Shown: piece after piece, positions 1-64,000 of the stretch
How positions within the stretch are numbered: the stretch's first letter is position 1
How the letters are laid out: each line of letters begins with the position of its first letter
Origin: a virus
Strand: one strand, 5' to 3'
IMG/VR virus record: IMGVR_UViG_3300036791_000703
Location: 1-64,000 of that record
DNA length: 64,000 bases
Translations under genes and position numbers: made by a program
Notes under the pieces: generated by a model
The model's input: only the letters and a program-made list of their open reading frames with translations
What the model was told of the DNA's origin: nothing
The model's database searches: none

Positions 1-147
1 AGCGAGCGAGACACGGCGAAGCAACGAGCGATACCAGCGTAAACATGATGGTTCATGCGAGGACTCCTGAGTTGATCCGGCGGGATTGCCGGCGGTGGTG
101 ATACCGATCAGTGCCGCCGCCTCATTGACGGCACTGGGCTGGATCAT
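1..147 (-). CDS. possible partial CDS running off the left edge
   Basis: This is an open frame of 49 codons from an ATG that overlaps the stop of the 21-residue gene upstream (TGATG) to the window edge. No domain is recognisable. All three leftward frames are open over the last 56 bases. An AGGAG (64-68) lies 7 nt before another ATG at 56, and an ATG at 46 in a third frame would give a signal-peptide-like start (MFTLVSLVASPCLA). The frame used cannot be decided from the visible part, so this is a placeholder for a real gene that continues to the left. Confidence 0.3.
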   Translation of the reverse strand, partial: MIQPSAVNEAAALIGITTAGNPAGSTQESSHEPSCLRWYRSLLRRVSLA

Positions 148-212
148 CACTCGTTGATGACGAAGTACGCGGCGCTAAAGAGCGACACGACGGTGATCAG
201 GATCGGCAACAT
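147..212 (-). CDS. 21-residue membrane peptide
   Basis: A tiny ORF encodes MLPILITVVSLFSAAYFVINE, almost entirely one hydrophobic segment with an acidic end. Its ATG directly follows the TAA of the upstream 58-residue gene. A GGGGAG lies about 10 nt before the start, inside the end of that gene, so translation is probably coupled. The stop overlaps the next possible ATG. It would be a single-span inner-membrane peptide of unknown role. The size makes it easy to miss and also easy to overcall. Confidence 0.4.
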   Translation of the reverse strand: MLPILITVVSLFSAAYFVINE

Positions 213-389
213 TTACTGATTGCTCCCCACGCCGCAGGCGTGCTGAAACTTGGCAGACTGGAAGCGCGGGTTCTGCGCCGCGCACATGGTGGTGAATTCG
301 TCGACGAGCGCGCGATGCGCGTCGTTTGACATGGTCGGGCGGGCCGCCTTAAGGATGTTGGCGATCGCCTCGAAATGACGCTTTTGCAT
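213..389 (-). CDS. small conserved-looking phage protein, 58 aa
   Basis: The ATG at 389 is preceded by GGAAGG 5 nt upstream, so the internal start MQKRHFEAIA is preferred over the longer upstream frame. The protein begins with a basic helix (KRHFEAIANILKAA) and ends in a Cys-containing tail. Short proteins opening with xxxxFEAIAxIL recur in many phages and prophages, with no function known to me. It is the first gene of a leftward group (389 to below 1), behind a candidate promoter at 452-480. Confidence 0.65.
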   Translation of the reverse strand: MQKRHFEAIANILKAARPTMSNDAHRALVDEFTTMCAAQNPRFQSAKFQHACGVGSNQ

Positions 390-451
390 TGTTTCCTTCC
401 CGGTCAGAGACCAGAGTTGGTTCGGTGGGACAGGCCGTCCCCTCGACAACT

Positions 452-480
452 AAGATAGGGGATCGTCCCCAAACTTGCAA
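452..480 (-). promoter_or_regulatory. candidate leftward promoter with operator-like palindrome
   Basis: Read leftward, TTGCAA (475-480), a 17-nt spacer and TATCTT (452-457) match the sigma70 consensus at 4 of 6 positions each. The spacer holds an inverted repeat GGGGA-cga-TCCCC (458-470), where a repressor could sit. It lies about 60 bases upstream of the 213-389 gene. No equally good rightward promoter was seen between 390 and 702. Confidence 0.35.
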
Positions 481-498
481 GAGGCACCTTTCAACTAA

Positions 499-696
499 AT
501 GCGCCGCGGCAGCCCGCCACACCGCCCGGACTATCGCGGGTTCCGCGAGGTTCCAGCCCCTATCGAGCCGGCGCTGCGCTGCAGCCTGCTCTATGTGCTT
601 TCTCAATTGCCCGTTCCTGATCGCAGGAAGCCCGGCGAGGGGCGTCCTGGCGGTCCGTGGGGAAAGGGGCCGAAAGACCCCAATGACGCTGCGTGA
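499..696 (+). CDS. possible 65-aa Pro/Arg-rich protein
   Basis: This ORF has codon use like its neighbours and ends 7 bases before the next gene. It contains a mildly hydrophobic segment (ALRCSLLYVLSQLPVP) followed by a Gly/Pro/Lys tail. The only upstream purine stretch (AAGAGG) is 14 nt from the ATG, which is too far, so the true start may be internal. No family is recognised. If it is not real, 390-702 holds only the leftward promoter and a few short inverted repeats. Confidence 0.4.
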   Translation: MRRGSPPHRPDYRGFREVPAPIEPALRCSLLYVLSQLPVPDRRKPGEGRPGGPWGKGPKDPNDAA

Positions 697-702
697 GAAC
701 GG

Positions 703-951
703 ATGAAGCTCGCCTGGGTGTGCTCCCGCTGTGGGCAAAAGCGCACCGCGGTGATGGACATTCAGGGCAAGCTAGTGTGCAGCGACTGCCTGCAGATCGG
801 GACGCCGAGCGGCCGATCCCGGGAGCCGTCGACCAAGCGCAGCAAGCGCCGGACCCGCGGCAAGGCGCGGGAGAAACCAAAGCGTGTTGACGGCGTTGCC
901 GGACGGCATACGATCAGCGCAATTGAGAACGTGATGGGTCGCATCTCATGA
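703..951 (+). CDS. small zinc-ribbon protein, 82 aa
   Basis: Two CxxC knuckles near the N-terminus (CSRCG at residues 7-11 and CSDC about 20 residues later) form a zinc ribbon. A strongly basic Arg/Lys linker follows, and a short C-terminal helix. This composition suggests nucleic-acid binding, but no specific family is recognised. Its TGA overlaps the ATG of the small-terminase-like gene (ATGA), so the two are probably co-translated. Confidence 0.7.
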   Translation: MKLAWVCSRCGQKRTAVMDIQGKLVCSDCLQIGTPSGRSREPSTKRSKRRTRGKAREKPKRVDGVAGRHTISAIENVMGRIS

Positions 952-1439
952 GCGAAGATAATGGTCAGGACCGTGACAGTAACGGTGCGCCGCCGCTGGT
1001 CGGGCGCGCCGTCAGCCAATTCAAGAAGGGGCAACCCCGTCCAAAGAATGCTGGCCGCAAGAAAGGTCAGCCCAACCACATGTCCGTTGCGATGCGTGAC
1101 GCCGTGGTCGAAGCGATCGACTGGGCCGGCTTCATCAAGTGGGACGCCAAGCGCAAGATGTTCTGCAAGGAGGGTGACGAGAAAGGTCTCGTCGCTTTCA
1201 TGAAGTTCTTGGCGCTGTACGAGCGCGACAAGATCATGCCGTTGGTGCAACGGGTGCTGCCGATGCACGTGACCGCCTCGGTGGTGAACCGCGCCTATCG
1301 AACCGAGGAGGAAGTTCGCGCGCTGTGCGCCGAGCGCGGCATTCCGTTCGAGTCCTTGATTGATCTCAGCATTGGGCTAGAAGATGCGCCCCCCGGGCTG
1401 ATCGATGTGACACCTGATGCCGAAGACCCCATGGACTGA
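948..1439 (+). CDS. putative terminase small subunit / DNA-packaging protein
   Basis: This 163-aa protein has a basic N-terminal segment (FKKGQPRPKNAGRKKGQPNH, about residues 25-44), a helical middle (residues 45-110) and an acidic Pro-rich tail. The GRKKGxPN-type opening followed by helices is typical of proteins annotated as small terminases or packaging adaptors in many phages. The position about 4 kb ahead of the large terminase fits loosely. It would recognise phage DNA and hand it to TerL. The assignment rests on pattern and context, since no strict small-terminase motif exists. Confidence 0.55.
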   Translation: MSEDNGQDRDSNGAPPLVGRAVSQFKKGQPRPKNAGRKKGQPNHMSVAMRDAVVEAIDWAGFIKWDAKRKMFCKEGDEKGLVAFMKFLALYERDKIMPLVQRVLPMHVTASVVNRAYRTEEEVRALCAERGIPFESLIDLSIGLEDAPPGLIDVTPDAEDPMD

Positions 1440-1441
1440 TC

Positions 1442-1801
1442 ATGGCGAGGGATAGGTACGTTCACCCTCTCGCCAGCATGCCGACTGGAATTGCTCGCCG
1501 GTTTGCGAGCGACGAGGCGCAGAAACCGCTGCCGACAACGTCGGCAGGTGCCCCGGTGGAAGCGCGGCGGGCTGCATCGTCGATCCGCAAGCACCGGGGA
1601 GATGCAGCCCCCACCACCCTGAAGGCGCCGGACCTGGGGAAATCGACGGCGCCGGTTGTCAAAACCGTGGTTGACAAAATCAAGCGCAAGGTTGACAAAA
1701 TAGCGAAGAGTGGCCGGCCATCGACAACTGGTAAACCATGGATCGCAGCGGGGATCAGCCGGCAGGCTTGGTACAAGCGCAAGGCGAAGGCCAAGCGCTG
1801 A
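1442..1801 (+). CDS. basic protein with C-terminal HTH-like segment, 119 aa
   Basis: The N-terminal half is low-complexity, rich in Ala, Pro and Thr. The C-terminus (GRPSTTGKPWIAAGISRQAW, then basic residues) resembles the helix-turn-helix of small phage DNA-binding proteins, where GxSRxxWYRR forms the recognition helix. Net charge is strongly positive. It is probably a DNA-binding accessory or regulatory factor. It starts 2 bases after the preceding stop. Confidence 0.55.
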   Translation: MARDRYVHPLASMPTGIARRFASDEAQKPLPTTSAGAPVEARRAASSIRKHRGDAAPTTLKAPDLGKSTAPVVKTVVDKIKRKVDKIAKSGRPSTTGKPWIAAGISRQAWYKRKAKAKR

Positions 1802-2112
1802 ACGACGGCCGCGGCCCATGCGTGCATGGCACCTGCATCCACAAATCCGAAGACATCTGCTTTCGCGGCTGCCCGTACAGCGAGGGGGTCGCCATGAAGA
1901 AATCGAAAATGCCGAAGCGAGAGCGGAAAAGGCTCAAGCAGGAAGAGGCCGATCTTAGAGACGCCGGTACGCGTGTTGCGGAAGAACGTATGGTTCAGAA
2001 GGAACGCATCGTTGCGGCTGCGGTTGCGCGGGAGCTGGCGCGTCAGTCTGATCCAGCGAACTTTCATCGTGCCGAAGCCGTTCTTATTGAAGCTGTGCTG
2101 GGTTTGAAATAA
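1738..2112 (+). CDS. Cys-cluster protein with helical tail, 124 aa (start uncertain)
   Basis: The central segment CVHGTCIHKSEDICFRGC has four regularly spaced cysteines, likely a metal site. A highly charged helix (KKSKMPKRERKRLKQEEADL) and a second helix follow. The ATG at 1738 overlaps the previous gene by 64 bases, and a TTG at 1768 is an alternative. An ATG at 1894, after GAGGGGG, would drop the Cys cluster. The cysteine pattern argues for an upstream start. Function unknown. Confidence 0.55.
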   Translation: MDRSGDQPAGLVQAQGEGQALNDGRGPCVHGTCIHKSEDICFRGCPYSEGVAMKKSKMPKRERKRLKQEEADLRDAGTRVAEERMVQKERIVAAAVARELARQSDPANFHRAEAVLIEAVLGLK

Positions 2113-2123
2113 CCGGGGAAGCC

Positions 2124-2435
2124 ATGACCGATCCCGATCAAGCAACCGGCTCCGTCGAGGTGGTGCAGCCGCCCGAGCAGCAGCCTGCACCGCAGCCATC
2201 GTCGACGTTCCAGAAGCCGGCGCCGTCGGCCATGGCAGCGGCCACAGCTACGACCGTTACCGACACTCACGAGCCGTTCGTGCAGCTTACCTCGATGGGC
2301 AGCACGCTCTACGCGCTCGATCGCGGCGGTCGGGTGTGGGAGATGGAAACGACGGCGGCGATGGTCACTCGCAAGTGGCATCCGCTGCCGACCGAGCGGT
2401 GGCGTCCGCTGCCGACCGATCGAGAACAGACATGA
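2124..2435 (+). CDS. hypothetical protein with beta-propeller-like strand motif, 103 aa
   Basis: A good ribosome site (GGGGAAG) precedes the ATG. The first 45 residues are Pro/Gln/Ala-rich and probably disordered. Then comes TSMGSTLYALDRGGRVWEME, resembling a single propeller blade strand (LYALDxxGRVWE). The end repeats WHPLPTERWRPLPTDR, two near-identical Trp/Pro units. No family is assigned. Its stop overlaps the start of the next micro-gene (ATGA). Confidence 0.65.
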   Translation: MTDPDQATGSVEVVQPPEQQPAPQPSSTFQKPAPSAMAAATATTVTDTHEPFVQLTSMGSTLYALDRGGRVWEMETTAAMVTRKWHPLPTERWRPLPTDREQT

Positions 2436-2515
2436 TGAAGCGTGCCCTCCTGTATTTCGTCTATGCGCTTACTGCCGTGATCTGGTTCGCGATCATCAGT
2501 CCGTGGTTTCAGTGA
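2432..2515 (+). CDS. 27-residue single-span membrane peptide
   Basis: ATG ATG overlaps the previous stop (ATGA). The product MMKRALLYFVYALTAVIWFA plus seven residues is a positively charged start followed by one hydrophobic helix. Its TGA overlaps the GTG of the next gene (GTGA), so both ends are translationally coupled, which supports expression. The topology rule predicts the N-terminus inside. Role unknown. Confidence 0.55.
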   Translation: MMKRALLYFVYALTAVIWFAIISPWFQ

Positions 2516-2781
2516 AGCGACTTACCGCGTGGTGCTACGGCTACCACGGATGCGGAATGTGTGACGGAGCGTGTGAGGTGATGTCGATTGGCCCTGGCAA
2601 GTACGACATGCTGTGCACCATCGTTCGCGAGAGTGCCAAGGCAGAGGCTGTGGTCGTTATGGTGTTCAACGGCAATAATGGCAGCGGCTTCAGCGTTCAG
2701 GGGCCGTTGGAATTCTCGACCTCGCTGCCGCGTGCGCTTCGCGCGATGGCGGACGAGATCGACCGAGACCTTGAGACATGA
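2512..2781 (+). CDS. hypothetical Cys-containing protein, 89 aa
   Basis: The start is placed at the GTG overlapping the upstream stop (GTGA), not the earlier GTG at 2503. The N-terminus carries clustered cysteines (CYGYHGCGMCDGAC), then beta-strand-like segments and a C-terminal helix rich in Arg/Glu. No family is recognised. The stop overlaps the next ATG (ATGA). Confidence 0.6.
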   Translation: MKRLTAWCYGYHGCGMCDGACEVMSIGPGKYDMLCTIVRESAKAEAVVVMVFNGNNGSGFSVQGPLEFSTSLPRALRAMADEIDRDLET

Positions 2782-3032
2782 GCAAGAACGCGCGCACCGT
2801 CATGGGTCTGGTTGGTCCACTGTGCCGTCGGTGTGGGATCGCCATGCAGGTTCGCGAGCACAAGACGGTGACCGAGAAGATGCTGCGCCAGTCGTACTAC
2901 TTTTCGCGCTGGTACCGTTGCGGGAACGAGAAGTGCGTGACAGGCGAGGTGGTGGTCGAGCAATTCAAGGTGTACGTGCGCCAGCCGGAGCTGCTGGTGT
3001 TGTTGAGCGAGCGTGGTGTTCTACCGATCTGA
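2778..3032 (+). CDS. zinc-ribbon protein, 84 aa
   Basis: CRRCG near residue 16 pairs with CGNEKC near residue 48, a classical split zinc ribbon around an aromatic, basic segment (QSYYFSRWYRC). It probably folds into a small treble-clef or ribbon that contacts nucleic acid or protein. It overlaps the upstream gene by ATGA. No specific function is visible. Confidence 0.65.
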   Translation: MSKNARTVMGLVGPLCRRCGIAMQVREHKTVTEKMLRQSYYFSRWYRCGNEKCVTGEVVVEQFKVYVRQPELLVLLSERGVLPI

Positions 3033-3045
3033 AAAGGGGAAGGCG

Positions 3046-3246
3046 ATGAACGACGAGATGCACAGTAAGGACGAAGAGGTTGCGATCCTCGCAGTGATGC
3101 AGACGCCGGAATTTCAGAAGATTCAGACCGACTTCGCGCGCCATCGGTTTCTCAAGCTCGCCTCCGCCTATTGGGACCTCGGGGCGAAAGAGAAGCGCAC
3201 GCGCAAGCCACGAGCGGTGGTGACACCGATCCAGCAGAAGGCGTAG
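3046..3246 (+). CDS. hypothetical helical protein, 66 aa
   Basis: The ATG at 3046 follows AAGGGGAAGG, so it is chosen over the in-frame GTG at 3013. The acidic N-terminus (NDEMHSKDEEVAIL) is followed by a helical core and a basic Lys/Arg tail (KEKRTRKPRA). No motif is recognised. Confidence 0.6.
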   Translation: MNDEMHSKDEEVAILAVMQTPEFQKIQTDFARHRFLKLASAYWDLGAKEKRTRKPRAVVTPIQQKA

Positions 3247-3259
3247 CCGAGGTCAGCCG

Positions 3260-3511
3260 ATGTTCTTCACCGTTCTGGCCTTCGGGTTATGTGCGGTGTT
3301 TCAAGAGCCTGATGCAGTTCTGATCGGCCGCATGGTTGGCAACAATGGTTGCGTGTTGCAGCTCCTGATCGTCGACACCGAAGGCAACGATACCGAGATG
3401 GTGCTCATCGGCGCGCAAACCCACCGCTATCGCGTATCGATCATGCCGACCTACGCGCTGGTCGTGGTCGACGGGCAAGAGTTCAAAGTGCCGCGAGAGA
3501 AGACGCTGTGA
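3260..3511 (+). CDS. hypothetical beta-rich protein, 83 aa
   Basis: The first 14 residues are hydrophobic (MFFTVLAFGLCAVF) and could be a short signal or buried strand. The rest alternates hydrophobic and polar residues as in a small beta domain (VLQLLIVDTEG, YALVVVDGQEFKV). A GAGGTC precedes the ATG. The stop overlaps the next GTG start. No family is recognised. Confidence 0.6.
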   Translation: MFFTVLAFGLCAVFQEPDAVLIGRMVGNNGCVLQLLIVDTEGNDTEMVLIGAQTHRYRVSIMPTYALVVVDGQEFKVPREKTL

Positions 3512-3786
3512 GCAAGAAGCGCGAGGGATTCCATTCGATCGGCGAGACGCAACGGACAGCGCCATGCCCGTGCCTCAACTGCGGCAAGCTGCTCGATAGT
3601 GCGACGGGGATAAACGATGCCAACGCTGTGGCGCCGGGCTGCATCACCATCTGTTTTAGTTGCGGGCACGTCATGGCGTTCGACGACAACCTGATGTTTC
3701 GTGAATTGACCGATGAAGAGGTGATCGAGGTCGCCGGTGATCCACGCCTCGTCGAATTCAGCAAGCTACGCGCTCGGTACAAGTAA
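3508..3786 (+). CDS. zinc-ribbon phage protein, 92 aa
   Basis: The GTG at 3508 overlaps the previous TGA (GTGA). The motif CPCLNCGKLLD followed about 25 residues later by CFSCGHVMAF is a clear zinc ribbon. The C-terminal half (LTDEEVIEVAGDPRLVEFSK) is an acidic helical pair. Proteins with this ribbon plus MAF-type turn occur in alphaproteobacterial phages without a known role. Confidence 0.65.
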   Translation: MSKKREGFHSIGETQRTAPCPCLNCGKLLDSATGINDANAVAPGCITICFSCGHVMAFDDNLMFRELTDEEVIEVAGDPRLVEFSKLRARYK

Positions 3787-4013
3787 TGAACGAGACCAAC
3801 AAACTGACGTGGAAGACCGCGCCGATCTCCGACAAGCTCTGTGCCGACACCGGCGGGCTCGGGCGCTTCATGATTCATCCGCGTGGCGATGGCCGCTTCG
3901 AGCTGTGCCTCAACACGTTCCGTGTCGGTGTGTTCGCCAGCATCGAGGCCGCCAAGGATCGCGCCGAGGTCAGCTTCGCTGCACTGATGCCAGTTGCGGA
4001 GGGCGAGGTGTGA
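3786..4013 (+). CDS. hypothetical protein, 75 aa
   Basis: The ATG shares one base with the preceding TAA. The short protein has beta-type segments (GRFMIHPRGDGRFELCLN) and a C-terminal helix (SIEAAKDRAEVSFAALM). The pattern of a strand pair followed by an 'A-A-K' helix is common in small phage proteins of unknown role. The stop overlaps the next GTG. Confidence 0.6.
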   Translation: MNETNKLTWKTAPISDKLCADTGGLGRFMIHPRGDGRFELCLNTFRVGVFASIEAAKDRAEVSFAALMPVAEGEV

Positions 4014-4225
4014 GCAGCCCTGACGACGCGCGGCGCATCATCAACAAGGTGATCGACCAGCTTCAAGAGGACGGCGAGAACGATCCCGGTGACGTGATCC
4101 CTGCGCTGATCGTGGTTGCGATTAAAGTCGGAGTACAGACTGGTGTGCCTGTTGAGCGTTTCCATACGCTGGTGCAGCGGGTGTACGAGGACGAATTGGA
4201 AATACACAAGGCGCGCTCGCAATGA
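4010..4225 (+). CDS. hypothetical acidic helical protein, 71 aa
   Basis: It starts at a GTG overlapping the upstream stop (GTGA). It is helical throughout, with acidic patches (QEDGENDPGDV, YEDELE). The stop overlaps the following ATG (ATGA). No motif recognised. Confidence 0.55.
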   Translation: MSSPDDARRIINKVIDQLQEDGENDPGDVIPALIVVAIKVGVQTGVPVERFHTLVQRVYEDELEIHKARSQ

Positions 4226-4377
4226 AGCTCGAAATCCTCATCACCAAGGATCAGGTCACCATCGAAGGTCAGGTGGTGAAGCGGCCGGCATGGTATCCGC
4301 CGTCGGCGTGGGTTGATTTCTGGGAGAGGGCGACGAGGTCGCGGAGGGAGCGAGTATCCCACGACGACGATTATTGA
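4222..4377 (+). CDS. 51-residue hypothetical protein
   Basis: The ORF starts at an ATG overlapping the previous stop and encodes a short strand segment (MKLEILITKDQVTIEGQ), a Trp/Pro-rich middle (RPAWYPPSAWVDFWERA), then Arg-rich and Asp-rich ends. Coupling at the start and the close follow-on gene support it. Confidence 0.5.
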   Translation: MKLEILITKDQVTIEGQVVKRPAWYPPSAWVDFWERATRSRRERVSHDDDY

Positions 4378-4379
4378 AG

Positions 4380-4577
4380 ATGAAACCGGGCGACACCGTC
4401 AGGCTCACCAAGCCATTCGAGATCAAGCCCGGCCAACACAGCTATGGCGAACTGCCTGCCGGTGCACCGGTCAAGCTGATCGAGCTGCGCCAGCATTATG
4501 CGGTGGTGCAGATGTTCACCTTGCGCAAGGTCAGGTTCGACATTCCTCTCGATCACATCGAGGCGATACCGACATGA
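4380..4577 (+). CDS. SH3-like small protein, 65 aa
   Basis: The start is taken at ATG 4380, with a TTG 6 bases earlier as alternative. The sequence MKPGDTVRLTKPFEIKPG followed by GELPAGAPVKLIELRQHYAVVQM has the strand-turn pattern of a small SH3-like barrel (GDxVxL, aGxxVkLiel). Such domains bind protein or nucleic acid. The specific role is unknown. The stop overlaps the next ATG. Confidence 0.6.
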   Translation: MKPGDTVRLTKPFEIKPGQHSYGELPAGAPVKLIELRQHYAVVQMFTLRKVRFDIPLDHIEAIPT

Positions 4578-4975
4578 GCGACACGAAGCCGTCGGAGTCA
4601 CGTGACGGTCGGATCGGCCGCCAGCCAGAGAACGTCGTGCTGCCCAAGCTGCTGCGCGCGATGGCCAAGGGCACCAATCAGATCGAGGCCGGCACCGATA
4701 AGCTGTTGCTGCAGGCTGCTGCCGAGCTGGACGAGGCATGGGACAGCATCATCGAAGGCACGAAATTGATCGCGCGTGCTGCCGATGCGCTCGATACGCC
4801 GCGCAGGGCCACCTCGATTAATCTCGCGCACTGCTCGAACCCGGATTGCCTGCTGGCGCACATCGCGCTGCTCAATGATGACGACGAGATCATCGCCACC
4901 GCAGTGATCGATGGGGATGCGGTGCGCGAGATCAACAATTGGTTGGATTGGTTAGCTCGGACAAAGAAGGAGTGA
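4574..4975 (+). CDS. hypothetical helical protein, 133 aa
   Basis: The ATG overlaps the previous stop (ATGA). Residues 25-75 form long helices (LPKLLRAMAKGTNQIEAG, then LLLQAAAELDEAWDSI). A short segment with two cysteines (HCSNPDC) and a C-terminal strand-helix follow. It could be a small structural or regulatory factor. No family assigned. Confidence 0.6.
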   Translation: MSDTKPSESRDGRIGRQPENVVLPKLLRAMAKGTNQIEAGTDKLLLQAAAELDEAWDSIIEGTKLIARAADALDTPRRATSINLAHCSNPDCLLAHIALLNDDDEIIATAVIDGDAVREINNWLDWLARTKKE

Positions 4976-4979
4976 GGCA

Positions 4980-5297
4980 ATGGCCAAGGCAGCGGTTCTC
5001 GTTAAAGACACCGACGGCAAGCAGCACATCATCGTGGTGTCGAGCATCACTGGCGTTGAGTTCGATCCCGGCAAGCCGGCGAAGAAGGCAGAGCCTGCGG
5101 TCGAGGCGGTCGAGGGTGATCCTGGCGAGCCGGCCGATGGCGCTAATCCCGGTCGGCCGCCGAAGCCAGCCGTCGAGGCCAAGGAGGAAGTCCCGGCCGA
5201 ACCCGGCGAGCCGCCGACCTGCACGATCGCCTATGGCGGCGGTACAGCAAAGGTCAACATGAAGGCCGTCGACCTCGTCGACCTGCTCAACGGATGA
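4980..5297 (+). CDS. protein with Pro/Glu/Ala-rich insert, 105 aa
   Basis: AAGGAG precedes the ATG. The two ends look like one small beta domain (VLVKDTDGKQHIIVVSSITG at the N-terminus, TIAYGGGTAKVNMKAVDLVD at the C-terminus). They are separated by about 50 residues of low-complexity Pro/Glu/Ala/Gly sequence with repeated EPA and GxP units. The insert looks like a repeat-expanded disordered loop. Function unknown. Confidence 0.6.
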   Translation: MAKAAVLVKDTDGKQHIIVVSSITGVEFDPGKPAKKAEPAVEAVEGDPGEPADGANPGRPPKPAVEAKEEVPAEPGEPPTCTIAYGGGTAKVNMKAVDLVDLLNG

Positions 5298-5518
5298 CGC
5301 GCCGTTCCACCATCGATCCGCGATTAGCCAAAGCGATCGAGCGGTGGTGGGACGAGAGCTATGACCCGGCCGATCTCGCCGGCTCGCTGGTTCGCACGCT
5401 GGCGATGAATGGTTTTGCGATCCTCTACGAACGTGAGCGCCGCCGCGATCGTCCTGCAGACGTGCTCGATGCGCTGATTGCGCAGCGCCGCGGTTTCGAG
5501 GTCGATGATCCGGAATAG
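5294..5518 (+). CDS. hypothetical protein, 74 aa
   Basis: It overlaps the upstream stop by ATGA. It is a helical protein with a charged RERRRDRPADVLD stretch. No motif recognised. Confidence 0.55.
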   Translation: MTRRSTIDPRLAKAIERWWDESYDPADLAGSLVRTLAMNGFAILYERERRRDRPADVLDALIAQRRGFEVDDPE

Positions 5519-5527
5519 GAGACTCAG

Positions 5528-5719
5528 ATGGCAGCGTTGGACGATTGTGTTTCCGAATTGCAAGCTCTGTCGGCGGCGATCAGCATGAACGCTGCCGATC
5601 CGACGACGGTCGATCTCGCCGCCAAACTCAAGGTCGAAGTCGAGAAGCTCGCCGGTCTGGTCAGCGGTGGCAATCAGGCAAACACCTCATACCCTACGGA
5701 CGAGGGTCCATCGACCTGA
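5528..5719 (+). CDS. hypothetical helical protein, 63 aa
   Basis: A good ribosome site (AGGAGA) lies before the ATG. An amphipathic helix pair covers residues 3-45, with a Gly/Ser/Thr-rich tail. No family recognised. Confidence 0.55.
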   Translation: MAALDDCVSELQALSAAISMNAADPTTVDLAAKLKVEVEKLAGLVSGGNQANTSYPTDEGPST

Positions 5720-5730
5720 CGGTCGATGGC

Positions 5731-5835
5731 ATGAGACCGTCGCCCAACTGGCGGTCATCGGCGTTTGTGCGCATGCAGTGGGTGATCGTCATCGCCTCGA
5801 TCGTTGGTCTTCTATTGGTGTTGCTGCGGCGGTGA
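5731..5835 (+). CDS. 34-residue single-span membrane peptide
   Basis: An ATG shortly after the preceding stop opens MRPSPNWRSSAFVRMQ, then a hydrophobic helix (WVIVIASIVGLLLVLL) and RR at the end. No strong ribosome site is visible. Position 3 bases before the terminase gene suggests co-translation. Role unknown. Confidence 0.45.
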   Translation: MRPSPNWRSSAFVRMQWVIVIASIVGLLLVLLRR

Positions 5836-5838
5836 GCT

Positions 5839-7332
5839 GTGAATATCGATGTCCCAACCGAGCAGCTCGATCTATCGGATCGTTGCTGGCTCAATGGTCA
5901 GCTCGAAGCTTACACAGTCAGCGAGCCCATGTTCGCACGTCGGTCGTTCGCCCGCTATCGGCGGGTGATGCGTCCGAACATGCTGTGGGGTCGCTTCCCG
6001 CTCGAAGTGTCGAGGGCGCTGCAGTTTTTCTATCGTGACCTGATCGTCGGCAGGCGACCCAAGCTGGCGATCATGGCGCCGCCGCAGCACGGCAAGTCTC
6101 TCGCAGCAGAGGACTTTGTGTCGTGGTTGGCAGGCAAGGCACCGCATCTCAAGACGATCTATGCCTCCCATAGTGATGAGCTTGGGGTGCGGTGCAATCT
6201 CGGCGTTCAGCGCACCATGCGCTCGCCGCGCTATCAGTCGGTGTTCGAGACGACGATCGGCGACAAGGGCTTCCAGTGCAACACCGACATCGTCGAGTAC
6301 GGCGGCTATGGCGGGTCCTTTCGGAACGTGACGGTGAACGGCTCGATCAATGGCATGGAGCTACATCTCGGCGTAATTGACGATCCGGTGAAGGGTCGTG
6401 CCGAGGCCAACTCGCCGGAGCTGCGCAAGAAGATTTGGAATTGGTACACCGACGACTTTCGTCCGCGCTTCGCTGCCAACAGCGGCATGCTTTGGATCAT
6501 GACGAGATGGCACTTGGATGATCCGCTTGGTCGCGCGATCGAGAAGGAAGGTGACATCAAGGTTCTCAAGTTCAAAGCCATCGCCGACAAGGATGAGCCC
6601 GGCCGCCGCTGGAAGGGTTGCCCGCTATTCCCCGCGTTCAAGCCGCTCGATTTCCTCGAAGCGCAAAGGCGCCTGATGTCGGCGGCCTCGTGGGAAGCCG
6701 AGTATCAGCAAGAGCCGTATCTCGCCGGTGGCGGGATGTTTCCGATCGAGAAGCTCAAGGTCATTTCGGTGTTCGATCGTCATGAGATCGTCCGCTCGGT
6801 GCTCTCGGTCGACAAGGCTGGCACCCAGGATGGCGACGGCGCCCGCACCGCGATCGTGTTCATGCACCTGATGAAGAACAACTCGATCCTGATCGAGAGC
6901 GTCACCACCGGCCGTTGGGAAGCGCGCGAGCGCGAGGACATCATCAAGAAGGTCGCCGAAGTGTGCCGCTCGTCGCTTGCCGGCTTCTGCTACGACTTCG
7001 AGGTGGTGGTCGAGCAAGAGCCGGGATCGGGCGGCAAGGAGTCGGCCGAGGCGACGATCCGTAACCTGATGGGCTTCACCACCAAGGCGGTGAAGCCAGG
7101 AGCGCGGCAATCGAAGACGGTGCGCGCCGAGCCGTTCGCAGCGCAAGTGCAGGGCAACAACGTGTGGCTGGTCGCTGGCCGTTGGATACAGGACTTTCTC
7201 GAAGAGCTGGAGCCGTGGCCGTTCGGTCGAACGCTTGACCAGGGCGATGCCGCAGCGCAAGGTTTCAATCACCTGTGCGGCGGTCCAGCGTACGACCATC
7301 AATTCCGCGGGTGGCAGCCGGGGGCACCATGA
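5839..7332 (+). CDS. terL: terminase large subunit (packaging ATPase/nuclease)
   Basis: This 497-aa protein, with a GTG start, pumps phage DNA into the prohead and cuts it. Walker A is APPQHGKS (residues 80-87). Walker B is LGVIDD with Asp181 and Asp182. A coupling motif IMTRWH sits at 220-225. The C-terminal RNase H-like nuclease begins near VDKAGTQDGDG (Asp325). Length and order match terminase_6-type large subunits. Packaging strategy (headful or cos) cannot be read from this alone. The stop overlaps the ATG of the Tat-signal gene. Confidence 0.93.
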   Translation: MNIDVPTEQLDLSDRCWLNGQLEAYTVSEPMFARRSFARYRRVMRPNMLWGRFPLEVSRALQFFYRDLIVGRRPKLAIMAPPQHGKSLAAEDFVSWLAGKAPHLKTIYASHSDELGVRCNLGVQRTMRSPRYQSVFETTIGDKGFQCNTDIVEYGGYGGSFRNVTVNGSINGMELHLGVIDDPVKGRAEANSPELRKKIWNWYTDDFRPRFAANSGMLWIMTRWHLDDPLGRAIEKEGDIKVLKFKAIADKDEPGRRWKGCPLFPAFKPLDFLEAQRRLMSAASWEAEYQQEPYLAGGGMFPIEKLKVISVFDRHEIVRSVLSVDKAGTQDGDGARTAIVFMHLMKNNSILIESVTTGRWEAREREDIIKKVAEVCRSSLAGFCYDFEVVVEQEPGSGGKESAEATIRNLMGFTTKAVKPGARQSKTVRAEPFAAQVQGNNVWLVAGRWIQDFLEELEPWPFGRTLDQGDAAAQGFNHLCGGPAYDHQFRGWQPGAP

Positions 7333-7583
7333 CGACACGGCGTAATTTTCTCAAGCTGGTCAGCTCAGCAGCGGTCGTTGCGACGTTGCCGCGCGGTATC
7401 GGCAAGTTCACCGTCATCGACAGTCTCGATACGCAATTCTTCGGTCGTCCGATGCAGTTCATCGCTGATGGATGTCCGATGCCGGAAGGGCTCCTCGAAG
7501 GCGTCACCTACTACGTGACGGGGATCGGTCCCAACAGCTATTCCATCAAAGATGGTCTCACCATCGAGGGCGTCTTCTACTAA
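7329..7583 (+). CDS. small protein with a twin-arginine (Tat) signal
   Basis: The N-terminus is MTTRRNFLKLVSSAAVVATL, a consensus twin-arginine motif (TRRNFLK, residues 3-9) followed by a hydrophobic stretch, so folded export through the host Tat system is predicted. The mature part has GLLEGVTYYVTGIGPNSYSI, closely resembling the LVxxTxYYV strand unit repeated in the large fibre proteins of this window. It is translationally coupled to terL (ATGA). Exported phage proteins of this size are unusual. It might modify the cell surface or be a detached fibre module. Confidence 0.65.
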   Translation: MTTRRNFLKLVSSAAVVATLPRGIGKFTVIDSLDTQFFGRPMQFIADGCPMPEGLLEGVTYYVTGIGPNSYSIKDGLTIEGVFY

Positions 7584-7615
7584 AAAAAAAGGTCCAGCGT
7601 TGGCGTGCCGGACCT
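7582..7615 (-). terminator. leftward rho-independent terminator candidate
   Basis: Read leftward, the stem AGGTCC...GGACCT (7610-7615 with 7590-7595, 14-nt loop) is followed by nine T (7582-7590). It faces against the surrounding rightward genes and no leftward gene is seen upstream of it, so it would stop antisense transcription if active. Confidence 0.4.
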
Positions 7616-7698
7616 CTTGGTAGTCAAACGTGGGTCTGCCGACAGGTGGGTACATTCTGTCGACGGGCGCGATACAATCCGGTGACTGCGGTGCAATT

Positions 7699-7878
7699 AT
7701 GTCGGGGGTTGTCGTGAAAGAGCGCTTTTGCCCGAAGTGCGGTCATTCGATGGAATACCATCAAGAGGATTACGACACTGGCATTATTGCCGGGTGGTCG
7801 TGCGATGGATGCGGCCACACCGAGCGTGATGATTTCGATGATGACGATCTCACCGAACCGCCCCGTAGCGAGCGATGA
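7699..7878 (+). CDS. zinc-ribbon protein, 59 aa
   Basis: CPKCG and CDGCG, 23 residues apart, form a zinc ribbon, followed by a very acidic tail (DDFDDDD). The ATG at 7699 is used here. A GTG at 7714 has the better ribosome site (GGGGG, 5 nt) and a GTG at 7630 is also in frame. The stop overlaps the next ATG (ATGA). Role unknown. Confidence 0.6.
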   Translation: MSGVVVKERFCPKCGHSMEYHQEDYDTGIIAGWSCDGCGHTERDDFDDDDLTEPPRSER

Positions 7879-8060
7879 GCGAGCAGCTGTCAGCGTCGGT
7901 CGGCATCGCCAGTCATGATGGCGTGCATTGGCACATCATGCTGACCTACAGCGACGGTGATGTCCTGCTCAGTGTCGCGACGTACACCGACAGGGCTGAG
8001 GCCGAAGCCGCGGCAAGGACCTGGGCGCTGGAAAACTGCGTCCTCCCCACCAAGCAGTAA
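7875..8060 (+). CDS. hypothetical protein, 61 aa
   Basis: It is coupled by ATGA to the zinc-ribbon gene. Strand-strand-helix arrangement (HIMLTYSDGDVLLSVATYTD, then AEAEAAARTWALEN), similar in layout to the 3786-4013 product. No family assigned. Confidence 0.55.
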   Translation: MSEQLSASVGIASHDGVHWHIMLTYSDGDVLLSVATYTDRAEAEAAARTWALENCVLPTKQ

Positions 8061-8065
8061 AATCC

Positions 8066-8401
8066 ATGGACCCGCTTGATGACTGGAAGCCGCCTGATCA
8101 GCGGTCGCCCGACGGCGCGATCAGGTTCGACAACTGGCTGCTGATCCACAACGCGATCAACGCCTCCCTCGTGTCGCTCGGCGAACAGCCGTTCGAAACC
8201 ATTCCGACCGACCTGTGGAATCTCGTCGGCGTCGCAGTGGACGCCGCGCTGTGGGCGGAGCGCGTGAGCTGCATCGACTGCCGCACGCGGCTGTGGCCGC
8301 GTGACGTGATCCGCTGTCTCGATTGCAAGGCAACGCTGTGCGTCAACTGCGCGCCGCTGCACTTCCGATCGTTCGGTCGCGGTCATCTGCCGGAGACGTG
8401 A
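8066..8401 (+). CDS. zinc-binding hypothetical protein, 111 aa
   Basis: An N-terminal helical part is followed by CIDC (residue ~73), CLDC (~89) and CVNC (~97), three CxxC pairs ending with a His. The arrangement resembles a RING- or B-box-like cross-brace, or two fused ribbons. A DNA- or protein-binding role is plausible but not demonstrated. Confidence 0.6.
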
Positions 8402-8423
8402 TTCTGAGAAGGGAGACTGCCCG

Positions 8424-11400
8424 GTGACTGTCCTCAGATACGCCATCATCGATCCAAGCTTTGATGGTTCTACGTTCGCCGGGCAGACCGTCTATCCCTA
8501 CAACAACATCCCCACCGTCACGCTCGATACCGTGCAGGCGCAAGCCTATCTCGATGTCGGCACCATCGTGCCGCTCAATCAATGGATTTGGCTACGCTAC
8601 TGGCTGCCGGGGGCGGTGGGTCCTGTCGGGCCGCCGGGACCGGCCGGCACGAACGGGTTTCCGGGGCCGCAGGGTCAACCGGGCATCCCGGGAATCCAAG
8701 GTCCTGCGGGATCGACCGGGGCAACGGGGCTCGCTGGCCCGCCCGGTCCTCCTGGCGGCCCTCCTGGCCCTCCTGGCGTTGACGGCCCGGTTGGCGCTAC
8801 CGGCCCTGCTGGGCCAGCTGGCGCAGCTGGCGCGGCCGGTCCTACGGGCTCCGCCGGCCCGGCTGGTCCCGCTGGTCCCGCTGGCCCTCCTGGCTCCGGG
8901 TCGCAAGGTCCGATCGGTCCTGCCGGTCCCGCCGGTCCGCAGGGCGCTATCGGCCCAGCTGGTCCGGTCGGTGCGTCGGGCTCGGGCTGGACCAACATCA
9001 ACGACATCCTGTCGACGCCGTTGGTCAGCGGTGAGACGCCCGACACCAAGTCAGGCAACGTGGCCGCACTCTATACGTTCGGGCAGAACCTCGGCGCCAA
9101 GGGGATCGCGCCGGAGATGCCGATTCCGATCATCATGACGGTCGGCAACCCGACGCTCATACAGGTCGATGTCAACAACACGCTCGGTTCGAACAGTGGT
9201 TTGACCCTCACCTCGGCGGTGCACTTCTTCAAACCCAATCAGCCGTTCTACCTCGTCGGGTCGGCCGGTGCGGTGCTGCCGAGCGGCGTTCAATTCAACA
9301 CGATGTACTACATCACGTCGGCCAATCTGCTGGCGACGACATTCAGTTTCTCGACGACGAACAACCATGGCAGCACCGGCCTCGGTGGTGCGGCTTACTG
9401 GACGGCCGAAGGTGCGCCGGTCAACACGACAGGCGCGGTCAGCGGTCAGATTTGGATGGTGCTGTGCAATCGGGATGTGAACATCTTCATCCCGCAAGGT
9501 TCTTATCTGGGCGGCCGGTACGGCGACAACACCGTTCCAAATCTGGCGCTGACGCCGAACGGTGTGTCGCGCATTCGGTACTGGGCTTATGGCGCCATAT
9601 TCGACACCAAGGTCAGCCTTGGCACGAACGCGCAAGGGGCCATGCAGGACGCCAAGACGTGGGCGTCGAACACGATCTACGATCTGGTCAACACCACGCC
9701 GACCGAATCGAACGTGGCGGGGCTCGATGCGATCGTGCGGATGCAGACGCCGGCGAACGCCGCCAACTATTACATCGGCGCCTGGGTCACGTTCCTCGCT
9801 GGCGATCTGCAGAACGTCTACGGCAAGCTCAACTCCGGTCCGCCGAACAATCAGTTTCAGGAGTTCAAGCGGATCAAGGCGATCAACTACTCGACCGGCG
9901 ACATCACCTTCGACGGGCCGTTGAAGTGGGTCTACCTGTCGACCCTTCCGCAGCTGTACAACGCGCCGGGTAAAATCTGCGGCGGTTGCGCGCTGATGGC
10001 GCTGATGCATCCATCGTGGGACGTTGACGTTGAGATTCGCGGCGGGCGGTGGATCGGTCAATCGACCGTGCAGAACGCGCGACGCTTCAAGCTGATCGAC
10101 GCGGTATTTCAAGGTTTCGGCAATTCGCCCAGTCATGCGGCGCCGAGTGTTGCTCAGTCGTACGACTACGAGAATTGTACGTTCGGTCCCAGCAACTCGT
10201 CTGGGGTCGAGTACATGGAAGTCGACAAGATGCTGGAAGCTCTCAGCATCGACAATTGTCGAACCTCGAATCAATACTCGATCGCGTTCTTCAGTCCGTC
10301 GGTACAGATCGCCAGGATCAACAAGTTCATCGGCGCCCATATCTCCGGTTCGCCGCGCGCGCTCAATCTGACGAATTCCATCGTTCAGGATTTCAAGGTC
10401 GGGCCGTTCATCGGCGTGACCGATGTCTGCAACGTGCAGAACAATCACTTCAGATATTTCGACATGAACGGGCGCAACGACGACGCGCCCTATCTGCGTC
10501 CGGAGAGCACGCCCGGCGCCGGCAACGGCAACGACATGACGCTGCTGGCCAACTGGTCATTCAACGGTGGGACGCTGACGCGAAACATCGCGAATGGCAG
10601 TCCCGGCTACGGTCAGGCGATGTGCGCCGAGATGATCGGTGCCAAATATTATATGACCGACGCCGCTAATCAGTATAAATATTTTCAGAACATGGGTTCG
10701 CCGTTCACCATCTTGAACATGAAGATGGACGGCAGCGGCAACTTCTCGATGGACACGTCGCTGCAGGCGATCCCGGGTCGCCAGACCTCGGCGGTCGTCA
10801 CCATCGACTTGACGGCCATGGTGACGTGGCCCGGACATAACCTGCCTGCCGGCACGCCGTTGGTGCTCACCACCACCGGCGCAATGCTCACCGGGTTGAA
10901 GGCCAGCACGATCTATTGGCTGATCAATCCGACCGCCAGCACTTTCCAGCTGTCGGCGACGGTCGGTGGCTCGCCGATCGCGGTGTCGGGGACGCAGAGC
11001 GGCATCCAGACCTGCTACGCCAATCCGCTGATGTTCAGGCCGCATCCATGCGGCAGCTTCACCGCCATGAGCAATCAGGGTTGCGCCTCGATCATCGACC
11101 ACAACGGCGCCATCGACGAGCCGTTGTTCTCGCGGCTGAAGCGAGGGTTCGTCGGCAGGCAGACGAGTTACAATCCGGCGGGAATGCAGGCGCCCCAAGG
11201 GAAGCTGTGGGGCTACCTGAAGAACATGATCATCAACGTCGATCAGCCGGCGACGGCGGGGACGCTGAACATCAACGTCATCGGTTTTACCCAGCCCAAT
11301 CTTCTGCTCAGCGTGTTCTCGCAGACCATCGACATCACTAAGCGCGGCATCCGCACCATCGGCAGCACCGGCGTGACCGGACTGCAGGGCGCCGACGCGC

Positions 11401-11621
11401 TGGTCGCCTACCCCGATTGGCTCAGCGGCATGGTGACTTTCACCTGGACCGGTCAGCCGACCGCCATGGTCAACAGCGCGGCGATCCAGCTGGAAGCGTA
11501 CAGCGATCAGGGCATCACCAAGTTCGGCAACATGATGGGTGCACCGCCAGAAGGCACCAATGGCTACACGTGGCAGTACGCCCACGACGGCGTCATCCAG
11601 TCTTACGAAGCGCTACCCTAG
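8424..11621 (+). CDS. collagen-like tail fibre / adhesin with beta-helix
   Basis: This 1065-aa protein has a GTG start after GGGAG. Residues 1-60 form a head domain ([16 protein letters not shown]) shared with the 14368-16260 product and probably anchor it to the particle. Residues 63-188 are Gly-X-Y collagen repeats. Residues 190-1065 are mostly Asn/Gly-rich strand ladders of a parallel beta-helix type, with two 'YYI/YWL' modules (about 238-312 and 787-862) related to those of the 29856 fibre. It likely binds host surface or decorates the virion. A strong terminator follows. Confidence 0.75.
8610..8987 (+). repeat. collagen-like Gly-X-Y coding repeat
   Basis: About 42 near-continuous Gly-X-Y triplets with many GPP, GPA and GAA units lie in frame within the fibre gene (residues 63-188). 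Such repeats trimerise in phage fibres. The DNA is very GC-rich and internally repetitive, so copy number may vary between isolates or be misassembled. Confidence 0.85.
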
Positions 11622-11663
11622 TTAAGGGCACGGCCGCGCAGCCGTGCGTTTCCTCCCTGACTT

Positions 11664-11700
11664 GGCGCCGATAACCGGCCAATCTGTCGGCGCCCTTTTT
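11664..11700 (+). terminator. rho-independent terminator after the collagen-like fibre
   Basis: The stem GGCGCCGA (11664-11671) pairs with TCGGCGCC (11687-11694) and is followed by TTTTT (11696-11700). A second hairpin GCACGG...CCGTGC lies just upstream (11627-11646). It separates the fibre gene from the minor head gene. Confidence 0.8.
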
Positions 11701-11716
11701 CCTGACGGAGGAACGC

Positions 11717-12619
11717 ATGAGCCTCGCCTTTGACGCAGCCCGCCGCTCGGTTGATCCGACCGGCACCTCGAAACTGCGCGGCAAATTTCGAAGCGATCTG
11801 CAGCTGCGGTTACGCATGCTGAGAGCCCAGATGCGGGTCGCGATAGTGGAGCATGATGTTCTTGCGTTGGGTCGCGGCGGCATCATGTCTTACCACCCGC
11901 CGGACGTACGCCTGCGCGCATTCACGCATTGGCTTGAGGTCGCCGTCGCGAGCCTCGTCGCCGGGCATTGGGTGCGCGAGTACATCGTGCGTGCGTGCGA
12001 AGCTGGTGTGGCGGCAGCGGTGAAGGAGCTGGGGCTAACCATCACCGTTGCCGCCCATCAGGCAAACAACTTGCTCGAAGAGCAGACGGTGAACGAGATC
12101 GCTGGCATCGGTGACGCGGTGATCCAGCAGGTCACCCGCTGCGCCATGGTGGTGATCCGTCGCGGCATGAAGGCGCCGAAAGCCTACGGGTTGCTGGCGT
12201 CGACGTTCGATAAGGTGGCGCTGTCGCGCACCAAGGCGCTGGCCGACATCGCGGTGGTGACCGCGTTCAACCATGCTAAGCTCGACACCTACGAGGCAGC
12301 CGGCATAACGGAGGTTGGAGTTGACCCAGAAATTCATCCAGGGACCGTACGGCCCCATACCGGTGACGCAGCCCGGAAATTCAACCGTACGACTGTCAGG
12401 CGGCGCGGTGCTTGGTCAAAGGCCAAGGCAGTTGGTGTCCGTACAGCCGGGGACCAAAAAGTTTGCATCTTCTGCGAAGAGATCGCCGAAGGCGCTCCCT
12501 ACACGACCGATGAGGCGCGGGAGCTGATCCCAGCTCACCCACATTGCAGATGCAGTTTCTTTCCGTGGTACGACAAACGCTTTCGTCGTGACAGTTCATT
12601 GGCTGGCGGGCTGTCATGA
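11717..12619 (+). CDS. MuF-type minor head protein
   Basis: This 300-aa protein ends with the MuF/SPP1 gp7-like signature: CIFC (Cys250, Cys253), an insert, and HPHCRC (His274-Cys279). The family associates with the portal, is packaged in the head and helps DNA exit or morphogenesis. N-terminal helices (residues 15-180) fit the usual helical region. An RBS (ACGGAGG) precedes the ATG and the terminator at 11700 lies just before, so a new transcript or read-through is needed. A second MuF-like motif occurs in the 26700-27320 product. Confidence 0.75.
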   Translation: MSLAFDAARRSVDPTGTSKLRGKFRSDLQLRLRMLRAQMRVAIVEHDVLALGRGGIMSYHPPDVRLRAFTHWLEVAVASLVAGHWVREYIVRACEAGVAAAVKELGLTITVAAHQANNLLEEQTVNEIAGIGDAVIQQVTRCAMVVIRRGMKAPKAYGLLASTFDKVALSRTKALADIAVVTAFNHAKLDTYEAAGITEVGVDPEIHPGTVRPHTGDAARKFNRTTVRRRGAWSKAKAVGVRTAGDQKVCIFCEEIAEGAPYTTDEARELIPAHPHCRCSFFPWYDKRFRRDSSLAGGLS

Positions 12620-12669
12620 TCCGGGTGTAATGAGAGCCTGCCGACAATTGGTGAACAGGGAGAAAACAA

Positions 12670-13233
12670 ATGCAACCGTTTTTGGCGATGATCTTCCCGG
12701 TAGGTGGTGGAGGCGGTCAGGGTCCGGTCGACCCGGGATACGGCGTGCCGGGGTGGCCGGCGCACCCGATCGCTCCTGGCGGCCCTCCCCCGGGCACCTG
12801 GGGCGGCGACTCGCCATGGCCCGGCTATGCTAGGCCGCCGATGGCGCCGGGCGGGCCGCCGCATCCCGGCGGCCCTGGCGGCCCCGGTGGTGGCGCGCCG
12901 CCGCATCCCGAGCACCCGATTCCGCCCAACGTCTGGCCGGAGCCTCCGGGTGGCGGACCGCCCCCGAATCAAGGCGGTAAGCCGCCGCACGTCGAACATC
13001 CGATCCCACCGACGGTGTGGCCGAACCCGCCGCAGCCGGTGCCGCCGCAGCCGCCATGGTGGCCTGGACATCCCGAGCATCCGATCCCGCCGATCGTGTG
13101 GCCCGAGCCGCCGCCTCCTCCCGGCACGCTGATCGAGTGGAAAGCGGCATGGTCGCCGCAGACCGGATGGGTCGTTGTCGGCATCCCCAACGTGGATCAC
13201 GCGGCACCGGCGGCAGCCGCCGCGAAGAAGTAG
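12670..13233 (+). CDS. Pro/Gly-rich repeat protein, 187 aa
   Basis: Low-complexity protein with four spaced units of the type (E)HPIPPxVWPEPP or HPIAPGG, separated by Gly/Pro linkers. A folded-looking end (LIEWKAAWSPQTGWVVVGIP) follows, then Ala and Lys. GGGAG precedes the ATG. It is probably an extended, disordered virion or adaptor protein. Similar Pro/Trp-rich proteins are seen in rhizobial prophages, with no function known to me. Confidence 0.6.
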   Translation: MQPFLAMIFPVGGGGGQGPVDPGYGVPGWPAHPIAPGGPPPGTWGGDSPWPGYARPPMAPGGPPHPGGPGGPGGGAPPHPEHPIPPNVWPEPPGGGPPPNQGGKPPHVEHPIPPTVWPNPPQPVPPQPPWWPGHPEHPIPPIVWPEPPPPPGTLIEWKAAWSPQTGWVVVGIPNVDHAAPAAAAAKK

Positions 13234-13414
13234 CGGTGTGAATTAGTTCATACAGACTGATCACGGGCTGCGGCATCATTCGTGCTGTTCGGTGCCCCGG
13301 TCCGTGGTAGCCTGTGTAAGTTCAAGCGTATGCAATTACGTGCAAGCGTTGCTCCCCGTGGGAGGGAGCGCTGTCAAGGACGGGCCACCGAACTCTTTCA
13401 TCAGGAGGCTCGTT

Positions 13415-13633
13415 ATGATCAAAGTCCTTTGTACAATGACTGCCGTACTCATGCTCGTAGGAGCAGCTGGCGCGGCAGAGCAACAGCGGGAGAGGGCAGG
13501 CGTCACCAGCTACGGCGCTGGCTTTGTCCGCGGTCACGAGGTCGACGGCAACGGTCGGTTCTCCGATCGGACGCCGACCTGCTATCGTGCGGAGTATCTC
13601 GCCCAGCGTAATGCCTCGGGCGCGTGCTTCTAA
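13415..13633 (+). CDS. small secreted protein with signal peptide, 72 aa
   Basis: AGGAGG 5 nt before the ATG fixes the start. Residues 1-21 (MIKVLCTMTAVLMLVGAAGA) are a standard Sec signal peptide with an AGA-A cleavage site. The mature part is about 50 polar residues with two cysteines that may form a disulfide. A 180-base untranslated region upstream contains the hairpin GCTCCC...GGGAGC (13351-13369), and a terminator follows, so it looks like an independent transcription unit, as morons often are. Role unknown. Confidence 0.65.
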   Translation: MIKVLCTMTAVLMLVGAAGAAEQQRERAGVTSYGAGFVRGHEVDGNGRFSDRTPTCYRAEYLAQRNASGACF

Positions 13634-13648
13634 ACAGAAATCTTGGCG

Positions 13649-13673
13649 GGGGCGCTTGCTGCGCCCCTGTTTT
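13649..13673 (+). terminator. terminator after the secreted-protein gene
   Basis: The stem GGGGCGC (13649-13655), loop TTGCT and GCGCCCC (13661-13667) are followed by TGTTTT. The U-tract is imperfect, so efficiency may be moderate. Confidence 0.6.
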
Positions 13674-13723
13674 GCGATACGGTTTCCACGTGGATGAATT
13701 GCCGTCCAGAGGAAGCCACCACG

Positions 13724-13930
13724 ATGACGAAGACGCTACTGGGCTGTAGTGACAGCCTGCCCACCCACATCGACATCACCACCCTAAACGCCGCACTGCT
13801 GATGCTCGTCGCCACGTTCGTCTTGGCGTTCGCGCTGCTCATCACCTGCCGGATGCTGCCGTCGGTGCAGAAGCCGTACATCCGGGCACGAAAAAGCCGG
13901 GTCCTTTCGGACCCGGCTGAAATGATGTAG
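13724..13930 (+). CDS. small single-span membrane protein, 68 aa
   Basis: The ATG at 13724 follows AGAGGAAG. One hydrophobic helix (LNAALLMLVATFVLAFALLI) is flanked by a polar start and a basic end (KPYIRARKSR). The last 15 codons lie over the terminator hairpin of the convergent gene (13891-13918), so the two units share DNA. It could be an accessory membrane protein. Holin activity cannot be inferred from one span. Confidence 0.5.
   Translation: MTKTLLGCSDSLPTHIDITTLNAALLMLVATFVLAFALLITCRMLPSVQKPYIRARKSRVLSDPAEMM
13891..13918 (-). terminator. terminator of the inverted moron gene
   Basis: Read leftward, the perfect 10-bp stem AGCCGGGTCC/GGACCCGGCT (13909-13918 with 13895-13904, 4-nt loop) is followed by five T (13891-13895). 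It starts 15 bases after the stop of the 13933-14166 gene. Confidence 0.85.
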
Positions 13931-13932
13931 TC

Positions 13933-14166
13933 TCACTTCGCTCCTAAAGAGTGTCTCATCACGGAAGCCTCTCCGGGCTCTTGCGCTCCCGGGGAGGTTT
14001 TCCGTTTCCGCTGCTCGCGCGCTTCGGCGGCGAGCCGTGCGTTGGCCGCCTCGACCTCCGCTTTGATCATGGCGTCAAGAACCTGCATGCCGCTAAGCAC
14101 CATGTAGGCGACCTCGGTTGCCTTCTGCTTGGTGATCTTGGGCGCGCGCGGCTTTCTGCTTCGCAT
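13933..14166 (-). CDS. inverted moron: basic/helical protein, 77 aa
   Basis: The only leftward gene in the rightward block, it starts at an ATG 7 nt after AGGAG. The first 15 residues are basic (RSRKPRAPKITKQKATE) and the middle (AEVEAANARLAAEAREQRKR) is a likely coiled coil. The tail is disordered. It has its own TATAAT promoter, 5' palindrome and strong terminator, the signature of a moron expressed independently of the lytic programme, often from prophage. A DNA-binding or regulatory role is possible from charge only. Confidence 0.7.
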   Translation of the reverse strand: MRSRKPRAPKITKQKATEVAYMVLSGMQVLDAMIKAEVEAANARLAAEAREQRKRKTSPGAQEPGEASVMRHSLGAK

Positions 14167-14192
14167 AATAGTATCTCCTGTTTTCAAATAAC

Positions 14193-14227
14193 CGAACCGC
14201 GTTATTGCGGTTCGTGGTCATATTATA
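14193..14227 (-). promoter_or_regulatory. promoter and palindrome of the inverted moron
   Basis: Read leftward, a consensus TATAAT (14222-14227) lies about 60 bases before the start codon, with no clear -35. The predicted start of transcription falls at the edge of a perfect 8-bp inverted repeat CGAACCGC-gttatt-GCGGTTCG (14193-14214). It could be an operator at +1 or a hairpin capping the mRNA 5' end. A related half-site GCGGTTTCG lies upstream (14243-14251 region), hinting at repeated binding sites. Confidence 0.6.
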
Positions 14228-14367
14228 ACACGCGCGGAAACGCGGTTTCGTGTTGTGCGTGGCAACATCAATGACTTAGCGGGAAACTGCCTCGCCATTG
14301 CTGGGAGTTAAGCATCAAATAAATCCAAAACATGCTTTTCGGCAGCTCGTCGAGGAGATCATCAACC

Positions 14368-16260
14368 GTGAGATATCAGGTCCTCGACCCCAACTTCAGC
14401 AAGGGTAACCTCGGCGGGAATCTGATCACGGTCATCGACGGCATCCCCACCGTCACCATGACGGAAAAGCAGGCGTCGTATTGGCTCACCCAGGGCGCGG
14501 TGTTGCCGCTCGGCGCTGCCGGTCAACTCGATTATCAGCTGGCCGGTCCCAATCTCGTGGTCGCCGCGCTCGGCATCGACGTGCCGAACTTCCACCGGAT
14601 GATAAACTTCCCGACGGCCGCTCCGGACCTGTCGGTTGCTTCGCCCGATATCGGAACGCCGCTCTGTCTTCAGGTGATCCGTGCGCTCGGTGTCGACTGC
14701 GCTCCACTGGCGATCGATACGCTCGCCCTGCATCAGGTCTGCCAGCTTGGCGGCGTGGGGATGGAGGTCACGTCACCGGACTTCACGAAGCCGCCGCTGT
14801 GCGGCATGTACTACAAGGTCACCGCGATCGGGATGGCCACGGCATCGCCCGCGATCGGTGCCCCGGCGGTTCGTCAGTTCGCGCTGTGCGTCGCGACGCC
14901 GTTGACGGTGGGATCGCCGGATGTCGGCGTCACCACGGCGCCGACCCTGACTGCGACGGCATGGGCGCCGCCGCAGCTCGCCGGTGCCTCGGCAGCGCTG
15001 TTCGCTGATTTCGCCGGCAACAACTTTGTGGTCAATAACTCGCTATACAACACCTTGGCCAGTTGGCTCACGGCGCTCGGTGGAGCGTATTCCCGCGCCG
15101 GGGTGGCGAGCTACCTCGCCGGTGGCATCTTCAACACGGCTCCGGCCAACACGCCGCGCTATCCGACCGATCTCGCCGGCATTCCACTCGGGCTGCGGCT
15201 GACCGGGCCGGTGACCAACCTGATGCCGCATTCGGAATACGACAGCACGGCGCCATTCTCGGCTAGCGGCGCGACGTTGACGCCGAATGCCGCTGCAGCC
15301 CCCAATGCCGCCGCCACGATGACGGCAGCGTCTTTCATTCCGACGGCTGTCAATACCACGCATAACGTCGCCTTCTCCGCCGGGATCGGGACGCAGACTT
15401 CTGGCAACATCTACACCTATGCGATTGCAGTCCAGCCAATTGGGCCGAACTATTATTATGCTTATATCGATCCAAGAAATGCATATACCGAATATACCGT
15501 CTTCAGCTTCGCCGGTGGCGTTGCCACGGTTTCTCTGAACGTCGGTGGTGCCGTCGGTTTCGTTATTCCGCTCGCCAATGGCTGGTTCATCTGCGGCACA
15601 ACGATCACCAATCCGATCACCGGCAATCGCACCGGTTCGTGGAACGTGTGTACTGCCACCGGCGGACGCACGGTTCTTTGCGATGGCGTGTCCGGTTGGA
15701 ACCTGTGGGGACAGAACTACACCCAGACCAACTTCCTCGCCGATTACGTGCCAACTGCGACTGCCACCGCGACCCAGGCCGGCGATCTCCTGTACTGGCC
15801 GACCTCGCCGTGGCTGGCAGCGAGCGGCACCTGGGCGCACAGCGGTTCGGCGGCGCTGGCGTTGGTGACGCAATACGTGATGGGCACCGACGACAACACC
15901 GGCAACTTCGTCGCTGGCGCCTCGATGCTCGGCCGGCTCGGCAGCGGCAACAACAGCATCGGCTTCGGCGGGCAGTCGTCGCTCGTCAACTACGCGGCCA
16001 GCACCATCATCAGCAAGTACAAGTACGCTTGCATCTACGATGTGCCGACCACGCTGCAGCGCGTGGTCGATGTCAATGGCGGCAGCAGCGAGAACAACAC
16101 CTTCGATTACACCGGCACCGGGACGGTTCGATTCACCTACGGGAATATGCGGACGCTGAACCCAGTCTCGCCGCTCTACGGCAACGTGAAGACGCTTGCC
16201 TACTGGCCGCAGGCGGCGACGGTGGCTCAAGCCGTTTCAATGTTAGGAACGCTCCAATGA
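14368..16260 (+). CDS. virion-associated protein with VGSPxIGxP motifs and carbohydrate-binding-like C-terminus
   Basis: This 630-aa protein starts at GTG 14368 after GAGGAG. The first 50 residues (RYQVLDPNFSKGNLGG) are paralogous to the start of the 8424 fibre. Four short motifs follow: SVASPDIGTP (~88), EVTSPDFTKP (~132), ATASPAIGAP (~155) and TVGSPDVGVT (~180). Residues 215-630 are strand-rich with jelly-roll-like spacing, similar in feel to phage concanavalin-like or tail-spike head domains. It is probably a surface or tail component. Its stop overlaps the portal start (ATGA), so it is made together with the head genes. Confidence 0.65.
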   Translation: MRYQVLDPNFSKGNLGGNLITVIDGIPTVTMTEKQASYWLTQGAVLPLGAAGQLDYQLAGPNLVVAALGIDVPNFHRMINFPTAAPDLSVASPDIGTPLCLQVIRALGVDCAPLAIDTLALHQVCQLGGVGMEVTSPDFTKPPLCGMYYKVTAIGMATASPAIGAPAVRQFALCVATPLTVGSPDVGVTTAPTLTATAWAPPQLAGASAALFADFAGNNFVVNNSLYNTLASWLTALGGAYSRAGVASYLAGGIFNTAPANTPRYPTDLAGIPLGLRLTGPVTNLMPHSEYDSTAPFSASGATLTPNAAAAPNAAATMTAASFIPTAVNTTHNVAFSAGIGTQTSGNIYTYAIAVQPIGPNYYYAYIDPRNAYTEYTVFSFAGGVATVSLNVGGAVGFVIPLANGWFICGTTITNPITGNRTGSWNVCTATGGRTVLCDGVSGWNLWGQNYTQTNFLADYVPTATATATQAGDLLYWPTSPWLAASGTWAHSGSAALALVTQYVMGTDDNTGNFVAGASMLGRLGSGNNSIGFGGQSSLVNYAASTIISKYKYACIYDVPTTLQRVVDVNGGSSENNTFDYTGTGTVRFTYGNMRTLNPVSPLYGNVKTLAYWPQAATVAQAVSMLGTLQ

Positions 16261-19200
16261 ACGTCGCCGCGCCCAACATTCTGCGCTTCCCGCGGGCGTG
16301 GTTCGATTCCACGCGCGACAGCTTCCAGAACTTCCTCGCCGGCTTCGGTGTGCCCGGTCGCGACAAGGCGGTGTCGCAGTTCTGGGCGTACTATCCACTC
16401 ACCCTCGATCAGCTCGAAGCCGCCTATGCCAGCGACTGGGTGGCGCGCAAGATCGTCGAGATACCGGCGTTCGACGCGACGCGATCCTGGCGGCTGTGGC
16501 AGGCCGACAAGGAGGATCAGAAGAAGATCGAGGAGGCCGAGCGCAAGTACAATCTGCAGCGCAAGCTGCTCGACGCGTTGATCAAGGCGCGGCTCTATGG
16601 CGGCGCTGCGATCATCCTCGGCGTCGATCAGGGCACGTTCCAAGAAGAGCTGCAGATCGACAAGGTCGGCAAGGACGATCTCAAGTTCGTCCATGTGGTG
16701 AGCCGCTATTCGCTCTCCGCCGGCCCGACGGTCAAAGAGATCACCTCGCCGTGGTACGGCCATCCGACCTACTATCAACGCGCCAACACGGTGACGGTGT
16801 CGGCGCCCGGCGGCGTCGAGCCGATCGGCGAGCCCACCATGGGGCAGCTGCCCGGCGACATGCTCTACATCCACCCGAGCCGCGTGATCCGTCTCATCGG
16901 GCTCGACTATCCCGATATCGAGCGGGCGCCGGACGCTTGGGGTCTCACCGTGCTGCAGCCGGTCGCCGATGCGCTCAAGGCCGCCGGGATGGTGACATCG
17001 TCGATGGCGACGATGATCGCCGAGGCCAAGCTCGACATCATCAAGGTGCCGGCGCTGACCGCGAAGATGGGGACCGCCGAGGGCACCCAGAACGTGCTCA
17101 GCCGGTTCATGCAGACCAACGTCGCCAAGTCGAGCATCAACGCGCTGCTGATCGACAAAGAGGAGGAATGGGAGCGCCATCAGCTGCAGCTGTCGAACTA
17201 CGACAAGGTGCTCAGTTCGTACTTCCTCTTGTGCTGTGCCGCCGCCGATGTGCCGGCGACGCGCTTCATGGGCCGCGAGCCCGCAGGTCAGAACGCCACC
17301 GGCGACAGCGACACGCGCAATTACTACGACCGTCTCGCGTCGGATCAGAAGGTGCGCCAGACGCCAGCGCTGCGCCCGCTCGACGAGGTGCTGTTGCGCT
17401 CGACCTTTGGCAGTCGCGACGACGCATGGCGCTACGACTGGAACGCGCTGTGGCTGATGTCGGATGCCGAGAAGGCCGATGTCGAATTGAAGAAGGCACA
17501 GGCGCATCAGGTCGATGTCAACGCTGGTCTCATCTCTCCGCACGTGCTGCAGATTGGCCGCGAGAATTCACTTGTGGAGTCGGGCTTCCTGTATCCGGGC
17601 ATCGAGACTGCTATCGAGGAGGAGGCTGATTGGGACGCCGAGGAAGGCGTACAGCAAGCGCGCACCAAGGGAATGACCGATCCCAACGACCCTGATGCGA
17701 TCGAGCATGCGGCGAAGATGGGCAAGAAATACGGCAACATCGATCCGAACGATCCGAAGACGATCGCCGCCAAGGCCAAGGCGCTGCCGAAACCGCCGCC
17801 CGGTGGCGGCAAACCCAACGGTGGGGGAAAGTCGAATGGTGCCGCGCGCGACGCGCGCAATCCCTTTCGCCGTCTCGCGCGCGACGCGCCGCCGTCGGTA
17901 GTCTTCACTCCCGAGCTGCACCCGCACGATCCCAAGACCGGGCAGTGGGCAACCACGGTCACCGGCGATCCGTTGCAGATGAATCCCGAGGTCGCCACCG
18001 TCGGCGGCGACGAATGGAATCAGAAGACCGGGGCGCGTCTGGAATTCGAGTATGCGCGCGTCAAGCCGGTACTCGACAAGCTCGCCAGTGATCTGGTCGA
18101 GGGCCAAGCTGAAGACACGCCCGATGATCCCGACGAGGACGAGGAGCAGCCCTATACGCCAGAGAGCTGGGATGAGCTGGGCGACTCGCAGCAGGAGGAA
18201 GCCAAAGAGAAATGGATGGAGGCCACCTACAGCGATTACGAGGACAGCGAAATCCAGAGCCAAATCGACAGCGGCTATCTGCTCGAACAGGGCAAGCGCG
18301 AGGCGTTGCAGGATTGGAAGGATGCGCCGACCAAGCATTCGACCACGAGCGGTGAAACGCTCGAATGGCCAGACTGGGCGAGCGAGGCGGTCGACGAGGT
18401 GATGGAAGAGCATGCCGAGGCCGGCAAGCGCATTCGCTTCACCAAGGATCAAATCCTCAAGGCGTTGACGATCGATGCCGGTAAGTACGACGAGTTCGGT
18501 GGCGACGGCAGCAGCGATCCCGATGTCGACTTCGACGACAGCGAGCTGACCGATCCGGCCGGCTACGATCCGAGCGAGGTATTCCCTGGCTTCGAGAAGC
18601 TGGAGCCGTCGAGCTTCCTCAAGGAGGACGAGCGCGACGACATCCGGAAGGCGATCACCGACGCGTTCAACAAAGAGGGCGAGAGCAAAGCCGACAAGCT
18701 CGATGCGTCCGATTACATCGACAAGAGCACCATTCAGGATTACCAGAGCGAAAGTTGGGATCAGTATTCGGACAAGCAGAAGTGGGAATACGCCGAGCAG
18801 TATCTTGAGCTTGGCGAGCAAGAGAGCCATCGCGAAACGCCAGAGCCGACCCAGGTGCTGATGCCGGCGCACTTCGATCCGATGGGCAACCCCAACGTTG
18901 ATGACGATTACAAGAACGATGCCGACTACAAGAACACCAAGTCACTCGGCCGGGCGATGTCGATCGCGCGTGCGGTGCAGGTGAGCAAAGAACGCGACAT
19001 CGACACCGACGAAGAGACCGTCCGCGACATGGACAGCACTCTGTGGCGCGATTGGAAGTCGTCCTCGACATCACCGAATGGCAAGCTGCTGCAGCTCGCC
19101 ATCGCCGACGAGCTTGGTGGTCGCCTGCACGAGGGGCGCATCGGTGATCCGGCGGAGGTCGAGAAGACCAAGCGCGAGGGCAACAAGTGGGGCGGCTACG

Positions 19201-19628
19201 ACGCAGTGAAGGCGTACATCCGCGGCAAGTGGGAGACCACGCAGTTCCTGCTCGACAAGGCCAACATGCAGACCGTCGGGTTGTGGCGTGGCGTTGGCCT
19301 CGATGTCACGAACGAGCGCACCGAGACTGTGACCGCGGGTCCGCACGTGCCGGCATTCAGCAAGCTGCCCGACACCTCGATCCGTCGCAACGGTGCGGCG
19401 TCGTGGACGATCAAGCGCTCGGTCGCCAATAACTGGTCGCGGGTGACGATCCGTGCCCAGGTGCCGCGCACTGCGATCGTCTCGGTGCCGGTCTATGGCC
19501 AGAACGTCCACAACGAGCACGAGGTGATCGTCGCTGGCACGGCGTGGAAAAATTGGGATGCGTGGAATGGTCCGGCGCCATCCTTCGAAGATGTTCCAAT
19601 GGCGTTGCACGCGGGAGCCACGCCATGA
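16257..19628 (+). CDS. portal protein (DUF1073) fused to an ADP-ribosyltransferase-like domain
   Basis: This 1123-aa protein is about twice a usual portal. Residues 1-480 match the DUF1073 portal family (start NILRFPRAWFDSTRDSFQNF, then YGGAAIILG, and RFMGREPAGQNATGDSDTRN), forming the dodecameric DNA gate. A Gly/Pro/Lys linker follows, then a long acidic helical region (560-960). The last 150 residues resemble an R-S-E class ART: Arg1011 in LWRGV, Ser1049 in ASWT, and ExE at Glu1087/Glu1089 in NEHEVIV. Packaged ARTs (such as T4 Alt) modify host proteins on infection. Activity here is inferred. The ATG overlaps the upstream stop. Confidence 0.8.
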   Translation: MNVAAPNILRFPRAWFDSTRDSFQNFLAGFGVPGRDKAVSQFWAYYPLTLDQLEAAYASDWVARKIVEIPAFDATRSWRLWQADKEDQKKIEEAERKYNLQRKLLDALIKARLYGGAAIILGVDQGTFQEELQIDKVGKDDLKFVHVVSRYSLSAGPTVKEITSPWYGHPTYYQRANTVTVSAPGGVEPIGEPTMGQLPGDMLYIHPSRVIRLIGLDYPDIERAPDAWGLTVLQPVADALKAAGMVTSSMATMIAEAKLDIIKVPALTAKMGTAEGTQNVLSRFMQTNVAKSSINALLIDKEEEWERHQLQLSNYDKVLSSYFLLCCAAADVPATRFMGREPAGQNATGDSDTRNYYDRLASDQKVRQTPALRPLDEVLLRSTFGSRDDAWRYDWNALWLMSDAEKADVELKKAQAHQVDVNAGLISPHVLQIGRENSLVESGFLYPGIETAIEEEADWDAEEGVQQARTKGMTDPNDPDAIEHAAKMGKKYGNIDPNDPKTIAAKAKALPKPPPGGGKPNGGGKSNGAARDARNPFRRLARDAPPSVVFTPELHPHDPKTGQWATTVTGDPLQMNPEVATVGGDEWNQKTGARLEFEYARVKPVLDKLASDLVEGQAEDTPDDPDEDEEQPYTPESWDELGDSQQEEAKEKWMEATYSDYEDSEIQSQIDSGYLLEQGKREALQDWKDAPTKHSTTSGETLEWPDWASEAVDEVMEEHAEAGKRIRFTKDQILKALTIDAGKYDEFGGDGSSDPDVDFDDSELTDPAGYDPSEVFPGFEKLEPSSFLKEDERDDIRKAITDAFNKEGESKADKLDASDYIDKSTIQDYQSESWDQYSDKQKWEYAEQYLELGEQESHRETPEPTQVLMPAHFDPMGNPNVDDDYKNDADYKNTKSLGRAMSIARAVQVSKERDIDTDEETVRDMDSTLWRDWKSSSTSPNGKLLQLAIADELGGRLHEGRIGDPAEVEKTKREGNKWGGYDAVKAYIRGKWETTQFLLDKANMQTVGLWRGVGLDVTNERTETVTAGPHVPAFSKLPDTSIRRNGAASWTIKRSVANNWSRVTIRAQVPRTAIVSVPVYGQNVHNEHEVIVAGTAWKNWDAWNGPAPSFEDVPMALHAGATP

Positions 19629-19840
19629 CGCTCAAGATCGACCTGCTCAAGATCGACATGGATGCCGGCAAGCATTGGATCGATCGCGTCACCGCGGAGA
19701 TCAAAGCGGACAAGCTTGAGCTGATCCGGGTGAAGGCGCGGGCCAATTGGCTGCGCAAGCAGGGCCGCGATCCCGGCGCCGCCGGCATCCGTGAGGCCGA
19801 GCTAGAGGCACGGATCAAGGCACTCACGAGCGGCGGGTGA
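19625..19840 (+). CDS. short coiled-coil protein, 71 aa
   Basis: It is coupled to the portal gene by ATGA. Nearly all helix (KIDLLKIDMDAGKHWIDR, then basic and Glu-rich heptads). It may be a portal- or scaffold-associated accessory. No family recognised. Its stop overlaps the GTG of the next micro-gene. Confidence 0.6.
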   Translation: MTLKIDLLKIDMDAGKHWIDRVTAEIKADKLELIRVKARANWLRKQGRDPGAAGIREAELEARIKALTSGG

Positions 19841-19923
19841 ACATCTGGGTCTATCAGCTGGCGCTGCTTGCTGGCGCGCTGCTGATCCTGATGACCATCC
19901 TCGCGATCTTCCTGACGAACTGA
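19837..19923 (+). CDS. 28-residue membrane peptide
   Basis: A GTG start overlaps the preceding stop (GTGA). The product, NIWVYQLALLAGALLILMTI and eight more residues, is one hydrophobic helix. It lies between head genes in a coupled chain, which supports expression. Role unknown. Confidence 0.5.
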   Translation: MNIWVYQLALLAGALLILMTILAIFLTN

Positions 19924-19931
19924 GGTGCGCC

Positions 19932-21800
19932 ATGCCACTCACCGCGAAGGGCGCCAAAATCTTGGCCGCCATGAAGAAGCAATATGGTGAGACCGAAGGT
20001 GAAAAAATATTTTACGCCTCGAAGAACGCCGGCACCATCACCGGCGTCGATCGGCTGGCGCTGCTGTTGCGAACCACCTCGCTGGCCGACGCGTGGTCTG
20101 AGCAAGCGCGCGAGGCAGCGCTCGCTGCACGTCACCACGGTCTGAGCCGCGAGGAGTCCGAAGAGGTCGGCTCGTCCTACGAAGGCGCGCTGCGAACCAA
20201 CCGGCGCCGCGAGCGCGAGGCGCGGAAGAACTGGCGCGAAATCGCGAACGAGGTCGAGCGGCTACGCAAAAAGAAGCGTCACGACGCCATCGTCGGCGAC
20301 GACACCTACAATCCCGAAACCGGCGAGATCGAATACGTGAGCAGCCGCCGCACGGGTGGCACCGTGGTCGAGCGCGATCCGTTTGGGCGGGAGGTCTCGT
20401 CCTTCGAAAAGAGTAAGCGCAAAACCGTCCGGCGTGATCCGTTCGGCCGCGAGATCGCGACCTTTGAAGAGGATCGTCAAATGTCCACCCCACTGTTCTC
20501 GATGTTGTCGAGCACGGCTCTGCCGCAGTTCAGCGTTGTCGGCGATGCCGCCCCCAAGGTCACGATGGTGCAGCTCTGTGACCACATCGAGATAGATGAT
20601 GGCGCCAAGGTGTCATTCACCACCGACGGCTTTCTCAAAGCCCAGCCGCGGATCGCGCGAACCGGGATTCAATTGTACGGCGGCGAAGAACTCGGCATCG
20701 CCGACATGGATGTGGTGCGCGTCTATCGGCCGGAGAAAGCGGTGTTCGATAACGCCACGGTCAAGAGCTACACGCACCTGCCGATGACGCTCGAACATCC
20801 GCCCGCTCCGGTGACGCCGCAGAACTGGAAGGATCACGCCACCGGCGAGACCGGTGACGAGGTGCTGCGCGACGGCGGTACCGTGCGCGTGCCGTTGATG
20901 CTGCGCGACGCCAAGGCCATTGCGGCGTGGAAAGACGGTACCAAGAAGCAACTCAGCGTCGGCTACAGCTGCGATCTCAAATGGCAGTCTGGCGTGGTCC
21001 CGTTCGGCCAGCCGGGTGCCGGTGAGACCTACGACGCCATTCAGGAAAACATCAGGGCAAACCATCTAGCGCAGTGCGCCGCTGCGCGAGGCGGACCCAT
21101 CCTCACTATCGGCGACAAACAGGAGAACCACATGAACCTCAAGACCGTGATGGTGGATGGCATCGCCTGCGAGATGACCGACACCGCTGCCCAGCTGGTG
21201 CAGAAGACCATCGCCATGCTGAACGATCAGGTGGAGAACTTCAAAAAGAAGTCGAAGGAATCCGAGGAAGAGTGCAAGGACGCCATCGAGCACATCAAGA
21301 AGCTCGACGGCGAGATCAAGGCCAAGGACGCCGAGATCGTCGTACTCAAGAAGGGCGTCGAAGACGCTAAGCTCAAGCCCGAGCAGCTCGATGCGCTGGT
21401 GAAGGATCGCCAGATCGTGTTCGACTCAGCCCGTCGCATCCTCGGTGACGGCTACAAGTTTGAGGGCCGCACGGTCGAGCAGGTCCGCCGTGACGCCGTC
21501 GACAAGCATCTCGGCGACACCGCCAAGGGCTGGGACGACAATCAGGTCCGTGCCGGCTTCGACAGCATTCTTTCGCTGATGCCGAAGGACGGTCGCACGA
21601 TCCATCGCCCTGGCTCGATGGATCACGCGGTGTCGGCATTCTCTGGTCGTCCTGGCTGGGCGAGCGGCGCGCCGGTCGATCCGCAGGCGGTCCGCGATGC
21701 CGCCTACGCCGACAGCGTTCGCGAACTCAACGACGCGTGGAAGCCGCAGGCGACCCGTGACGCCGAGGCCGCCGTTCGCCGCGCCGCTGGCGGCTACTGA
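19932..21800 (+). CDS. prohead protease (DUF2213-type) with scaffold-like C-terminus
   Basis: The 622-aa protein begins with the PLTAKGAKILAAMKKQYG...FYASKNAGTITGVD signature seen on phage head proteins. After a basic helical linker with two copies of RRDPFGRE-type repeats (Asp149 and Asp169), residues 180-395 match the DUF2213 head-maturation protease (THLPMTLEHP, KKQLSVGYSCDL). A long coiled coil (about 421-493) and a C-terminal tail resemble an internal scaffold cleaved during maturation. Catalytic residues are not assigned with certainty. Position just before cement and capsid genes is as expected. Confidence 0.75.
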   Translation: MPLTAKGAKILAAMKKQYGETEGEKIFYASKNAGTITGVDRLALLLRTTSLADAWSEQAREAALAARHHGLSREESEEVGSSYEGALRTNRRREREARKNWREIANEVERLRKKKRHDAIVGDDTYNPETGEIEYVSSRRTGGTVVERDPFGREVSSFEKSKRKTVRRDPFGREIATFEEDRQMSTPLFSMLSSTALPQFSVVGDAAPKVTMVQLCDHIEIDDGAKVSFTTDGFLKAQPRIARTGIQLYGGEELGIADMDVVRVYRPEKAVFDNATVKSYTHLPMTLEHPPAPVTPQNWKDHATGETGDEVLRDGGTVRVPLMLRDAKAIAAWKDGTKKQLSVGYSCDLKWQSGVVPFGQPGAGETYDAIQENIRANHLAQCAAARGGPILTIGDKQENHMNLKTVMVDGIACEMTDTAAQLVQKTIAMLNDQVENFKKKSKESEEECKDAIEHIKKLDGEIKAKDAEIVVLKKGVEDAKLKPEQLDALVKDRQIVFDSARRILGDGYKFEGRTVEQVRRDAVDKHLGDTAKGWDDNQVRAGFDSILSLMPKDGRTIHRPGSMDHAVSAFSGRPGWASGAPVDPQAVRDAAYADSVRELNDAWKPQATRDAEAAVRRAAGGY

Positions 21801-21820
21801 GACGGAAATCCATTTCCGTC
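21801..21820. promoter_or_regulatory. perfect hairpin between scaffold and cement genes
   Basis: GACGGAAAT-cc-ATTTCCGTC starts at the base after the protease/scaffold stop codon. No U-tract follows, so it is more likely an mRNA processing or stability element that sets apart the abundantly needed cement and capsid messages. The cement start codon is 35 bases further on. Confidence 0.45.
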
Positions 21821-21855
21821 TCACCTGATCCAAACTCTCGCGAAAGGACCTCACC

Positions 21856-22713
21856 ATGACCGTCGTCGTCCAGACGAACTATTCCCCGCAAATTCGTCCC
21901 GCGGTTGAAGGGATGATCGCGGACATGATGCCTTCTGCCATCGTCACTCGCCTGTGCGAGACGATGACCGGCATTCCGTTCGGCAAAGCGGTGTCGCAAG
22001 GCACGCAGTCCGCCAAGGGCGTGCTGCTCGGCGGCGCCAGCAAATACCAGGGCGTCACCGTCATCGACAACACCCTGTCGATCTCGCCGCTCGATCCGTA
22101 TTCGAGCACGCTCAACCCGGTCGATGCCTACGGCTATCAGACCAACGTCGCGGTGATGACCCGTGGCCACCTCTGGGGCAAGGCGTGGTCGGTGATCGCG
22201 CCTAACGATCCGGTGTACTACGACGCCGCGCTCGGCACGCTCGGCAATGCCGCGGCGGGCCAGTCGGCCAATGGTTCGATCCAGTTCTCACAGCAGCCGG
22301 CCGACGGCAACACCATCATCATCAACGGCGTCACCATCACTTTCCACGCCTCTGGCGCGACCGGTGACGACATCAACATCGGCCCGACGCTCGGCGACAC
22401 CGTTGCGGCGCTGGCGACCCACCTCAATGGATCGGCCACCACCGGCATCAGCGCGCTGGTCTATGGCGCCTATCCGCCGTCGCCCGGTGGCTCGGCGCAG
22501 GGCTCCGGCTCGAACACGCTGACGATCTCCGAGAAGACCCCCGGCACCGCCGGTAACGCGATTGCGATCAGTGCCGCCGGCACGCCCGGCGCCACCGCCT
22601 CGGGCGCTACGCTCTCGGGCGGCACTGCGGCCTCGATCCTCATCCCCAATGCGCATTGGATTGACGCCGCGGTGTCCGGTCAGCTGGCGAAGGTCGCGCT
22701 GTTCGGCGGTTAA
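21856..22713 (+). CDS. head decoration (structural cement, Gp24-like) protein with inserted domain
   Basis: The opening (VVVQTNYSPQIRPAVEGMIA, then GIPFGKAVSQGTQSAKGVLLGG) matches the structural cement protein family that locks capsid lattices. The length, 285 aa, exceeds the usual ~150 because residues about 148-258 carry an extra domain (NGVTITFHASGATGDDINIG...). A diverged copy of this domain is found in the tail sheath of this window. The AAAGGA ribosome site fits. Very probably virion surface-exposed. Confidence 0.75.
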   Translation: MTVVVQTNYSPQIRPAVEGMIADMMPSAIVTRLCETMTGIPFGKAVSQGTQSAKGVLLGGASKYQGVTVIDNTLSISPLDPYSSTLNPVDAYGYQTNVAVMTRGHLWGKAWSVIAPNDPVYYDAALGTLGNAAAGQSANGSIQFSQQPADGNTIIINGVTITFHASGATGDDINIGPTLGDTVAALATHLNGSATTGISALVYGAYPPSPGGSAQGSGSNTLTISEKTPGTAGNAIAISAAGTPGATASGATLSGGTAASILIPNAHWIDAAVSGQLAKVALFGG

Positions 22714-22787
22714 CACGCAGCATTCCATCGCTTCGTCCCCCGTTCAGGGCCGGGGGCTGAGGATCACATCGACAAGGAGATCAACCA

Positions 22788-23762
22788 ATGTTCGGTATCG
22801 GCCACAACAGCGGCATGTTTCTTCGCGACATGCCCAACGAGCAAGCCGCTCTGAGCTTTCTCGTTTCGCAAATCACTTACATCGAACCAACCGTCTACCG
22901 GATAAAATATCCAGAACTGTTTTATCGTGAGTTAGTGCCGGTAGATTCCACTGGTACTGAATGGGCTAAGAGCATCACCTTTTTCAGTATCGATCAGGTT
23001 GGTGCCGCGGATTGGTTTCACGCCCAGGCCGCTGATATCCCGCTCGCTGATGTGACGCGTGCCAAGCACGAGGTTGCGATCGAGATGGGGGCCATCGGCT
23101 ATCGTTATAATACGGAGGAGCTGGCGCAAGGGATGATGATCCCGAACTTCAGCCTTTCGACCGAGCGCGCATCAGCAGCGCGTCGTGCTTCGGAGGAGTT
23201 TCTGCATAATATCGCCATCTACGGCAATACCCAAAAGAGCTGGCATGGTTTGATTAACAGCCCTGGTATTCCGGTTATCAATACCCCGCATACCTGGGCT
23301 TACGACATGGCGCAAGCGCCGCCGCTGGTCCAGAACCTGATGAACGATGTCAACTTCGCGCTGACCAACATCTGGCAGTCGACCTTGGGCATCGAGATGT
23401 CGGACGTGGTGCTGTTGCCGTTCTCGGCGATGAGCCAGATCGCGATGGCGCAGCTGCCTGCCACCTCGATGAACATTCTGCAGTGGATCAAGCAGAACAA
23501 CATCGTCACCCAGCAGACCGGCCAGCAGATCGAAATCCGTGCGGTGCGCGGCCTCGATACCGGTGGCGTCTCGGGGAACGGCCGTATCGTCGCATACAAG
23601 CGCGATCCGGAAATCATCAAGATGCACGTGCCGATGCCGCATCGCTTCCTGCCAGTGTGGCAGCGCGGGCCGCTCGTCTATGACGTGCCCGGCATCTTTA
23701 GAGTCGGCGGCCTCGAAATCCGTCGGCCGGCGACCATGCGCTACGTCGACGGCGTGTGCTGA
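22788..23762 (+). CDS. major capsid protein (DUF2184 type)
   Basis: This 324-aa protein starts after AAGGAG. It begins MFGIGHNSG, a tag common in alphaproteobacterial proteins, then DUF2184-family features: YRIKYPELFYRELVPV, EEFLHNIAIYG and a C-terminal EIRRPATMRYVDGV. The family forms HK97-fold capsid lattices. Order protease-cement-capsid supports it. A hairpin (CCCCCG...CGGGGG, 22737-22756) lies before the gene and a terminator after it, so the capsid message may be separately set. Confidence 0.85.
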   Translation: MFGIGHNSGMFLRDMPNEQAALSFLVSQITYIEPTVYRIKYPELFYRELVPVDSTGTEWAKSITFFSIDQVGAADWFHAQAADIPLADVTRAKHEVAIEMGAIGYRYNTEELAQGMMIPNFSLSTERASAARRASEEFLHNIAIYGNTQKSWHGLINSPGIPVINTPHTWAYDMAQAPPLVQNLMNDVNFALTNIWQSTLGIEMSDVVLLPFSAMSQIAMAQLPATSMNILQWIKQNNIVTQQTGQQIEIRAVRGLDTGGVSGNGRIVAYKRDPEIIKMHVPMPHRFLPVWQRGPLVYDVPGIFRVGGLEIRRPATMRYVDGVC

Positions 23763-23785
23763 GCGATCGTTAGCGAGCGAACCGA

Positions 23786-23812
23786 AGGCCGCATCCCGCG
23801 GCCTATATTTTT
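23786..23812 (+). terminator. terminator after the major capsid gene
   Basis: AGGCCGC (23786-23792), a 5-nt loop and GCGGCCT (23798-23804) are followed by ATATTTTT. The U-tract is not perfect, so partial read-through into the head-completion genes is likely. Confidence 0.75.
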
Positions 23813-23824
23813 GGGAGAAACACC

Positions 23825-24316
23825 ATGCAAGAAGGTCCGGTCGACCTCGACGCGTTGGTGGCCAAGAACCGGCCGCCATCGGCATCCGAGATGATCATTG
23901 CCCCCAAGCTCGATCAGCCTCGGGTGCCGCCCCTTACGCCGCAGGTGATCGTGGTCGCCGACAGCAATCGGCTCAACAAGCCGTCGCAGCGCGTCACCGT
24001 GCTCAACACCTCGCGGGCGACCAACCACATCGTCATCGATCGCTTCATGCACGGCCACGAGCTGCGGCCGGGCGAGATGAAAGAGATCGAGATGGTGGCC
24101 GACGAGATCGAGGCGTTCCGCTTGCTGGGGCGTGAGAACCGCGGCATCTATACGTCCGGCCACTTGGTCGGGCAGCCGCTGCCACCCCATCCGTTGCGCT
24201 TTCTCGACCTCCCGAACCTGCCGTCGGCGCGACAGGACGATGGTGGCGGCGGCGACGGCCATCCGGTCCCCGAGCCGCTCAAGCCCGGCGAGAAGCCGTT
24301 CAGGAAGGGCGCGTGA
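23825..24316 (+). CDS. hypothetical head-associated protein, 163 aa
   Basis: GGGAG precedes the ATG. The middle contains a beta domain (SQRVTVLNTSRATNHIVIDR, ELRPGEMKEIEMVADEIEAF), typical of small decoration or head-tail proteins. Both ends are Pro-rich and likely disordered. Position directly after the capsid suggests a virion or assembly role. Confidence 0.55.
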   Translation: MQEGPVDLDALVAKNRPPSASEMIIAPKLDQPRVPPLTPQVIVVADSNRLNKPSQRVTVLNTSRATNHIVIDRFMHGHELRPGEMKEIEMVADEIEAFRLLGRENRGIYTSGHLVGQPLPPHPLRFLDLPNLPSARQDDGGGGDGHPVPEPLKPGEKPFRKGA

Positions 24317-24317
24317 G

Positions 24318-24743
24318 ATGGGCGCGTCGGCTGCTGACATTGCTCAGTTCAAATCGCAGTTCAAAGAATTCAGCAGTGTTGGCGACGCCCAGATCGCTGC
24401 CGCCTATAACGTCACCGATGTCATCATGGACAGTAGCGTGTGGCCGAGCGCGCGCGATTTCGCGATGGCGCGTCTCCAACTCACCGCTCACATGCTGGCG
24501 ATGGCGATCCAGGGCACAATGTTTGCGGCATCTGGCATCGGCGGCGGTGTGCTCGGCCTCTACATGTCGTCGATCCGGTTCGGCGAGCGCGATGTCAGCT
24601 TCGGCACCCGCCCGACCCTCGGCGTCGCCGGCTCGGCGGTCGGGACGCTAGATGTCGGCGAACTCAATCTGGTCGACACGATGTACGGCCAAACTTATTT
24701 ACTCTTGCGGAATAGAAATGTGATACCTGTCGCAATAGTTTGA
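24318..24743 (+). CDS. head completion protein (DUF4054-like)
   Basis: This 141-aa helical protein begins AADIAQFKSQFKEFSSVGDA, with AAxxWP-type sequence (DSSVWPSARDFAMARLQL) and the GLGG-like C-terminus (GVGGSAVGTLD-like). It fits the DUF4054/gp6-like connector fold that plugs under the portal. The ATG at 24318 follows a GGGCGCGTGAG stretch. Good positional fit. Confidence 0.7.
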   Translation: MGASAADIAQFKSQFKEFSSVGDAQIAAAYNVTDVIMDSSVWPSARDFAMARLQLTAHMLAMAIQGTMFAASGIGGGVLGLYMSSIRFGERDVSFGTRPTLGVAGSAVGTLDVGELNLVDTMYGQTYLLLRNRNVIPVAIV

Positions 24744-24760
24744 TGCGATGAGGTGTGGCA

Positions 24761-25039
24761 ATGGGTGAGTGGATCGATTTTCCAGTTGGGTTTTATGTTT
24801 ACGAGATCGCGGTTGACGGTGTTGTCAGGTACATCGGCAAGGGCAAGAACGGCCGCGTCTTCGATCATCTGCGTGAAACGATCAATCAGGCTTATGCCGG
24901 TGGGGCACGTGTGCAGTACCGCATCGTGCAGGATGGGATGACTGAAGATGAGGCTTTACGCGAAGAGCGTCGACAGATCGCTATCGTGGGCTACGAGCAG
25001 TTTTGGAATACTCAGCCTGACCCCATTTCGAATGAGTAG
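24761..25039 (+). CDS. GIY-YIG (LEM-3-like) nuclease, probable mobile element
   Basis: This 92-aa protein is essentially one GIY-YIG domain: YVY (residues 12-14), YIG (24-26), GKGKNGRVFDHL with Arg32 and His36, and a Glu-rich helix (EALREERRQI) likely supplying the catalytic Glu. The FYVYxI...YIGKGKGxRVFDH form matches the LEM-3-like subgroup. It is wedged between head-completion genes, with a GAGGTG ribosome site, as free-standing homing endonucleases are. No DNA-binding domain remains, so targeting may be lost or supplied by the short C-terminus. Confidence 0.8.
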   Translation: MGEWIDFPVGFYVYEIAVDGVVRYIGKGKNGRVFDHLRETINQAYAGGARVQYRIVQDGMTEDEALREERRQIAIVGYEQFWNTQPDPISNE

Positions 25040-25042
25040 AGT

Positions 25043-25477
25043 ATGACCGCGATCCCTCCGATCTGGCGCGCGCTGCAGACCTATGTCGACACCATCGACG
25101 ACAACATGTTCGGCGAGCGCGTGCAGCTGATCCCATGGATGGGCGGCCAGCGCGTCACCGACACCGGCAGCCAGGACCCGACGCGCTCGGTGCTCAACAC
25201 CATCGGCATCTACGTGACGCCGGGTGCGCGAGCCGGCGGCGAAGGCGGCACAGTTGCCAGCGGTTTGGCCACCAACATCCAGACCTCGCGCGAATGGGTG
25301 TCGATCCAAGAGAACAATCTCGGCGATCCCAGCCTGTGGAAAATGTACGACCGCGTCTTCCTCCCCGACCAGCTGCCGAATCAGCAGTGGCACTCGATCC
25401 AGCAAATCGATCCGTCGGCCACCAAGCGCTACAACGTGCTGCTGATCCGCCTGCAGGACACCACGCCACTCACCTGA
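25043..25477 (+). CDS. head-tail adaptor candidate, 144 aa
   Basis: The protein is compact and beta-rich (GERVQLIPWMGGQRV, LNTIGIYVTPG, YNVLLIRLQDTTPL). The last motif, an IRLQD-like strand pair, resembles head-tail joining proteins that measure about 120-150 aa. It sits between head completion and tail completion genes, where a stopper/adaptor is expected. Confidence 0.55.
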   Translation: MTAIPPIWRALQTYVDTIDDNMFGERVQLIPWMGGQRVTDTGSQDPTRSVLNTIGIYVTPGARAGGEGGTVASGLATNIQTSREWVSIQENNLGDPSLWKMYDRVFLPDQLPNQQWHSIQQIDPSATKRYNVLLIRLQDTTPLT

Positions 25478-25487
25478 AAGGGCTGCC

Positions 25488-26456
25488 ATGTCATTGCTGC
25501 GGCCGATCCTGCGTGCCACTGCGGTCGCAGCGCTGCGCGACCGCACCTGGGCCGCCGGCCGTGTCTACGACAGCGATCTCACGCCGCTGGCGACAGCCGT
25601 CTACGGCGGTCCGCCATCGCCGTACATCGTGGTCTACAGCGATCTGGACGATCTCAATCCGGTCGACAACATCGCCAAGGTCTACGCCAGCGACAATCGC
25701 ACGCTCTCCATCGCGATCGAGATCGGCATCGCTTCGGCGATCCGCAGCCCGACCACCAACAACCTGATCATCCAGTTCGCGGCGACCGACTCAGGGATGG
25801 AATTGGCGTGCGATGTGGTGACCGCGCAGGCGATCGGCGCGCTGATCGGCGATCCGCAGTCGCAATGGGGCGAGCTGTTCAAGCGCATGGTCACCAAGGT
25901 GCGCCGCATCCCGTCGCGGCGCGGCGGCATGAGTCAGCAGGGCGTGCGCTTCGCGGCGCGGCGCGTGGTGCTGCAGGTCCAGCCGCTATGGGACTTCATC
26001 CCGGGGCAGCGTCCGCCGGACAAGCATCCGGTGTGGGACTTCATCGCGCTGGCGCGTGCCAACCCTGAAGACAACGTGATCGATATCGCCGGCATCGTCG
26101 AAGGGCTGATCAACATTCAATCGTCATCTAACTGGCGGATCGCGCAGGCGCAGCTCGGGCTTACCCAGGAGGGCATCGAAGCCCTTCAGGTGCCGGGTAC
26201 GCCGCTGCCTGATCCGTTCGTCGAGGATGACGAGATCGACCTGCCGGTGCCGGTTCTGGGCGAGGTCACGGTTGCCGACACCGAGCCCGGCGGCATGGAG
26301 ACCACCATCAGCTCGCTCGACTTCCCGACCGTGTCGGTTGGTTCTCCCGAGATCGATGTGCCGATATTGGGCGTGGTCAGCACGAGCGGGAAGATCACGG
26401 TGGCAGCCTCGCCGGTGCCCGCACCCAAGCCGCATATGCCGCCCAGCCGTTGGTAA
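25488..26456 (+). CDS. tail terminator/completion-like protein with VGSPEIDVP tail
   Basis: The 322-aa protein opens with LRPILRATAVAALRDRTWA, then an alpha-beta core (to ~220) like tail terminators (gpU/Gp11-type folds; AIEIGIASAIRSPTTN). A linker follows, then VSVGSPEIDVPILGVVSTSG (282-301), the same short motif that recurs in the fibre proteins of this window. Function as tail tip or completion protein is inferred from position. Confidence 0.5.
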   Translation: MSLLRPILRATAVAALRDRTWAAGRVYDSDLTPLATAVYGGPPSPYIVVYSDLDDLNPVDNIAKVYASDNRTLSIAIEIGIASAIRSPTTNNLIIQFAATDSGMELACDVVTAQAIGALIGDPQSQWGELFKRMVTKVRRIPSRRGGMSQQGVRFAARRVVLQVQPLWDFIPGQRPPDKHPVWDFIALARANPEDNVIDIAGIVEGLINIQSSSNWRIAQAQLGLTQEGIEALQVPGTPLPDPFVEDDEIDLPVPVLGEVTVADTEPGGMETTISSLDFPTVSVGSPEIDVPILGVVSTSGKITVAASPVPAPKPHMPPSRW

Positions 26457-26477
26457 CCCAGAACGTGGAGACAGGTC

Positions 26478-26693
26478 ATGGCCGAACTCGCGGTTTCTGT
26501 GCTGTGGTTTCTCGTCGGTGTCGTCATTTTCTGCGGCATCGTGTGGATTGCGCTCTATGTGCTCAAGATGTTCGTGCCGACGCTGCCGCCGCGGTTCGAG
26601 CAGGTGGTGTGGGTCTTGGTGCTGCTGTTGATCCTGATCTACCTGATATCGATCTTCGCAGGCGGTGGTGGGGCGATCCGTCTCCCGCGGTGA
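26478..26693 (+). CDS. two-span membrane protein, 71 aa (Thivi_2564-like)
   Basis: Two hydrophobic helices (VLWFLVGVVIFCGIVWIALYV and WVLVLLLILIYLISIF) are separated by a Pro-rich turn (PTLPPRFEQ) with a short Gly-rich end. The layout matches small membrane proteins seen in many phage late operons. It could be a holin, but holins cannot be told from sequence alone. Confidence 0.6.
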   Translation: MAELAVSVLWFLVGVVIFCGIVWIALYVLKMFVPTLPPRFEQVVWVLVLLLILIYLISIFAGGGGAIRLPR

Positions 26694-26699
26694 TGCGGG

Positions 26700-27320
26700 A
26701 TGCTCAACGTCTCGATCGACACCAATGAGCTGCTGAAATGGGCGCGTTACATGAACAACGTGCCCAAGCGCACCGGCGCCGCGATCTCGCGCGCGCTCAA
26801 CACTGTCGGCGAGAATGTCCTGCAGGCGCGGATCAACGGCATTGCCGAGGCCACCGGCTTCGAGCATGACGAGATCGCAGCTGCGATCGAGGTCAAGAAG
26901 GCGACCCCCAACGACCTGACGTGGTCGATGGACGCCTCGAAGCTCTCGATCGACAGTAAGTTCTCGCGGCCGTGGCAGACCCGCGGCGATCCCGACAGCG
27001 ACAACTTCGACGATCGCACGCTGGTCAAGGTGGTGACATCCGGCGACGAGTACGTGTGCGACAAGTGCAACAATGTCGCCGACCATTCGCCCTACACCAT
27101 GCAGGAAATACGGAACATGAATCCGTACGGCATGGACTTCGGGTCGGGGACCAACCTCGTGCATCCGAACTGCCGTTGCATCACCCAGGCGTGGCAAGCG
27201 ACGCGCATGCTGCCGGTGTCGTTCGACGGCAAGCAGGCGCCGGCCGAGCTGTTCACCATGCGCCAGCTCGGCGACGCGATTGCCGGCGAACTCAAGGTCG
27301 AGATGAAGGCGACCGACTGA
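26700..27320 (+). CDS. tail completion protein with C-terminal MuF-like Cys/His motif
   Basis: The 206-aa protein begins like minor tail Z / tail terminator proteins (VSIDTNELLKWARYMNNVPK, RALNTVGENVLQARI). The C-terminus has CDKC (Cys120, Cys123) and HPNCRC (His155-Cys160), the MuF-type metal motif also seen in the 11717 product. A tail protein carrying a MuF-like motif is unusual and may be a fusion or a shared fold for portal contact. The ATG sits at the end of the preceding gene. Confidence 0.6.
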   Translation: MLNVSIDTNELLKWARYMNNVPKRTGAAISRALNTVGENVLQARINGIAEATGFEHDEIAAAIEVKKATPNDLTWSMDASKLSIDSKFSRPWQTRGDPDSDNFDDRTLVKVVTSGDEYVCDKCNNVADHSPYTMQEIRNMNPYGMDFGSGTNLVHPNCRCITQAWQATRMLPVSFDGKQAPAELFTMRQLGDAIAGELKVEMKATD

Positions 27321-27339
27321 GCGAATATAGGAGAAGACC

Positions 27340-27969
27340 GTGGCCGTAGACCCAATGCAGAAGCTGCTCTTTCAGGTGGCCGAACATCGTCGCCAGACCG
27401 CGCACAGCGACCGCGTCGGTACCGTCACCGAGGTCCAGGGCAACAAGATGAAGGTGCAGATTGGCATCAAGAAGGACGGCACGCCCTGGCTCAGCCCATG
27501 GATACACACCACCGATCATCGCGGTGGCGAGCGTCAGAAGGAGGTCTACGCGGTCGGTCAGAACGTGCGGGTGAGTGCGACCGGCGCTGACTTCCGGCAG
27601 GCGACGATCTCGCCCTATGCCCCGAACAAGCAGCACGCGCAGCCGGATCACGCGGGCTCGGCCGGCGACGGCGCCCACACGTGGCAGAACGGCAATTCGA
27701 CGCTCACCAAGAACGACGGCTCGCACAACCTCATGCAGGGCGACGGCAGCGATCCCGATGTCAATGCCCGCACCTCGACTGACGGTGGCTTCACCGGCTT
27801 CGTTAAGGCCGGTGGCGCTCACAATCGGGTGCAGACCCACAAGGACGGCGTCTGCATCTCGTGGAAGGACGACGAGAACACCATTCACGTCGACAAGGAC
27901 GGGTGCTGGTGTTCGAAGCCGCTGCAGATCAAAAAGCCGGAATGGAAAGCCGACAACAAATCCAAATGA
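27340..27969 (+). CDS. baseplate assembly protein V (spike)
   Basis: The GTG start is preceded by AGGAGA. The N-terminal OB-fold segment (DRVGTVTEVQGNKMKVQIG) matches P2 gpV/gp45-type spikes. Strand repeats (TWQNGNSTLTKNDGSHNLMQ) and a Cys-ended tip (KDGCWCSKPL) follow. P2-like spikes trimerise and puncture the outer membrane, often with a metal at the tip, which the CxC end could hold. The rest of the baseplate genes follow. Confidence 0.7.
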   Translation: MAVDPMQKLLFQVAEHRRQTAHSDRVGTVTEVQGNKMKVQIGIKKDGTPWLSPWIHTTDHRGGERQKEVYAVGQNVRVSATGADFRQATISPYAPNKQHAQPDHAGSAGDGAHTWQNGNSTLTKNDGSHNLMQGDGSDPDVNARTSTDGGFTGFVKAGGAHNRVQTHKDGVCISWKDDENTIHVDKDGCWCSKPLQIKKPEWKADNKSK

Positions 27970-27984
27970 GCGAAGGAGATCGCG

Positions 27985-28209
27985 ATGCCCAAGTCGACCC
28001 GACATCACAACATGGCGCGCAAGGCAGCGATGAATGCGCCGGAGAAGAAGCCCTACCTGATCACCGATCCGTCGCACATCCCCGACCTGCGTGGTGAGTT
28101 TGCCGGCGCCAAGGTCAAGCGCCAGGGCGCTCAGCAGATCGTGTATCTCACGCCGGCACAGGCGAAGTTCTACAGCGATCAGGGCGCGCTGAGGCCGCTC
28201 GCGTCATGA
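27985..28209 (+). CDS. hypothetical baseplate-region protein, 74 aa
   Basis: AAGGAG precedes the ATG. A basic N-terminus (KSTRHHNMARKAAMN) is followed by strands (GAKVKRQGAQQIVYLTPAQA) and a short helix. Its stop overlaps the next ATG. It may be a baseplate adaptor, inferred from position only. Confidence 0.5.
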   Translation: MPKSTRHHNMARKAAMNAPEKKPYLITDPSHIPDLRGEFAGAKVKRQGAQQIVYLTPAQAKFYSDQGALRPLAS

Positions 28210-28802
28210 CCAACGGCGTCAATGCCATCGGCGTAACCTCCGACACCAAGGCGGCGAGCGGGGTCGACTATCCGGTCGTCGACAATGACTTCTATCGCTC
28301 GGTGAATGCGATCTGGCCAGACCTGCTCAATCAGTCGGCGCAGATATCGCCGCCGCGCAACGGCATGAACCGCTTCACCGGCAAGCTGATGCAGGGCTGG
28401 CCGCACGTCGAGCAGTCGATGGAGTTGATCTTCGCGACGCCGTATCACGAACGGGTGCTGCGCCGTTGGGTCGGGAGCTTCGTGCCGATGCTGCTCGGCG
28501 AGAACTTTGTCGATCGCGTCATCATGCGGTTCTATTGGGCGATCGTCACCGGCATCGATCTGTGGGAGCCGAACTACCGCATCCGCCAAGTCTACTTCAT
28601 GGGCGACGCGCTGCTCGGCTGGTCGCCGCTGCCGACCACGTCGGCGGCGCAGATGATCCGGCTCGGGCAGGCGATCTTCAGGAACGAGGGTGTCTATCGC
28701 CCGCGCGGTCATCTCGGTGACTTCAGCCCGGCCGAGTCCAAGAACTCCGCGATCACCGGCAAGGGCGACGGGATGTGGGATGTAGTTTCGACGCCTGGAT
28801 AA
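28206..28802 (+). CDS. baseplate protein W (gp25-like)
   Basis: The 198-aa protein contains GKLMQGWPHVEQSMELIFAT then PYHERVLRRWVGSFVPMLLG, the helix-strand pattern of P2 gpW / T4 gp25, which clamps the sheath to the baseplate (LxTxPGERVMRPxFG in others). It is longer than gp25 because of N- and C-terminal extensions. Order V-W-J agrees. Confidence 0.7.
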   Translation: MTNGVNAIGVTSDTKAASGVDYPVVDNDFYRSVNAIWPDLLNQSAQISPPRNGMNRFTGKLMQGWPHVEQSMELIFATPYHERVLRRWVGSFVPMLLGENFVDRVIMRFYWAIVTGIDLWEPNYRIRQVYFMGDALLGWSPLPTTSAAQMIRLGQAIFRNEGVYRPRGHLGDFSPAESKNSAITGKGDGMWDVVSTPG

Positions 28803-28817
28803 TGCCGACGCGGGGAG

Positions 28818-29852
28818 ATGTCAGTGGCGACAAATCTAGTTTCAACGACACCGACACGCTTTCCGGTCATCCGTCCCGAGCTATTGCCCCCAATGGCGGT
28901 GCTGGAGAACATCTCGACCGAGTCGATCATCGCCAATCGCATGCAGCAGCTCGTCACGTTCTGGGCACAGAATGATCCGCCCAATTCGGCGCAGTATGAT
29001 GTTGGTGGTTTAGAGTTCGATCCAATTAGAATTAACCAAGAATTAAACGCATACTTCGAGCTGATGCTGCGCGACCGCGTCAATCAGGCGTGTCGCGCGA
29101 TGACGCTGGCGTTCGCTGTCGGCAGCGACCTCGACGCGATCGGATCGCGATATCCATACGGCGTTCCGCGATTGATCTTCCCTGACGGCTCGACCGAGAC
29201 CGACGACGCCTATCGCCAGCGGTTGTGGCTGTCGCCGTCGATCTTCTCGCTGTCGGGCACCGGCCAGGGCACCTTCGAGAGCTACGTGTTCTGGGCGCTC
29301 TCGGCGCCGATGCCGCCCGGCGAGGACTCGATCAAGCACGCCTCGGCGCTCACCAAGCCCGGCACCGGCTACGTCTACATCCCGATCATCAGCTCGACCT
29401 GCTCGAACCCGAACATGCTGTGGTCGTCGTCGCCGGACGGCACGCTGTGGACGCTGGTCACCGGCACCAAGCCGTTGCCGGATGCCGCCCAGATCAACGC
29501 GGTCCAGCAGTTCATCACCGCGCCCAACACCGCACGCAAGGGATTGACCGACGTGGTGGTGACGATGGTGCCGAAGATCATCAACGTCGAAATCAGTTGC
29601 GACGTGTGGCTGTTTCCTGGCGTCGACATGCTCGGGATGATGGGCGTGTTGGCAAAATCGGTCGGCGATCTCGTCACGGCGCTGCGCTGGCTCGGCGCTG
29701 ATCTCACGCTGCTCGCGCTCGATGGCGCGCTGGCCCAGGCCGGCGTCTACGACCGCATCACCTATGCGCCGACCGCCGATGTCGTCGTCGGCACCGACGG
29801 CGTGGTCAACATCACCGGAGTGAGGCTGCGCTACCGCGGGACCGGAGAGTGA
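28818..29852 (+). CDS. baseplate protein J
   Basis: This 344-aa protein belongs to the baseplate_J family: ATxxxLDxIG-type sequence (AFAVGSDLDAIGSRYPYGVP), ETDDAYRQRLW and a C-terminal INVEISCDVWLFPG-strand region. It forms the baseplate wedge with W and I. Start ATG 28818 or GTG 28824, which is better spaced from GGGGAG. Follows W directly as in P2 and Mu. Confidence 0.75.
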   Translation: MSVATNLVSTTPTRFPVIRPELLPPMAVLENISTESIIANRMQQLVTFWAQNDPPNSAQYDVGGLEFDPIRINQELNAYFELMLRDRVNQACRAMTLAFAVGSDLDAIGSRYPYGVPRLIFPDGSTETDDAYRQRLWLSPSIFSLSGTGQGTFESYVFWALSAPMPPGEDSIKHASALTKPGTGYVYIPIISSTCSNPNMLWSSSPDGTLWTLVTGTKPLPDAAQINAVQQFITAPNTARKGLTDVVVTMVPKIINVEISCDVWLFPGVDMLGMMGVLAKSVGDLVTALRWLGADLTLLALDGALAQAGVYDRITYAPTADVVVGTDGVVNITGVRLRYRGTGE

Positions 29853-29855
29853 ACG

Positions 29856-32800
29856 ATGGGTAGGGCACAACTTCTCGATAACTGCCAGTTCTTCGCGCAG
29901 AACACCGGCACCGGTGACTTTTCGATCGGCGCTATTTTCCCTGGCGCACAGTCGCCTGCCGCGGCGCGTGCCGTCGACACCCGGCCCTATCACTACTCGG
30001 CGATGGCGGGTGATCAATCGCAGTGGGAGTACGGCATCGGCCGCTACCATGTCGCCACCACGACGCTGGAACGCTTTCAGATCGTGGCGTCGACATCAGG
30101 TGGTAACGCCAAGGTCAACTTCACCCTGCCGCCGGTGGTGGCGATCTCGCCGCTGTCGTCGGACTTCCCGCAGGGCGTCAACGCCGAGTATTTCGGCTTC
30201 GTCGGCGATTGCATCGTGCAGGAGGGGCCGGACTTCTTTTCCTCGGTCATCCTCAACAAGGGGACCAACAACGCGCCAGCGTGGGCGAGCTTCAACGCTT
30301 TCGCCCAGATCGAGAGCAAAGCCAACCGCGGCGTGCTGCTGCACTTCGATCCTGGCGGCTGCTACGGCTACGACTACTCGCTGTGCTGGCAGGCGCTGTT
30401 CGGCATCCAGAAGCTTCACATCAATGGCCACGGCGCCAAATTCCAGAACATCTACGATCAGTCCGTTCAGGGCGCCAACTTCGATTTCGAGCAGGCGTGG
30501 CCGACCGCCTCGACCAGTTTCAGCTCATGGCCCGGCGGGGTTTTCCATTCGATCAAGATCAACACCACGATTCCGGGCAGCAATACGTTCTCGCTGGTCA
30601 ACCCGTCCGACATGCAGTATTTCGCGCCGCCCAACATTTCCGCCAATCAGCAGGTCGGGCAGCGCTGCGCGATGGGCTCGATGGACATCATGTTCTTCGG
30701 CTATCCGCCAAACCCATATCAATTCGAATACCCGCGGCTCGTCGGTTTCGGTCTGGTCTGTACCATCGCCGCTGGCGTGGTGACCTGTGCCAATCACAGC
30801 CTGCAGATCAACTCAGCGCTCACCTTCTCGACCAACGGCACGCTGCCGTCGAACTTGGTGCCGGGCACGACCTATTACGTGGTGGCCGGAAGCTTCACCA
30901 CCGGATCATTCATGTTGTCGGCTACGGTGGGCGGCGCGCCGATCACCGATGCCACTCCCGGCTCCGGCACCCATGCAATCACCAACATCATCACCATGGA
31001 GCAGCCGATCCGGTATCAGCATCGGGCCGACTTCCCCGACTACAATTTCGGTGCGCCGTACAATGCCGGTGCTGCGCGGGTGTGGCCGTTCCCGAATGAT
31101 CAATCGTGCATGTGGGACCTTGAGCACGTCTATCAGGACATCAAGGTCTTCCTCAATCCGAACCATCGCGAGCCGCACCACTACGTGACGTTCTGCGGCC
31201 GCAAGATCGTCACCATCGACTTCGACGGCCCCGGTCCTTCGGAAAGCGTGTGCGAGCTGGTGCACCACATCCGGGCGCGGTTTCGTGGTGCCGGCGAGAC
31301 CGACAAGATGGTCAGCGAGATCATCTACGAAGACACCATCGACAGTCCGGGGTTCGTGTTTCAGTCGCCGATCGATCGCGTCTCGGTGCGCGGCGGCAAG
31401 CTGCGCGGCGGTATCAGCGGCATGTGCAAGCAGCTGCTGGTCACCAACGCCGACGTGGTCGGCATCAATGCCGGCGGCACCTACGGCATGGCGCTGTCGC
31501 ACGTCTACGACAATTGCCGCATCTATCAGCCTGCCCACCCGCTGTTCGTTCCCGGTCCGGTCGACGGCAGCAGCGCCATGCGGGTCAACACCAAGTTCGT
31601 GACCTACGTGCGCGGCGTGATCGCCATCAACAAGGTGCAGCTCGGTTACGGGTTGTCTCATTTCAACGCGGTCGTCGGTCAGACCGTCAACGTCGCCTTC
31701 AACAACAACTTCAATTCGATGACGTTCTCCGGCGATTGGGGCAACGGCGTCGTCGTCGGCATGACCGAGGATGCCACCTACATCTACTACACCACGACGC
31801 TGAAGTTCTCGACGTTGCCGCAGTGGGCGTACGGCATCCCGATCGGGTGCACCATCAGCTTGGCTTCGCCGGCCGTGGTCTCGTCGAGCAACCATTATCT
31901 CAGCATCGACGATCCGGTGATTCTGTTGAGCGCGGGCGTGCTGCCGTCGCCGCTGGTCGCGGGTCGGCAATACTACGTGGCGACCGCTGGCTACTTCTCC
32001 GCCGGCTTCCAGCTCGCGGTGCTGCCGACCGGCGCCAGCATGGTCGTCACCATTCCCGTGGGTTCGCCTGCCACGATCGGCTTTCCCGCGCACGGCCTGC
32101 AGCCCAACGATCCGATCTACTTCACCTCGACGGGAACGCTGCCAGCGCCGTTGGTCGCCAACACGACCTACTATGTCATCGCCGACAACCTCGCGACCGA
32201 TACGTTCGAGGTTTCGGCAACGCCCGGTGGCGCGCCGATCGCCACCACCTCGGCCGGGACCGGCACGTATTACATCAACTCCCGATCGATCAACACCACC
32301 GACGCCGGATCGCTGCCGCCGGCCGCGACCTGTCAGTCGATCACCCAGGCGTCGCCAGCGGTGGTCAATTGCACGGCGCACGGCTTGGCGATCGGCGCGC
32401 CGTTCAAGTTCAGCACCACCGGTGGGTTGCCCGCGCCAATCTCGAACGTCACCCAGTATTACGTGCTCGCCGCAGGCTACACGTCCGGCTCATTCCAATT
32501 CTCCCGGGTGCCCGGCGGTCCTGCGGTCAACACCACGACGGCGGGCAGCGGCACCCACACCGTGACCGGCATCCATGCGCAGTATTCGCCGGCTTCGACG
32601 GTCTACTTCTCGCGCGCCAACGAGCTGCGGCTCAAGAACTGCTACGGCAGCGACATCGCCCGCCAGCTCAGCGCGGCCGACGCGGCAGGGCAGCGCTATT
32701 TTGAATTTCGCAAGCTGGATTTCGGCGGCACGTCAGTCGGTGCGGTTCAGTTTCCCAGCGTTGGCGGCATCCTGCGCAAGGTCGAGCTGAACGCCATCAA

Positions 32801-33482
32801 CAACGGCTCGTACGGCGCGGCGCAGATTTACGTGCAGTTTCAGACCTTCGATCCTACCAACAATTTCCAGTGCGACGCGATTGGCGGTTACTCCATGAGC
32901 GTCTACTTCAATGTCGGCGTCGGCATGGGCAAGCGCTCGGTGTCGGAAGGTTCGTGGAGTGGCCAGCTCGGCAGCGACAACGTCCTTCTCAACGGCGTGA
33001 CGACCGGCGCCGCCGGACTTCCGGTGGGGCGGCTGGTCTCCGGCATCGCCGCTTGCGCCTTCACCTATTTCCCCAACAAGACCGCCTGCGCGATCAGCAT
33101 CGCCACGCCTGCCGTGGTCTCCATCGCGAACCACGGTTTCGTGGTCGACGAACCGATCTTCTTCACCGGCACCGCCACGCTGCCGGCGCCGATCGTCGCC
33201 AATCAGGTCTACTACGTGATCAGCGCCGGATTGACGACCGGGGCATTCCAGTTCTCCGCCACCAAGGGCGGCGCCGCGGTTGCCACCACGGCCGCGGGCA
33301 GCGGCACCTACTACGTCGGCGGCTACGGCGTTCCGGCGTCCGGCCTGCCGTCGCCGTATCGCGCGCCGATGTTCGAGATCACGATCATCACCGACTGCGG
33401 CATCTGGCGTAAGACCATGATCGCCAACTTCGATAACGTCGGCACCAACATCGTCTTCAACACTCAGGGTCTGCTGCCTTGA
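29856..33482 (+). CDS. large tail fibre/spike with repeated YYV modules
   Basis: The 1208-aa protein has an N-terminal particle-binding-like domain (RAQLLDNCQFFAQNTGTG, residues 1-100), a beta-helix region (~130-650) with GGxxG turns, and five related modules of the form LPxPLVxxTxYYVxxxxxTxxF, at about 300-376, 663-729, 729-806, 824-902 and 1076-1155. Each has an [AV]xVV...HGL strand first and GSGT at its end. The modules may display glycan- or receptor-binding loops. Homology to known spikes is by layout only. Confidence 0.7.
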   Translation: MGRAQLLDNCQFFAQNTGTGDFSIGAIFPGAQSPAAARAVDTRPYHYSAMAGDQSQWEYGIGRYHVATTTLERFQIVASTSGGNAKVNFTLPPVVAISPLSSDFPQGVNAEYFGFVGDCIVQEGPDFFSSVILNKGTNNAPAWASFNAFAQIESKANRGVLLHFDPGGCYGYDYSLCWQALFGIQKLHINGHGAKFQNIYDQSVQGANFDFEQAWPTASTSFSSWPGGVFHSIKINTTIPGSNTFSLVNPSDMQYFAPPNISANQQVGQRCAMGSMDIMFFGYPPNPYQFEYPRLVGFGLVCTIAAGVVTCANHSLQINSALTFSTNGTLPSNLVPGTTYYVVAGSFTTGSFMLSATVGGAPITDATPGSGTHAITNIITMEQPIRYQHRADFPDYNFGAPYNAGAARVWPFPNDQSCMWDLEHVYQDIKVFLNPNHREPHHYVTFCGRKIVTIDFDGPGPSESVCELVHHIRARFRGAGETDKMVSEIIYEDTIDSPGFVFQSPIDRVSVRGGKLRGGISGMCKQLLVTNADVVGINAGGTYGMALSHVYDNCRIYQPAHPLFVPGPVDGSSAMRVNTKFVTYVRGVIAINKVQLGYGLSHFNAVVGQTVNVAFNNNFNSMTFSGDWGNGVVVGMTEDATYIYYTTTLKFSTLPQWAYGIPIGCTISLASPAVVSSSNHYLSIDDPVILLSAGVLPSPLVAGRQYYVATAGYFSAGFQLAVLPTGASMVVTIPVGSPATIGFPAHGLQPNDPIYFTSTGTLPAPLVANTTYYVIADNLATDTFEVSATPGGAPIATTSAGTGTYYINSRSINTTDAGSLPPAATCQSITQASPAVVNCTAHGLAIGAPFKFSTTGGLPAPISNVTQYYVLAAGYTSGSFQFSRVPGGPAVNTTTAGSGTHTVTGIHAQYSPASTVYFSRANELRLKNCYGSDIARQLSAADAAGQRYFEFRKLDFGGTSVGAVQFPSVGGILRKVELNAINNGSYGAAQIYVQFQTFDPTNNFQCDAIGGYSMSVYFNVGVGMGKRSVSEGSWSGQLGSDNVLLNGVTTGAAGLPVGRLVSGIAACAFTYFPNKTACAISIATPAVVSIANHGFVVDEPIFFTGTATLPAPIVANQVYYVISAGLTTGAFQFSATKGGAAVATTAAGSGTYYVGGYGVPASGLPSPYRAPMFEITIITDCGIWRKTMIANFDNVGTNIVFNTQGLLP

Positions 33483-36004
33483 TCACTGGTCGCGACCGCT
33501 TAGCGGCCGGCCGTCTCGCTGCCCCGACTGGTGGGGGTATTTCGGCATCGTCGTTTGCCGTCGGCTCGCCGGTCTTCACGGCGCCGATCACGGCGCCGCC
33601 GCTCAACAATCTCGCGCCGTCGGCCGACTATTCGTCGATCCTGCCCGGCTCGCCCTATGTGCTGGTCGACGACCTCGGCCACGTCTGGGCGCTCGACGCG
33701 ACAGGGAACGTCTGGCGTGACGGCGTCAGCTGGGCGGCTTCGACGAACAACGCGACGGCGACCCTGATTGAGAAGGTCGGCACCACCGTCTGGGTCAAAG
33801 GATCGTTCTCTGGATATTCGTGGGCTTATTACAACACCGGCGTGTTCGTCTATTCGACGGTGGGGCCGCGACAGCCGCTGCCCGCAGCGAACAGACTTTC
33901 CGTCGGTTCGCTGGAAATCGGAACGCCGTTGGCTGCGTTGCCGAAGCCCGCGACCGGTGTCGACCTCGTCGTCGGTTCGCCGGTCATCGGCATTCCTCAG
34001 GGTCCGTCACGGTCGGGCACGGCGATCTACGCGCCCACCGGCGGCGCGATCGTGGTCGGCGCCAGCATCTGGACATTCGGCCTCAGCCCGCCCGGCGATC
34101 CCAACAACAAGTACGTGCTGCTCAACGGTGCCAATCCCGGGGGCACGCAGCTCGCCGCCTACCTGATCGAGGTCGATACCAGCGGCGTCGTGTGGGCGAA
34201 AGCCTACAATGGTCAGTGGTACTACTGGAGCGGCACCGCAATGGTGCCGTGGCCGGCGCCGCCCAAGCTCGCGATCCCCGCCGCGGTCCCGCTGACGGTA
34301 GGAAGCCCCGCCGTGGGCGTGCCGCTGCCCGCGGTGACGTGGTTCAACGTCTATGGGTTCTCGGTCGGCTCGCCGCAAATCGGCGTCCCGAGCTTCATAG
34401 GCGTCACCACGATGCCGACCCCGATCGGCATCTGGATCGGGCCGTCGTCGATCGGGGTGGCATGGCCGGAAGCCAGCGAGGTCAATCACCTCACGGCGCT
34501 CGATCTCGTGCCCTGGTTCCCCGACATCGGGACCCAGCCGCTGGCGGTGGCACTGGCCGGCAACGAGATCGGCACCACCGATCCGATCATCCGGCCGCTC
34601 GACCAGCATCTCGGCTCGGTGCTGCTCTATCGCTCGGCCTCGGGGCTGGAACGGGCGATGGCCGATGTCGACGGCTTCCGCCTCACCGCGACCTACGCCG
34701 AGATCATCAAGGACCAGTGGGACCCCGACGCGATCAGCAGTCAGAACCTTCCCTTCCTGGCCTACGCCATGGGCGTCAATCTGTGGGAGCCAGATTGGAG
34801 CGACGAGTTTCGCCGCTATTGGGTGAAGAACCAGTGGACGCTCAAGACCATCCGCGGCTCGCTCTACGGCATCACCACCTACGTCGCCGCGGTCGGCGGC
34901 AAGGTGCTCAGCGCGATCGTGCCGCCCGCCAAGTTCTTTCCCGGCCCGAGCTACACCGCAGATCAGCGCGCCGCCTATGTCGCGCGTTTTCCGCAGCTGC
35001 GGCTCTATCCCTACGTGGCGCGGGTCGAACTGGCCTACATCTGCTGTTGCTCGAAATTCATCTCAGGGTTGGAGCCCAACGAGAAACGCACCTTCAACAA
35101 GAACGGCTGCTTCACCGGGCCGTTGTGGAAATTCTATCCGACCGCGCAGGATGCCGGCGGGCGCTACACGCGAACCTCGGTGCTGTACGATCCGGCCACC
35201 GGCATCGAGACGCCGCTGACCTATCGCACCCACACCACGGTGACGCTGTCCGGTGCGACCCAGACCGTCGCCGAGATCACGGTGCCGGCGAAGGCGCCGA
35301 ACACGTGGTTTCTCGGCGATCCCAATCGCTATCCGTTGCCGGCGAAGCATCCGCCGCGCAACACCCAGAACCAACATTCGATCTTCCTCGGCTCCGATCT
35401 GTCGGTCGCCGCGCGCACCATCCAGATCGTGGTGCCGACGACTTCATCGATCGGTTACTCGAAGGCGATCTATCAGACCATCAGCTGGGGCAATGAGAAG
35501 CTGATCGATCTTTACCCTGACACGATCAACCTCGTTCACAGCTATTCGAAGTTCGGTGTCTATAACGGCGCCGCGAAGGGCAAAGTCTATTTGATGGGCG
35601 GCAGCGTCGGGACTTCGTACTTGGTGCGATCGGTGGCGTGGCAATACACCTACATGGTCTGGTACCTGTTCGATCCGTCACGCGTGCCCGACTATCGCAA
35701 GGCCAGCGTCTATATGGGCCATGCTCAATTCGGCCAGCATAAGTACACGGCGAAGATTCGGATCGATGTCGGCGAGGTGTGGCGGCCTTGGTACTTCTCC
35801 GGCACCAGCTTCGTCCGCGGTCACTGGCACCCACCGGACAATCGACGCATCGAGGCGGTACGCCGCGCCGTCACCGCGGCGATGGCCGAACGTGACACCG
35901 TCGGCATCGACACTGCGATCAAGCGCATCATCAGCACCAACGACAGTCTGCCGTGTGACGGGACATTCACCGTTGGTGAGTGGATCGATGCGCGTGTCAT
36001 ATAG
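33479..36004 (+). CDS. tail protein I fused to VGSPxIGxP adhesin-like N-terminus
   Basis: The 841-aa protein starts at a TTG overlapping the upstream stop. Residues 1-310 carry five VGSP-type motifs (~26, 140, 163, 273, 294; e.g. VGSPVIGIP, VGSPAVGVP, VGSPQIGVP) between strand segments. Residues 340-500 match P2 gpI (NLPFLAYAMGVNLWEPDWSD, KNQWTLKTIRGSLYGITTYV), the baseplate component next to J. The rest is strand-rich. The fusion to a repeat-bearing domain is unusual for gpI, which is normally ~180 aa. Confidence 0.7.
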   Translation: MITGRDRLAAGRLAAPTGGGISASSFAVGSPVFTAPITAPPLNNLAPSADYSSILPGSPYVLVDDLGHVWALDATGNVWRDGVSWAASTNNATATLIEKVGTTVWVKGSFSGYSWAYYNTGVFVYSTVGPRQPLPAANRLSVGSLEIGTPLAALPKPATGVDLVVGSPVIGIPQGPSRSGTAIYAPTGGAIVVGASIWTFGLSPPGDPNNKYVLLNGANPGGTQLAAYLIEVDTSGVVWAKAYNGQWYYWSGTAMVPWPAPPKLAIPAAVPLTVGSPAVGVPLPAVTWFNVYGFSVGSPQIGVPSFIGVTTMPTPIGIWIGPSSIGVAWPEASEVNHLTALDLVPWFPDIGTQPLAVALAGNEIGTTDPIIRPLDQHLGSVLLYRSASGLERAMADVDGFRLTATYAEIIKDQWDPDAISSQNLPFLAYAMGVNLWEPDWSDEFRRYWVKNQWTLKTIRGSLYGITTYVAAVGGKVLSAIVPPAKFFPGPSYTADQRAAYVARFPQLRLYPYVARVELAYICCCSKFISGLEPNEKRTFNKNGCFTGPLWKFYPTAQDAGGRYTRTSVLYDPATGIETPLTYRTHTTVTLSGATQTVAEITVPAKAPNTWFLGDPNRYPLPAKHPPRNTQNQHSIFLGSDLSVAARTIQIVVPTTSSIGYSKAIYQTISWGNEKLIDLYPDTINLVHSYSKFGVYNGAAKGKVYLMGGSVGTSYLVRSVAWQYTYMVWYLFDPSRVPDYRKASVYMGHAQFGQHKYTAKIRIDVGEVWRPWYFSGTSFVRGHWHPPDNRRIEAVRRAVTAAMAERDTVGIDTAIKRIISTNDSLPCDGTFTVGEWIDARVI

Positions 36005-36013
36005 GAGAGGGTA

Positions 36014-38518
36014 ATGGCCGAAAACGCAGTCATCTTCCGCGACAATCAGGAAGTCCAGGCCGCCGACTTCAATAACCTGCAGGATTGGTTGGGCACCTCG
36101 CTCGACCATGTCGTGGTCGACGCCATCGAGCCGAACCAGTCCTACACCGGCTTCATGCTCTCGAAGACCGCACCGACCCAGATCAGTGTCGCGCCCGGCC
36201 GGGTTTACTCGAAAGGGGCGGTCTATGCGCGCCTCGACACGGTGACGCTCGATTGCTTCAACGTGTTGCCGGTCACCCAGAAGAAACAGATCGCTGTGGT
36301 GGCGTGGGGCAGCACGATCACCCAGGACACCCAGCCGCGCGACTTCATCATCGACGCCGACACCGGCGAAGCGCAGCCGCAATCCGTCGACATGACGACG
36401 ACGCGGTATGCCAACGTCGATCTCGTGCCCGGCGTCGAGAGCGCATCACCGCAATTTCCGCCGATCGACGCGAGCGACGTGCTGATCGGTTACGTGCTGT
36501 GCGATCCGACTGGCATCGTATCGTTCCAGCAATCAGTCTTTAACATGCTCGACAACATCTCCGATCTGTCGAACAAGATCACCTCGCTCAACAGCTGGGC
36601 GGCGACGGTCAATGGCCAGATCGCGACCTTGACCTCGGCGCTCGCCGCACTCGCCTCGCAGCTCAAGAACTACACGCTGCTCACCGACTTCCAGAAGTTG
36701 GTCACGCTGGTCAACCAGATTTGGGACCTGATCCATCAGCCGCCGGCCTTCGTGTGGTACGGCACCGACTACTTCCTCGACGAATCGCAGAGCTACACCA
36801 CGGGCAATGTCGACGGCGCCTACCATGCGCATGTCGAGGAGGGGTGCCGCTTTCCCGGTGGCACCGGCACCACCCAGACGACGTTGGCGCTGCTCAATCC
36901 GCAGGACCCTGGCGCGCTGGTCGCCGCCGACGGCTTCACCCTGCCGACGCCATCTGGCGCGCGGATGCGGCTCGATTGCTCGTTCCCTGACTATCCGTGG
37001 ATCGAGGAGCGGTTGCTGCAGTACATCTACACTGCGTTCACCTTGCGCCACCTCTACCCGTCGCGACATCGATTCCGCTGCGGCGGCCTGTGGCCAGTGT
37101 GTCCGCCTGCCGAGGTGTGGTGGTATCAAGCCCAGCTCGATCCGACGACGCGCATCCTGTCATTTCTTTACGAGACCTGGGAGATCGTCGAGTGGGCCGA
37201 GATCGCGGCGCATCAGGAAGACGATATCGACTGGCCGCGCCATCAGTTCGGCCGTTGGCAGTATTATTGGCGCGATTATGTCGACCTGCCCTACTGGTCG
37301 AAGCGGTTCGACAACTTCGATCACTCCGGACAGCACATCGCGCAGACGTTCATGAACGCGCAGGACGGTTGGCTGTCCGGCGTCACCACGTTCATGAACT
37401 CACAGCTGGAGGAGCCACTCACGTTGCTGATCGCAGAGTGCGATCAGCAGGGCAATCCTGATCACATCAACCAGACGATTCGTCGGGTCGTTCTGCAGGC
37501 GACCGATGTCGCCGCGGGATTTGAAAATCCGGTGCTGGTCGGCGACCTGTGGTTCTATCACCAAGCGATGACGGTCGGTGGCACGTGGATCAACTCGATC
37601 CCGATTACCGCAGGTGAGGCTTTGCTCTTGCCGGCGTGGACGTTGTCGAACATTCCGGTCTACATCTTTCCGCTGCGCATGAACTTCCCGCCGGTGTTCC
37701 TGCAGGCTGGCAAGCGCTACAGCATCAGCTTCCTGTCGACCGCCGATCATCGGTTCTGCATCTCGGACCGGTGGGAGTGTTTCGCCATCCATCAGGGCTG
37801 CTACTGGGTCAACGGCTCGGGTGGCCTCTATCTGTGGCCATCGCTGACCTCGCCGAAGACACTGCGCTTCGCGCTTCATTACGCGACCTGGGGACAGTGG
37901 CAGAATAATCCCAACTCTGCTGGCGGCTCGGTGCGCATGGAGCTACAACTGCAGCCGTTGCAGATGGCGGGCGGGATCGCTGGTATCGACGTGCTCGCAG
38001 ATACCATCATCCCGGCCGCTACCGATCTGTCCTATCAAATTCAGCTCAACGGCACGTGGCAGCCGTTCTCCGAAGACCCCGACACGCCGCAGCTGTCCTC
38101 GCTGCCGCCGCTGCTGCCGTTCAAGGTGGTGTTCACCGGCACCACCGACCTGATGCCGGGCATCTCGCTGACCCAGAGCCAAGTGCAGCTGACCGGTGGA
38201 CAGTCCAACACCTTCCACCACATCTCGGAGCCGATCGCGATTGCCGCGGCATGCACTCACGTCAAGGTCGTCGGCAAGCTGATCTCGTTCGACACCACCC
38301 ACCACACCTGCGTCGCCTCGATCCATTTCGGCACCACCCACGCAATGCCGGATATCGTCGGCGATGCGGTGCAGACCGATGGCTCGATCGATCGCACGTG
38401 GACCTTCAACCAGTCGATCGCGGCGCTGGGCTCGTTCTACGTCGAGATCGACGGTACCACCGACGGCGCGATCCCCGGTCGTTTCATCGTCGCCTCGCGC
38501 GTCGCCTATGCCGACTAA
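36014..38518 (+). CDS. large baseplate/tail protein (DUF4815-like)
   Basis: 834 aa. The start (RDNQEVQAADFNNLQDWLGT, SLDHVVVDAI) resembles the opening of DUF4815-type proteins, which occur in phage tail-fibre networks. A helical segment (~180-240) precedes beta-rich domains. The end has a carbohydrate-binding-like region (SNTFHHISEPIAIAAACTHV). Probably connects fibres to baseplate. Domain limits are approximate. Confidence 0.55.
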   Translation: MAENAVIFRDNQEVQAADFNNLQDWLGTSLDHVVVDAIEPNQSYTGFMLSKTAPTQISVAPGRVYSKGAVYARLDTVTLDCFNVLPVTQKKQIAVVAWGSTITQDTQPRDFIIDADTGEAQPQSVDMTTTRYANVDLVPGVESASPQFPPIDASDVLIGYVLCDPTGIVSFQQSVFNMLDNISDLSNKITSLNSWAATVNGQIATLTSALAALASQLKNYTLLTDFQKLVTLVNQIWDLIHQPPAFVWYGTDYFLDESQSYTTGNVDGAYHAHVEEGCRFPGGTGTTQTTLALLNPQDPGALVAADGFTLPTPSGARMRLDCSFPDYPWIEERLLQYIYTAFTLRHLYPSRHRFRCGGLWPVCPPAEVWWYQAQLDPTTRILSFLYETWEIVEWAEIAAHQEDDIDWPRHQFGRWQYYWRDYVDLPYWSKRFDNFDHSGQHIAQTFMNAQDGWLSGVTTFMNSQLEEPLTLLIAECDQQGNPDHINQTIRRVVLQATDVAAGFENPVLVGDLWFYHQAMTVGGTWINSIPITAGEALLLPAWTLSNIPVYIFPLRMNFPPVFLQAGKRYSISFLSTADHRFCISDRWECFAIHQGCYWVNGSGGLYLWPSLTSPKTLRFALHYATWGQWQNNPNSAGGSVRMELQLQPLQMAGGIAGIDVLADTIIPAATDLSYQIQLNGTWQPFSEDPDTPQLSSLPPLLPFKVVFTGTTDLMPGISLTQSQVQLTGGQSNTFHHISEPIAIAAACTHVKVVGKLISFDTTHHTCVASIHFGTTHAMPDIVGDAVQTDGSIDRTWTFNQSIAALGSFYVEIDGTTDGAIPGRFIVASRVAYAD

Positions 38519-38530
38519 AGGGAGAATCAC

Positions 38531-38704
38531 ATGATCTATTGGCAGATCACCGTCAACAGCGGGTTCTTCTTCGCCAACGTGCAGTTCACGCCGATGAAGA
38601 CCTACTTTGTTTCCGATGCGATTTACCAGACCGTCGACATCGGCGACGGCAGTACATTCGCATCGCACTGCGCGTCGGCACAGCAGACCACTGGCCCGAG
38701 GTAA
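38531..38704 (+). CDS. 57-residue tail protein
   Basis: AGGGAG before the ATG supports this gene. Strand-rich (MIYWQITVNSGFFFANVQFT, YFVSDAIYQTVDIGDG) and Gln-rich near the end. It sits between two fibre-complex genes and may be a small tip or chaperone component. No family recognised. Confidence 0.5.
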   Translation: MIYWQITVNSGFFFANVQFTPMKTYFVSDAIYQTVDIGDGSTFASHCASAQQTTGPR

Positions 38705-38707
38705 GCA

Positions 38708-40045
38708 ATGTCCGGTCCCGTCATCTTCATGAAGGACCTGCAGGTCGACGTGTCCGGTGATGTGCTTGATTACATCTTCTTCAATCAACGCTTCCTCATC
38801 ATCACCAACTCGATCAACGGTCTCGCGTCGCGCATGGATGGTTACGACGCAACCATCAACGACATCATGCAGATCGCTCTCAATCGCACCAACATGGTGC
38901 TGGGACCGTTCCTTGAACAGCTGCAGGACGCGGCGCTGTATGGCTTTCTGACCGTCGAGGCGGATATCCCGCTCGGCCAGCCGCCGTTGTCGCTCACCGT
39001 CAACACCGACATGCAGTTCACCTGCACTTCGAGCGGTCTCTCGGTGTTCACGCCGACGCCCTACGTGCTGGCGCTCGACGTGCTCGATCCGAACAACTGG
39101 GGCATCCTGTCGACCACCTCGTACGACGCGACCAGCGGGCAGTACGTCGGCCACGTGGTGTATTGCACCAAGACCCAGCAGAGCGATAAGTGGTCGCTGT
39201 CGTGCAACTCGGCGCTGCCGGCGGCGATGATGCAGCTGCTGACTCAGGCGCAAGCTGCGGCGGCCTCGGCGACCAGTGAAGCCGCTCAAGTCACGCAGCT
39301 GCTCAACGAGGTGACCCAGCTCATTCAGATCGTGCAATCGGGTCCGGTGGTGTCGGTGTGCAACAAGGCTGGCGTGGTGACCTTGGTGCCGGCCGACATC
39401 ACCGGTCTTCTCGATGCGCTCAACGCTTGCGCCACGGTTGGCGCACTCAACACCGGATTGGCGCAGAAGCAGAACAGCTCGGCGGCCCTCACGACGTTCG
39501 CGGCGCTGCCGTCTGCTACCGACAAGCTGCCCTACTTCAGCGGCGTCGGCGCCATGGCGGTGGCGACCTTCACCGCGTTCGCACGCACTCTTGTTGGCGC
39601 TGTCGACGCGCCGACTGCGCGCGGTATCCTTGGGCTCGGCGATGCTTCGACGCACCCGGCCTCAGATTTCGCCACGCCCGCGCAGGTGTCGACGATTATC
39701 GGTCAGACCAACATTCATTCCGATGCGATCCTTGCCATCTCTGACGACCAGACCGGGACCTCGTACATCTTCGTCTCCGCTGACTACGGTCGGACGCTCA
39801 CCATGACGAACGCCGCAGCGATCACGGCGACACTGCCAAACAACCTTCCAAAGGGTTGGAACGCGCTGATCTGCCAGGGCGGCGCCGGTGTGATCACGTT
39901 CGCGGCTGGCGCCGGTGTCACGCTGGTCAACCGCCAGAGTCAGTACAAGTCGGCAGGGCAATACGCGATGCTGTCGCTGATGTGCCTCTCGAACCCGGCT
40001 GGCAACAACCCGGTGATCGTGCTCGGTGGGGATACCTCGGCATGA
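38708..40045 (+). CDS. tail fibre protein, 445 aa
   Basis: The N-terminus is strand-rich (GPVIFMKDLQVDVSGDVLDY), then helical segments rich in Ala/Gln/Ser. The unit FTAFARTLVGAVDAPTARGILGLGD (~285-310) is typical of tail fibres. A C-terminal strand domain (TATLPNNLPKGWNALICQGG) resembles small fibre tips. It overlaps the next ATG. Confidence 0.65.
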   Translation: MSGPVIFMKDLQVDVSGDVLDYIFFNQRFLIITNSINGLASRMDGYDATINDIMQIALNRTNMVLGPFLEQLQDAALYGFLTVEADIPLGQPPLSLTVNTDMQFTCTSSGLSVFTPTPYVLALDVLDPNNWGILSTTSYDATSGQYVGHVVYCTKTQQSDKWSLSCNSALPAAMMQLLTQAQAAAASATSEAAQVTQLLNEVTQLIQIVQSGPVVSVCNKAGVVTLVPADITGLLDALNACATVGALNTGLAQKQNSSAALTTFAALPSATDKLPYFSGVGAMAVATFTAFARTLVGAVDAPTARGILGLGDASTHPASDFATPAQVSTIIGQTNIHSDAILAISDDQTGTSYIFVSADYGRTLTMTNAAAITATLPNNLPKGWNALICQGGAGVITFAAGAGVTLVNRQSQYKSAGQYAMLSLMCLSNPAGNNPVIVLGGDTSA

Positions 40046-40443
40046 TCATCGTGCCGACGGTGCGCGGCTTCGTCAAAGCCTCGGCGCCGAAGGTTACGCC
40101 GACGCTGTCGTTCGATACGCCGCCTCTGCTTCCGGTGTCGGGTCACGGTTCTGTCACTGCCTACACCCCCGCTCATGTCGGTGGCGGCCCGTTCTGGGTC
40201 GAGTGGTCCGGCAACGCCGGCAACGCCATCATCACGGCCGGCGGTCTCTCCACCGACAAGGTGCACAACGTGACCGGCATGACCGTCACCACCGGCATGG
40301 TGCTCTACGGCTTCGGCACCCTCTCCGCCGGGGCGCTCGTTGGCGCCTCCTACCAGATCGGCTTCAACATGAAGACGGCACAGAACGGCACGTTGATCGG
40401 TCTCACCTACTTCAACATCACCACGACTTCCCCGAACGTCTGA
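40042..40443 (+). CDS. virion-associated beta-rich protein, 133 aa
   Basis: It is coupled to the fibre gene by ATG overlap. The whole sequence is Thr/Gly/Val-rich strands (VEWSGNAGNAIITAGGLSTD, VTTGMVLYGFGTLSAG). It could be a fibre-head or capping protein. No specific family. Confidence 0.55.
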   Translation: MIIVPTVRGFVKASAPKVTPTLSFDTPPLLPVSGHGSVTAYTPAHVGGGPFWVEWSGNAGNAIITAGGLSTDKVHNVTGMTVTTGMVLYGFGTLSAGALVGASYQIGFNMKTAQNGTLIGLTYFNITTTSPNV

Positions 40444-40454
40444 CGAGGAAAACG

Positions 40455-40694
40455 ATGGGCTACACCTATGACTATTCGCGGCTGCGCGTCGACGGGGTTC
40501 AATCCATTGTCATCAGCAACATCTCGCCCGATCCTCTGTCGACCGAGTACGTGCGGCTGATCCAGATTTATACCGATCCGGCGACCAACACGAACCGGCG
40601 GCCGATCGTCGAGGTCGCGGTCTATGGCGGTGATCAGCAAATCGCCGACCAGACTCCGTTGGAGATCACCATCCCCGGCGGCGTGGAGTTCTGA
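40455..40694 (+). CDS. small beta protein, 79 aa (paralog of 41308-41538)
   Basis: The middle (YVRLIQIYTDPATNTNRRPI, VEVAVYGGDQ) is nearly the same as in the 41308-41538 product, and both end in IxxPGGxxx. It folds as strands, probably part of the fibre/tail tip complex. GAGG lies before the ATG. Confidence 0.55.
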   Translation: MGYTYDYSRLRVDGVQSIVISNISPDPLSTEYVRLIQIYTDPATNTNRRPIVEVAVYGGDQQIADQTPLEITIPGGVEF

Positions 40695-40696
40695 CG

Positions 40697-41311
40697 ATGC
40701 CGATCGGTCATGTCGCCATCGACAATGTCATGTACGGCGATGCGCTTGCCGGTTTGACGTGGCAATTGCGACTCGGTGGCGGTGGCGATGCCTACCTCTA
40801 CAATGTCTGGGGCACCGTCACCGGAGGTCCGCAGCCCTACGCCATCAGTGCGCAGAACGGCACGAACTTCGTGCGCAACTCGAAGACGTTGCTGTTCGTC
40901 CCCGGTGAGTTCTATCGACAATCGTCGAACGGAGCGGTGATCAATTCGCCAACCGGCGCTCCCGTATCTGCCCAGAGTTTTGACAACGCTCTCGGTGCCT
41001 GGGGGTTACGACAGAGCGGCGCCAGCTGCCCGGTCGTTCCGGTCTCGATCGCGTTCCGGGCGCCGCATCTCGTGCCACAGGGCTTGATCAACGTCGCGAT
41101 CTGGAGCTGGACGCTGGCGACCTATGGCGGCAACAACGCCATCGATCCACAGCAATGCATCAACACCACGGTGCATCTGGCGTTCGATTGGGAGACCGAG
41201 CCGCCGCCGGTCGTTAACCCCGGTCCTTCCGGGCCGGGGACGGTGATCGTGCAGACAGCGCCGGGGATCACGACGCCGAACACCAAGCTCAGCGTCAGGC
41301 AGAACCAATGA
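40697..41311 (+). CDS. beta-rich virion protein, 204 aa
   Basis: Strand-rich domain (DNVMYGDALAGLTWQLRLGG, DAYLYNVWGTVTGG) with a C-terminal Pro/Thr linker (PGPSGPGTVIVQTAPGITTP). It lies between the two small paralogs and is linked to both, which hints at one functional set. Function unknown. Confidence 0.5.
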   Translation: MPIGHVAIDNVMYGDALAGLTWQLRLGGGGDAYLYNVWGTVTGGPQPYAISAQNGTNFVRNSKTLLFVPGEFYRQSSNGAVINSPTGAPVSAQSFDNALGAWGLRQSGASCPVVPVSIAFRAPHLVPQGLINVAIWSWTLATYGGNNAIDPQQCINTTVHLAFDWETEPPPVVNPGPSGPGTVIVQTAPGITTPNTKLSVRQNQ

Positions 41312-41538
41312 GCAATGGTGATCCGATCGTCGACACCGCGAGCGGGCTGTTCTCGATCTCGGTGATCGCGCCCGACCCCAACAGCAATTCCTATGTCCGG
41401 CTGATCCAGATTTACGCCGACCTGCCGGACGTTACCAACCGGCGGCCGATCGTCGAATTGCTTCTCTACGGTGGCGATCAGACGGCGGGCAATGTCACGC
41501 CGCTGCAGATCAGCGTGCCCGGCGGCACGGTGTACTGA
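41308..41538 (+). CDS. small beta protein, 76 aa (paralog of 40455-40694)
   Basis: Shares YVRLIQIY, NRRPIVE, YGGDQ and IxVPGGT with the 40455 product, so they are diverged duplicates around the 40697 gene. The ATG overlaps the previous stop (ATGA). Confidence 0.55.
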   Translation: MSNGDPIVDTASGLFSISVIAPDPNSNSYVRLIQIYADLPDVTNRRPIVELLLYGGDQTAGNVTPLQISVPGGTVY

Positions 41539-41552
41539 TCGCATAGCGATCA
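41536..41552. promoter_or_regulatory. inverted repeat upstream of the tail sheath gene
   Basis: TGATCGC-ATA-GCGATCA is a 7-bp perfect stem that begins at the stop codon of the preceding gene (TGA 41536-41538). It could be an mRNA processing or attenuating element ahead of the abundantly made sheath, or an operator. The ribosome site (AAAGGAAAG) is 25 bases further on. Confidence 0.45.
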
Positions 41553-41580
41553 AATCTTCACACACGAAAGGAAAGAGACC

Positions 41581-43497
41581 ATGGGTACGACCCCCGTCTT
41601 CGGCTTGCAATTTATTCAGCAAGATGATCAGGCGATGCCGGTCATAGGTGCTAATATGGACGTTATCGGAATTATCGGCCCGTCGTCCACCGCCGACCCG
41701 GAGATTTTTCCGCTCGATACGCCGGTCCTCTTCTTCTCCAACGATACACTCCTGCTTTCGCACCTTGGGTCCGACGGCTACATTCCTGATGCAATCAACG
41801 GCATCAATGCGCAGCTGGCGGACTTCCAGATCGCGGCGCAGATCGTGATCGTGCGGACGGCCTATGGCGACAGTCTGGTCTCGGAGACCGAGACGCTGCA
41901 GCAGACCATCGCGCGCATTATGGGCGACAGCGTGCTCGGCACCGGGCTCTATGCGTTCCTCAAGGCGCCCAACACGCTCTATTGCACGCCGCGCATCATC
42001 GTTGCGCCCGGCTACACCGGACAGATGGCGAACTCGCTCGATACCCTGACGATCGAGAATGACGGCGTCGGCTACATCCCGAACCAGACCTACGGCATCA
42101 CCTTCGCGCTCGGCAACGGCGAGCAGAACCTGACAACGTCAGTGCTGCCGAAGGGGCATGCGGTCGCCGACAACAACGGCCACATCGGCGAGCAGGAGCT
42201 GTTCATCGACAGCTGGGGCGCGTGGTTCACGGTGGCGCCGGTGGCGACGCTGCCGCCGCCCGACGGCACCCCGGCGCCTGCCTCGCCCGCGCAGGGCCAG
42301 ATCATCTTCAACGCTCAGCCGGGTGTCGGCACCAACATCGCGATCAGCTCACAGCCAGTCACTTTCATCGCCCATGGTGGGACGCCCGCTGCGTATCAGG
42401 TCGCGCTCGGCGTCAATCTCGACGAGACGCTCGACAACCTCGTCGCCTACTTGATGGGGACCACGGCGCAGGCCGATCCCAATCTCGGGCTGTGCACCTA
42501 CGTCAAGGCGGCGTCGACCTATCTGAGCCTGTTGATCACCTCGAAGGCGACCGCGGCGGCAGCCAACGACATCACCGTCACCACCAACGTCACCGGCGCC
42601 CAGTGCTCGCCGACGCTGCAGGGTGGCGCCGACGCTGAAATCTCGACCCAGGCGACAGTGCTCTGCACGATGGCGCTCGGCGCCAATCCGGTGTGCGCCA
42701 ACATGACCGGCGTGCTCGATACCCTGATCGGCCATGGCATCGTCGAGAGCGCCGGCACTTCGATGATCGCCGACGAGAGCTGGCGCACCACGCTCAACAG
42801 CCAGCGCCTCATTGGGCTGTCTGGTGGCGTCAAAATTCAGGACCCGTACTCCGGCGACATCGTGGTGATGCCGTTGGCGCCGCGGATGGCGGGCGCGCTG
42901 GTCGCCGAAGATTTCAGGACCGGCTACCCGTTCCACTCGTGCGCCAACCGCGCCATCCAGGGTATTGTCGGCCCGGCGCGCTCGATCGCGTTCTCGCTCA
43001 CCGATGGTGAGACCGAGGGACAGGTGCTGCTTGGTGCCAACCTCGGGATCATTGCGCGCGGTCTGATCGGGGTCGAGAGCGCGATCTCGTCCGGCGGTTT
43101 CATCCTGATCTCGACCGACAACATGGGGGATGATTCGCTCTGGCAAATGTACAACGTGAAAAGAGGGCGCGACTATATTCATCTCTCGCTGATGCCCGCG
43201 TTGCGCACCTATCTAGGCCGCTCTAACATCGATCGTCAAACTGTTACCAACGTCGAGGAAACCATCGCGTCGTTCCTCGCCCAGCTTACGGCGCTTCAGC
43301 AAATCCTCGGCTACAAGGTCACCTTCAGCGGCAGCCTCAACAGCGCGGAGGAGATCAGGCTCGGGCATCTCACCGTGAGCTTCGCGGCCGAAGAGCCGCC
43401 GGTGCTCAAGTTGATCACCACTATGTCAGCTCGCTACAAGCCGGCGATCGACGCCATGGTCTCGCAGCTCGCCGAGCAGCTGGTGTTCAGCGGCTGA
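41581..43497 (+). CDS. tail sheath protein
   Basis: 638 aa, larger than P2 FI (~395) and T4 gp18-like cores because of an inserted domain (about residues 235-353, GQIIFNAQPGVGTNIAISSQ...). That domain shares features with the insert of the cement protein. The C-terminal conserved part includes SGDIVVMPLAPRMAGALV, ISSGGFILISTDN, VKRGRDYIHLSLMPALRTYL and a final helix. It contracts to drive the tube through the envelope. Followed directly by the two tail tubes. Confidence 0.85.
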   Translation: MGTTPVFGLQFIQQDDQAMPVIGANMDVIGIIGPSSTADPEIFPLDTPVLFFSNDTLLLSHLGSDGYIPDAINGINAQLADFQIAAQIVIVRTAYGDSLVSETETLQQTIARIMGDSVLGTGLYAFLKAPNTLYCTPRIIVAPGYTGQMANSLDTLTIENDGVGYIPNQTYGITFALGNGEQNLTTSVLPKGHAVADNNGHIGEQELFIDSWGAWFTVAPVATLPPPDGTPAPASPAQGQIIFNAQPGVGTNIAISSQPVTFIAHGGTPAAYQVALGVNLDETLDNLVAYLMGTTAQADPNLGLCTYVKAASTYLSLLITSKATAAAANDITVTTNVTGAQCSPTLQGGADAEISTQATVLCTMALGANPVCANMTGVLDTLIGHGIVESAGTSMIADESWRTTLNSQRLIGLSGGVKIQDPYSGDIVVMPLAPRMAGALVAEDFRTGYPFHSCANRAIQGIVGPARSIAFSLTDGETEGQVLLGANLGIIARGLIGVESAISSGGFILISTDNMGDDSLWQMYNVKRGRDYIHLSLMPALRTYLGRSNIDRQTVTNVEETIASFLAQLTALQQILGYKVTFSGSLNSAEEIRLGHLTVSFAAEEPPVLKLITTMSARYKPAIDAMVSQLAEQLVFSG

Positions 43498-43510
43498 CGG
43501 GGAGACAGCG

Positions 43511-44035
43511 ATGGCTGAGACGATCCTCACGTTGGATCAGGCCAACATGTTCTGTGGTCGCGAGCCGGGCGACGTGAACAATGGCCTCTACCTCGAATTA
43601 ACCGAGGTCAAGCTGCCGGCGATGAACGAGCAATACATCGATCATCGTGCCGGTGGTACGCCGATCGCGATCGAAATCGACACCATGTTTGCCAAGCTTG
43701 AGTCGACGTTCCAGCTGCTCGGCTGGAACGTCAACACGGCAACCATGATCGGAACGTGGATGGCAGAACAGAATGTTTTTTGGGTTTACGGTTTGGCGCG
43801 AGATCGTATGACCGGGCAGCCATCTCGTGTCACTGCCAAGATGCGCGGCAGGCTTGGCCTCGCCGAGCCGCAGAACTGGAATAGGTCTGGGGCGCATCAT
43901 TGGAATTATGCGATTAAAGGTATTATCGCCTACGATCTGGTCGTCGGTAATACCTCAATATATTCATGGGACTTTTTCGCAAACAAACTTGTCATCGGCC
44001 CGGTGGCGGGAAATTCGCCGCAACAGTTCTTCTGA
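43511..44035 (+). CDS. tail tube protein, copy 1
   Basis: 174 aa. The sequence (MAETILTLDQANMFCGREPG, WAxxNVFWVYGLARDRMTGQ) resembles P2 FII-type tube proteins of ~170 aa. It is about three-quarters identical to the next gene, marking a tandem duplication. The GGGAGACAGCG leader provides a ribosome site. Confidence 0.8.
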   Translation: MAETILTLDQANMFCGREPGDVNNGLYLELTEVKLPAMNEQYIDHRAGGTPIAIEIDTMFAKLESTFQLLGWNVNTATMIGTWMAEQNVFWVYGLARDRMTGQPSRVTAKMRGRLGLAEPQNWNRSGAHHWNYAIKGIIAYDLVVGNTSIYSWDFFANKLVIGPVAGNSPQQFF

Positions 44036-44057
44036 CGAAACGCAACGGAGTAGACAC

Positions 44058-44648
44058 ATGGCTGAGACCATTCTCACGCTTGACCAAGCCAACATGTTCT
44101 GCGGGCGCGAACCCACGGACGTGAATAACGGTCTGTACTTGGAGCTGACCGAATTCAAGCTGCCGGCGATGAACGACCAGTTCGTCGACCACCGCGGCGC
44201 TGGCGTGCCGATCTCGATTGAAGTCGATACCATCTTCGCCAAGCTGGAGTCGACGTTTCAGTTGATCGGCTGGAACGTCCAGACCGCGACGCTGATCGCG
44301 TCGTGGATGGCCGAGCAGAATGTGTTCTGGATTTACGGGCTGGCGCGCGATCGGATGACCGGCGAGTCGTCACGCGTCACCGCGAAGATGCGAGGTAAGC
44401 TCGGTCTTGCCGATCCGCAGAACTGGAACAGGTCGGGTGCCCAGCATTGGAATTACGCGATCAAGGGCATCATCTCCTACGACCTCGTGATCGGAAACAC
44501 CTCGGTGTACAGCTGGGATTTTTTCGCCAACAGATTTGTCGTTGGCACCTGGGATCGCAATTCCGACACCAACGCGATCCTCAACATTCCGATCGCCACC
44601 GCGGCGCCGATCTTGGTCGGTCCGGTCATCGAGCCGGGGACGCCGTAA
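44058..44648 (+). CDS. tail tube protein, copy 2
   Basis: 196 aa. The first ~155 residues follow copy 1 closely, and the C-terminus differs: copy 2 continues TWDRNSDTNAILNIPIATAA...PILVGPVIEP, while copy 1 ends at GNSPQQFF. The strong 5' match makes the two ORFs share DNA and protein. Whether both are built into one tail or alternate is not visible. A good ATG follows GGAG. Confidence 0.8.
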   Translation: MAETILTLDQANMFCGREPTDVNNGLYLELTEFKLPAMNDQFVDHRGAGVPISIEVDTIFAKLESTFQLIGWNVQTATLIASWMAEQNVFWIYGLARDRMTGESSRVTAKMRGKLGLADPQNWNRSGAQHWNYAIKGIISYDLVIGNTSVYSWDFFANRFVVGTWDRNSDTNAILNIPIATAAPILVGPVIEPGTP

Positions 44649-44651
44649 GCC

Positions 44652-45158
44652 ATGGCGCTCGATACGCTTCGCAAGACCGGCGGTTGGTGCGTCGAACTGT
44701 ATGTGCCGCTCAAATGGGGCGCGCGGACTGTCGACACCATCGAGATCAAGGCGCCGACCATTGGCCTTCTCACCCGGTGGCAACGTGGCGACATTCCGTC
44801 GTCGATGGCGCTATTGGCCGAGCTGTCCGACATTCCGGAGTCGATCCTCAACACCATCACCTATCCGGACGCCGACCGCGTTCTGCTGGCGATGTTCAAC
44901 GTGGTGCCGAAGCCAATCCAGTCCGACTTCTCAAACGGCGTGAGACCGCTGTCGACACCGCCTGATGAGGCGCCGGAGCCGGCGCCGGGATCGCGGCCGT
45001 TGGCGGTCGACGATCCGCGCTTCCCGAAGCACGAAGGCACGCTGTCACAGCCAGAACCGGAGCCTGTGCCCGCGCCCGCGCCTGCGCCCGCGCCAGCTTC
45101 GACCGGGGGGATTGGTGTTTCGATGGATGGGCCATCGGTAATCAGAAAGGTTGTCTGA
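44652..45158 (+). CDS. tail assembly chaperone candidate
   Basis: 168 aa. The N-terminal half (VELYVPLKWGARTVDTIEIK, PTIGLLTRWQRGDIPSSM) is like the phage tail assembly chaperone family that sits between tube and tape-measure genes and coats the tape measure. The second half is a Pro/Ala/Glu tail (EPEPVPAPAPAPAPA). Many such genes use a programmed frameshift. None convincing was seen here. Confidence 0.6.
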   Translation: MALDTLRKTGGWCVELYVPLKWGARTVDTIEIKAPTIGLLTRWQRGDIPSSMALLAELSDIPESILNTITYPDADRVLLAMFNVVPKPIQSDFSNGVRPLSTPPDEAPEPAPGSRPLAVDDPRFPKHEGTLSQPEPEPVPAPAPAPAPASTGGIGVSMDGPSVIRKVV

Positions 45159-45159
45159 C

Positions 45160-48100
45160 GTGTCGGATGTCGACTATAGCGTCAAAATAACCGGGACCGA
45201 CGAGACCAAGCAGGCATTCGAGTCGGCGGCGCGCAACGCGACCGACGCCTCGAAGATGATCAACACGCAGTTCGCCAATCTAACGCAGAGCGTCGACAAA
45301 CAGACTGCGGCGATCGAGAAGCTTGCCAAGAAAGCAGCAGGCAAGGGAGACGAGGACCTCAGCGGTGCGTTCGGTGCGGCCGGAAAATCCGTCGAAGGGT
45401 TTTCTGATGGGCTGAAAAAAGCGCTGTCGCCAGCCGTCGTCATCGCTTTTGTCGAGAAATCGATCGAGGCGTTCGGTGCGATGGAGGACATGCAGAATCG
45501 CATGATCGCCACCGGCAAGGTGAACAAGCAGCAGTCAGAGGAGGTGCTTAAAGTATTAAAAGAAATTGCGATCTTCACCGGCCAGAGCCGTGACGTGATC
45601 GGTGATCATTATACCAAGGTGCTTCAAAATAATGAAAAGCTGATCGGCTCCCTCAAGGACATGGAGCTGTACGCCCATATGGCGAAGATTCCTTTTGAAG
45701 CTGCCTTGGATGTCGGTCAGGCGGCAGTGTCAGGTGGCTTGGACCCCAAGGACCTACCGCAATACTACGCCCGATTGGCGCAGGGCGTAGAGGTTTCCGG
45801 TAAGGCAACCGCAACGGCCACCACTGCGGCACTCGATAGGCTGAAGAGCCTGCAGCTAATCGGGCCGGAGATGGAAAAGCAGGTGACCTCTGTCATCGCA
45901 GCGACCACCACCGCTTCGGTGACTCCGGAAAAGGCCGCCAGCAATCTGGCCACGGTGATGGAGAGGCTCTACCACAAAACCCCCGGCAGTCCGTTGGCTA
46001 ATCTGGGGGTCGAATTTCAGCAACTCACCGACCATGTTATCAATTTCGATCAGTTTGCCGACAAAGCGCTGCAGAAGTATGGCCCTGGAAATCCGGCTTT
46101 CAAATCGTTGTTTCAAAGTGATGAGATTGGCAGGGAGTGGATTCAAAATCTCGCTGATGCGAAGAAATCTGGAAAACTACAAGAGGCCGCCAAGGACGTT
46201 CAGACGTTAGAAAACTGGCCGATGTACAAAGAGAGCCAGACCAAGCTCCTCAATGAAGCGAAGGTTGAGATCAGCGAGGTGGCGGATGAAGTCGGCAAGA
46301 TGGTGAATGCCGGCGCGATCCTCAAAGACCTCTCTTCCGGCATCCATGCGCTGACGTTGGCAATCAGGGAGTTCAACGCGCTCGACACCAACATGAGCAG
46401 CATCATGGGGGCGGGCGCTCAGATCGTGACCGGCAAGCGCGGCACTCGCAACATGCCGATCACGACACCGCAGCCGTCGGTGATGCCCAACATTGGGCCA
46501 GGAGGCGGCGGTGGTGGTGGTGGTGGTGGCGGCGGCGGGTCTGGGCTGCCGAGAATTCCCGTCCCGCCCCAGCCCCAGCATTTCACTGGCGGTGGTGGTA
46601 GCGGAGGCGGAGGCGGCGGCGGTGGCTGGCGACCTGACGCACTCGGGGTCGGCGGCTGGCCATCCTCATCGAACATCGACGATCGCCGCAATCAGTCGCC
46701 CTATGGCGGCGGCTCTAGTGGTCCTGGCGGCGGGGCGCAATACTTCACCGGCTCCGGTGGTAGTCAGCAAGCCGCTGTGACGGCCATGCAGACCGCCAAC
46801 GATGCCGACGTGCACGCCATGGCGATGCGCGGCGAGACCGGTGGCGGTGCGGGCGCTGGCGGATATGGTTGGCCGGGCGCGATACAGGGTGGTCCAGGCG
46901 ATGCCGGTGGTGGCGGTGGCACTGGCTGGGGTCCAGGCGGTGGCCATGGCGGTGCCGGCTATGGCTATGGCGGCGGCTTCCGTCCCGGTATCGGCGGCGC
47001 TCGCGGTCGCCCGGGCAGCGTCGGCGGTCGTCGCAGTCGCACCGGTCCCGGCGCTTCTGACACCACCACATCGACCGACAGCACCAGTCGGCCGGGGACG
47101 CTGCCGTGGCCGACCAATGCGCCGGCCGGGCGGATCGCCGGCACTACGACGGCGACCGGCTATGGCCGCGCCGAGCAGATGACACCGCACGATCTCGGCG
47201 GCACCACCACGACCGTGACCGGCTCGCAGACCTTGAAGCAAGCGCGAGCTGAAATGTTCAGGCAGATGGATGCCGATCCCAAGCTAAAGAATGATGTGAT
47301 GCGCGCGATCCGCGCCGAGAATAATAATCCACAGCCTGTGCTCGAAGCGTTCGCTAACCGCTATGCCGCCGACAAGAGCAGCAGCGTCTACAGCGCGCTT
47401 CACGGTGGGTTTTTCGGTCCCGTCAATCGCAACAGCGAAAGATATCGTTCGCCGCTTTCTGGGGAAGAGGAGAAAGCTGGCCTTGCTGCCTATGAAGCCG
47501 TGAAGAGCGGCAGCAACATGATCGATTACCGCACCGATCAGGGCATGTGGCAGCCGGGATATTATGAGCATCCCTACGCCAAAAAGATTGGCGCCGAAGC
47601 GGCACGGTTGAAGCAGATCGGCGGTGAGTGGTTCAGCGATATGGGGCCGGATCAGCGGGCATGGGCTGATCGAATGCGGGCCGGTGGCGGTGAGACGACC
47701 ACCACGTCGACTGGGCCAGGACAACAAGCCGGTACGGCGCAGTGGCCCGGCGAGGGTGTCGTAGCAGGCGGCGGTGGCGCCTATGCAGGTCCACAGGCTG
47801 GCGCGATGAATGCGCCGGGTGGCAAGCCGCCGGAAGCTTTCATCATGCACCACACCAGCGGTGGCGGTACGCCGCAGGGTGTCGTCGAGGATTGGCGGCG
47901 CAACCGCCCCGGCATCGGCTCGCAGTACATCATGGATCGCGAAGGGCGGGTTTGGGACACCGCGAAGGAGCTTGGCTATGGCGGCACCAGCCACATGCTC
48001 ACCGGCAAGGGCGAGGGTGCTGGTCTGTCGAATCGCAACGTCGTCGGAATGGAGCGGATCGGACAGAGCAACAAGGACTGGACGCAGGCACAAATCGACG

Positions 48101-48633
48101 CCGTCGGTCCTTGGATGGAGCAGCACTATCCTGGCATCCGGATGCTTGGACACGGTCAGGTCAACCCAGGCCATCGCGAGGCGGACGAAGGCAGGGTGAT
48201 GATCGACGCGGTCAATCGGTACCGCGCGACGCATTCTAAGTTAGCGGGTCCTTCCCCGTCCGGTGGTGCGCGTCTCGACAAGAACGCCCCTCCCGCTCCG
48301 TACATGCACGAAATGGAGGATGTCGGGAAACAGCGAACCGATGCCGGTGGGGACCATGAGCCGGCGGCAATCCCTGACAAGTACAATCGACTCGGGCAGC
48401 ATGAGAAATGGCCACCGGAGAAGCCGTCAACCGATGAGGGTCATGCTGGCGACGAGAATATCCGCCGCCAGCGCAGTGAGCTGTCGAAGCCGATCAAGAC
48501 GACGATGAACGTCACCCACCCACGGCAGCATGAGAAGACGGCGCCACCGGATCGGCACAACTCGCGCATCGCTTCGATCGCACAGAGCCGTCATGACCGC
48601 CATCGCCACGGTGGTGACATCGGATATGCGTGA
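45160..48633 (+). CDS. tape measure protein 1 with amidase domain
   Basis: 1157 aa; GTG start after AAAGG (TTG 45151 is an alternative). N-terminal helices (to ~400) resemble the paralog downstream. A Gly/Ser/Pro-rich middle (~440-690) is very low complexity. Residues about 885-1030 form an amidase_2/PGRP-type N-acetylmuramoyl-L-alanine amidase (FIMHHT with His897/His898; HGQVNPGHREAD with His998 and His1005). The C-terminus ends GDIGYA. Tape measures set tail length, and the embedded amidase would open the cell wall. Start overlaps the chaperone stop region. Confidence 0.8.
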   Translation: MSDVDYSVKITGTDETKQAFESAARNATDASKMINTQFANLTQSVDKQTAAIEKLAKKAAGKGDEDLSGAFGAAGKSVEGFSDGLKKALSPAVVIAFVEKSIEAFGAMEDMQNRMIATGKVNKQQSEEVLKVLKEIAIFTGQSRDVIGDHYTKVLQNNEKLIGSLKDMELYAHMAKIPFEAALDVGQAAVSGGLDPKDLPQYYARLAQGVEVSGKATATATTAALDRLKSLQLIGPEMEKQVTSVIAATTTASVTPEKAASNLATVMERLYHKTPGSPLANLGVEFQQLTDHVINFDQFADKALQKYGPGNPAFKSLFQSDEIGREWIQNLADAKKSGKLQEAAKDVQTLENWPMYKESQTKLLNEAKVEISEVADEVGKMVNAGAILKDLSSGIHALTLAIREFNALDTNMSSIMGAGAQIVTGKRGTRNMPITTPQPSVMPNIGPGGGGGGGGGGGGGSGLPRIPVPPQPQHFTGGGGSGGGGGGGGWRPDALGVGGWPSSSNIDDRRNQSPYGGGSSGPGGGAQYFTGSGGSQQAAVTAMQTANDADVHAMAMRGETGGGAGAGGYGWPGAIQGGPGDAGGGGGTGWGPGGGHGGAGYGYGGGFRPGIGGARGRPGSVGGRRSRTGPGASDTTTSTDSTSRPGTLPWPTNAPAGRIAGTTTATGYGRAEQMTPHDLGGTTTTVTGSQTLKQARAEMFRQMDADPKLKNDVMRAIRAENNNPQPVLEAFANRYAADKSSSVYSALHGGFFGPVNRNSERYRSPLSGEEEKAGLAAYEAVKSGSNMIDYRTDQGMWQPGYYEHPYAKKIGAEAARLKQIGGEWFSDMGPDQRAWADRMRAGGGETTTTSTGPGQQAGTAQWPGEGVVAGGGGAYAGPQAGAMNAPGGKPPEAFIMHHTSGGGTPQGVVEDWRRNRPGIGSQYIMDREGRVWDTAKELGYGGTSHMLTGKGEGAGLSNRNVVGMERIGQSNKDWTQAQIDAVGPWMEQHYPGIRMLGHGQVNPGHREADEGRVMIDAVNRYRATHSKLAGPSPSGGARLDKNAPPAPYMHEMEDVGKQRTDAGGDHEPAAIPDKYNRLGQHEKWPPEKPSTDEGHAGDENIRRQRSELSKPIKTTMNVTHPRQHEKTAPPDRHNSRIASIAQSRHDRHRHGGDIGYA

Positions 48634-50978
48634 TGGTTGAGATCGTAGAAAACAAAGTCACTATCGGCGCCAGCGTTGACATCAAGAACGCGTTCGACAG
48701 CGCCACCAAGAACTTCGTTGAGTATTTCAAGACCACCGATCAGTTTTGGAAGAACGCAACCCAGCGCGTCAAGGAGCACGAGGAGAACGCCCACAAGCTG
48801 GCGAAGCGCGTCGGCGGCAAGGGCAAGGAAGACATCGCTGGGGCATTCGGCACCGCCGCCGCAGGTTTGACCGGTTTTCTGACTGGCTTCATCGCCGGTG
48901 CCGTCAAAGAGGCGGAGCACGGCATCATCGATGCCGTCGGGGCCATCATTACGGCTGGCGCCAATGAGGAGGATGCCGACAACCGATTGCTGTCGACCGG
49001 TAAGGTTACCCTTGATGGGCTCAGGCGATTGCACGATCGGTTTCACGAGTTTGGGCCGACGGTCGGCAAGTTCAGCAACGAGCTGAAAGACGAATACCTT
49101 GGGCTGATTCAAACCACTCCGAAGCTGTTGCCGTATTTCGAGACGATGCAGCGAATGAGGTTTGCCACCCAGGCGTCATGGCAATCCATAATGGCGTTGT
49201 CCAATCAGGCGTTGATTGCCGGTGTCAAACCGGCGGACATGCCGGATTATTTGAGGCGGGCAGGGGCAGCGTTTCTCAAGCTCGGTGACGATGGTGTCCA
49301 GGCCGGCACCAAGGTGACCGAGGCGTTTCGCCATGTCCAGGTCACCGGCACTGCTGCGATGAACGATGTCAATTCGATTCTCGCCGGCATCACGCCAGCT
49401 TTTCAAAACAACCCGATGAGGGCGGCCGACGCCCTTAGTCAATTCATCAACGAAGCCGCCAAGGGCACCAACGATTCCAAAACTATGGACTTGATGCGGC
49501 AGATGCAGAGCGGCCAGATCACGCCGATCAAGTTTTTCGACGACATGATGGAGCGGCTCGATCCTTCGGGTAAGGACTTCCTGCTGCGGATGCAGGCCGA
49601 CGATCTCACCAGAGACCTCGTGCAGAATTGGCAGACACAGCGCGATGTCATTCATGCGATAGCCGACAGAATTGTTACGCCGTTTCGTGAGTGGCCGATC
49701 TTCAGCGAGTCGCTGTCGCGTGAACTACGTGAGTTCGCGGAAGCGCTTCACGAGCTTTCTCTTGTGCTTAATACGTTGCTTCCAGTGACCAACACCATCA
49801 GGGCCGCGAAGGACGCGCTCCATTCCATAGTCGAGGACTTCAAGAGTGTAAACGCTGCCAAGGATGCGCTGGTGGAGGGTGTGACTGGCGGGAAACTATG
49901 GGAGTTATATAAATCACTTTTGGGAATAAATCCGGCGGTTTTACAGTATCAAGCGGCCAAAGCCATATGGAATAATTTAGTTCGCACGCCGCCGCCACCG
50001 GCGCCACTGCCGGAAGCTCCGCCTGGGACCTACCCGTCGGTCGAGGGCGAAGGGAAGCCGGTGCGCTTCACCGGCTCCGACGACAATGAGGCCGACGTTC
50101 ACGAGATGGCGATGGCCGCTGAGCGTGGCGGCGCCGCGTTCACACCCGGTGCCGGTGAGTCTCCATGGCCGATGTTCGCAGGCGTGCCTGTGGGCGACTA
50201 CGGCAGGGGTTTTGATTATGGTCCCGCCGGTGTCAGTCCCGCGGGTGGCGCTGGCGCGGGTGGGTACTACGGCGGTGCCGGCGAAGGCTACGATCAACCA
50301 AGTTCAACACCGTCAGCGCCGTCAACGCCGTCAGCATCACCATCATCGACTTCTCCATCGCCAACCACGCCATCATCACCGGCGGCACCTGCCGTCGGCG
50401 GCGACCAGTACAAGTCCGACGTAGATTGGCTGCAGTCGCGTGGTGGTCACGATGCCCGTGACAGCAGTGAGCCCGGCGGCATCAAGCCTGAAATGGCCGC
50501 GCGGCTGCGAGCCGCCGGTGAAGCTTACGAGAAGCAGACCGGGAAGAAGGCGAACTTCGGCGAGATGTTTCGCGACAAGGCGCGGCAAGAAAAATACTAC
50601 GCCGCCTATAAGAGTGGTCGCGGCGGTCTCGCCGCTCGTCCCGGCTATTCCCGCCATGAGCAGGGTGAGGCGACAGACGTTCCGCGCGGCGGGTTTCTTG
50701 ATTGGCTTCATGGCGGCGGGGCAGGCCAGCATGGCTTAGGGTTCTTGTCTGGCAAAGCCTTTCAGATGGACCCTGTTCACGTTCAGATGGATCGCGGCTG
50801 GAAGGGGCAAAAAGCTCCTTCTGCGGAAGCATCCAAGCCGATCAAGGTCTCGATGGAGGTTGAGCCGCCGCCACGCTGGCAGCTCGAACGCGCGGCCCGC
50901 TACACCGATCAACTCGGCAACCGTCATGCTGAACGTCAGCAGCAAGCGAAAGGTGCCGGCGACATAGGATTTGCCTGA
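48633..50978 (+). CDS. tape measure protein 2 with M15 peptidase-like domain
   Basis: 781 aa; GTG 48630 or ATG 48633 overlaps the previous stop. The N-terminal region parallels protein 1 (LAKRVGGKGKEDIAGAFG vs LAKKAAGKGDEDLSGAFG; NRLLSTGKV vs NRMIATGKV). Near the end it has SRHEQGEATD (His675, Asp682) and DPVHVQM (His716), an M15/VanY-type zinc peptidase signature acting on peptide cross-links. It ends GDIGFA like protein 1. Together the two proteins pair an amidase with an endopeptidase. Confidence 0.75.
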   Translation: MVEIVENKVTIGASVDIKNAFDSATKNFVEYFKTTDQFWKNATQRVKEHEENAHKLAKRVGGKGKEDIAGAFGTAAAGLTGFLTGFIAGAVKEAEHGIIDAVGAIITAGANEEDADNRLLSTGKVTLDGLRRLHDRFHEFGPTVGKFSNELKDEYLGLIQTTPKLLPYFETMQRMRFATQASWQSIMALSNQALIAGVKPADMPDYLRRAGAAFLKLGDDGVQAGTKVTEAFRHVQVTGTAAMNDVNSILAGITPAFQNNPMRAADALSQFINEAAKGTNDSKTMDLMRQMQSGQITPIKFFDDMMERLDPSGKDFLLRMQADDLTRDLVQNWQTQRDVIHAIADRIVTPFREWPIFSESLSRELREFAEALHELSLVLNTLLPVTNTIRAAKDALHSIVEDFKSVNAAKDALVEGVTGGKLWELYKSLLGINPAVLQYQAAKAIWNNLVRTPPPPAPLPEAPPGTYPSVEGEGKPVRFTGSDDNEADVHEMAMAAERGGAAFTPGAGESPWPMFAGVPVGDYGRGFDYGPAGVSPAGGAGAGGYYGGAGEGYDQPSSTPSAPSTPSASPSSTSPSPTTPSSPAAPAVGGDQYKSDVDWLQSRGGHDARDSSEPGGIKPEMAARLRAAGEAYEKQTGKKANFGEMFRDKARQEKYYAAYKSGRGGLAARPGYSRHEQGEATDVPRGGFLDWLHGGGAGQHGLGFLSGKAFQMDPVHVQMDRGWKGQKAPSAEASKPIKVSMEVEPPPRWQLERAARYTDQLGNRHAERQQQAKGAGDIGFA

Positions 50979-51514
50979 TGCCCAACAGTGGACAAGCTGG
51001 CCTTCCCGACTTCAGAAGCACCCAGCCCGACGGCACGGGATGGTGGGCGCCGTCGCTCAACGATGGTGGTGGTCGGCCGGTGCTCTACAGTTGGGGATTG
51101 ATCATGTTCGAAATCTTCCCGCTCAACATCCACGAAGTCGACCACGAGACTGCGACCGACTGGGCGCACAAGGAGATCGCTGGCGCGCCGATCTATCGCG
51201 AGTGGGTTGGCGAGAACGACGAGCTGCTGCACTTTCGTGGGCGCATCTTCCCCTACCGCATCGGCGGCATGAGCGATCTGGAGCTTTTCGAGTCGATGCG
51301 CCAGAAGGGCGTCGTCAACGCGATGTTGCGCGGCAATCCGGCGATGATGATCGGCTGGTTCGCCTGTGAACGGTTGGTGCGCTCGCACACGTTTCTCTCG
51401 ACCCAGGGCGTCGGCCAACAGGTCACCTTCGAGGCGGTGATGGCGCGCTTCCCGGTGCCGGACTCGTCGTCCTACTTTTCGCAGATTTGGCAAACCACGG
51501 GAGCGGCAGCCTGA
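50978..51514 (+). CDS. phage tail protein U (gpU)
   Basis: 178 aa, with N-terminal extension. MFEIFPLNIHEVDHETATDW, IYREWVGENDELLHFRGRIF and GGMSDLELFESMRQ match P2 gpU, which attaches to the tail end. The ATG overlaps the tape-measure stop (TGATG). Order U-X-D is P2-like. Confidence 0.8.
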   Translation: MPNSGQAGLPDFRSTQPDGTGWWAPSLNDGGGRPVLYSWGLIMFEIFPLNIHEVDHETATDWAHKEIAGAPIYREWVGENDELLHFRGRIFPYRIGGMSDLELFESMRQKGVVNAMLRGNPAMMIGWFACERLVRSHTFLSTQGVGQQVTFEAVMARFPVPDSSSYFSQIWQTTGAAA

Positions 51515-51786
51515 TGGCGATCACCGGTTTCGAGCTGTGGCAGGTGGGGAGCGAGTACGTCACCGCCGACCTCATCGTATGGAAGCGGTACAAGAACAAG
51601 GCGATCGGCATCGTCGAGACCATGCTCGATGCCAATCCGCAGCTCGCGTTCTGCCACCGCGTGTCGCCGTTCATTCCGGTCGGCACCTTCGTGCGGGTGC
51701 CGATCGATCCTGATCTTATCGCCGGCAAGCCGCAGGTGAAGAGCCAGGACAGTCTCTGGACCGACAAGCAGGGGTACACCGTCTGA
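51514..51786 (+). CDS. tail protein X (gpX)
   Basis: 90 aa, with the LysM-like fold pattern (TADLIVWKRYKNKAIGIVET, PNPQLAFCHRVSP-like, PVGTFVRVPID) of P2 gpX. The ATG overlaps the gpU stop. It helps join hub and spike. Confidence 0.75.
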   Translation: MAITGFELWQVGSEYVTADLIVWKRYKNKAIGIVETMLDANPQLAFCHRVSPFIPVGTFVRVPIDPDLIAGKPQVKSQDSLWTDKQGYTV

Positions 51787-53045
51787 TGGCGCTCACCGTC
51801 ACGCTTGCCGACCCCACCATCTTCGATCCCACTGGCAGTCCCTACGCGAACGCCGCCGATCCACAGCAAGCCAATCGATTGCGTGCTGATGTCGGCATTC
51901 AATTCGCCGGCATGTGGATCACCGCGAAGACCTTGCCGTTTCTGATCAGCATGCGGCTTTTGACTGGCGCCCACATCGAAGACTACCAGTGCGAGATCGA
52001 ACTCGATGATCGCGACGGCACGCTGCCGATCCCGCCGATCGACTCGCCGCTCAATGTCATCATCGGATGGCGCGGTGAGGACTCGCCGATCGTCTGGGAA
52101 GGCGTCGTCCACGACATCGAGCACGGTTTCGGCCGCAAGCAGGGCGGTCGTCGGATGTGGGTGCATGGCTTCGGCGCCGAGCAGCTCAAGGGCGGCAAGG
52201 AGCCACAATACAATCACTGGGGTGAAGGTGCTCCCGATGGCCAGGAGAAGGGACAGATGATCCCGGTGTCGACGGTGCTGAAGGCGGCGGCGCAAGAGGC
52301 TCACCACAGTATCGAGGTGCACCCGGATTTCGATGTAACGGCGATGCAGCAAGACTACTGGCAGCAGGCGGGTGAAAGTTATTACCACTTTGCCAAGCGC
52401 CTTGCCGATCAGATGGGCGCGGTGTTCCGCGTCAAGGGCGGCACCATCGGTCAGTTCACCAAGCAGGGTCAGAACATCGACGGCACACCGACACCAAACG
52501 TGACTGCGGTGTGGGCAAAGAACCTGATCGGCTGGCGGGTGCGGCCGTTGTCGGCACGGCCGATGTGGGCGAAAACCGGCGGCCACTTTTTCGATGTCAG
52601 CGGCGGGATGTGGAATAAGGTTACACAGGCGGTCCAGTCGCAGGCGCTCAACCTTGCCTCTTCTGAATTCCAGCGGTCGCAACCGGCACCCAATCAAGAG
52701 CAGGCCACCGCGGAGAACTCAGGTGATGACGACGGCATGGGCCAGCAGCAAGGACCCGGTCGCATCGTCATCAACGGTGAACCGAACGCGCAAGGCAACT
52801 GCTTAGTGCAGCTGGTCGGCGCGCGGCCCGGTGTCGACGGCACCTATTGGTGTTCGACCTGTGAGCACATCTACAGCCGCCAGGGCTACGTGACATGGTG
52901 TGATGTCAACGCCGTCCAGATCACCGGCGGCTCTGACATCTACAAACTGCAAGGCGCCATCCCGCTGCCGCCGCCACGGCCGTCAAATGCGCCGGGTGGG
53001 CCGACGACACCGTTGCCGCCACCACCGCTGCTAGGCGGCGGTTAA
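51786..53045 (+). CDS. baseplate hub / late control gpD-like
   Basis: 419 aa; belongs to the Phage_GPD family: GMWITAKTLPFLISMRLLTG, a central DxxxxxxxWQQAGESYYHFAKRLADQMGAVFRVKG segment (as in T4 gp27/P2 gpD hubs), then a Pro-rich tail (PPPRPSNAPGG...PPPPLLGGG). It forms the trimeric hub that binds the spike. It overlaps gpX by ATG. Confidence 0.75.
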   Translation: MALTVTLADPTIFDPTGSPYANAADPQQANRLRADVGIQFAGMWITAKTLPFLISMRLLTGAHIEDYQCEIELDDRDGTLPIPPIDSPLNVIIGWRGEDSPIVWEGVVHDIEHGFGRKQGGRRMWVHGFGAEQLKGGKEPQYNHWGEGAPDGQEKGQMIPVSTVLKAAAQEAHHSIEVHPDFDVTAMQQDYWQQAGESYYHFAKRLADQMGAVFRVKGGTIGQFTKQGQNIDGTPTPNVTAVWAKNLIGWRVRPLSARPMWAKTGGHFFDVSGGMWNKVTQAVQSQALNLASSEFQRSQPAPNQEQATAENSGDDDGMGQQQGPGRIVINGEPNAQGNCLVQLVGARPGVDGTYWCSTCEHIYSRQGYVTWCDVNAVQITGGSDIYKLQGAIPLPPPRPSNAPGGPTTPLPPPPLLGGG

Positions 53046-53125
53046 TCCAAAACTTCTTTCGACGCGACCGCCTCGCTTGTGGGGCGACGCCACCCTTTTG
53101 ACCATCGCAACCCAAGGAGACCGAC

Positions 53126-53500
53126 ATGGTCGCATCGCTCGAAAACCAAGTGCTCGACTTCGGCCTGAGCCAACTCTCGACGCTGTCATCCTATCTCTCG
53201 ATCTGCTCCGCCGAGCCGACCACCATCGCGATTGCTGCGACCTCCGGTCTGCTCGGCTACAAGAGCTGGGGCGCCGGTGGTGTGTTCGGCGCGCCCACAG
53301 CTGGCTCGCCCAATGGACGGATGGTGTCATCGAACTCGATCACCGACGGCACCATTACCACGTCGGGTACGGCATCGTGGTGGGCGGTCTATGCTGCGGG
53401 CACGCTGCACGCGCATGGGACGTTGAGTGCGGCGCAAGTTGTAACCGCCGGGAACACCTTCACGCTCACGTCATTCAATATTCGTATACCCAATCAGTGA
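53126..53500 (+). CDS. small tail/virion protein, 124 aa
   Basis: GGAGACC precedes the ATG. The domain (SLENQVLDFGLSQLSTLSSY, then Thr/Gly/Ala strands TISSNSITDG-like) is beta-rich and ends NIRIPNQ. Such proteins often trim the tip or cap fibres. No firm family. The last codons contain CAATCAG, which can pair with the HNH leader downstream. Confidence 0.55.
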   Translation: MVASLENQVLDFGLSQLSTLSSYLSICSAEPTTIAIAATSGLLGYKSWGAGGVFGAPTAGSPNGRMVSSNSITDGTITTSGTASWWAVYAAGTLHAHGTLSAAQVVTAGNTFTLTSFNIRIPNQ

Positions 53501-53512
53501 TCATAAAAAGTA

Positions 53513-53571
53513 GTTGACTTGTTTGTGTTAGTCAACCACTCTGATTGCGTCTCAAGGGAAGGCGCAATCAG
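53513..53571 (+). promoter_or_regulatory. two tandem stem-loops ahead of the HNH endonuclease gene
   Basis: Stem 1 is GTTGACT...AGTCAAC (53513-53519 with 53530-53536, 10-nt loop). Stem 2 is CTGATTGCG...CGCAATCAG (53541-53549 with 53563-53571), whose 13-nt loop contains the ribosome site AAGGGAAGG and which ends immediately before the ATG. The CAATCAG inside the upstream gene's last codons (53491-53497) could pair with CTGATTG instead, giving an alternative structure. TTGACT in stem 1 resembles a -35 box, but no -10 is seen. Confidence 0.6.
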
Positions 53572-54282
53572 ATGTGGGATATCGAAAACAAGCGAGTCAG
53601 CGCAGAGGCTTGGGCATGGTTCAACATGCTAGTCCGTTGCGCGAATGTGGAGCGAGACTGGCATAAACGCGGCATCACGGTCTGCGATCGGTGGCAGGTG
53701 TTTGCCAACTTCCTCGCCGACATGGGCCGTCGCCCAGGACCTGAATTTTCTCTCGACCGGAAAAATAACGACGGCAACTACGAGCCCGGCAACTGTCGTT
53801 GGGCGACCGCGTCTGAGCAAATGAAGAATAGGCGGACTTGGAAAAAGTCTGAAGCAGAAGTTGCCGCATGGATCGCTACCAATCGCGCCCTTGCTTTAGA
53901 GGGCAAGGGTGTCTGGGCGAAGGGTCTCAAGCGTCACTGGTCCCCGGAAGCGAAGGAGCGTTATCGCCAAAAACGATGGGGGCAGAAAGAGCAAGGACTT
54001 GGAATCAGCTCGCCAGCGGCACGAGAGAAATTATCGCAGCGCAAGCGGGCGCCAGTCTCAGATGAGACTAAGCAAAAGATCAGTGCTGCGCAAAAAGGGC
54101 GGAAGCTCAGCGACGCTCACGTTGCAGCACTGCGCGGTGCGTATGATGGCGAAGCCGGTCAAGAGCGTCGCACCAAAATGACAAAGGTGATGACGGGAAG
54201 AAAGGTCTCTGACGAGACGCGCCAAAAACAAAGTGAGGCTGCTAGGGTGCGTTGGGACCGCCACCGATCATCAGGGGAATGA
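53572..54282 (+). CDS. HNH homing endonuclease with NUMOD3-like tail
   Basis: 236 aa. Residues 40-90 are an HNH nuclease (FLADMGRRPGPEFSLDRKNN, YEPGNCRWATASEQ). The C-terminal half has two NUMOD3-like motifs (VSDETKQKISAAQKGRKLSD; GRKVSDETRQKQSEA), typical DNA-binding modules of phage homing endonucleases. It lies between virion genes and its stop overlaps the FkbM gene start (ATGA). The structured leader suggests tight translation control, as known for T4 intron endonucleases. Confidence 0.85.
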   Translation: MWDIENKRVSAEAWAWFNMLVRCANVERDWHKRGITVCDRWQVFANFLADMGRRPGPEFSLDRKNNDGNYEPGNCRWATASEQMKNRRTWKKSEAEVAAWIATNRALALEGKGVWAKGLKRHWSPEAKERYRQKRWGQKEQGLGISSPAAREKLSQRKRAPVSDETKQKISAAQKGRKLSDAHVAALRGAYDGEAGQERRTKMTKVMTGRKVSDETRQKQSEAARVRWDRHRSSGE

Positions 54283-56144
54283 CCATGCTTGAGAAGCCGA
54301 CGCTCACCTCGGACACCTTCGAGTGCCGCCACGGCACCTTCACCATCTTCAACGAGGACGAACTCGTCGGGATGTCGCTCGCGGTGTACGGCGAATATTC
54401 CGAGGGCGAGGTCGTCGTCTTCGAAAAGTGCCTTCGCGAAGGTCACGTCGCGATCGATGTCGGCGCCAACATCGGCGCCTTCACTGTGCCGATGGCGAAG
54501 CTGGTTGGCGACACCGGGGCGGTGATCGCATTCGAGGCGTCGGTGCAGAACGTCTCGCTGCTGGAAAAGAACATCAAGCAGAATGACCTCATCAACGTCA
54601 TAGTAATTCCGGCTGCCGCGAGCGACACCACCGGCACGGTGAAGGTCTCCAAGCAGGATGCGCTGCATGCCTACACCCGGCCCGACATCAACGTCGGTGA
54701 GCTGGAAGTGCCGTGCCAGACCATCGACAGCCTGGAGCTGGGCAAGTGCAACTTCATCAAGATCGATGTCGATCGCCACGAGCTGCAGGTGCTCAAGGGC
54801 GCCGAGCAGACGATCGCGAAATTCAAGCCGATCATCTATGTCGAGAACGAGGATCAGGGAAACAGCGAGGCGCTGATCGCGTGGCTGGTCGAGCACGGCT
54901 ATCGGCTGTACTGGCACCGGCCGTCGCACTTCAACCTGAAGAACTTTCGTGGTGTGCCGCCGGAGCGCAATCTGTTTGGCGTGCTGATCTCGATCATGAT
55001 GCTGTGCGTCCCCGACAACGACTGGAAGTGGGAGATCAACGGGCTCGACGAGGTCGCCGACATCCGCCAGGACGACGACATGTTCAACCGCGAGATCGCG
55101 CGCTACCAGCGGATCACCGCGAAGTTTCCCGACGATCTGATGTCGCGGCTGCTCACCGCGCACTACCTTAACCTGATGCAGCGCTCGGACGAGGCGATGG
55201 CGCTGATCAACGAGAACCTTGCCGCCGATCCAGCGCACAAGGCGTCGCTCAACATCAAAGCGCTGCTCGATCTGCAGGCCGGCCGCTGGCATGACGGCTG
55301 GAAGGGCTACGAGCTGCGCTACGGCCACGCCAACAAGCACATGTTCGGTGGCGCGCGCGAGCACACCGCTCCACGCTGGGACGGCAAGCCGACCGAGGAG
55401 CCGCTGCTAATCTGGTCCGAGCAGGGCTTCGGTGACCAGATCATGTTCGCGCGGTTCTACGAGGACGTGATCACTCTCGCCCCTAACGCGGTCTTCGAGG
55501 TGCAGCCCGAGCTGTTCGAATTGTTCGAGACCTCGTTTCCGCATCTCGAAATCTATCGGGTGCGCCGGACGCTGCCGTATTACGCGCTGCAGCTGCCGTT
55601 GCCGTCGGTGCCGGTGGTACTCGACGCCGATGCGGCGATGATCATGGAGAGCGGTGATTCGTATCTCAAGGTCAATCCCATGATCACCGCAAACTGGCGC
55701 GGCCACGGCAATCATCCGTTCGCCCACGGCCGTGATCCGCTCAACGGTGCCCGCATCGGACTGTGCTGCGTCGGGTCGCTGACCAGCGAGCGGCCCTACA
55801 CCCGCGATATCCCGAGCGAGCTGATCGCGCCGTTAGTCAAGCAGCATGGACCGTTCTTCTCGCTCGAACATTCCGGGCAGTTCGAGAGCTTCGCCACCAC
55901 TGCCGGTGCGATCATGGCGCTCGATCTCGTCATCACCGTCGATACCTCGATCGCGCATCTCGCGGGTGCGCTCGGCAAGCCGGTGTGGCTGTTGCTGTCC
56001 TACGATCCGGACTGGCGCTGGGGGCTGACCGGTGAGACCAGCATCTGGTATCCCTCGATGCGCATTTTCCGCCAGCCCAAATTCCGCGACTGGAAATCGG
56101 TGATCGCGAACGTCAGCGCCGCCCTTGAGGAACGCTACGCGTGA
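54279..56144 (+). CDS. FkbM-type methyltransferase fused to TPR and GT9-like domains
   Basis: 621 aa; the ATG overlaps the HNH stop. Residues 40-240 are an FkbM SAM methyltransferase (motif I DVGANIGAF, Asp60-Phe68; KIDVDRHELQVLKGAE with Asp163). Residues ~270-330 form a TPR-like helical hairpin region. Residues 365-610 resemble a GT9/heptosyltransferase-like domain of TPR proteins (EQGFGDQIMFARF at 381; TVDTSIAHLAGALGKPVWLL, Asp555; YDPDWRWG). It would modify sugars, perhaps virion glycans or host envelope. Activity is inferred. Confidence 0.75.
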   Translation: MTMLEKPTLTSDTFECRHGTFTIFNEDELVGMSLAVYGEYSEGEVVVFEKCLREGHVAIDVGANIGAFTVPMAKLVGDTGAVIAFEASVQNVSLLEKNIKQNDLINVIVIPAAASDTTGTVKVSKQDALHAYTRPDINVGELEVPCQTIDSLELGKCNFIKIDVDRHELQVLKGAEQTIAKFKPIIYVENEDQGNSEALIAWLVEHGYRLYWHRPSHFNLKNFRGVPPERNLFGVLISIMMLCVPDNDWKWEINGLDEVADIRQDDDMFNREIARYQRITAKFPDDLMSRLLTAHYLNLMQRSDEAMALINENLAADPAHKASLNIKALLDLQAGRWHDGWKGYELRYGHANKHMFGGAREHTAPRWDGKPTEEPLLIWSEQGFGDQIMFARFYEDVITLAPNAVFEVQPELFELFETSFPHLEIYRVRRTLPYYALQLPLPSVPVVLDADAAMIMESGDSYLKVNPMITANWRGHGNHPFAHGRDPLNGARIGLCCVGSLTSERPYTRDIPSELIAPLVKQHGPFFSLEHSGQFESFATTAGAIMALDLVITVDTSIAHLAGALGKPVWLLLSYDPDWRWGLTGETSIWYPSMRIFRQPKFRDWKSVIANVSAALEERYA

Positions 56145-57433
56145 CCGCTCACATTTACGATCTCGGGTCCTCGCAGACGATGCAGGGACCCGCGGTTTCT
56201 TTGCCGGTCGTCAATCCCATTGCCGCCAACAGCACGATCGTCGTCGTCGTTGCGGTGGCAAGTCCGTATCAGGTCAGCGGCGGATACACCGTCACCGATA
56301 ATTCCGGCAACAACTACAAGGCAGCCGCGGCATTCTTCCGCTTCGGCCAAACCGAAGCGATCATCGGGTGGCTTGGATTTTTCTATTGCCAGAACGCAAG
56401 GCGGGTCGCAGGCGGCACCAACATCACCTTCAACGCCAACGTACAGCAGCCAGCGTCGACGGCGATCGCTGCATTCTGGGCGACCGGTCTCACCACCCTG
56501 GTCGATCCGTTGGCGACGATCCGGACCGCCAACGGTGCCGCCGGCAGACCGACCATCACCTCGACCCTGTCGATGACATCCGGCGATTTGATGGCTGGTG
56601 TATGCGCGGTGTGCACATGGCCAGCCAACACGACCTACCACGAGGACACCACCGCGAAGTGGGCGTCGCCGCCATTCCAGAAGATCGCGACCGCCGATGC
56701 GCAGGTCGGGATCGCGGGCGCGACCGTCATCAATCCGAACGGCACCGCTGGCGTGACGTGGTCGCCCAACGTGACGGCGAATAGCTTCTGGATCGCGATC
56801 CTTGCCGGCTTCAAGGTCTCGTTCACAGCTGACATGTATGCCGACGACCTCATCGTTGGCTCGCCCCAGATCGACATGCCGGCGCGGTTCTCGATCTTCG
56901 GCAAGATGGTGCCGCGTCCGCTGATCGTGCAACCACCGTTCATCGGCATCCCGTCGACTGTCGTCGCCTCGCCGCAGGTGGTGTGTCTGACCCATCGCGA
57001 CGACGGCGTTATGGAGTCACTGTTCACCAACGTAAACGTCGACTTTTCGCTGGAGGGAACGCCGGGGACGCTGGTCGGGCGTACCAGCGTCGGCCGTGGT
57101 CAGGTCGAGGCGATCAATGTTCAGGAGCCGCTCTATCTCACCGACGGTGTGCTGTCGCTCGATACCGGCAGCCTCACCGGCGATCTTGAGACCAGAGTCG
57201 CCAATCTGGAAGCTGCGGTCGGGCCGCTGGTTCTTCAGATGGGCGGCGTTCAGCAGGCACTCGACAACATCAACGACCAGCTCACCTCGATCAACCAAGC
57301 GATAGCCGCGTTGCAGGCGCAGGTCGGCGGCGGCGACAACGTCTACATGTCGCCCCTCTACATGTACTCGTTTGGATCGCCGGAGATGGGTCAGCCTTCG
57401 ATCACCGTTAGGGTCCCGAACATAGCGCGCTAA
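56141..57433 (+). CDS. virion protein with VGSPxIGxP motifs, 430 aa
   Basis: The GTG start overlaps the FkbM stop. Residues 1-225 are a strand-rich domain (GYTVTDNSGNNYKAAAAFFR) that resembles phage adhesins. Motifs VGSPQIDMP (~237), PPFIGIP (~265) and FGSPEMGQP (~409) belong to the recurring family. A coiled coil (DLETRVANLEAAVGPLVLQM and later) lies near 350-395. Likely a tail or fibre component. Confidence 0.6.
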   Translation: MTAHIYDLGSSQTMQGPAVSLPVVNPIAANSTIVVVVAVASPYQVSGGYTVTDNSGNNYKAAAAFFRFGQTEAIIGWLGFFYCQNARRVAGGTNITFNANVQQPASTAIAAFWATGLTTLVDPLATIRTANGAAGRPTITSTLSMTSGDLMAGVCAVCTWPANTTYHEDTTAKWASPPFQKIATADAQVGIAGATVINPNGTAGVTWSPNVTANSFWIAILAGFKVSFTADMYADDLIVGSPQIDMPARFSIFGKMVPRPLIVQPPFIGIPSTVVASPQVVCLTHRDDGVMESLFTNVNVDFSLEGTPGTLVGRTSVGRGQVEAINVQEPLYLTDGVLSLDTGSLTGDLETRVANLEAAVGPLVLQMGGVQQALDNINDQLTSINQAIAALQAQVGGGDNVYMSPLYMYSFGSPEMGQPSITVRVPNIAR

Positions 57434-57445
57434 AGGATCAGCCCA

Positions 57446-57616
57446 TTGATCGACATGCCGCCTGCACTCGACATCAACGTCGGCTCGCCAGTGCTAGCGA
57501 TGCCGACAGTGGCACAGTTCGCGTGGGTGATCCTGTCGAGTCCGATTTCCGGCCAGATCGTGGCGACGCCACCGATCACCGCGGCCGTCGACATCGAACG
57601 AATTCCAATTTCCTGA
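57446..57616 (+). CDS. 56-residue VGSP-motif peptide
   Basis: Short ORF from a TTG (or ATG 57455) after GGA. It carries NVGSPVLAMP and then a strand segment (FAWVILSSPISGQIVATP). It looks like a small stand-alone copy of the motif-bearing domain, possibly a duplicate or decayed piece. The start is uncertain. Confidence 0.45.
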   Translation: MIDMPPALDINVGSPVLAMPTVAQFAWVILSSPISGQIVATPPITAAVDIERIPIS

Positions 57617-57656
57617 ATGGGTGCGGTCGAGCCCTGATGCGGCTGCATTCCAGAAG

Positions 57657-57690
57657 CCCGACCCGGACACGCCTTCCCGTCCGGGTCGGG
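57657..57690. other. 12-bp perfect hairpin between virion genes
   Basis: CCCGACCCGGAC (57657-57668) pairs with GTCCGGGTCGGG (57679-57690), 10-nt loop. No U-tract follows on either strand, so it is more likely an mRNA stability or processing element than a terminator, although rho-dependent or pausing roles are possible. The next gene starts 45 bases further on. Confidence 0.5.
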
Positions 57691-57734
57691 TGCTACTTCC
57701 ATACAGCAAAAACACAACACTCGGTGAGGAACCG

Positions 57735-58124
57735 ATGCCGACGCATCATGACGATCTCGAATTGGTGGCCGGCGACGACTGGACGATTCCCGGCATGTTG
57801 ACCGAGCCGGATGGCACTCCGCTCGATCTGTCGCAGTGCTCTGATATTCAGTGGATCATGCTCGGTCCCGACGGCAATCCCTGCCTGCCGCCGGGCTCGG
57901 CGACAGTGCAGATCGCCAGTCCGCCGACGCTCGGCAAGGTGCTGGTCACCGTGCCGAACCTCGTCACCAAGACGCTGCCGGCCGGCCGCTACGTCGATGC
58001 GATGCGGGTGATCATGGCGACCAGCACCCGCGCCACGGTGTGGACTGGCGCCATCGCGGTCGACTCCAACGCGTTCGATTCGATCGACAACTTCCCTTCA
58101 GTGGCTCCACTGCGAAAGCACTGA
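57735..58124 (+). CDS. virion protein with BppU-like N-terminus, 129 aa
   Basis: The start (LVAGDDWTIPGMLTEPDGTP, LDLSQCSDIQWIMLGPDGNP) resembles the N-terminal domain of receptor-binding or baseplate upper proteins (gDDxxixxxLTDxxGxPLDLS). The rest is strand-rich. It could be a fibre-attachment protein. GTGAGGAACCG before the ATG supports the start. Confidence 0.55.
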   Translation: MPTHHDDLELVAGDDWTIPGMLTEPDGTPLDLSQCSDIQWIMLGPDGNPCLPPGSATVQIASPPTLGKVLVTVPNLVTKTLPAGRYVDAMRVIMATSTRATVWTGAIAVDSNAFDSIDNFPSVAPLRKH

Positions 58125-58125
58125 C

Positions 58126-58380
58126 ATGATGAACCCTGGAATTCCTGAAGAGGTCGGCTCGACCACGCGAACCATGATCGATGCGCTCAAGGGTCAACCC
58201 GCGGTGCTCGCTTTGACGCTCGCGAACATCATGCTCCTGATCTTCATGTTTTACGCGCTCAGCGGCGCAGCGAAGTCGCGCGAGCTGTTGGTGGGGCAGA
58301 TTCTGCAGAACAGCAACGCCATTCACACCATGCTGCAGCAGCGTGCTGTTGCCTGCCCGGATGCCGGGCCAACGCTGTGA
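58126..58380 (+). CDS. single-span membrane protein, 84 aa
   Basis: One hydrophobic helix (VLALTLANIMLLIFMFYALS, residues ~27-46) with a polar N-terminus and a helical C-terminal part. Late in the operon, so it could be holin- or spanin-like, but no definite feature supports that. The last gene of the rightward block, followed by a terminator. Confidence 0.55.
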   Translation: MMNPGIPEEVGSTTRTMIDALKGQPAVLALTLANIMLLIFMFYALSGAAKSRELLVGQILQNSNAIHTMLQQRAVACPDAGPTL

Positions 58381-58409
58381 GTGCATGACATCGAGGTCCC
58401 TCCGGCCCT

Positions 58410-58436
58410 GCCGCCCCTTCGGGGGCGGCTTTTTTT
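58410..58436 (+). terminator. strong rho-independent terminator ending the late operon
   Basis: GCCGCCCC (58410-58417), TTCG tetraloop, GGGGCGGC (58422-58429), then seven T. A textbook terminator between the convergent blocks. Confidence 0.92.
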
Positions 58437-58515
58437 ATTGTCGGACGCTTGCGGCAACAGCCACAGCAGATGCCGTCGTCAGCGCAGCACTCCCATCGGC
58501 AATGCAGGAAGCCGA

Positions 58516-58791
58516 TCATCCGTTGCCGCCCCGCTCGCTCTCCGGCGCCTCTTGGACCTCGAAGTGATCCGGCGCCCTGCCGGTCACCGTCTCGATCATC
58601 TCGCCCATGAACTCGGTCATCATCGTGATGAATTGCTGCTTGCGGGTCTCGTTGTTCTCGACCGCGACGATTCGGATCGAGCCGAGCAACAGCGGCTGTC
58701 GATCGTCGCCGACGGCTTTCAAATATGCGCACCACATGTGGTTCTCGCGGCGCAGCGCGAGCCTAATCGGAAGTTGCGTTGTTCGTGGCAT
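58516..58791 (-). CDS. hypothetical protein, 91 aa
   Basis: The ATG at 58791 follows GGAGTG, preferred over the longer frame. Helical with charged surfaces (SIRIVAVENNETRKQQFITM, MTEFMGEMIETVTGR). Last gene of the leftward operon. No terminator was recognised for that operon in 58437-58515. Function unknown. Confidence 0.6.
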   Translation of the reverse strand: MPRTTQLPIRLALRRENHMWCAYLKAVGDDRQPLLLGSIRIVAVENNETRKQQFITMMTEFMGEMIETVTGRAPDHFEVQEAPESERGGNG

Positions 58792-58804
58792 CGGTGTCAC
58801 TCCT

Positions 58805-58972
58805 TCAGCCCCAGCACTCCTCGAAGTCGTCGAACGTGACCAGCTTGGCGGTGACGATCTCCATGCCGGTGCCGTCGCACCACGGGCACGGTCCGCGGTC
58901 AACGTCCTTCGAGGTGAGCAGGCGGCCCTCGCCATCGCAGTATTCGCAGAAGATCAGCATCTCGTCGTTCAT
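58805..58972 (-). CDS. DnaJ-type Cys-rich zinc protein, 55 aa
   Basis: CEYCDGEG and CPWCDGTG are two CxxCxGxG zinc-finger repeats as in DnaJ, with a short acidic end. Coupled to the HNH gene (ATGA overlap). Probably a small zinc protein of unknown role. Confidence 0.7.
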   Translation of the reverse strand: MNDEMLIFCEYCDGEGRLLTSKDVDRGPCPWCDGTGMEIVTAKLVTFDDFEECWG

Positions 58973-59466
58973 CGGATGGCCAATTTCGGGATACTGACGG
59001 CATCGATTGCTGACCATCCATCCTTGATGCGATCTCGAATTATTTTAGCTGGGATATTAAATTGCTCACTCGCTTCGACCAGCAGCATTTCTTTGCCATC
59101 GATTACAACATGCACATTGTCCGATCGATTTCTCGCTTGCTCTTGTTTAGTTGCCCATCGCACGTTGCCGGGAACGTAGTGACCATTGTTGTCTTTACGA
59201 TCAATCGAGTGTTTCGGTGATGGTCGAGGTCCGATGTAGGAGATGAACGCTACGAAGTCAGCGCGCCATTCGTCAGCCACGTATATTCCTCGCTTACCGT
59301 ATCTATGGAAGCCTTTGTTTTTTGGTCGATGACAACGCTGCACCATTCCCTGCCACGCTAGGTATTCGCCACTTTTCTTTTCAGAGCAGTGCCCGTGCTT
59401 TATCCGTGCTTTGTTGGCGGCGACAACTGCCGCTTTGCCATCTTCCGAGAGCCTTTTGCTGGCCAT
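58969..59466 (-). CDS. HNH homing endonuclease inside the leftward operon
   Basis: 165 aa. The nuclease motif (GPRPSPKHSIDRKDNNGHYV, GNVRWATKQEQARNR) is close to the 53572 product. Its start has AGAGGA and overlaps the preceding gene by 67 bases. Its stop overlaps the next start. The neighbours on both sides are unrelated, so it looks like an insertion that kept translation coupled. A C-terminal HTH-like part (ASEQFNIPAKIIRDRIKDG) may read DNA. Confidence 0.8.
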   Translation of the reverse strand: MASKRLSEDGKAAVVAANKARIKHGHCSEKKSGEYLAWQGMVQRCHRPKNKGFHRYGKRGIYVADEWRADFVAFISYIGPRPSPKHSIDRKDNNGHYVPGNVRWATKQEQARNRSDNVHVVIDGKEMLLVEASEQFNIPAKIIRDRIKDGWSAIDAVSIPKLAIR

Positions 59467-59855
59467 TGGTTTTTCCTCTGCGGTATCTTGCGCTTCATGT
59501 CCTTGAACTTGGTGCGGGTGACGCGCTCTGGTTCGACCGGCGTATGCTTCGCCGCCATTGCTGCCGTGTGCGTCGCCTCGCGCGAGACGATCCGCTTGCG
59601 CTTGGCGATCTCGCCGAGGTCGCGCTTGGTCTTCTCAAGATGCACCTCGATGATCCGCGGCTTCAGATTCCATGGCGCGTTGATGTCGAACGAGCCGTCG
59701 GCATCGGCGACGCGCACCGGCCAGTGGTCCCACTCGAACATCGCGAGGATGTCGGCGGCCGTCATCGTCTTCGATTTCTGATAGTCGATCTGCCCGATGG
59801 TGAGCAGGCACGCCGCCAGCTTGTTCTTCAGTGGGATGTGCTTGCGCTTGCTCAC
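59400..59855 (-). CDS. HNH-type nuclease-like protein, 151 aa
   Basis: The GTG start (VSKRKHIPLKNKLAACLLTI) overlaps the upstream stop. The segment FEWDHWPVRVADADGSFDIN, then WNLKPRIIEVHLEKTKRD, resembles an HNH family found in phage genomes (EWDHxPVRxA...NLxPxxxxxHxxKT). It differs from the two HNH homing enzymes. It may be a packaging or recombination nuclease. Confidence 0.65.
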   Translation of the reverse strand: MSKRKHIPLKNKLAACLLTIGQIDYQKSKTMTAADILAMFEWDHWPVRVADADGSFDINAPWNLKPRIIEVHLEKTKRDLGEIAKRKRIVSREATHTAAMAAKHTPVEPERVTRTKFKDMKRKIPQRKNQWPAKGSRKMAKRQLSPPTKHG

Positions 59856-60019
59856 GATGGTCTCAGGTGGTGGTGATGGTGCAATAGCGTCACCAAGAAA
59901 ATGATCAGGATCGCCAGCGCCAGTGCGATCAACGCGGCGTACTGCCATCGCCGACGTGGCGGCGGTGGGGTCGGCTCCGGCGCCCAGCGTAGACCGTTGT
60001 CATTGTTTTCGTTGCTCAC
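59852..60019 (-). CDS. single-span membrane protein with His-rich end, 55 aa
   Basis: The start is at GTG 60019 (ATG 60034 also in frame). A polar Pro-rich part (PEPTPPPPRRR) is followed by one hydrophobic helix (YAALIALALAILIIFLVTLL) and HHHHHLRPS. The five His end is native here, not a tag. Inner-membrane protein of unknown role. Confidence 0.5.
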   Translation of the reverse strand: MSNENNDNGLRWAPEPTPPPPRRRWQYAALIALALAILIIFLVTLLHHHHHLRPS

Positions 60020-60170
60020 GGTTCGGCTTTGCATCTGGGGCGCTCTCGCTCTCGACTTCGAGCGACTCAGCGCCGAGGGTGTGGACCTTGCGCCCTTCGC
60101 AAACGGCGCAGCGATTGTCGACGGTTTCGGTGGTGTTGCCGCAGTGTGGGCACAGCGTGCGGATGGTCAT
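60000..60170 (-). CDS. zinc-ribbon protein, 56 aa
   Basis: ATG 60170 after AAGGAG. CPHCG and CAVCE form a zinc ribbon with a disordered Glu/Arg tail (NREQRKQ). Overlaps its neighbour. Role unknown. Confidence 0.6.
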   Translation of the reverse strand: MTIRTLCPHCGNTTETVDNRCAVCEGRKVHTLGAESLEVESESAPDAKPNREQRKQ

Positions 60171-60171
60171 G

Positions 60172-60414
60172 TCATTTCTCCTTTCGATAGAAAACCCGTC
60201 GCGCCTCGTCGAACGCGACGATCTTGAAGGCGTCGGTGTAGTCACCCTGATCGAAGATCGGCGGCAGCACCATCGCCATCATGGTGAGCTTAGCCTCAAG
60301 CTCTTTCCGTTCGGTTAACAGCCGGGGGATCAGCGCGCGCGCTTCGTCCTGGCAGCGTGGGCAATAGGTGCAGGCGGTTCCCAGCATCCAACTGCCGCGG
60401 CAGGCTACATCCAT
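60172..60414 (-). CDS. hypothetical protein with CPRC motif, 80 aa
   Basis: GGAGGTGATC just before ATG 60414 is an unusually complete Shine-Dalgarno sequence, so the start is clear (GTG 60420 is the in-frame alternative). CTYCPRC is a likely metal site, followed by a helical ARALIPRLLTERKELEAKLT segment. Strong expression is expected. Confidence 0.65.
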   Translation of the reverse strand: MDVACRGSWMLGTACTYCPRCQDEARALIPRLLTERKELEAKLTMMAMVLPPIFDQGDYTDAFKIVAFDEARRVFYRKEK

Positions 60415-60416
60415 GA

Positions 60417-60737
60417 TCACCTCCCGTAGACGGCGACCGCCGCCCGCCTCTCATGGTTGAGCATGACGAAGTTCCTCCGGTTGAAAGACATCATCCAGTC
60501 CAACCCGCACGCGCACGTGCCCGCCGTCTGCATAGGGACGGCCGTGGCGCGCTTTCCTGACGAGAGCGCCCGCAGCACCCGGATCGTGTTTTTCTGCGCC
60601 CTGGACTGCCGCTTGGTGACGTGAGCCCGTTTAGCGCGGTCGCTGTAGCCGAGGCAGGTGCTGCACTTGGTATATCCCCATGCGCGAGCCCGCTGCAGGC
60701 AGCCGACGCAGAGTAGCCGAGACCTCCGGCGCGACAT
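60417..60737 (-). CDS. Arg-rich protein with Cys pairs, 106 aa
   Basis: Cysteines in CVGC, CSTC and CACG positions suggest zinc binding. Very basic, with RAKRAHVTKRQSRAQKN. Probably nucleic-acid binding. No family recognised. The ribosome site is weak. Confidence 0.6.
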   Translation of the reverse strand: MSRRRSRLLCVGCLQRARAWGYTKCSTCLGYSDRAKRAHVTKRQSRAQKNTIRVLRALSSGKRATAVPMQTAGTCACGLDWMMSFNRRNFVMLNHERRAAVAVYGR

Positions 60738-60773
60738 TTTACTGGCTCTCAGTTAAAGCGTTGATACGTCTAC

Positions 60774-61220
60774 TTAGTTGGCGCTGAGACCCTCGTCGTC
60801 CAGGGCGAGGATGTTGACCGCCCATTCGCCCGGTTCGTACTCCTCGGTCCAGCCGGCAACCACCCGGTCGGGCTTGACGCCGAACTCGTGCATGAGGACC
60901 GACACCGCCTCCCGGCTCGGCAACCCTTCGTGGACCTTGGTGTCGATCGACACTGATAGGTGGCGGCACAATCCCATCGGCTGGTTTTCGAACGAGACGC
61001 AAACCCGGAAGCCGTCTTCGATCAGAACCTCTTGCGCCGGTGGGCGCTTGAACTTGGGATCGCGATCCCGCAGCCGGACCTTGCTGCGATCCTGCGGGAT
61101 CGACGCCGCCCAGTTGGTGATCGTCTCCATGCTGACAGTCTGGTCGCGTGCATTCGAGAGCGCGTTGGCGATGGCGTTGCGTTCGGGCTGGCCGATGATC
61201 AGGGCGCGACCGGGCATCAT
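60774..61220 (-). CDS. hypothetical protein, 148 aa
   Basis: ATGATG at 61220/61217 overlaps the upstream stop. A helical N-terminus (NAIANALSNARDQTVSMETI) is followed by a beta-rich body (IEDGFRVCVSFENQPMGLCR, HLSVSIDTK). Possibly an enzyme accessory domain. No family recognised. Confidence 0.6.
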   Translation of the reverse strand: MMPGRALIIGQPERNAIANALSNARDQTVSMETITNWAASIPQDRSKVRLRDRDPKFKRPPAQEVLIEDGFRVCVSFENQPMGLCRHLSVSIDTKVHEGLPSREAVSVLMHEFGVKPDRVVAGWTEEYEPGEWAVNILALDDEGLSAN

Positions 61221-61423
61221 GCACTCCGTTGCGTTGGTTCGCCCGGGCAGTTGTCGCCGCGGGCGCGTATGTCCTCTTTTGCCACGCAGGCGTCGAGGTG
61301 GGCTTTGAGCACTGTGAGTTTGGCACATTCGAAGCCGCCGACACTCATGATGAGATAGCGGCAACAGGCAGCGCCCTGGCCTATCTTGCACACCGACTTG
61401 ACGTGCTGATCGTCGAGTATCAC
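61217..61423 (-). CDS. Cys-rich protein, 68 aa
   Basis: GTG start inside the overlap with the upstream gene's stop (GTGA). Several cysteines (CKIGQGAACC, C...C) suggest metal or disulfide. Short helices (LTVLKAHLDACVAKE). Coupled to neighbours on both sides. Function unknown. Confidence 0.55.
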   Translation of the reverse strand: MILDDQHVKSVCKIGQGAACCRYLIMSVGGFECAKLTVLKAHLDACVAKEDIRARGDNCPGEPTQRSA

Positions 61424-61800
61424 ACCAAATCCTTCGGTGGCATGGGTATCCGTCTGAGTTTGGAGCGCGGTCGCCACAGATGCAAAACGAACGGGTGATT
61501 GTTGATGTGGTCCTCCGCAGGAACGTGGAGCTGCATCGCCACCTCTTGGGGCTTGAAGAACACCCGATGGATGAACGACATCTCGGCCCATGTCGGGCAG
61601 CGGTCGGGGAGCGATACCGAGACATGATCCCAGCCGCCGCCGGCAGCGGCGATGATCCGCAGGAACACCCTTTCGCACGGCACCACGAACGCGCCGTTGC
61701 AACTCTGGTCGAGTACCTTGATGTCGGGGATGCCCATACTCACCCACGCCTCGACGGCGAGGTCGACGCGGAAGCGATCGAGCTGGCGAAGGTCACGCAT
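61420..61800 (-). CDS. conserved phage protein (DUF7694-like), 126 aa
   Basis: The middle WDHVSVSLPDRCPTWAEMSF, IHRVFFKPQE and HINNHPFVLHLWRP match a conserved phage family with unknown function. Length agrees. It overlaps the upstream gene by 8 bases. Confidence 0.65.
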   Translation of the reverse strand: MRDLRQLDRFRVDLAVEAWVSMGIPDIKVLDQSCNGAFVVPCERVFLRIIAAAGGGWDHVSVSLPDRCPTWAEMSFIHRVFFKPQEVAMQLHVPAEDHINNHPFVLHLWRPRSKLRRIPMPPKDLV

Positions 61801-61966
61801 CGTCGGGCGGGTCTTCTGCTGTGGGGTTGCCGGGATCGGCCGCGTCGAGGATGATCCTGGCGAGCTTGCGCGGGATCACGAGGTGGCGCTGCGCCCGGCC
61901 GCTGGGACCGCGCCAGTCGTAATCGGCGCGCAGCTTTTTCAGTGCGAGCTTGGCGTCGAAGGTCAA
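61793..61966 (-). CDS. 57-residue protein from a TTG start
   Basis: A TTG overlaps the stop of the upstream gene (TTGA). The product (MTFDAKLALKKLRADYDWRG, then PSGRAQRHLVIPRKLARIIL) has codon use like its neighbours and fills the gap exactly, ending with an 8-base overlap on the next start. Basic and helical. Function unknown. Confidence 0.55.
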   Translation of the reverse strand: MTFDAKLALKKLRADYDWRGPSGRAQRHLVIPRKLARIILDAADPGNPTAEDPPDDA

Positions 61967-62421
61967 TGCCGTGTCTTCGGCTGGTGGGACAGCAATCCGG
62001 TCATGCGGCCAGTGAGCTGAGTGAGTTCTTCGATCTTCAGCGGACCGAGTGTCGGCTTGCCGCCGATCACCGGGCGGATGATATCGCGATGGCCGAGCGC
62101 CGTCTCGGTGTCGGTCTCGGCGATGAAGATGATCTGTTCTTTGCGCCTGGGGTGCTCGGCCGCTGGGATCGACAGATCGATATTATCGGCACCCTCGACG
62201 ACCCACGCCTCGTCGACGAACACATAGGCGGTGGCGCCCATCTCCTTCATCAGCAATTTGATAAGTCGCAACCCGGCATCCTTGTTGAGGTGCGGCGGCG
62301 GTGGCACCAGATTGAGCGCATCGTCGGTCTCGACCATGTAGACCGGGCGCATCTCGCCGTTCGCATCGAATAGTTTGTCAGTCAGACCAGATGCCAGCTC
62401 GATCAACTCTTGCGGTGTCAT
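61963..62421 (-). CDS. hypothetical protein, 152 aa
   Basis: Helix-rich N-terminus (PQELIELASGLTDKLFDANG), strand core (ATAYVFVDEAWVVEG, EQIIFIAETDTETA). Resembles small alpha-beta phage proteins without a known role. Overlaps the 62378-62941 gene by 44 bases. Confidence 0.6.
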   Translation of the reverse strand: MTPQELIELASGLTDKLFDANGEMRPVYMVETDDALNLVPPPPHLNKDAGLRLIKLLMKEMGATAYVFVDEAWVVEGADNIDLSIPAAEHPRRKEQIIFIAETDTETALGHRDIIRPVIGGKPTLGPLKIEELTQLTGRMTGLLSHQPKTRH

Positions 62422-62941
62422 TGAATTCCTCCTCGGTAATTTGTTTGCCGTGACGCCAATACTCGACGCGGCTATAGGGGCGGCGCGGGATGACGTGGAG
62501 CTTGGTGCGCCGCTGGCCGGTGGCGAACACCGCGACGAACACCTCGGGGCGCTCGGGGATCATCGTCGGATCGACCAGCAGCAACGGCAGCGCGGTGCCG
62601 CCGGACAACAGCGCGTCGTCGATGCGGTGGGCATAGCGCGGCGCTGCGAGATACGGGCAAGTCTGGAGCGAGTAGTGGGCGCACTCGTCATGCATCGGCG
62701 GATCGAAATAGGCGCCGTGCCGGTGGAATGCCGACATCGGACCACCGACGAACCATCGCCCGCGCGACAGCTTCTGGCCGCAGATCGGACACAGGTCGCC
62801 AGTGAGCGCGAACTCGCGCTTCACGTCGTCATTGATGGTGAACTGCGCCCGTCCGCTGCTGTCGACGTAGACGCCCCACGGGATCGCATAACCGCGGCGA
62901 TCGACCGGCAGGTGCGCCATGCGTTTGGGGATCGCGATCAC
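62378..62941 (-). CDS. conserved phage zinc protein, 187 aa
   Basis: CPICGQ and later C and H residues (HDECAHY, TCPYLAAPRY) form a likely zinc site. Strand-rich start (IPWGVYVDSSGRAQFTINDD). Similar proteins occur in phages with no assigned function. Overlaps both neighbours. Confidence 0.6.
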   Translation of the reverse strand: MIAIPKRMAHLPVDRRGYAIPWGVYVDSSGRAQFTINDDVKREFALTGDLCPICGQKLSRGRWFVGGPMSAFHRHGAYFDPPMHDECAHYSLQTCPYLAAPRYAHRIDDALLSGGTALPLLLVDPTMIPERPEVFVAVFATGQRRTKLHVIPRRPYSRVEYWRHGKQITEEEFNDTARVDRAGIWSD

Positions 62942-63447
62942 GGCGCGACTCCGGCCAGCGTTTTGGCAATTTGTGCGAAGCTGTGGGCCGGTCCCGGGTC
63001 CTCACTGCTGATCTTCTCGATGAAGGTACCGTCCGCCAGCGGCAACAGGGTGATTCCGTTTGGGCGCACCAGTCCGATCACGCCGTCATGTTTCCATAGT
63101 CTGTGCAGATAGACGCGCAGCGCCGGATCACGATGAGCGTTCGGGTGCTTCGGATCACACCAGATTTGTACCACCGGAATGACGTACTCGTTGCCGTCCT
63201 GTTCGCAGGTGACGTAGTCCGGCATCAGGTCGAGCACGTAGTGCGAGCGATCCGGCCGCCGCAGCTCGGCGCACGTCTCATCGACCAGCCAACGGCATGA
63301 CCATGCGCGGCATGACACCGGCCGGCTGGCGTAGATCGCGCAGCCGTTGAAGCGCTGATGCTTGCAGCGCTCGCCGCCCTTCTTGTGGAGTTCTTCGACC
63401 GGCACCAATCGACAGCACAGGGTGCAGCCGCCGCATTTGCGATTCAT
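62938..63447 (-). CDS. YkgJ-type Cys-cluster protein, 169 aa
   Basis: CGGCTLCCRL at the start, then CKHQRFNGCAIYASRPVSCRAWSC, is the YkgJ (CxxCxxCC) family of metal-binding proteins, thought to bind Zn or Fe-S. No enzymatic role is established. Phage copies are found in many Rhizobiales phages. Its stop overlaps the next ATG (ATGA). Confidence 0.75.
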   Translation of the reverse strand: MNRKCGGCTLCCRLVPVEELHKKGGERCKHQRFNGCAIYASRPVSCRAWSCRWLVDETCAELRRPDRSHYVLDLMPDYVTCEQDGNEYVIPVVQIWCDPKHPNAHRDPALRVYLHRLWKHDGVIGLVRPNGITLLPLADGTFIEKISSEDPGPAHSFAQIAKTLAGVAP

Positions 63448-63740
63448 TTGGTTTCCACTTTGTCGACTTCCTTCATGATCTCCGGCAGCTCTTGCATCAC
63501 CGATTTTATGAATGTCCCGAACATCAATGTCCGCATCTTCACATCGCTGCCCGGTCTACTTTTCTCGCCGCGATAACCGGACAGCCATGATGCGGTCAGC
63601 GCCGCCAACGCCGCGCCGATGGCATGCGCTGGATACTGGATCATTATCGGCGAGAGCTTGTCGGCGAGTTCATTTGCCAGTTTGGCGTTGGCCTCGATGT
63701 CTTCGACGACATTGGGCGGCATCTTGGGTTTGTCGGTCAT
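63444..63740 (-). CDS. helical protein, 98 aa
   Basis: ATG 63740 overlaps the upstream stop. Helical with a mildly hydrophobic segment (AHAIGAALAALTASWL) and a helical end (MFGTFIKSVMQELPEIMKEV). Could be membrane-associated. Function unknown. Confidence 0.6.
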   Translation of the reverse strand: MTDKPKMPPNVVEDIEANAKLANELADKLSPIMIQYPAHAIGAALAALTASWLSGYRGEKSRPGSDVKMRTLMFGTFIKSVMQELPEIMKEVDKVETK

Positions 63741-64000
63741 TGGCGATCTTTCAACATGTTGTCGCCCCACGCCCGCGCCCAGTCCCGGGTGTAATCGGTG
63801 TCGGGTGACATGCGGCCGTGAATGACATCGGCAACCGAGGTGACCAGCTTGGCCTCGATTTCAAGCTGGCTCATACGCACCTGGGCGGCGAAGTTCATTG
63901 GTTGCAATACGCGGCCGATCCATTCGCCAGCGTTGACGATCGGTTGTCGTGGCTTGTCGGGATCGAGCGCCCAGATGTGGAATTCGTGCGTCGCATCGGG
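63737..64000 (-). CDS. partial CDS at the right edge, at least 87 aa
   Basis: An open frame of 88 codons (including stop) from the window edge, ending ...NMLKDRQ at a TGA overlapping the next ATG. Visible parts: ATHEFHIWALDPDKP and helices (MSQLEIEAKLVTSVADVI). The start lies outside the window. Function unknown. Confidence 0.6.
   Translation of the reverse strand, partial: PDATHEFHIWALDPDKPRQPIVNAGEWIGRVLQPMNFAAQVRMSQLEIEAKLVTSVADVIHGRMSPDTDYTRDWARAWGDNMLKDRQ

What the first reader, a model, noticed from the sequence alone, without database searches (positions are those of the whole stretch)
16257..19628. Portal protein fused to a C-terminal ADP-ribosyltransferase-like domain
The portal reading frame continues without a break to a region where Arg1011 (LWRGV), Ser1049 (ASWT) and Glu1087/Glu1089 (NEHEV) appear in the order and spacing of R-S-E class ADP-ribosyltransferases. 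T4 Alt shows that ARTs carried in virions can modify host proteins on infection. A portal-linked ART would sit at the DNA exit channel, twelve copies per capsid, and may be released by cleavage in the acidic linker. The motif alone does not prove activity.
Basis: partly seen in the sequence, partly recalled or inferred. Interest (0 to 1): 0.85.

Follow-up and report, generated by a model that had tools for sequence, protein, structure and literature searches.

The report
Phage portal carrying an ADP-ribosyltransferase module
In this phage the ring protein through which DNA enters and leaves the head ends in a probable ADP-ribosyltransferase enzyme, which belongs to an unnamed family of about 60 phage relatives and is most likely carried in the virion to modify the bacterium at infection; this kind of virion-borne effector is known, the family is new.

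Summary
Confirmed, with corrections. Window 16257-19628 is one unbroken 1123-aa ORF: a PF06381 portal (Pam3 portal homologue, E 2e-77), a Pro/Gly tail, then a ~550-aa module carrying R1011, S1049 and E1087-x-E1089. Curated family libraries give no match above threshold, but 59 IMG/VR loci and two Bradyrhizobium genomes encode relatives; R, S and ExE are strictly invariant in 36 distinct sequences. A 28-row AlphaFold2 model puts R on the first strand, S on a later one and ExE at a strand start, as in ARTs. Best links: a Bacillus phage SP-15 protein with the same motifs (HMMER 3e-7, Foldseek 9e-6) and a sub-threshold DRAT match. No solved ART matches significantly.

The 'acidic linker' is a conserved acidic domain that accompanies the ART in nearly all relatives. 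The module is mobile: joined to two unrelated portal families or to other effector domains (Nudix, GNAT, Acb1, ParB-like, second ART), or near stand-alone by the protease-capsid gene. Portal relatives carry Acb1 (anti-CBASS), or nothing, in the same place. The C-terminus should point into the head. Portal-fused ARTs were already reported as a class, so this is a new family of a known kind. Activity, packaging and cleavage are untested.

The parts
16257..17606 (+). Portal domain, aa 1-450 (PF06381; homologue of the solved Pam3 portal 8hds and E217 gp19)
   Evidence: Pfam 3.5e-90; PHROG portal 2.8e-108; PDB 8hds E 2.3e-77
17607..17966 (+). Pro/Gly-rich tail, aa 451-570, holding the junction motif LHPHDPKTGQW (aa 554-564)
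   Evidence: close portal relatives L008, L010, L011, L013 end in a similar Pro-rich tail without any effector
17967..18896 (+). Conserved acidic, mainly helical domain, aa 571-880 (27% D+E, pI 4.1)
   Evidence: composition; accompanies the ART in nearly all relatives; helices in the AF2 model
18897..19625 (+). ADP-ribosyltransferase-type domain, aa 881-1123: N-terminal helical part, then the beta-rich catalytic core
19287..19289 (+). Arg1011 codon (LWRG), predicted NAD-binding Arg
   Evidence: invariant in A4; on strand 436-443 of the model
19401..19403 (+). Ser1049 codon (ASWT), predicted Ser of the R-S-E triad
   Evidence: invariant in A4; strand 478-481 of the model
19515..19523 (+). Glu1087-His-Glu1089 codons, ExE motif; Glu1089 predicted catalytic
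   Evidence: both Glu invariant in A4; start of strand 519-522 of the model
19932..21800 (+). Next gene: DUF2213 / head maturation protease, candidate processing enzyme
   Evidence: PHROG 530 E 3e-87, Pfam DUF2213 3.9e-43
11717..12619 (+). Separate head-morphogenesis (MuF-like) gene upstream
   Evidence: PHROG 758 E 7.1e-15; Pfam VG15 weak

Best explanation
A virion-borne effector carried on the portal. Twelve portal subunits each bring a ~62-kDa module (acidic domain plus R-S-ExE ADP-ribosyltransferase) into the head lumen during assembly. The module enters the host with the DNA, probably after being cut free by the head protease encoded next door, and transfers ADP-ribose from NAD+ to a host target at the start of infection, as T4 Alt does; the ExE form favours an arginine acceptor in proteins. 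The acidic domain probably keeps the enzyme soluble, silent or away from packaged DNA until release. Shown: the fusion, the family, motif invariance, the mobile-module architecture and head-gene context. Inferred: enzymatic activity, packaging, cleavage, delivery, target.
For: Single ORF, portal homology. 59 IMG/VR loci encode the module plus two Bradyrhizobium genomes; R, S, ExE conserved. AF2 model with mean pLDDT 79.6 over aa 571-1123, R on the first strand of the C-terminal beta region and ExE at a strand start. Foldseek hits to phage proteins at 9e-6 to 3e-5, further hits to proteins annotated as phage ARTs at low significance. SP-15 protein found by sequence profile (3e-7; hhalign 8.7e-7) and fold, with LFRG, SSFS and EAE. 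DRAT is the Pfam family matched by most members (3 of 36, best 0.00026, below the curated cut-off). The module lies beside a prohead protease/capsid gene in about half of the loci; attached to PF06381 and PF05136 portals. The same portal position holds Acb1 in Pam3 and a Rhizobium phage. E217 portal C-terminus projects into the head (PMC10329688); Mu portal C-terminus reported as probably cleaved (PMC11915804).
Against: No PDB chain matches significantly by fold or sequence; Pfam, PHROG and NCBIfam have no above-threshold ART match. T4 Alt, ModA and ModB comparisons are not significant (P 0.02-0.3). No virion data, no cleavage site, host unknown; model confidence in the catalytic core is only 62-88 in places.
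Confidence: 0.72

Rival explanations
1. The domain is an active ART but is not delivered: it is cut off the portal during head maturation, or acts in the producing cell (late modification of host or phage proteins, or self-modification of the portal).
For: Head protease is the next gene; Mu's portal C-terminal 124 residues are missing from the virion structure (PMC11915804).
Against: The same module is attached to two unrelated portals and is chained to other effector-type domains, which is hard to explain unless co-packaging matters; Acb1 occupies the same place in relatives.
Confidence: 0.15
2. An ART fold without transferase activity: a NAD+ or ADP-ribose binding, or purely structural, domain of the portal barrel or inner core.
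For: No significant match to any enzyme of known activity.
Against: R, S and both Glu of ExE are invariant while much of the rest varies; close portal relatives do without the module altogether, so it is not needed for portal structure.
Confidence: 0.1
3. A toxin or lysogeny trait directed at competitors rather than an infection-time effector, like MuF-linked polymorphic toxins of temperate phages.
For: Relatives occur in two Bradyrhizobium genomes, presumably prophages; MuF-ART toxins are described in temperate phages (PMC5576092).
Against: No secretion or immunity gene was recognised, though none was searched for systematically; the portal link points to the head; only 2 of about 85,000 species genomes gave a match.
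Confidence: 0.03

Closest known systems
T4 Alt (virion-packaged R-S-E ART)
   Same: R-S-ExE triad in the same order; packaged and injected in T4
   Different: Not fused to the portal; sequence profile similarity not significant (P 0.024, motifs in register); no acidic partner domain recognised
[quoted passage not shown] PMC9503650)
   Same: ART fused to a head or portal protein, proposed packaging and injection
   Different: This family matches no ART family above threshold, has a conserved acidic partner domain, and appears in multi-effector chains
Polyvalent proteins of phages and conjugative elements (PMC5512222)
   Same: ART chained with ParB-like, GNAT, metallopeptidase-like and other domains; near head genes
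   Different: Polyvalent ARTs described there are H-Y-D (Tox-ART-HYD2); the R-S-E Alt clade was said not to occur in genuine polyvalent proteins
Pam3-type portal with C-terminal Acb1 (PF23474)
   Same: Homologous portal, effector at the same C-terminal place
   Different: Acb1 is a 2H-type phosphodiesterase that removes CBASS signals; the window has an ART there
DRAT (PF07357), dinitrogenase reductase ART
   Same: Catalytic half aligns over the S to ExE region
   Different: Below the curated cut-off, no nitrogenase context, N-terminal half not matched
Bacillus phage SP-15 SP15_258 (469 aa, hypothetical)
   Same: Same helical part plus LFRG / SSFS / EAE; significant by HMMER and fold
   Different: Stand-alone, far from the SP-15 portal gene, function unknown

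Membership tests
ADP-ribosyltransferase superfamily, R-S-E class | Arg on the first core strand | tested here: met
   R1011 invariant in A4, strand 436-443 of the model
ADP-ribosyltransferase superfamily, R-S-E class | S-x-S/T on the second motif strand | tested here: met
   S1049 invariant; S-x-T or S-x-S in the members aligned; strand 478-481
ADP-ribosyltransferase superfamily, R-S-E class | [E/Q]-x-E ahead of the catalytic strand | tested here: met
   E-x-E in every locus aligned; start of strand 519-522
ADP-ribosyltransferase superfamily, R-S-E class | ART fold by structure comparison | tested here: inconclusive
   PDB none significant, two MTX holotoxin entries at E 7-8; BFVD best hits lack an ART name at 9e-6 to 3e-5, annotated ARTs at E 0.6-3.3
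ADP-ribosyltransferase superfamily, R-S-E class | NAD+-dependent transferase activity | not testable with these tools
   Needs biochemistry
Alt/VIP2 clade | Significant sequence kinship with T4 Alt | tested here: not met
   hhalign P 0.024 against an 8-sequence Alt profile, motifs in register
DRAT (PF07357) | Score over the curated cut-off | tested here: not met
   Window 13.9 bits against 25
PF06381 phage portal | Score over the curated cut-off and full-length match | tested here: met
   302.7 bits against 33.8, profile 2-356 of 357
Polyvalent proteins | Several unrelated effector domains in one polypeptide | tested here: not met
   The window ORF has one recognised effector. Relatives do meet it: Nudix L018, ART-PolyVal L069, GNAT L059, Acb1 L053
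Virion-packaged injected effectors | Present in virion and delivered | not testable with these tools
   Inferred from the portal fusion

The most novel reading that the evidence does not exclude
The C-terminus of PF06381-type portals is an interchangeable loading dock for injected counter-defence enzymes: Acb1 in some phages, this ART in others, MuF plus a GNAT-like domain in another, nothing in close relatives. The conserved acidic domain and the HPRD..G.W junction would form a general cassette that lets effectors be hung on portals or other head genes and released into the host.
Probability: 0.3. Interest if true: 0.7.

Novelty: new member of a known kind. Interest (0 to 1): 0.5.

Why it matters
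If active, it is a fixed-stoichiometry (12 copies) early effector whose delivery could be tested with simple virion proteomics. It gives an unregistered ART family a defined set of about 60 members, shows R-S-E type ARTs within polyvalent-style chains, and points to portal C-termini as a place to look for anti-defence enzymes.

Tried and rejected
Window C-terminus alone: no phage record, no PDB sequence match, first genome scan empty. AF2 with 3 sequences failed (pLDDT 45.6); 28 sequences worked. PDB fold search uninformative. hhalign against SP15_259 (unrelated control), the ART-PolyVal part of L069, T4 ModA, ModB and Alt: none significant. DRAT family search in 150 genomes of the Bradyrhizobium order found no DRAT to build a profile from, and the controls were silent too. 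Considered a frameshift or assembly fusion: rejected, two further contigs carry it. Considered that relatives with a short portal (L008, L010-L013) encode the module just downstream: not found in the fetched flanks. Independent origins of the PF06381 fusion: the tree suggests two but one origin is not excluded.

Full report
WHAT IS THERE. The reading frame 16257-19628 is intact and encodes 1123 aa. Its first 450 aa are a portal of the PF06381 family (3.5e-90; PHROG portal 2.8e-108), homologous along about 450 residues to the solved Pam3 portal (E 2.3e-77) and more weakly to E217 gp19. The window lies in a 66-kb IMG/VR virus record with a terminase (5839-7332), a MuF-like gene (11717-12619), a DUF2213 head maturation protease (19932-21800), an E217/Pam3-type cement protein (21856-22713), a major capsid protein (22788-23762) and a baseplate wedge protein (28818-29852).

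THE FAMILY. With the window sequence alone, Pfam, PHROGs, NCBIfam, INPHARED and PDB gave nothing significant for the C-terminus. IMG/VR gave one 84% relative and, through the portal, a more distant one in L007. An alignment of the three found 59 IMG/VR loci (some are near-copies, and two are the contigs of L002 and L007), and a 36-row alignment found two Bradyrhizobium genomes out of 84,980 species. A divergent member searched in INPHARED also gave nothing. So the family is wide in environmental phages but not found in the cultured phage collection at tblastn sensitivity, apart from the distant SP-15 protein described below.

IS IT AN ART? In the 36-row alignment 41 of 233 window positions are invariant and include R1011, S1049, E1087 and E1089 (chance about 0.0008 for four random positions). 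Per-locus profile alignments show YRG-type, GAxSxT/S-type and ExE motifs in every unambiguous locus; L060, L063-L067 and L073 give two readings at the R or S site because of inserts or repeated segments. The 28-row AF2 model of aa 571-1123 has mean pLDDT 79.6; R1011 falls on strand 436-443, S1049 on 478-481, E1089 at the start of 519-522 in model numbering (aa minus 570), after a helical N-terminal part. Foldseek against viral predictions gives four hits under 1e-3, probability 1.00, none with an ART name, and low-significance hits to proteins named ADP-ribosyltransferase, PARP catalytic and PolyVal ART. The top hit, a 469-aa protein of Bacillus phage SP-15, was identified as SP15_258 by its length; it is significant by hhalign (8.7e-7) and by HMMER in a six-frame search of the fetched loci (3e-7) and holds LFRG, SSFS and EAE. 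DRAT is the only ART family in Pfam that rings, for 3 of 36 members, best 0.00026, below its cut-off. Solved structures do not match significantly; T4 Alt, ModA and ModB do not reach significance, though the Alt profile aligns R and STS in register. Taken together the ART assignment is strong from motif and topology, moderate from statistics.

THE MODULE. Residues 571-880 are not a mere linker. This stretch is acidic (27% D+E, pI 4.1; all 28 aligned members are net acidic), mainly helical in the model, and detectable by BLAST in nearly all members that are long enough, portal-linked or not. L009, a portal with MuF and a GNAT-like region, carries part of the same acidic domain without the ART. 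A junction motif of the form HPRD..G.[WF] (LHPHDPKTGQW in the window) precedes the module in 23 of 45 members by pattern and, by eye, in looser forms in most of the rest; about 0.008 matches per stretch are expected by chance.

ARCHITECTURES. PF06381 portal: window, L002/L015, L007/L016, L024 and copies, L030, L052. Lambda-type PF05136 portal: L021. Others are linked to Nudix (L018), Acb1 (L053), GNAT (L059), ART-PolyVal (L069), a weak metallopeptidase match (L036) or a weak MuF match (L055). In L024, L028, L030, L042, L051, L052 and L059 a domain shared with the N-terminal part of the L020 protease-capsid gene lies in the same frame or contig; its signature ILDGHHTWA is ParB-like by inspection, with a weak PHROG ParB hit in L042. 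Many members are near stand-alone and sit just upstream of a gene coding for a fused S78 protease and capsid protein; counting the DUF2213 neighbours, about half of the loci show the protease-capsid gene beside the module, and the more divergent loci L060-L073 show none by this search. The module tree separates the window group from the L024 group, but a single origin of the PF06381 fusion is not excluded.

THE SLOT. Among relatives of the portal, L008, L010, L011, L012 and L013 stop after a Pro-rich tail with no ART module in the fetched flanks. Rhizobium phage RHph_I72 (L003), Pam3 (L004) and L014 have Acb1 (PF23474, 1.9e-30 to 5.4e-29) at the same place. [quoted passage not shown] In Mu the last 124 portal residues are missing from the structure and thought cleaved by the head protease (PMC11915804). 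This places the window's module in the head lumen and makes release by the neighbouring protease plausible; neither was tested.

MECHANISM. Most likely an Alt-like early effector: brought into the head by the portal, freed, injected and used to ADP-ribosylate a host target. The ExE form suggests arginine as acceptor (general knowledge of R-S-E ARTs, not tested). The presence of Acb1 and other counter-defence type domains in the same slot or chain suggests, without proof, that the target may be part of a defence or of host takeover.

NOVELTY. [quoted passage not shown] Thus the kind is known. [quoted passage not shown]

Noticed in passing
L003:6001-7845, L004:2290-4137, L014:4501-6633: Portals of Rhizobium phage RHph_I72, cyanophage Pam3 and an IMG/VR phage end in an Acb1 anti-CBASS domain, in the place where the window has the ART.
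   Followed up: partly
window aa 554-564 (17916-17948); before the module in most relatives: A junction motif like FDESxHPRDxxGxW/F-T-GGG precedes the module and other domains in these chained proteins; could be a processing or docking signal. Unexplained.
   Followed up: partly
L009:4501-8685: One 1394-aa frame joins portal, a MuF-like part, a GNAT-like region and the acidic domain without the ART.
   Followed up: partly
L053:3321-8576: One 1751-aa frame holds both the ART module and an Acb1 domain.
   Followed up: no
L020:5714-9130, L024, L028, L042, L051, L052: A ParB-like domain (ILDGHHTWA) is shared between protease-capsid genes and ART chains at about 52-73% identity.
   Followed up: partly
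L081:41139-42548: Hypothetical protein SP15_258 of Bacillus phage SP-15 is a probable ART (LFRG, SSFS, EAE).
   Followed up: partly
L074, L075: Bradyrhizobium elkanii WSM2783 and Bradyrhizobium sp. BRP22 carry the module upstream of a protease-capsid gene; in WSM2783 it follows a DUF7178 domain.
   Followed up: partly
L042, L046, L056, L059-L073: Members with insertions of up to about 200 aa or repeated segments inside the ART region.
   Followed up: no
window 8424-11621 and 14332-16260: A collagen-like tail fibre gene and a GTA-spike-fibre-domain gene lie upstream of the portal, among head genes.
   Followed up: no

Follow-up and report, generated by a model that had tools for sequence, protein, structure and literature searches.

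The window analysed here is a stretch of 64,000 nucleotides of viral DNA, in which a first-pass annotation had pointed out a short motif, VGSPxIGxP, recurring in at least five genes. Copies were found in all five that it named, in the coding frame, and VGSPxIGxP turned out to form the core of a longer protein repeat, of 23 residues, with an approximate consensus LTAxxLTVGSPVIGxPxLxQxHx, the conserved positions being spread along the whole unit and not restricted to the core. Scanned with a profile of this repeat, the window yielded 11 units. The genes at 14332 and 33479 have four each, and those at 25488, 56141 and 57446 have one each.

The first of these genes (14332..16260, + strand) encodes a head spike fibre protein of 642 amino acids, with four units in residues 94-207 followed by a GTA head-spike-fibre domain at approximately aa 254-487. 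The protein passes the NCBIfam model NF048003 (E 8.6e-12, 45.9 bits against a cut-off of 36, aa 292-483), and its residues 254-487 are homologous to the RcGTA protein Rcc01080 (PDB 6tb9_F3, E 1.7e-19), in a match that leaves the repeat region uncovered save for a non-significant piece. The units are PTAAPDLSVASPDIGTPLCLQVI (14611..14679, +, profile score 12.2 bits, expected 0.010 times per window), QLGGVGMEVTSPDFTKPPLCGMY (14743..14811, +, 11.0 bits, expected 0.025), KVTAIGMATASPAIGAPAVRQFA (14815..14883, +, 25.7 bits, expected 0.000) and LCVATPLTVGSPDVGVTTAPTLT (14884..14952, +, 15.3 bits, expected 0.000), and all four are identical in L106, the sole relative found (92 % identical overall). 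The RcGTA head spike fibre is reported to be a flexible capsid fibre that aids capsule binding (PMC7296036, PMC10218006), and Rcc01080 begins with an anchor peptide of alternating Ile/Leu-Gly, IALGLGLGL (PMC7296036). An anchor of this type is absent from the N-terminus of 14332, which reads MLFGSSSRRSSTVRYQV, and the ORFs just upstream (12670, 13282 and 13951) gave no NCBIfam match above cut-off.

The gene at 25488 (25488..26456, +) encodes a phrog_12983-like protein (E 1.5e-31, aa 1-234) with a single unit in its C-terminal tail, SLDFPTVSVGSPEIDVPILGVVS (26313..26381, +, 12.8 bits, expected 0.005). The product of 33479 (33479..36004, +) is a Tail protein I, similar to P2 gpI in aa 386-476, that scores above both the Pfam Tail_P2_I gathering threshold (57.4 bits vs 20.6) and the TIGR01634 cut-off (41.4 vs 30.05). 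What it adds to gpI is a long N-terminal extension made of units and inserted modules, missing in the distant relatives L103-L105, whose N-termini have no units and whose records contain none at E 0.01; in L160 and L134, arrays of units precede the gpI domain. Four units of 33479 score clearly, namely GISASSFAVGSPVFTAPITAPPL (33536..33604, +, 29.1 bits), PATGVDLVVGSPVIGIPQGPSRS (33947..34015, +, 23.3 bits), IPAAVPLTVGSPAVGVPLPAVTW (34274..34342, +, 22.7 bits) and WFNVYGFSVGSPQIGVPSFIGVT (34340..34408, +, 19.5 bits), while a further unit, LPAANRLSVGSLEIGTPLAALPK (33878..33946, +), is weak, with 4.9 bits. The copies had initially been described as 20-110 residues apart; the spacings are 44, 24 and 23 in 14332, and 137, 109 and 22 in 33479, where the gap of 137 residues falls outside those limits if the weak unit at 33878 is disregarded.

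A fibre-like protein is encoded at 56141..57433 (+), with an N-terminal domain that received no assignment, coiled-coil matches below threshold around aa 345-396, and a single scoring unit, DMYADDLIVGSPQIDMPARFSIF (56831..56899, +, 6.8 bits, expected 0.075). Three copies had been attributed to it; the others are weaker, and they recur in its ortholog in the sister phage G021 (69 % identical over 227 N-terminal residues). A second ortholog is present in G003 (43 % over 430 columns); both were found by another route, the related-locus search with 56141 having yielded no relative. By eye, 56141 seemed to share an N-terminal domain with the G002 tail protein, L050, OANV2 gp11, L131, L163 and L040, but this idea was discarded, as support from hhalign and BLASTP was limited to the pairs 56141/G021 and G002/L050. 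Just downstream, a predicted ORF of 56 codons (57446..57616, +), for which a TTG start is proposed, contains one unit, MPPALDINVGSPVLAMPTVAQFA (57455..57523, +, 20.7 bits). Its counterpart in G021 is the C-terminal end of an array ORF of 1104 codons. The flanking sequences are 79 % and 89 % identical, and what separates them in the window is 183 bases in place of this ORF. We considered that 57446 could be the remnant of a collapsed array gene, and dropped this idea on finding in G003, with the same gene order, a short ORF at the same position (29.6 % over 54 aa, E 3e-4). G003 resembles the window less than G021 does and is also short there, which makes growth of the array in G021 no less likely than collapse in the window.

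The profile had 23 columns and was built with 111 units from nine proteins at eight loci, all from other contigs, and its background was estimated from 200 shuffles of 40 hand-picked CDS. In a shuffled window, the score of the weakest of the 11 units would be reached 0.075 times on average, and scanning all six frames with a threshold of 6.5 bits returned the identical 11 units and no others in the window. When L019, which carries a homolog of 33479, was left out of the profile, all 11 were retained and VGSLEIGTP (33878) was gained, with the three weakest units becoming marginal (expected 0.14 to 0.23: 0.14 for that of 56141, 0.16 for that of 25488 and 0.23 for 33878). A profile of Kaistia-type arrays alone (41 units) detected only one unit in the window, that at 14815. 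Among six-frame segments of at least 50 codons, the pattern originally proposed gave one site if taken literally, five if written as [AV]GSPx[IVFM][GD]xP, and seven as VGSPx[IVLMF]xxP; all sites lie on the + strand and within the named genes, and none of the three expressions finds a copy in 14332. This last gene is listed at 14368 in the first-pass annotation. The low yield of the literal patterns, from 1 to 7 sites, would be compatible with chance matches in a proteome rich in Gly, Pro and Ser. However, the background estimate, 11 matches with a profile from other contigs against 0.075 expected at the weakest score, indicates that they are not random. In addition, 673 kb of phage sequence in 79 loci free of arrays gave 13 profile matches, nine of them containing GSPxIG, which is part of the core pattern for which each of these loci had been picked. 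We regard the chance explanation as negligible.

In other phages the repeat is mostly tandem: 11 proteins contain between 12 and 39 units each. The commonest period is 23 residues, and periods of 20 to 22 also occur. Across carriers the arrangement goes from arrays of up to 39 units to one lone unit, the number varies between related genes, and units are located between or beside globular parts of proteins that include a head-spike-fibre homolog (14332) and a baseplate-type tail protein (33479). No model of Pfam, NCBIfam (above cut-off) or PHROGs (E 0.001), nor any PDB sequence, matched over the repeat; the matches obtained in array proteins fall outside the units, as is the case for Beta_helix (Pfam) in G010 (aa 364-545), gpI in L160, and a C-terminal PHROG in the Kaistia protein (aa 439-477). 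Pfam gave no match to Ig-fold domains in seven array proteins, and literature searches by the letters of the repeat and by 23-residue repeats in phages returned no description of it. Low-complexity GSP/GTP repeats in L034, L046, L112, L113, L117 and L125 were classed as other repeats. An N-terminal peptide of the MFGSSPFGSVPFG kind is present in four array proteins, from which the pattern used to search for it was itself derived.

The survey of carriers covered the loci with the core pattern and three partly overlapping genome samples. Array matches were obtained in 23 of 25 viral loci (the exceptions being L122 and L125), and among eight loci in genome contigs the sole array was that of L115 (Kaistia). 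Kaistia adipata has a regular array in an ORF of 479 codons. Among 297 genomes from the order to which this species belongs, scans at E 1e-8 identified the repeat in at least five, and in the class and phylum samples in at least one of 385 and one of 398 genomes, respectively, in both cases Kaistia itself only; these are lower bounds, because only the best 11 or 15 candidates were scored in candidate-rich genomes. Two proteins of cultured phages, OANV2 gp11 and CRP-6 gp57, were linked to arrays by tblastn (E 1e-13 and 6e-6), although the VGSP profile does not score either of them. We found no virion proteomics for any carrier, and mass spectrometry is not mentioned in the main text of the OANV2 paper. 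The existence of a 23-residue repeat family is well supported, and its carriers are some phages, phages of alphaproteobacteria among them.

The first-pass annotation had tied its reading to conservation of the motif in homologs of each protein. The core of the unit at 34340 is kept as VGSPxIGVP in three of four close relatives and as VGRPDIGAP in the fourth. SPEIxAP is kept in five of eight homologs of 25488 (VGSP in three, VDSP in two) and absent from the others, L110 having VHPPVIDAP and L050 and L104 no recognisable unit. At the DNA level, the window units are only 0.45 identical (0.39 at third positions), and their core is written with three glycine, four serine (TCG in eight of 11) and three proline codons. 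These units having diverged in DNA, it is therefore the protein sequence that is kept. Spread of the motif by recent duplication or recombination between genes would agree with the unequal length of arrays between relatives and with the 0.83 DNA identity of adjacent units in L120, but it is contradicted by the divergence and mixed codons in the window, and we consider it very improbable.

The motif had also been proposed to be a docking site by which different virion proteins bind a common partner. A candidate for such a partner could be the product of a conserved 125-aa gene, present in eight of 18 array loci and in one of 79 other loci in the same scan, and represented in the window by a 124-aa member (53126..53500, +; E 2.3e-32 with a profile of five array neighbours) that has a weak match to phrog_240, 'head protein' (E 4.7e-5). 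In OANV2 the family is represented by gp9. The persistence of a single unit in five of eight homologs of 25488 would also agree with docking. Nevertheless, many array loci lack this gene in the stretch covered, although many of these loci are fragments, and conservation follows the tandem 23-residue unit as a whole; a tandem series of as many as 39 units, at a period of about 23 residues, suits a structural repeat better. Docking was set aside as a first reading because tandem arrays turned up, and is in our opinion unlikely, while the gene makes some form of partner binding conceivable. The 125-aa family had no significant match in PDB, and none to the RcGTA spike base (Rcc01079) in that search; its best row, a chain of 9c39 (E 0.036), was given no weight. 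The 9c39 structure is named in the Sf14 paper.

We consider it most likely that the repeat is a promiscuous, charge-poor stalk or spacer of virion appendages, and that it builds such structures in some phages is probable, the stalk role being inferred. Each unit would form a short strand-turn-strand in which SP and GxP occupy the turns. By stacking, successive units would produce an extended beta stalk, poor in charge, that keeps sugar-binding or other modules at a distance from the particle; the scattered units of 33479 may represent interrupted arrays with globular modules in between. AlphaFold models were of low confidence (pLDDT 54.6 for five units as a single chain, 32.1 for 33479), the five-unit one showing short strands that recur in step with the unit. 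A PDB fold search with the model gave no match at E 0.001 or better, and the top Foldseek row, an ice-binding protein (E 1.3), was given no weight. The other initial proposal, a linker with a history of repeated insertion, fits these data: units lie between or beside globular parts, in one to 39 copies, and are absent in three distant homologs of the gpI-like tail protein. A lone unit, as in 25488 and 57446, cannot form a stalk, and this counts against the stalk reading. Charged residues make up 4.5 % of 20 array fragments, 7.5 % of the window units and 7.8-30.7 % of ten whole window proteins, and since 14332 as a whole (7.8 %) is as charge-poor as its own units, low charge may be a general trait of fibre proteins.

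Units might instead act as multivalent, weak binders of capsule or LPS sugars, the head and tail fibres sharing a ligand. The homology of 14332 with Rcc01080 goes in this direction, as does the capsule binding described for both the head spike fibre and the tail fibre of RcGTA, which are reported to share no detectable homology (PMC10218006). Nonetheless, that homology (aa 254-487) is outside the units, which are poor in charged residues and in aromatic ones (Trp 0.1 %, Tyr 0.8 %), and glycan binding seems a rather doubtful explanation. Equally speculative is a reading in which head fibres, baseplate protein and separate array proteins of one phage would share one polymer, giving capsid and tail alike a multivalent surface-binding or spacing material, with arrays anchored via the 125-aa protein as a new pair of fibre and base in the manner of the RcGTA head spike.

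A stalk built from short, hydrophobic repeats with Gly/Pro turns is known in the adenovirus shaft, a triple beta-spiral of about 15 residues per repeat; that shaft is trimeric, whereas the repeat described here has 23 residues and was modelled as a single chain only. The Ig-like domains known from decoration proteins of phage capsids are likewise spread over head and tail proteins. In T4 Hoc, T5 pb10 and Sf14 gp20 they are accessory modules whose copy number differs between relatives (PMC11821841), but they are whole globular domains and not units of 23 residues. The BACON repeats of crAss-like phages are also tail-associated and in tandem, differ in repeat and hosts, and are attributed to duplication in one lineage and largely to horizontal transfer in two (PMC6949934).

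The repeat provides a searchable signature for phage proteins in which this region has no model in the family libraries; in one cultured phage, a protein matching arrays by tblastn carries the label 'ribonuclease E'. Within a single phage it also ties, by sequence, a head fibre to a tail protein; between the RcGTA head spike fibre and tail fibre, which both bind capsule, no homology was reported to be detected (PMC10218006). The natural series of one to 39 units could be used for probing the relation between fibre length and adsorption.

The first-pass annotation had claimed that a short motif, xxVGSPxIGxP, recurs in at least five separate virion genes of the window, and the presence of the motif was borne out by a 23-column profile made from 111 units in nine proteins of eight other loci, from which the window units were excluded to avoid circularity. 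When 40 hand-picked window CDS were scored, 11 units were found, the weakest with a score expected 0.075 times per window according to 200 residue shuffles, and a six-frame scan of segments of at least 50 codons returned the same 11 units and none besides. Simple patterns gave 1, 5 or 7 sites depending on their strictness, every one of them in the named genes and none in 14332 (genes are named by start position), the head spike fibre gene. The training set included L019, a locus with a C-terminal half homologous to the tail protein I gene 33479; without it, all 11 units were kept and a twelfth was added, three of the 12 being marginal (expected 0.14 to 0.23). Since a profile of Kaistia-type arrays alone matched one window unit only, the window units are assigned to the VGSP branch. 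From 79 phage loci (673 kb) that had been selected by the DNA form of the core and had fewer than three units each, 13 matches were obtained; GSPxIG, which the selecting pattern also contains, was present in nine of these and absent in four.

Searching viral contigs for the core at the DNA level yielded 97 loci, 18 of them with at least three units. Close reading of nine proteins gave 128 spacings from one match to the next, 38 of them exactly 23 residues, and spacings of 5 and 18, also numerous, were largely a second match within the same unit; periods of 20 to 22 residues were seen too (contigs G010 and G025). Counted at 8 bits or more, G015 has 25 and 30 units in two adjoining ORFs, G010 has 39 and 20, G021 has 26 and G008 has 15. 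In Kaistia adipata DSM 17808 a gene is filled by a related form, GGAPxVGxPAxGQxHxL, and similar genes are present in other genomes of its order. With the array profile at E 1e-8, at least five of 297 genomes of the order were hit, Kaistia counted, and among the matches listed for the class (385) and phylum (398) samples only Kaistia itself appeared, these counts being lower bounds given that the best 11 or 15 candidates per genome were scored. The Kaistia gene sits amid tail genes, and its stretch of DNA also appears among the viral contigs (as L127), which is consistent with a prophage. The repeat itself had no family match in Pfam, NCBIfam, PHROGs or PDB, passing matches falling in other parts of the proteins, and no description was found in a literature search on the repeat letters or on 23-residue repeats in phages, a search that covered few subscription journals.

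At the DNA level the window units are 0.45 identical (0.39 at third positions), with varied Gly and Pro core codons and Ser mostly encoded by TCG. This low identity and the codon variation argue that their likeness is kept by selection on the protein and not by recent copying. In another array, L120, the 0.83 identity of adjoining units points to recent tandem growth. The 14332 protein has its four units after the N-terminus and ahead of a domain with homology to Rcc01080, the head spike fibre of RcGTA. In 33479 the gpI domain comes after a stretch of units and inserted modules; an array is present before gpI in the L134 and L160 loci, and three distant relatives (L103-L105) showed no array before gpI and no unit in their records at E 0.01. 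The single unit of 25488 is in the C-terminal tail, where SPEIxAP is kept in five of eight homologs, altered in one and missing in two. For 56141-57616, the counterpart in the sister record G021 consists of a 427-codon ORF followed by a 1104-codon array ORF; the window has the 430-codon equivalent, and in place of the array ORF it has just 183 bases, the sequences on either side being 79 % and 89 % identical to G021. The less similar G003 has a short single-unit ORF between the same flanking genes, so the array may have grown in G021 from an older short form. Directly upstream of 56141, and overlapping its start, is an FkbM-type methyltransferase gene (54252-56144, plus strand) whose product has a weak GT9-like match at the C-terminus, below the cut-off; G003 also has an FkbM-type gene (72 % over 627 columns).

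A gene for a protein of about 125 residues (53126-53500 in the window) lies near many of the arrays. Among the core-scan loci it was found in 8 of 18 array loci versus 1 of 79 others (Fisher p 2.5e-6, the loci compared not being independent), with a profile built from five array neighbours, one of which, L042, is counted among the eight; the lone exception, L091, has two units itself. In most loci the companion lies upstream of the array and on the same strand; in L022 and L130 it is downstream. PHROGs labels the protein weakly as a head protein (E 4.7e-5). The arrangement is comparable to that of base protein and fibre in RcGTA, as described in PMC7296036, and no sequence link between the companion and the RcGTA base protein was found. 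An HNH endonuclease gene with a NUMOD3 motif, of homing type by its matches, lies between the companion and the fibre genes (53545-54282, plus strand), and a second HNH-looking ORF was noted by eye at 58969-59466 (minus strand).

The companion gene also precedes fibre genes in two cultured phages, OANV2 (Octadecabacter Antarctic DB virus 2, MW805364.1) and CRP-6 (MK613348.1), whose hosts are Octadecabacter and a Rhodobacteraceae strain. Two genes after it, OANV2 encodes gp11 (7065-8591 of locus L174), an array-like protein whose annotation, 'ribonuclease E', seems to be an error. This protein matches the Kaistia array (31.5 % over 78 %, E 1e-13), and a repeat of about 22 residues can be seen by eye. 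The VGSP profile scored zero units in this protein and in CRP-6 gp57. In Roseobacter phage CRP-6, gp60 (7176-8642 of locus L175, minus strand), a putative tail fibre protein, consists largely of collagen-like sequence with GATGAKGQKGE repeats.

The window covers 64,000 bases of a 66,020-base IMG/VR virus record, and its genes for a portal (within 16281-19628), a gp25-like baseplate wedge protein, baseplate J and a P2-type tail protein I point to a contractile-tailed phage. The top-ranked tblastn match of the tail-I protein in the phage collection was a Bradyrhizobium phage (39.6 % over 12 % of the query). A 1065-aa ORF (8424-11621, plus strand), upstream of the portal gene, is collagen-like over part of its length (SclB model, E 3.2e-16, far below the cut-off). 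A fibre-like protein of 1208 aa (29856-33482, plus strand), in which several internal repeats, each about 75-85 residues long, can be made out by eye, matches phrog_967, baseplate wedge tail fiber protein connector (E 8e-8), and an adjacent pair of near-duplicate genes, both beginning MAETILTLDQANMFCGREP, occupies 43511-44648 (plus strand).

The AlphaFold model of an array reached a pLDDT of 54.6, with short strands recurring along it and no match of note in fold comparison; that of 33479, at 32.1, was useless. A short N-terminal peptide of the MFGSSPFGSVPFG kind, a possible anchor, is common to the array proteins L154 12191, L162 2490 minus, L164 2043 minus and L175 5020 minus, the same four sequences from which its pattern was written. 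The adenovirus shaft is a comparison system for the repeat. Charged residues make up 4.5 % of the arrays, which is weak evidence for a stalk since the whole 14332 protein is itself at 7.8 %. Taken with this low charge, the fixed period, the arrays, the Gly and Pro positions, the placement of the units beside binding or docking domains and the tolerated gain and loss suggest that the repeat is most likely a stalk or spacer.

Follow-up and report, generated by a model that had tools for sequence, protein, structure and literature searches.

The tape measure of a phage tail is usually regarded as the product of one gene per tail, and the question raised by this locus is why two genes of that kind should lie side by side in a single tail module. 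The window analysed is a stretch of 64,000 nucleotides from an IMG/VR virus record that is 66,020 bases long; it encodes the genome of a tailed phage. The phage is uncultured and contractile-tailed.

The tail module and its two tape-measure-type genes

Head genes precede the tail module. They comprise a terminase (5839-7332), a portal (15639-19628), a head maturation protease (19932-21800) and a major head protein (22788-23762). The open frame of the portal has 1329 residues, of which 225-684 are matched, and its long C-terminal part has no match. The protease frame has 622 residues; its best match runs over residues 206-610, after an N-terminal extension of about 200 residues. Fibre genes lie upstream of a P2-type contractile tail module, in which homologues of the sheath, FII tube, GpU, X and D occur in order. 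On the plus strand these are the tail sheath (41581-43497; phrog_23 tail sheath, E 6e-37), a tail tube protein (43511-44035; Phage_tube PF04985, E 3e-12), a second tube protein 79% identical to the first (44058-44648; PF04985, E 5e-13), a single tail assembly chaperone, recognised by its position and a weak match (44652-45158; PF10109, E 0.015, 15.7 bits against a cut-off of 25), a GpU-type tail completion protein (50978-51514; PF06995, E 7e-17), tail protein X (51487-51786; PF05489, E 5e-6) and a GpD-type baseplate hub (51786-53045; phrog_52, E 3e-19).

A Megablast comparison of positions 40000-58000 with the phage collection gave no match, indicating that a close relative is absent there; the best sheath match in that collection is to Microcystis phage Mae-JY30 (41%). 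Sheath relatives were found at 33 loci in GTDB genomes (42-51%). All 33 record titles are ones that we take to be alphaproteobacterial, so an alphaproteobacterial host is possible, but no more than that. In Mae-JY30 and Aurantimonas phage AmM-1, the annotated P2-type module (FI, FII, E, T, U, X, D) has the same order of sheath, tube, chaperone, tape measure, U, X and D. These phages have one tube gene and one tape measure gene, whereas the window has two of each.

Between the chaperone and GpU lie TMP1 (45160-48633, plus strand; 1160 aa) and TMP2 (48633-50978, plus strand; 782 aa). The start of TMP1 is most likely GTG 45160, which encodes the first residue common to its relatives; the mechanical ORF begins at TTG 45151. 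For TMP2 the most likely start is ATG 48633, which overlaps the TMP1 stop as TGATG; here the mechanical ORF begins at GTG 48630. The initial annotation had described two neighbouring paralogues at this place on the evidence of a few short shared blocks. Both the place and the paralogy are confirmed: BLASTP aligns the two proteins with 24% identity over 414 aa (E=3e-30), and the middle block and the last 50 or so residues also align. Alignment outside the hydrolase regions shows that the identity is real beyond the quoted blocks. Scores were 328 for the N-terminal parts (shuffled sequences, 40.5 +/- 6.1), 137 for the middle block (63 +/- 10) and 69 for the C-terminal tails (24.7 +/- 4.7), which excludes chance as the source of these three matches. 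The hydrolase regions do not align with each other (score 29; shuffles 32.8).

Besides their position, the predicted fold points to tape measures. The TMP1 body (45358-46470, plus strand) was modelled as entirely helical, with a mean pLDDT of 66.6 and values of mostly 70-90 for residues of about 100-380. The model gave 83 matches in BFVD at E<=0.001 (best E 1.1e-6), and among the named matches listed most are tape measure or minor tail proteins. The TMP2 body (48837-49979, plus strand) is assigned to the same helical type by homology to TMP1. Neither window protein reaches the cut-off of a Pfam tape-measure model (TMP_2, 16.7 bits against 30.2); in the wider set of tape measures used for the tree described below, the protein of locus L022 passes PhageMin_Tail (34.7 against 33.2 bits). 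No 19-residue window above 1.74 on the Kyte-Doolittle scale was found in 16 tape measures, so they have no clear membrane helix. Taken by position, homology and predicted fold, both window genes appear to encode paralogous tape-measure-type proteins.

Identity profiles along the proteins separate conserved joints from variable parts. The joints are the first 60 aa, a Gly-rich linker and the C-terminal tail; the variable parts are the body and two hydrolase positions, here termed slot A and slot B. In TMP1 the linker, which includes the ADVHAMAM block, spans 46471-47208, and the conserved tail (SKPIK ... GDIGYA) spans 48433-48630; the corresponding tail of TMP2 (SKPIK ... GDIGFA) lies at 50826-50975 (all on the plus strand). 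This mosaic reveals natural joints at which domain exchange is tolerated.

Hydrolase slots and cassette exchange

TMP1 appears to carry two wall-hydrolase slots. Slot B (47788-48240, plus strand) holds an Amidase_2 domain which passes the curated cut-off (PF01510, E 1.8e-7; 32.0 against 26 bits). Zinc in Amidase_2 domains is bound by two histidines and a third residue, and the histidines of the HH and GHG motifs are invariant in the three sequences compared. The residues singled out in the initial annotation, His897/898, His998 and His1005, are correctly numbered from 45160 (the mechanical ORF is shifted by 3), but His1005 is not conserved in the homologue from locus L007. That annotation was also right that TMP1 has an amidase, but it overlooked a further putative hydrolase domain upstream, at about residues 692-843.

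This second domain, in slot A (47224-47679, plus strand), belongs to a family, A5, in which a Glu and an Asn are invariant and a GSN...T motif is present. Eleven members of A5 have no match among Pfam families, its profile has none among PDB sequences, and the slot A model (pLDDT 69.5) no Foldseek match at E<=0.001. With VIA-align the model matched SleB (4fet_B) at Z 6.4 over 80 residues, alone among 26 chains at Z>=2, where by the tool's own caveat values below 8 may reflect a common arrangement. Profile comparison of A5 with the Hydrolase_2-like domain of the L035 TMP2 gave a weak match (E 0.0058, probability 6%). Slot A may hold a SleB-like glycan-cutting domain, a tentative assignment, and A5 would be a putative new family of wall hydrolases.

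TMP2 carries a peptidase-like domain at 50412-50819 (plus strand). The zinc motif of M15 (VanY) peptidases is SxHxxGxAxD and [DE]xxH, and both parts are present, as SRHEQGEATD (residues 673-682) and DPVH (713-716), numbered from 48633. The three residues named previously, His675, Asp682 and His716, are therefore those of the motif (the mechanical ORF is shifted by 1). The VanY model scores below its cut-off (PF02557, E 3.4e-4; 20.8 against 25 bits), and for this reason the domain is called M15-like rather than a member of M15. It has no match among PDB sequences.

Slot contents differ between relatives. A5 occupies slot A in TMP1 of the window and of loci L005, L016 and L115, and also in the single tape measures of L008, L018, L025, L041 and L044. 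In L006 and L035 the same slot holds Phage_lysozyme2 (E 1e-14 and 8e-18, respectively). The slot A domain of L007, shared with L055 (71%), gives a weak Phage_lysozyme2 match (E 0.05) and is read here as SLT-like. Slot B holds Amidase_2 in the window and L007, M15_4 in L005, M23 in L035 and CHAP in L008; in L006, L016 and L115 we read from its motif a putative second M15-like type, which has no M15 match in Pfam. The TMP2 cassette is M15-like in the window and L007 and Hydrolase_2-like in L035 (E 0.0013, below the cut-off), and in L006 and L115 it is unassigned, though by eye it looks RlpA-like. No recognised hydrolase was found in TMP2 of L005 or L016. Between L115 and L016, slot B is 97-100% alike while slot A and the TMP2 cassettes differ. 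Both phages with an amidase in slot B carry an M15-like TMP2, and none of the four with an M15-type slot B does, a pairing seen in six phages and thus in too few for a rule.

Since slot contents differ between phages whose tube proteins are 73-97% identical, cassette exchange is supported. The earlier proposal of duplication followed by cassette exchange is upheld by this finding of different hydrolases in the same slots of relatives whose tail genes are near-identical, together with the separation of TMP1 and TMP2 on the tree. Its corollary, that the pair supplies two complementary activities, is oversimplified: putative catalytic slots number two in TMP1 alone, and no hydrolase is recognised in TMP2 of L005 or L016.

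Replacement and shared history of the helical bodies

Exchange extends to the bodies. Tube proteins are 92-97% identical in six pairs of phages. Five of these pairs share only 32-42% identity in their bodies, against 73 and 79% for the remaining pair, L115-L016. At conserved 4-fold codons, the bodies of the window agree with those of L016 and L115 at 31-43% of sites, where chance is 34%; in the flanks (tube, chaperone, GpU and D) 4-fold-site identity for the same pairs is 69-73%. For L115-L016, values of 58 and 66% in the bodies compare with 70% in the flanks. Rapid evolution of the bodies in place was rejected for the window-L115 and window-L016 pairs, in which synonymous sites are at chance. 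Under fast change in place these sites should still match, and the simplest reading is therefore that the bodies were exchanged between phages by recombination. Some values exceed chance (TMP2 of window-L005, 50%; TMP2 of L115-L005, 59%), so the pattern of replacement is not uniform.

The two bodies seem to have been replaced in step. In the flanking proteins the window pairs with L115 (100/100) and L016 with L005 (99/99), and L115+L016 is rejected (p 2.8e-5). In each of the two bodies L115 pairs with L016 (100/100) and window+L115 is rejected (AU tests, p 5.9e-5 and 1.6e-6), in tests that involve long branches and groupings chosen after the identities were seen. A separate quartet analysis gave the same kind of conflict between body and flank. 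Across 15 pairs from six phages, TMP1 and TMP2 body identities are correlated (r=0.93; partial correlation 0.95 given tube/chaperone identity), and only 3 of 720 label permutations in a Mantel test were as high for r and 2 of 720 for the partial value. With six phages only, the L115-L016 pair carries much of this correlation, and without it r is 0.62 and the partial value 0.76. These comparisons indicate that the TMP1 and TMP2 bodies share a history that runs against that of their flanks.

Linkage is the main possible alternative to co-adaptation as the cause. If one block from the TMP1 body to the TMP2 body moves between phages and its middle changes later, a shared history would follow without any functional tie. 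The bodies are about 2.4 kb apart in the window, and L115 and L016 have slot B as well as both bodies in common; because that slot is 97-100% alike, one long transfer followed by replacement of the linker and slot A could explain part of the pattern. The TMP1 linker and slot A, which lie between the bodies, nevertheless follow a different grouping: the linker joins L005 with L016 (90/94; window+L016 is not rejected, p 0.07), and slot A is 62% identical between those two. TMP1 body identity is also uncorrelated with that of its own adjacent linker (-0.02). We consider linkage alone unlikely. The simplest functional reading of the sequence data is that the helical bodies are in contact and have to fit each other, which would make TMP1 and TMP2 a co-adapted tape-measure pair.

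Tape measure chains lie in the lumen of the tail tube, with the C-terminus at the hub, and are ejected before the DNA. The computations show the paralogy, the position, the match to the tape-measure fold, the replacement of cassettes and bodies and the shared body history; that both proteins are present in the virion, pair physically, dock by their tails and are enzymatically active is inferred. Tandem duplication of the tape measure gene would have produced TMP1 and TMP2, both of which would lie in the lumen of the P2-type contractile tail, fill it together and be ejected with the DNA. Their N-terminal helical bodies would most likely pack together as a heteromeric tape measure, and it is because they are packed against each other that they would have to match. 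Through the C-terminal tails that they have in common, the two chains probably bind one and the same baseplate hub or chaperone. Replaceable peptidoglycan hydrolases, set between body and tail (putatively SleB-like plus amidase in TMP1, M15-like in TMP2), would be carried into the periplasm and open the wall on tail contraction. On balance we lean towards this scheme of two lumen proteins with paired bodies, hub-docked tails and replaceable hydrolases. Its strongest form, put forward tentatively and with rather less than even confidence, is a two-chain tape measure in which the duplicates are obligate partners, the paired bodies are replaced together by recombination within a phage population, each chain can exchange its hydrolase cassettes at separate joints and doubling has occurred at least twice.

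TMP1 could instead be the sole ruler and TMP2 a tape-measure-derived cargo of the tail, delivering an extra wall hydrolase or a membrane-acting body. TMP2 is the shorter protein (782 against 1160 aa), its load seems optional given that L005 and L016 lack a recognised hydrolase there, and it is TMP1 that keeps the two-slot layout of the single tape measures in L008, L018 and L055. Set against this, the body of TMP2 is full-length and belongs to the TMP1 family, both proteins end in the same C-terminal tail, and the two bodies vary together, which makes a cargo role seem fairly improbable to us.

Distribution, precedents and neighbouring genes

Loci were gathered by scans with the sheath, a sheath profile, GpU, the L035 sheath and a tube protein, with one genome scan and three phage records added. 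Single-query searches with N-terminal halves of the tape measures against viral_contigs, and with whole tape measures against the phage collection, found no relatives; these surfaced through the sheath, GpU and tube queries instead. The set comprises 165 loci including the window, of which 114 span the whole region between tube or chaperone and GpU. After 26 of these were counted as repeat contigs, 88 distinct loci remain, some of them near-copies from different samples. Two ORFs match the tape measure profile in six of the 88 (the window, L005, L006, L016, L115 and L035). L007, whose contig stops short of GpU, is a seventh case. In 34 of the 114 loci, the more distant ones, the profile found no matching ORF, and ORFs of at least 330 aa were counted instead. 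More than one such ORF without a second profile match occurs only in L098 (three) and L128 (two). In L098 (12210-19395, a Bauldia MAG contig), one of the three ORFs between tube and GpU matches the profile, and the contig carries another sheath locus, L111.

A tree was built from the first 430 residues of the tape measures (26 rows; five of 31, from L002, L012, L017, L025 and L055, diverged too far to be included, and the set predates the finding of L115). The five TMP1 rows fall on one side of a branch (90/88) and the five TMP2 rows on one side of another (96/93). The single tape measures of L008 and L018 (98/96) are sister to TMP1+TMP2 (100/97). The L035 pair, 51% identical to each other, group together (100/99), with the single tape measure of L013 adjacent. 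On this topology, doubling would have occurred once before the window's group radiated and a second time, independently, in L035. The doubled tape measure is thus a real, conserved variant that evolved at least twice. All sequences are metagenome contigs and L008 and L018 have one gene, so a frameshift or an assembly error might be suspected of creating a false second gene or a false mosaic. The two-gene layout nevertheless recurs in seven contigs from two lineages, TMP1 and TMP2 are paralogues and not halves of one gene, and the longest exact DNA match within these genes is 57 bases in the four phage pairs compared. An artefact is hence extremely improbable.

One ruler is normally enough for a phage, and the two tape measures might be alternatives, with a single one of them in each virion and with two tail types or adaptation to two hosts as the result. 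Doubling of the tube gene, in the window as in L115, would fit this. TMP1 and TMP2, however, share an operon with an overlapping stop and start and one chaperone, their body lengths are alike, so that no second tail length is evidently coded, and tube doubling and tape measure doubling are not associated. We regard this explanation as improbable. A link between the two doublings had been considered and was dropped, since they do not go together. Doubling of the tube gene, at 43511-44035 and 44058-44648 in the window (79% identical), is also found in L115, L008, L009, L012, L015, L023, L025, L026, L036 and L041. In the tube tree neither the first nor the second copies form a single clade, and several gains or losses are therefore likely.

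No description of two paralogous tape measures in one phage was found in the literature searched, a weak negative as this covered few subscription papers and no bioRxiv preprints. The Tmp of mycobacteriophage TM4 (PMC1796659) is described as a single hydrolase-bearing tape measure protein, and gp95 of phiCbK (PMC3556154) as a tape measure protein with a CHAP domain. Both resemble the present proteins in being long tail-lumen proteins with a peptidoglycan-cutting motif that aids DNA entry (PMC1796659; PMC3556154). Each of those phages has one tape measure gene, whereas the window phage has two paralogues, whose putative catalytic domains number three and whose bodies share their exchange. Phage 0305phi8-36 (PMC2147016) also shows paralogous duplication within the tail module and a conserved scaffold fused to variable, exchangeable domains; in that account the chaperone is split in two genes and the tape measure is single, whereas in the window it is the tape measure that is doubled. 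What appears to be new here, judged from the sequences, is that helical bodies are exchanged as well, and that those of TMP1 and TMP2 follow the same history against their flanks. Natural duplicates with matched bodies offer a direct test of how the chains are arranged in the tail lumen, and could show whether a ruler can be heteromeric and in which part tape measures differ between phages.

Sheath ORFs are longer in L012 (3720-5957), L015 (1450-3741), L017 (9998-12592) and L044 (9926-12232), at 746-865 residues compared with 638 in the window, which suggests inserts. An HNH endonuclease gene (53545-54282) lies downstream of the D gene in the window, and GIY-YIG-like ORFs, read by eye, lie between sheath and tube in L010 (2758-3504), L014 (1794-2540) and L013 (1578-2000). 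Placed next to the tail module, such nucleases might favour the exchange observed among the tail genes.
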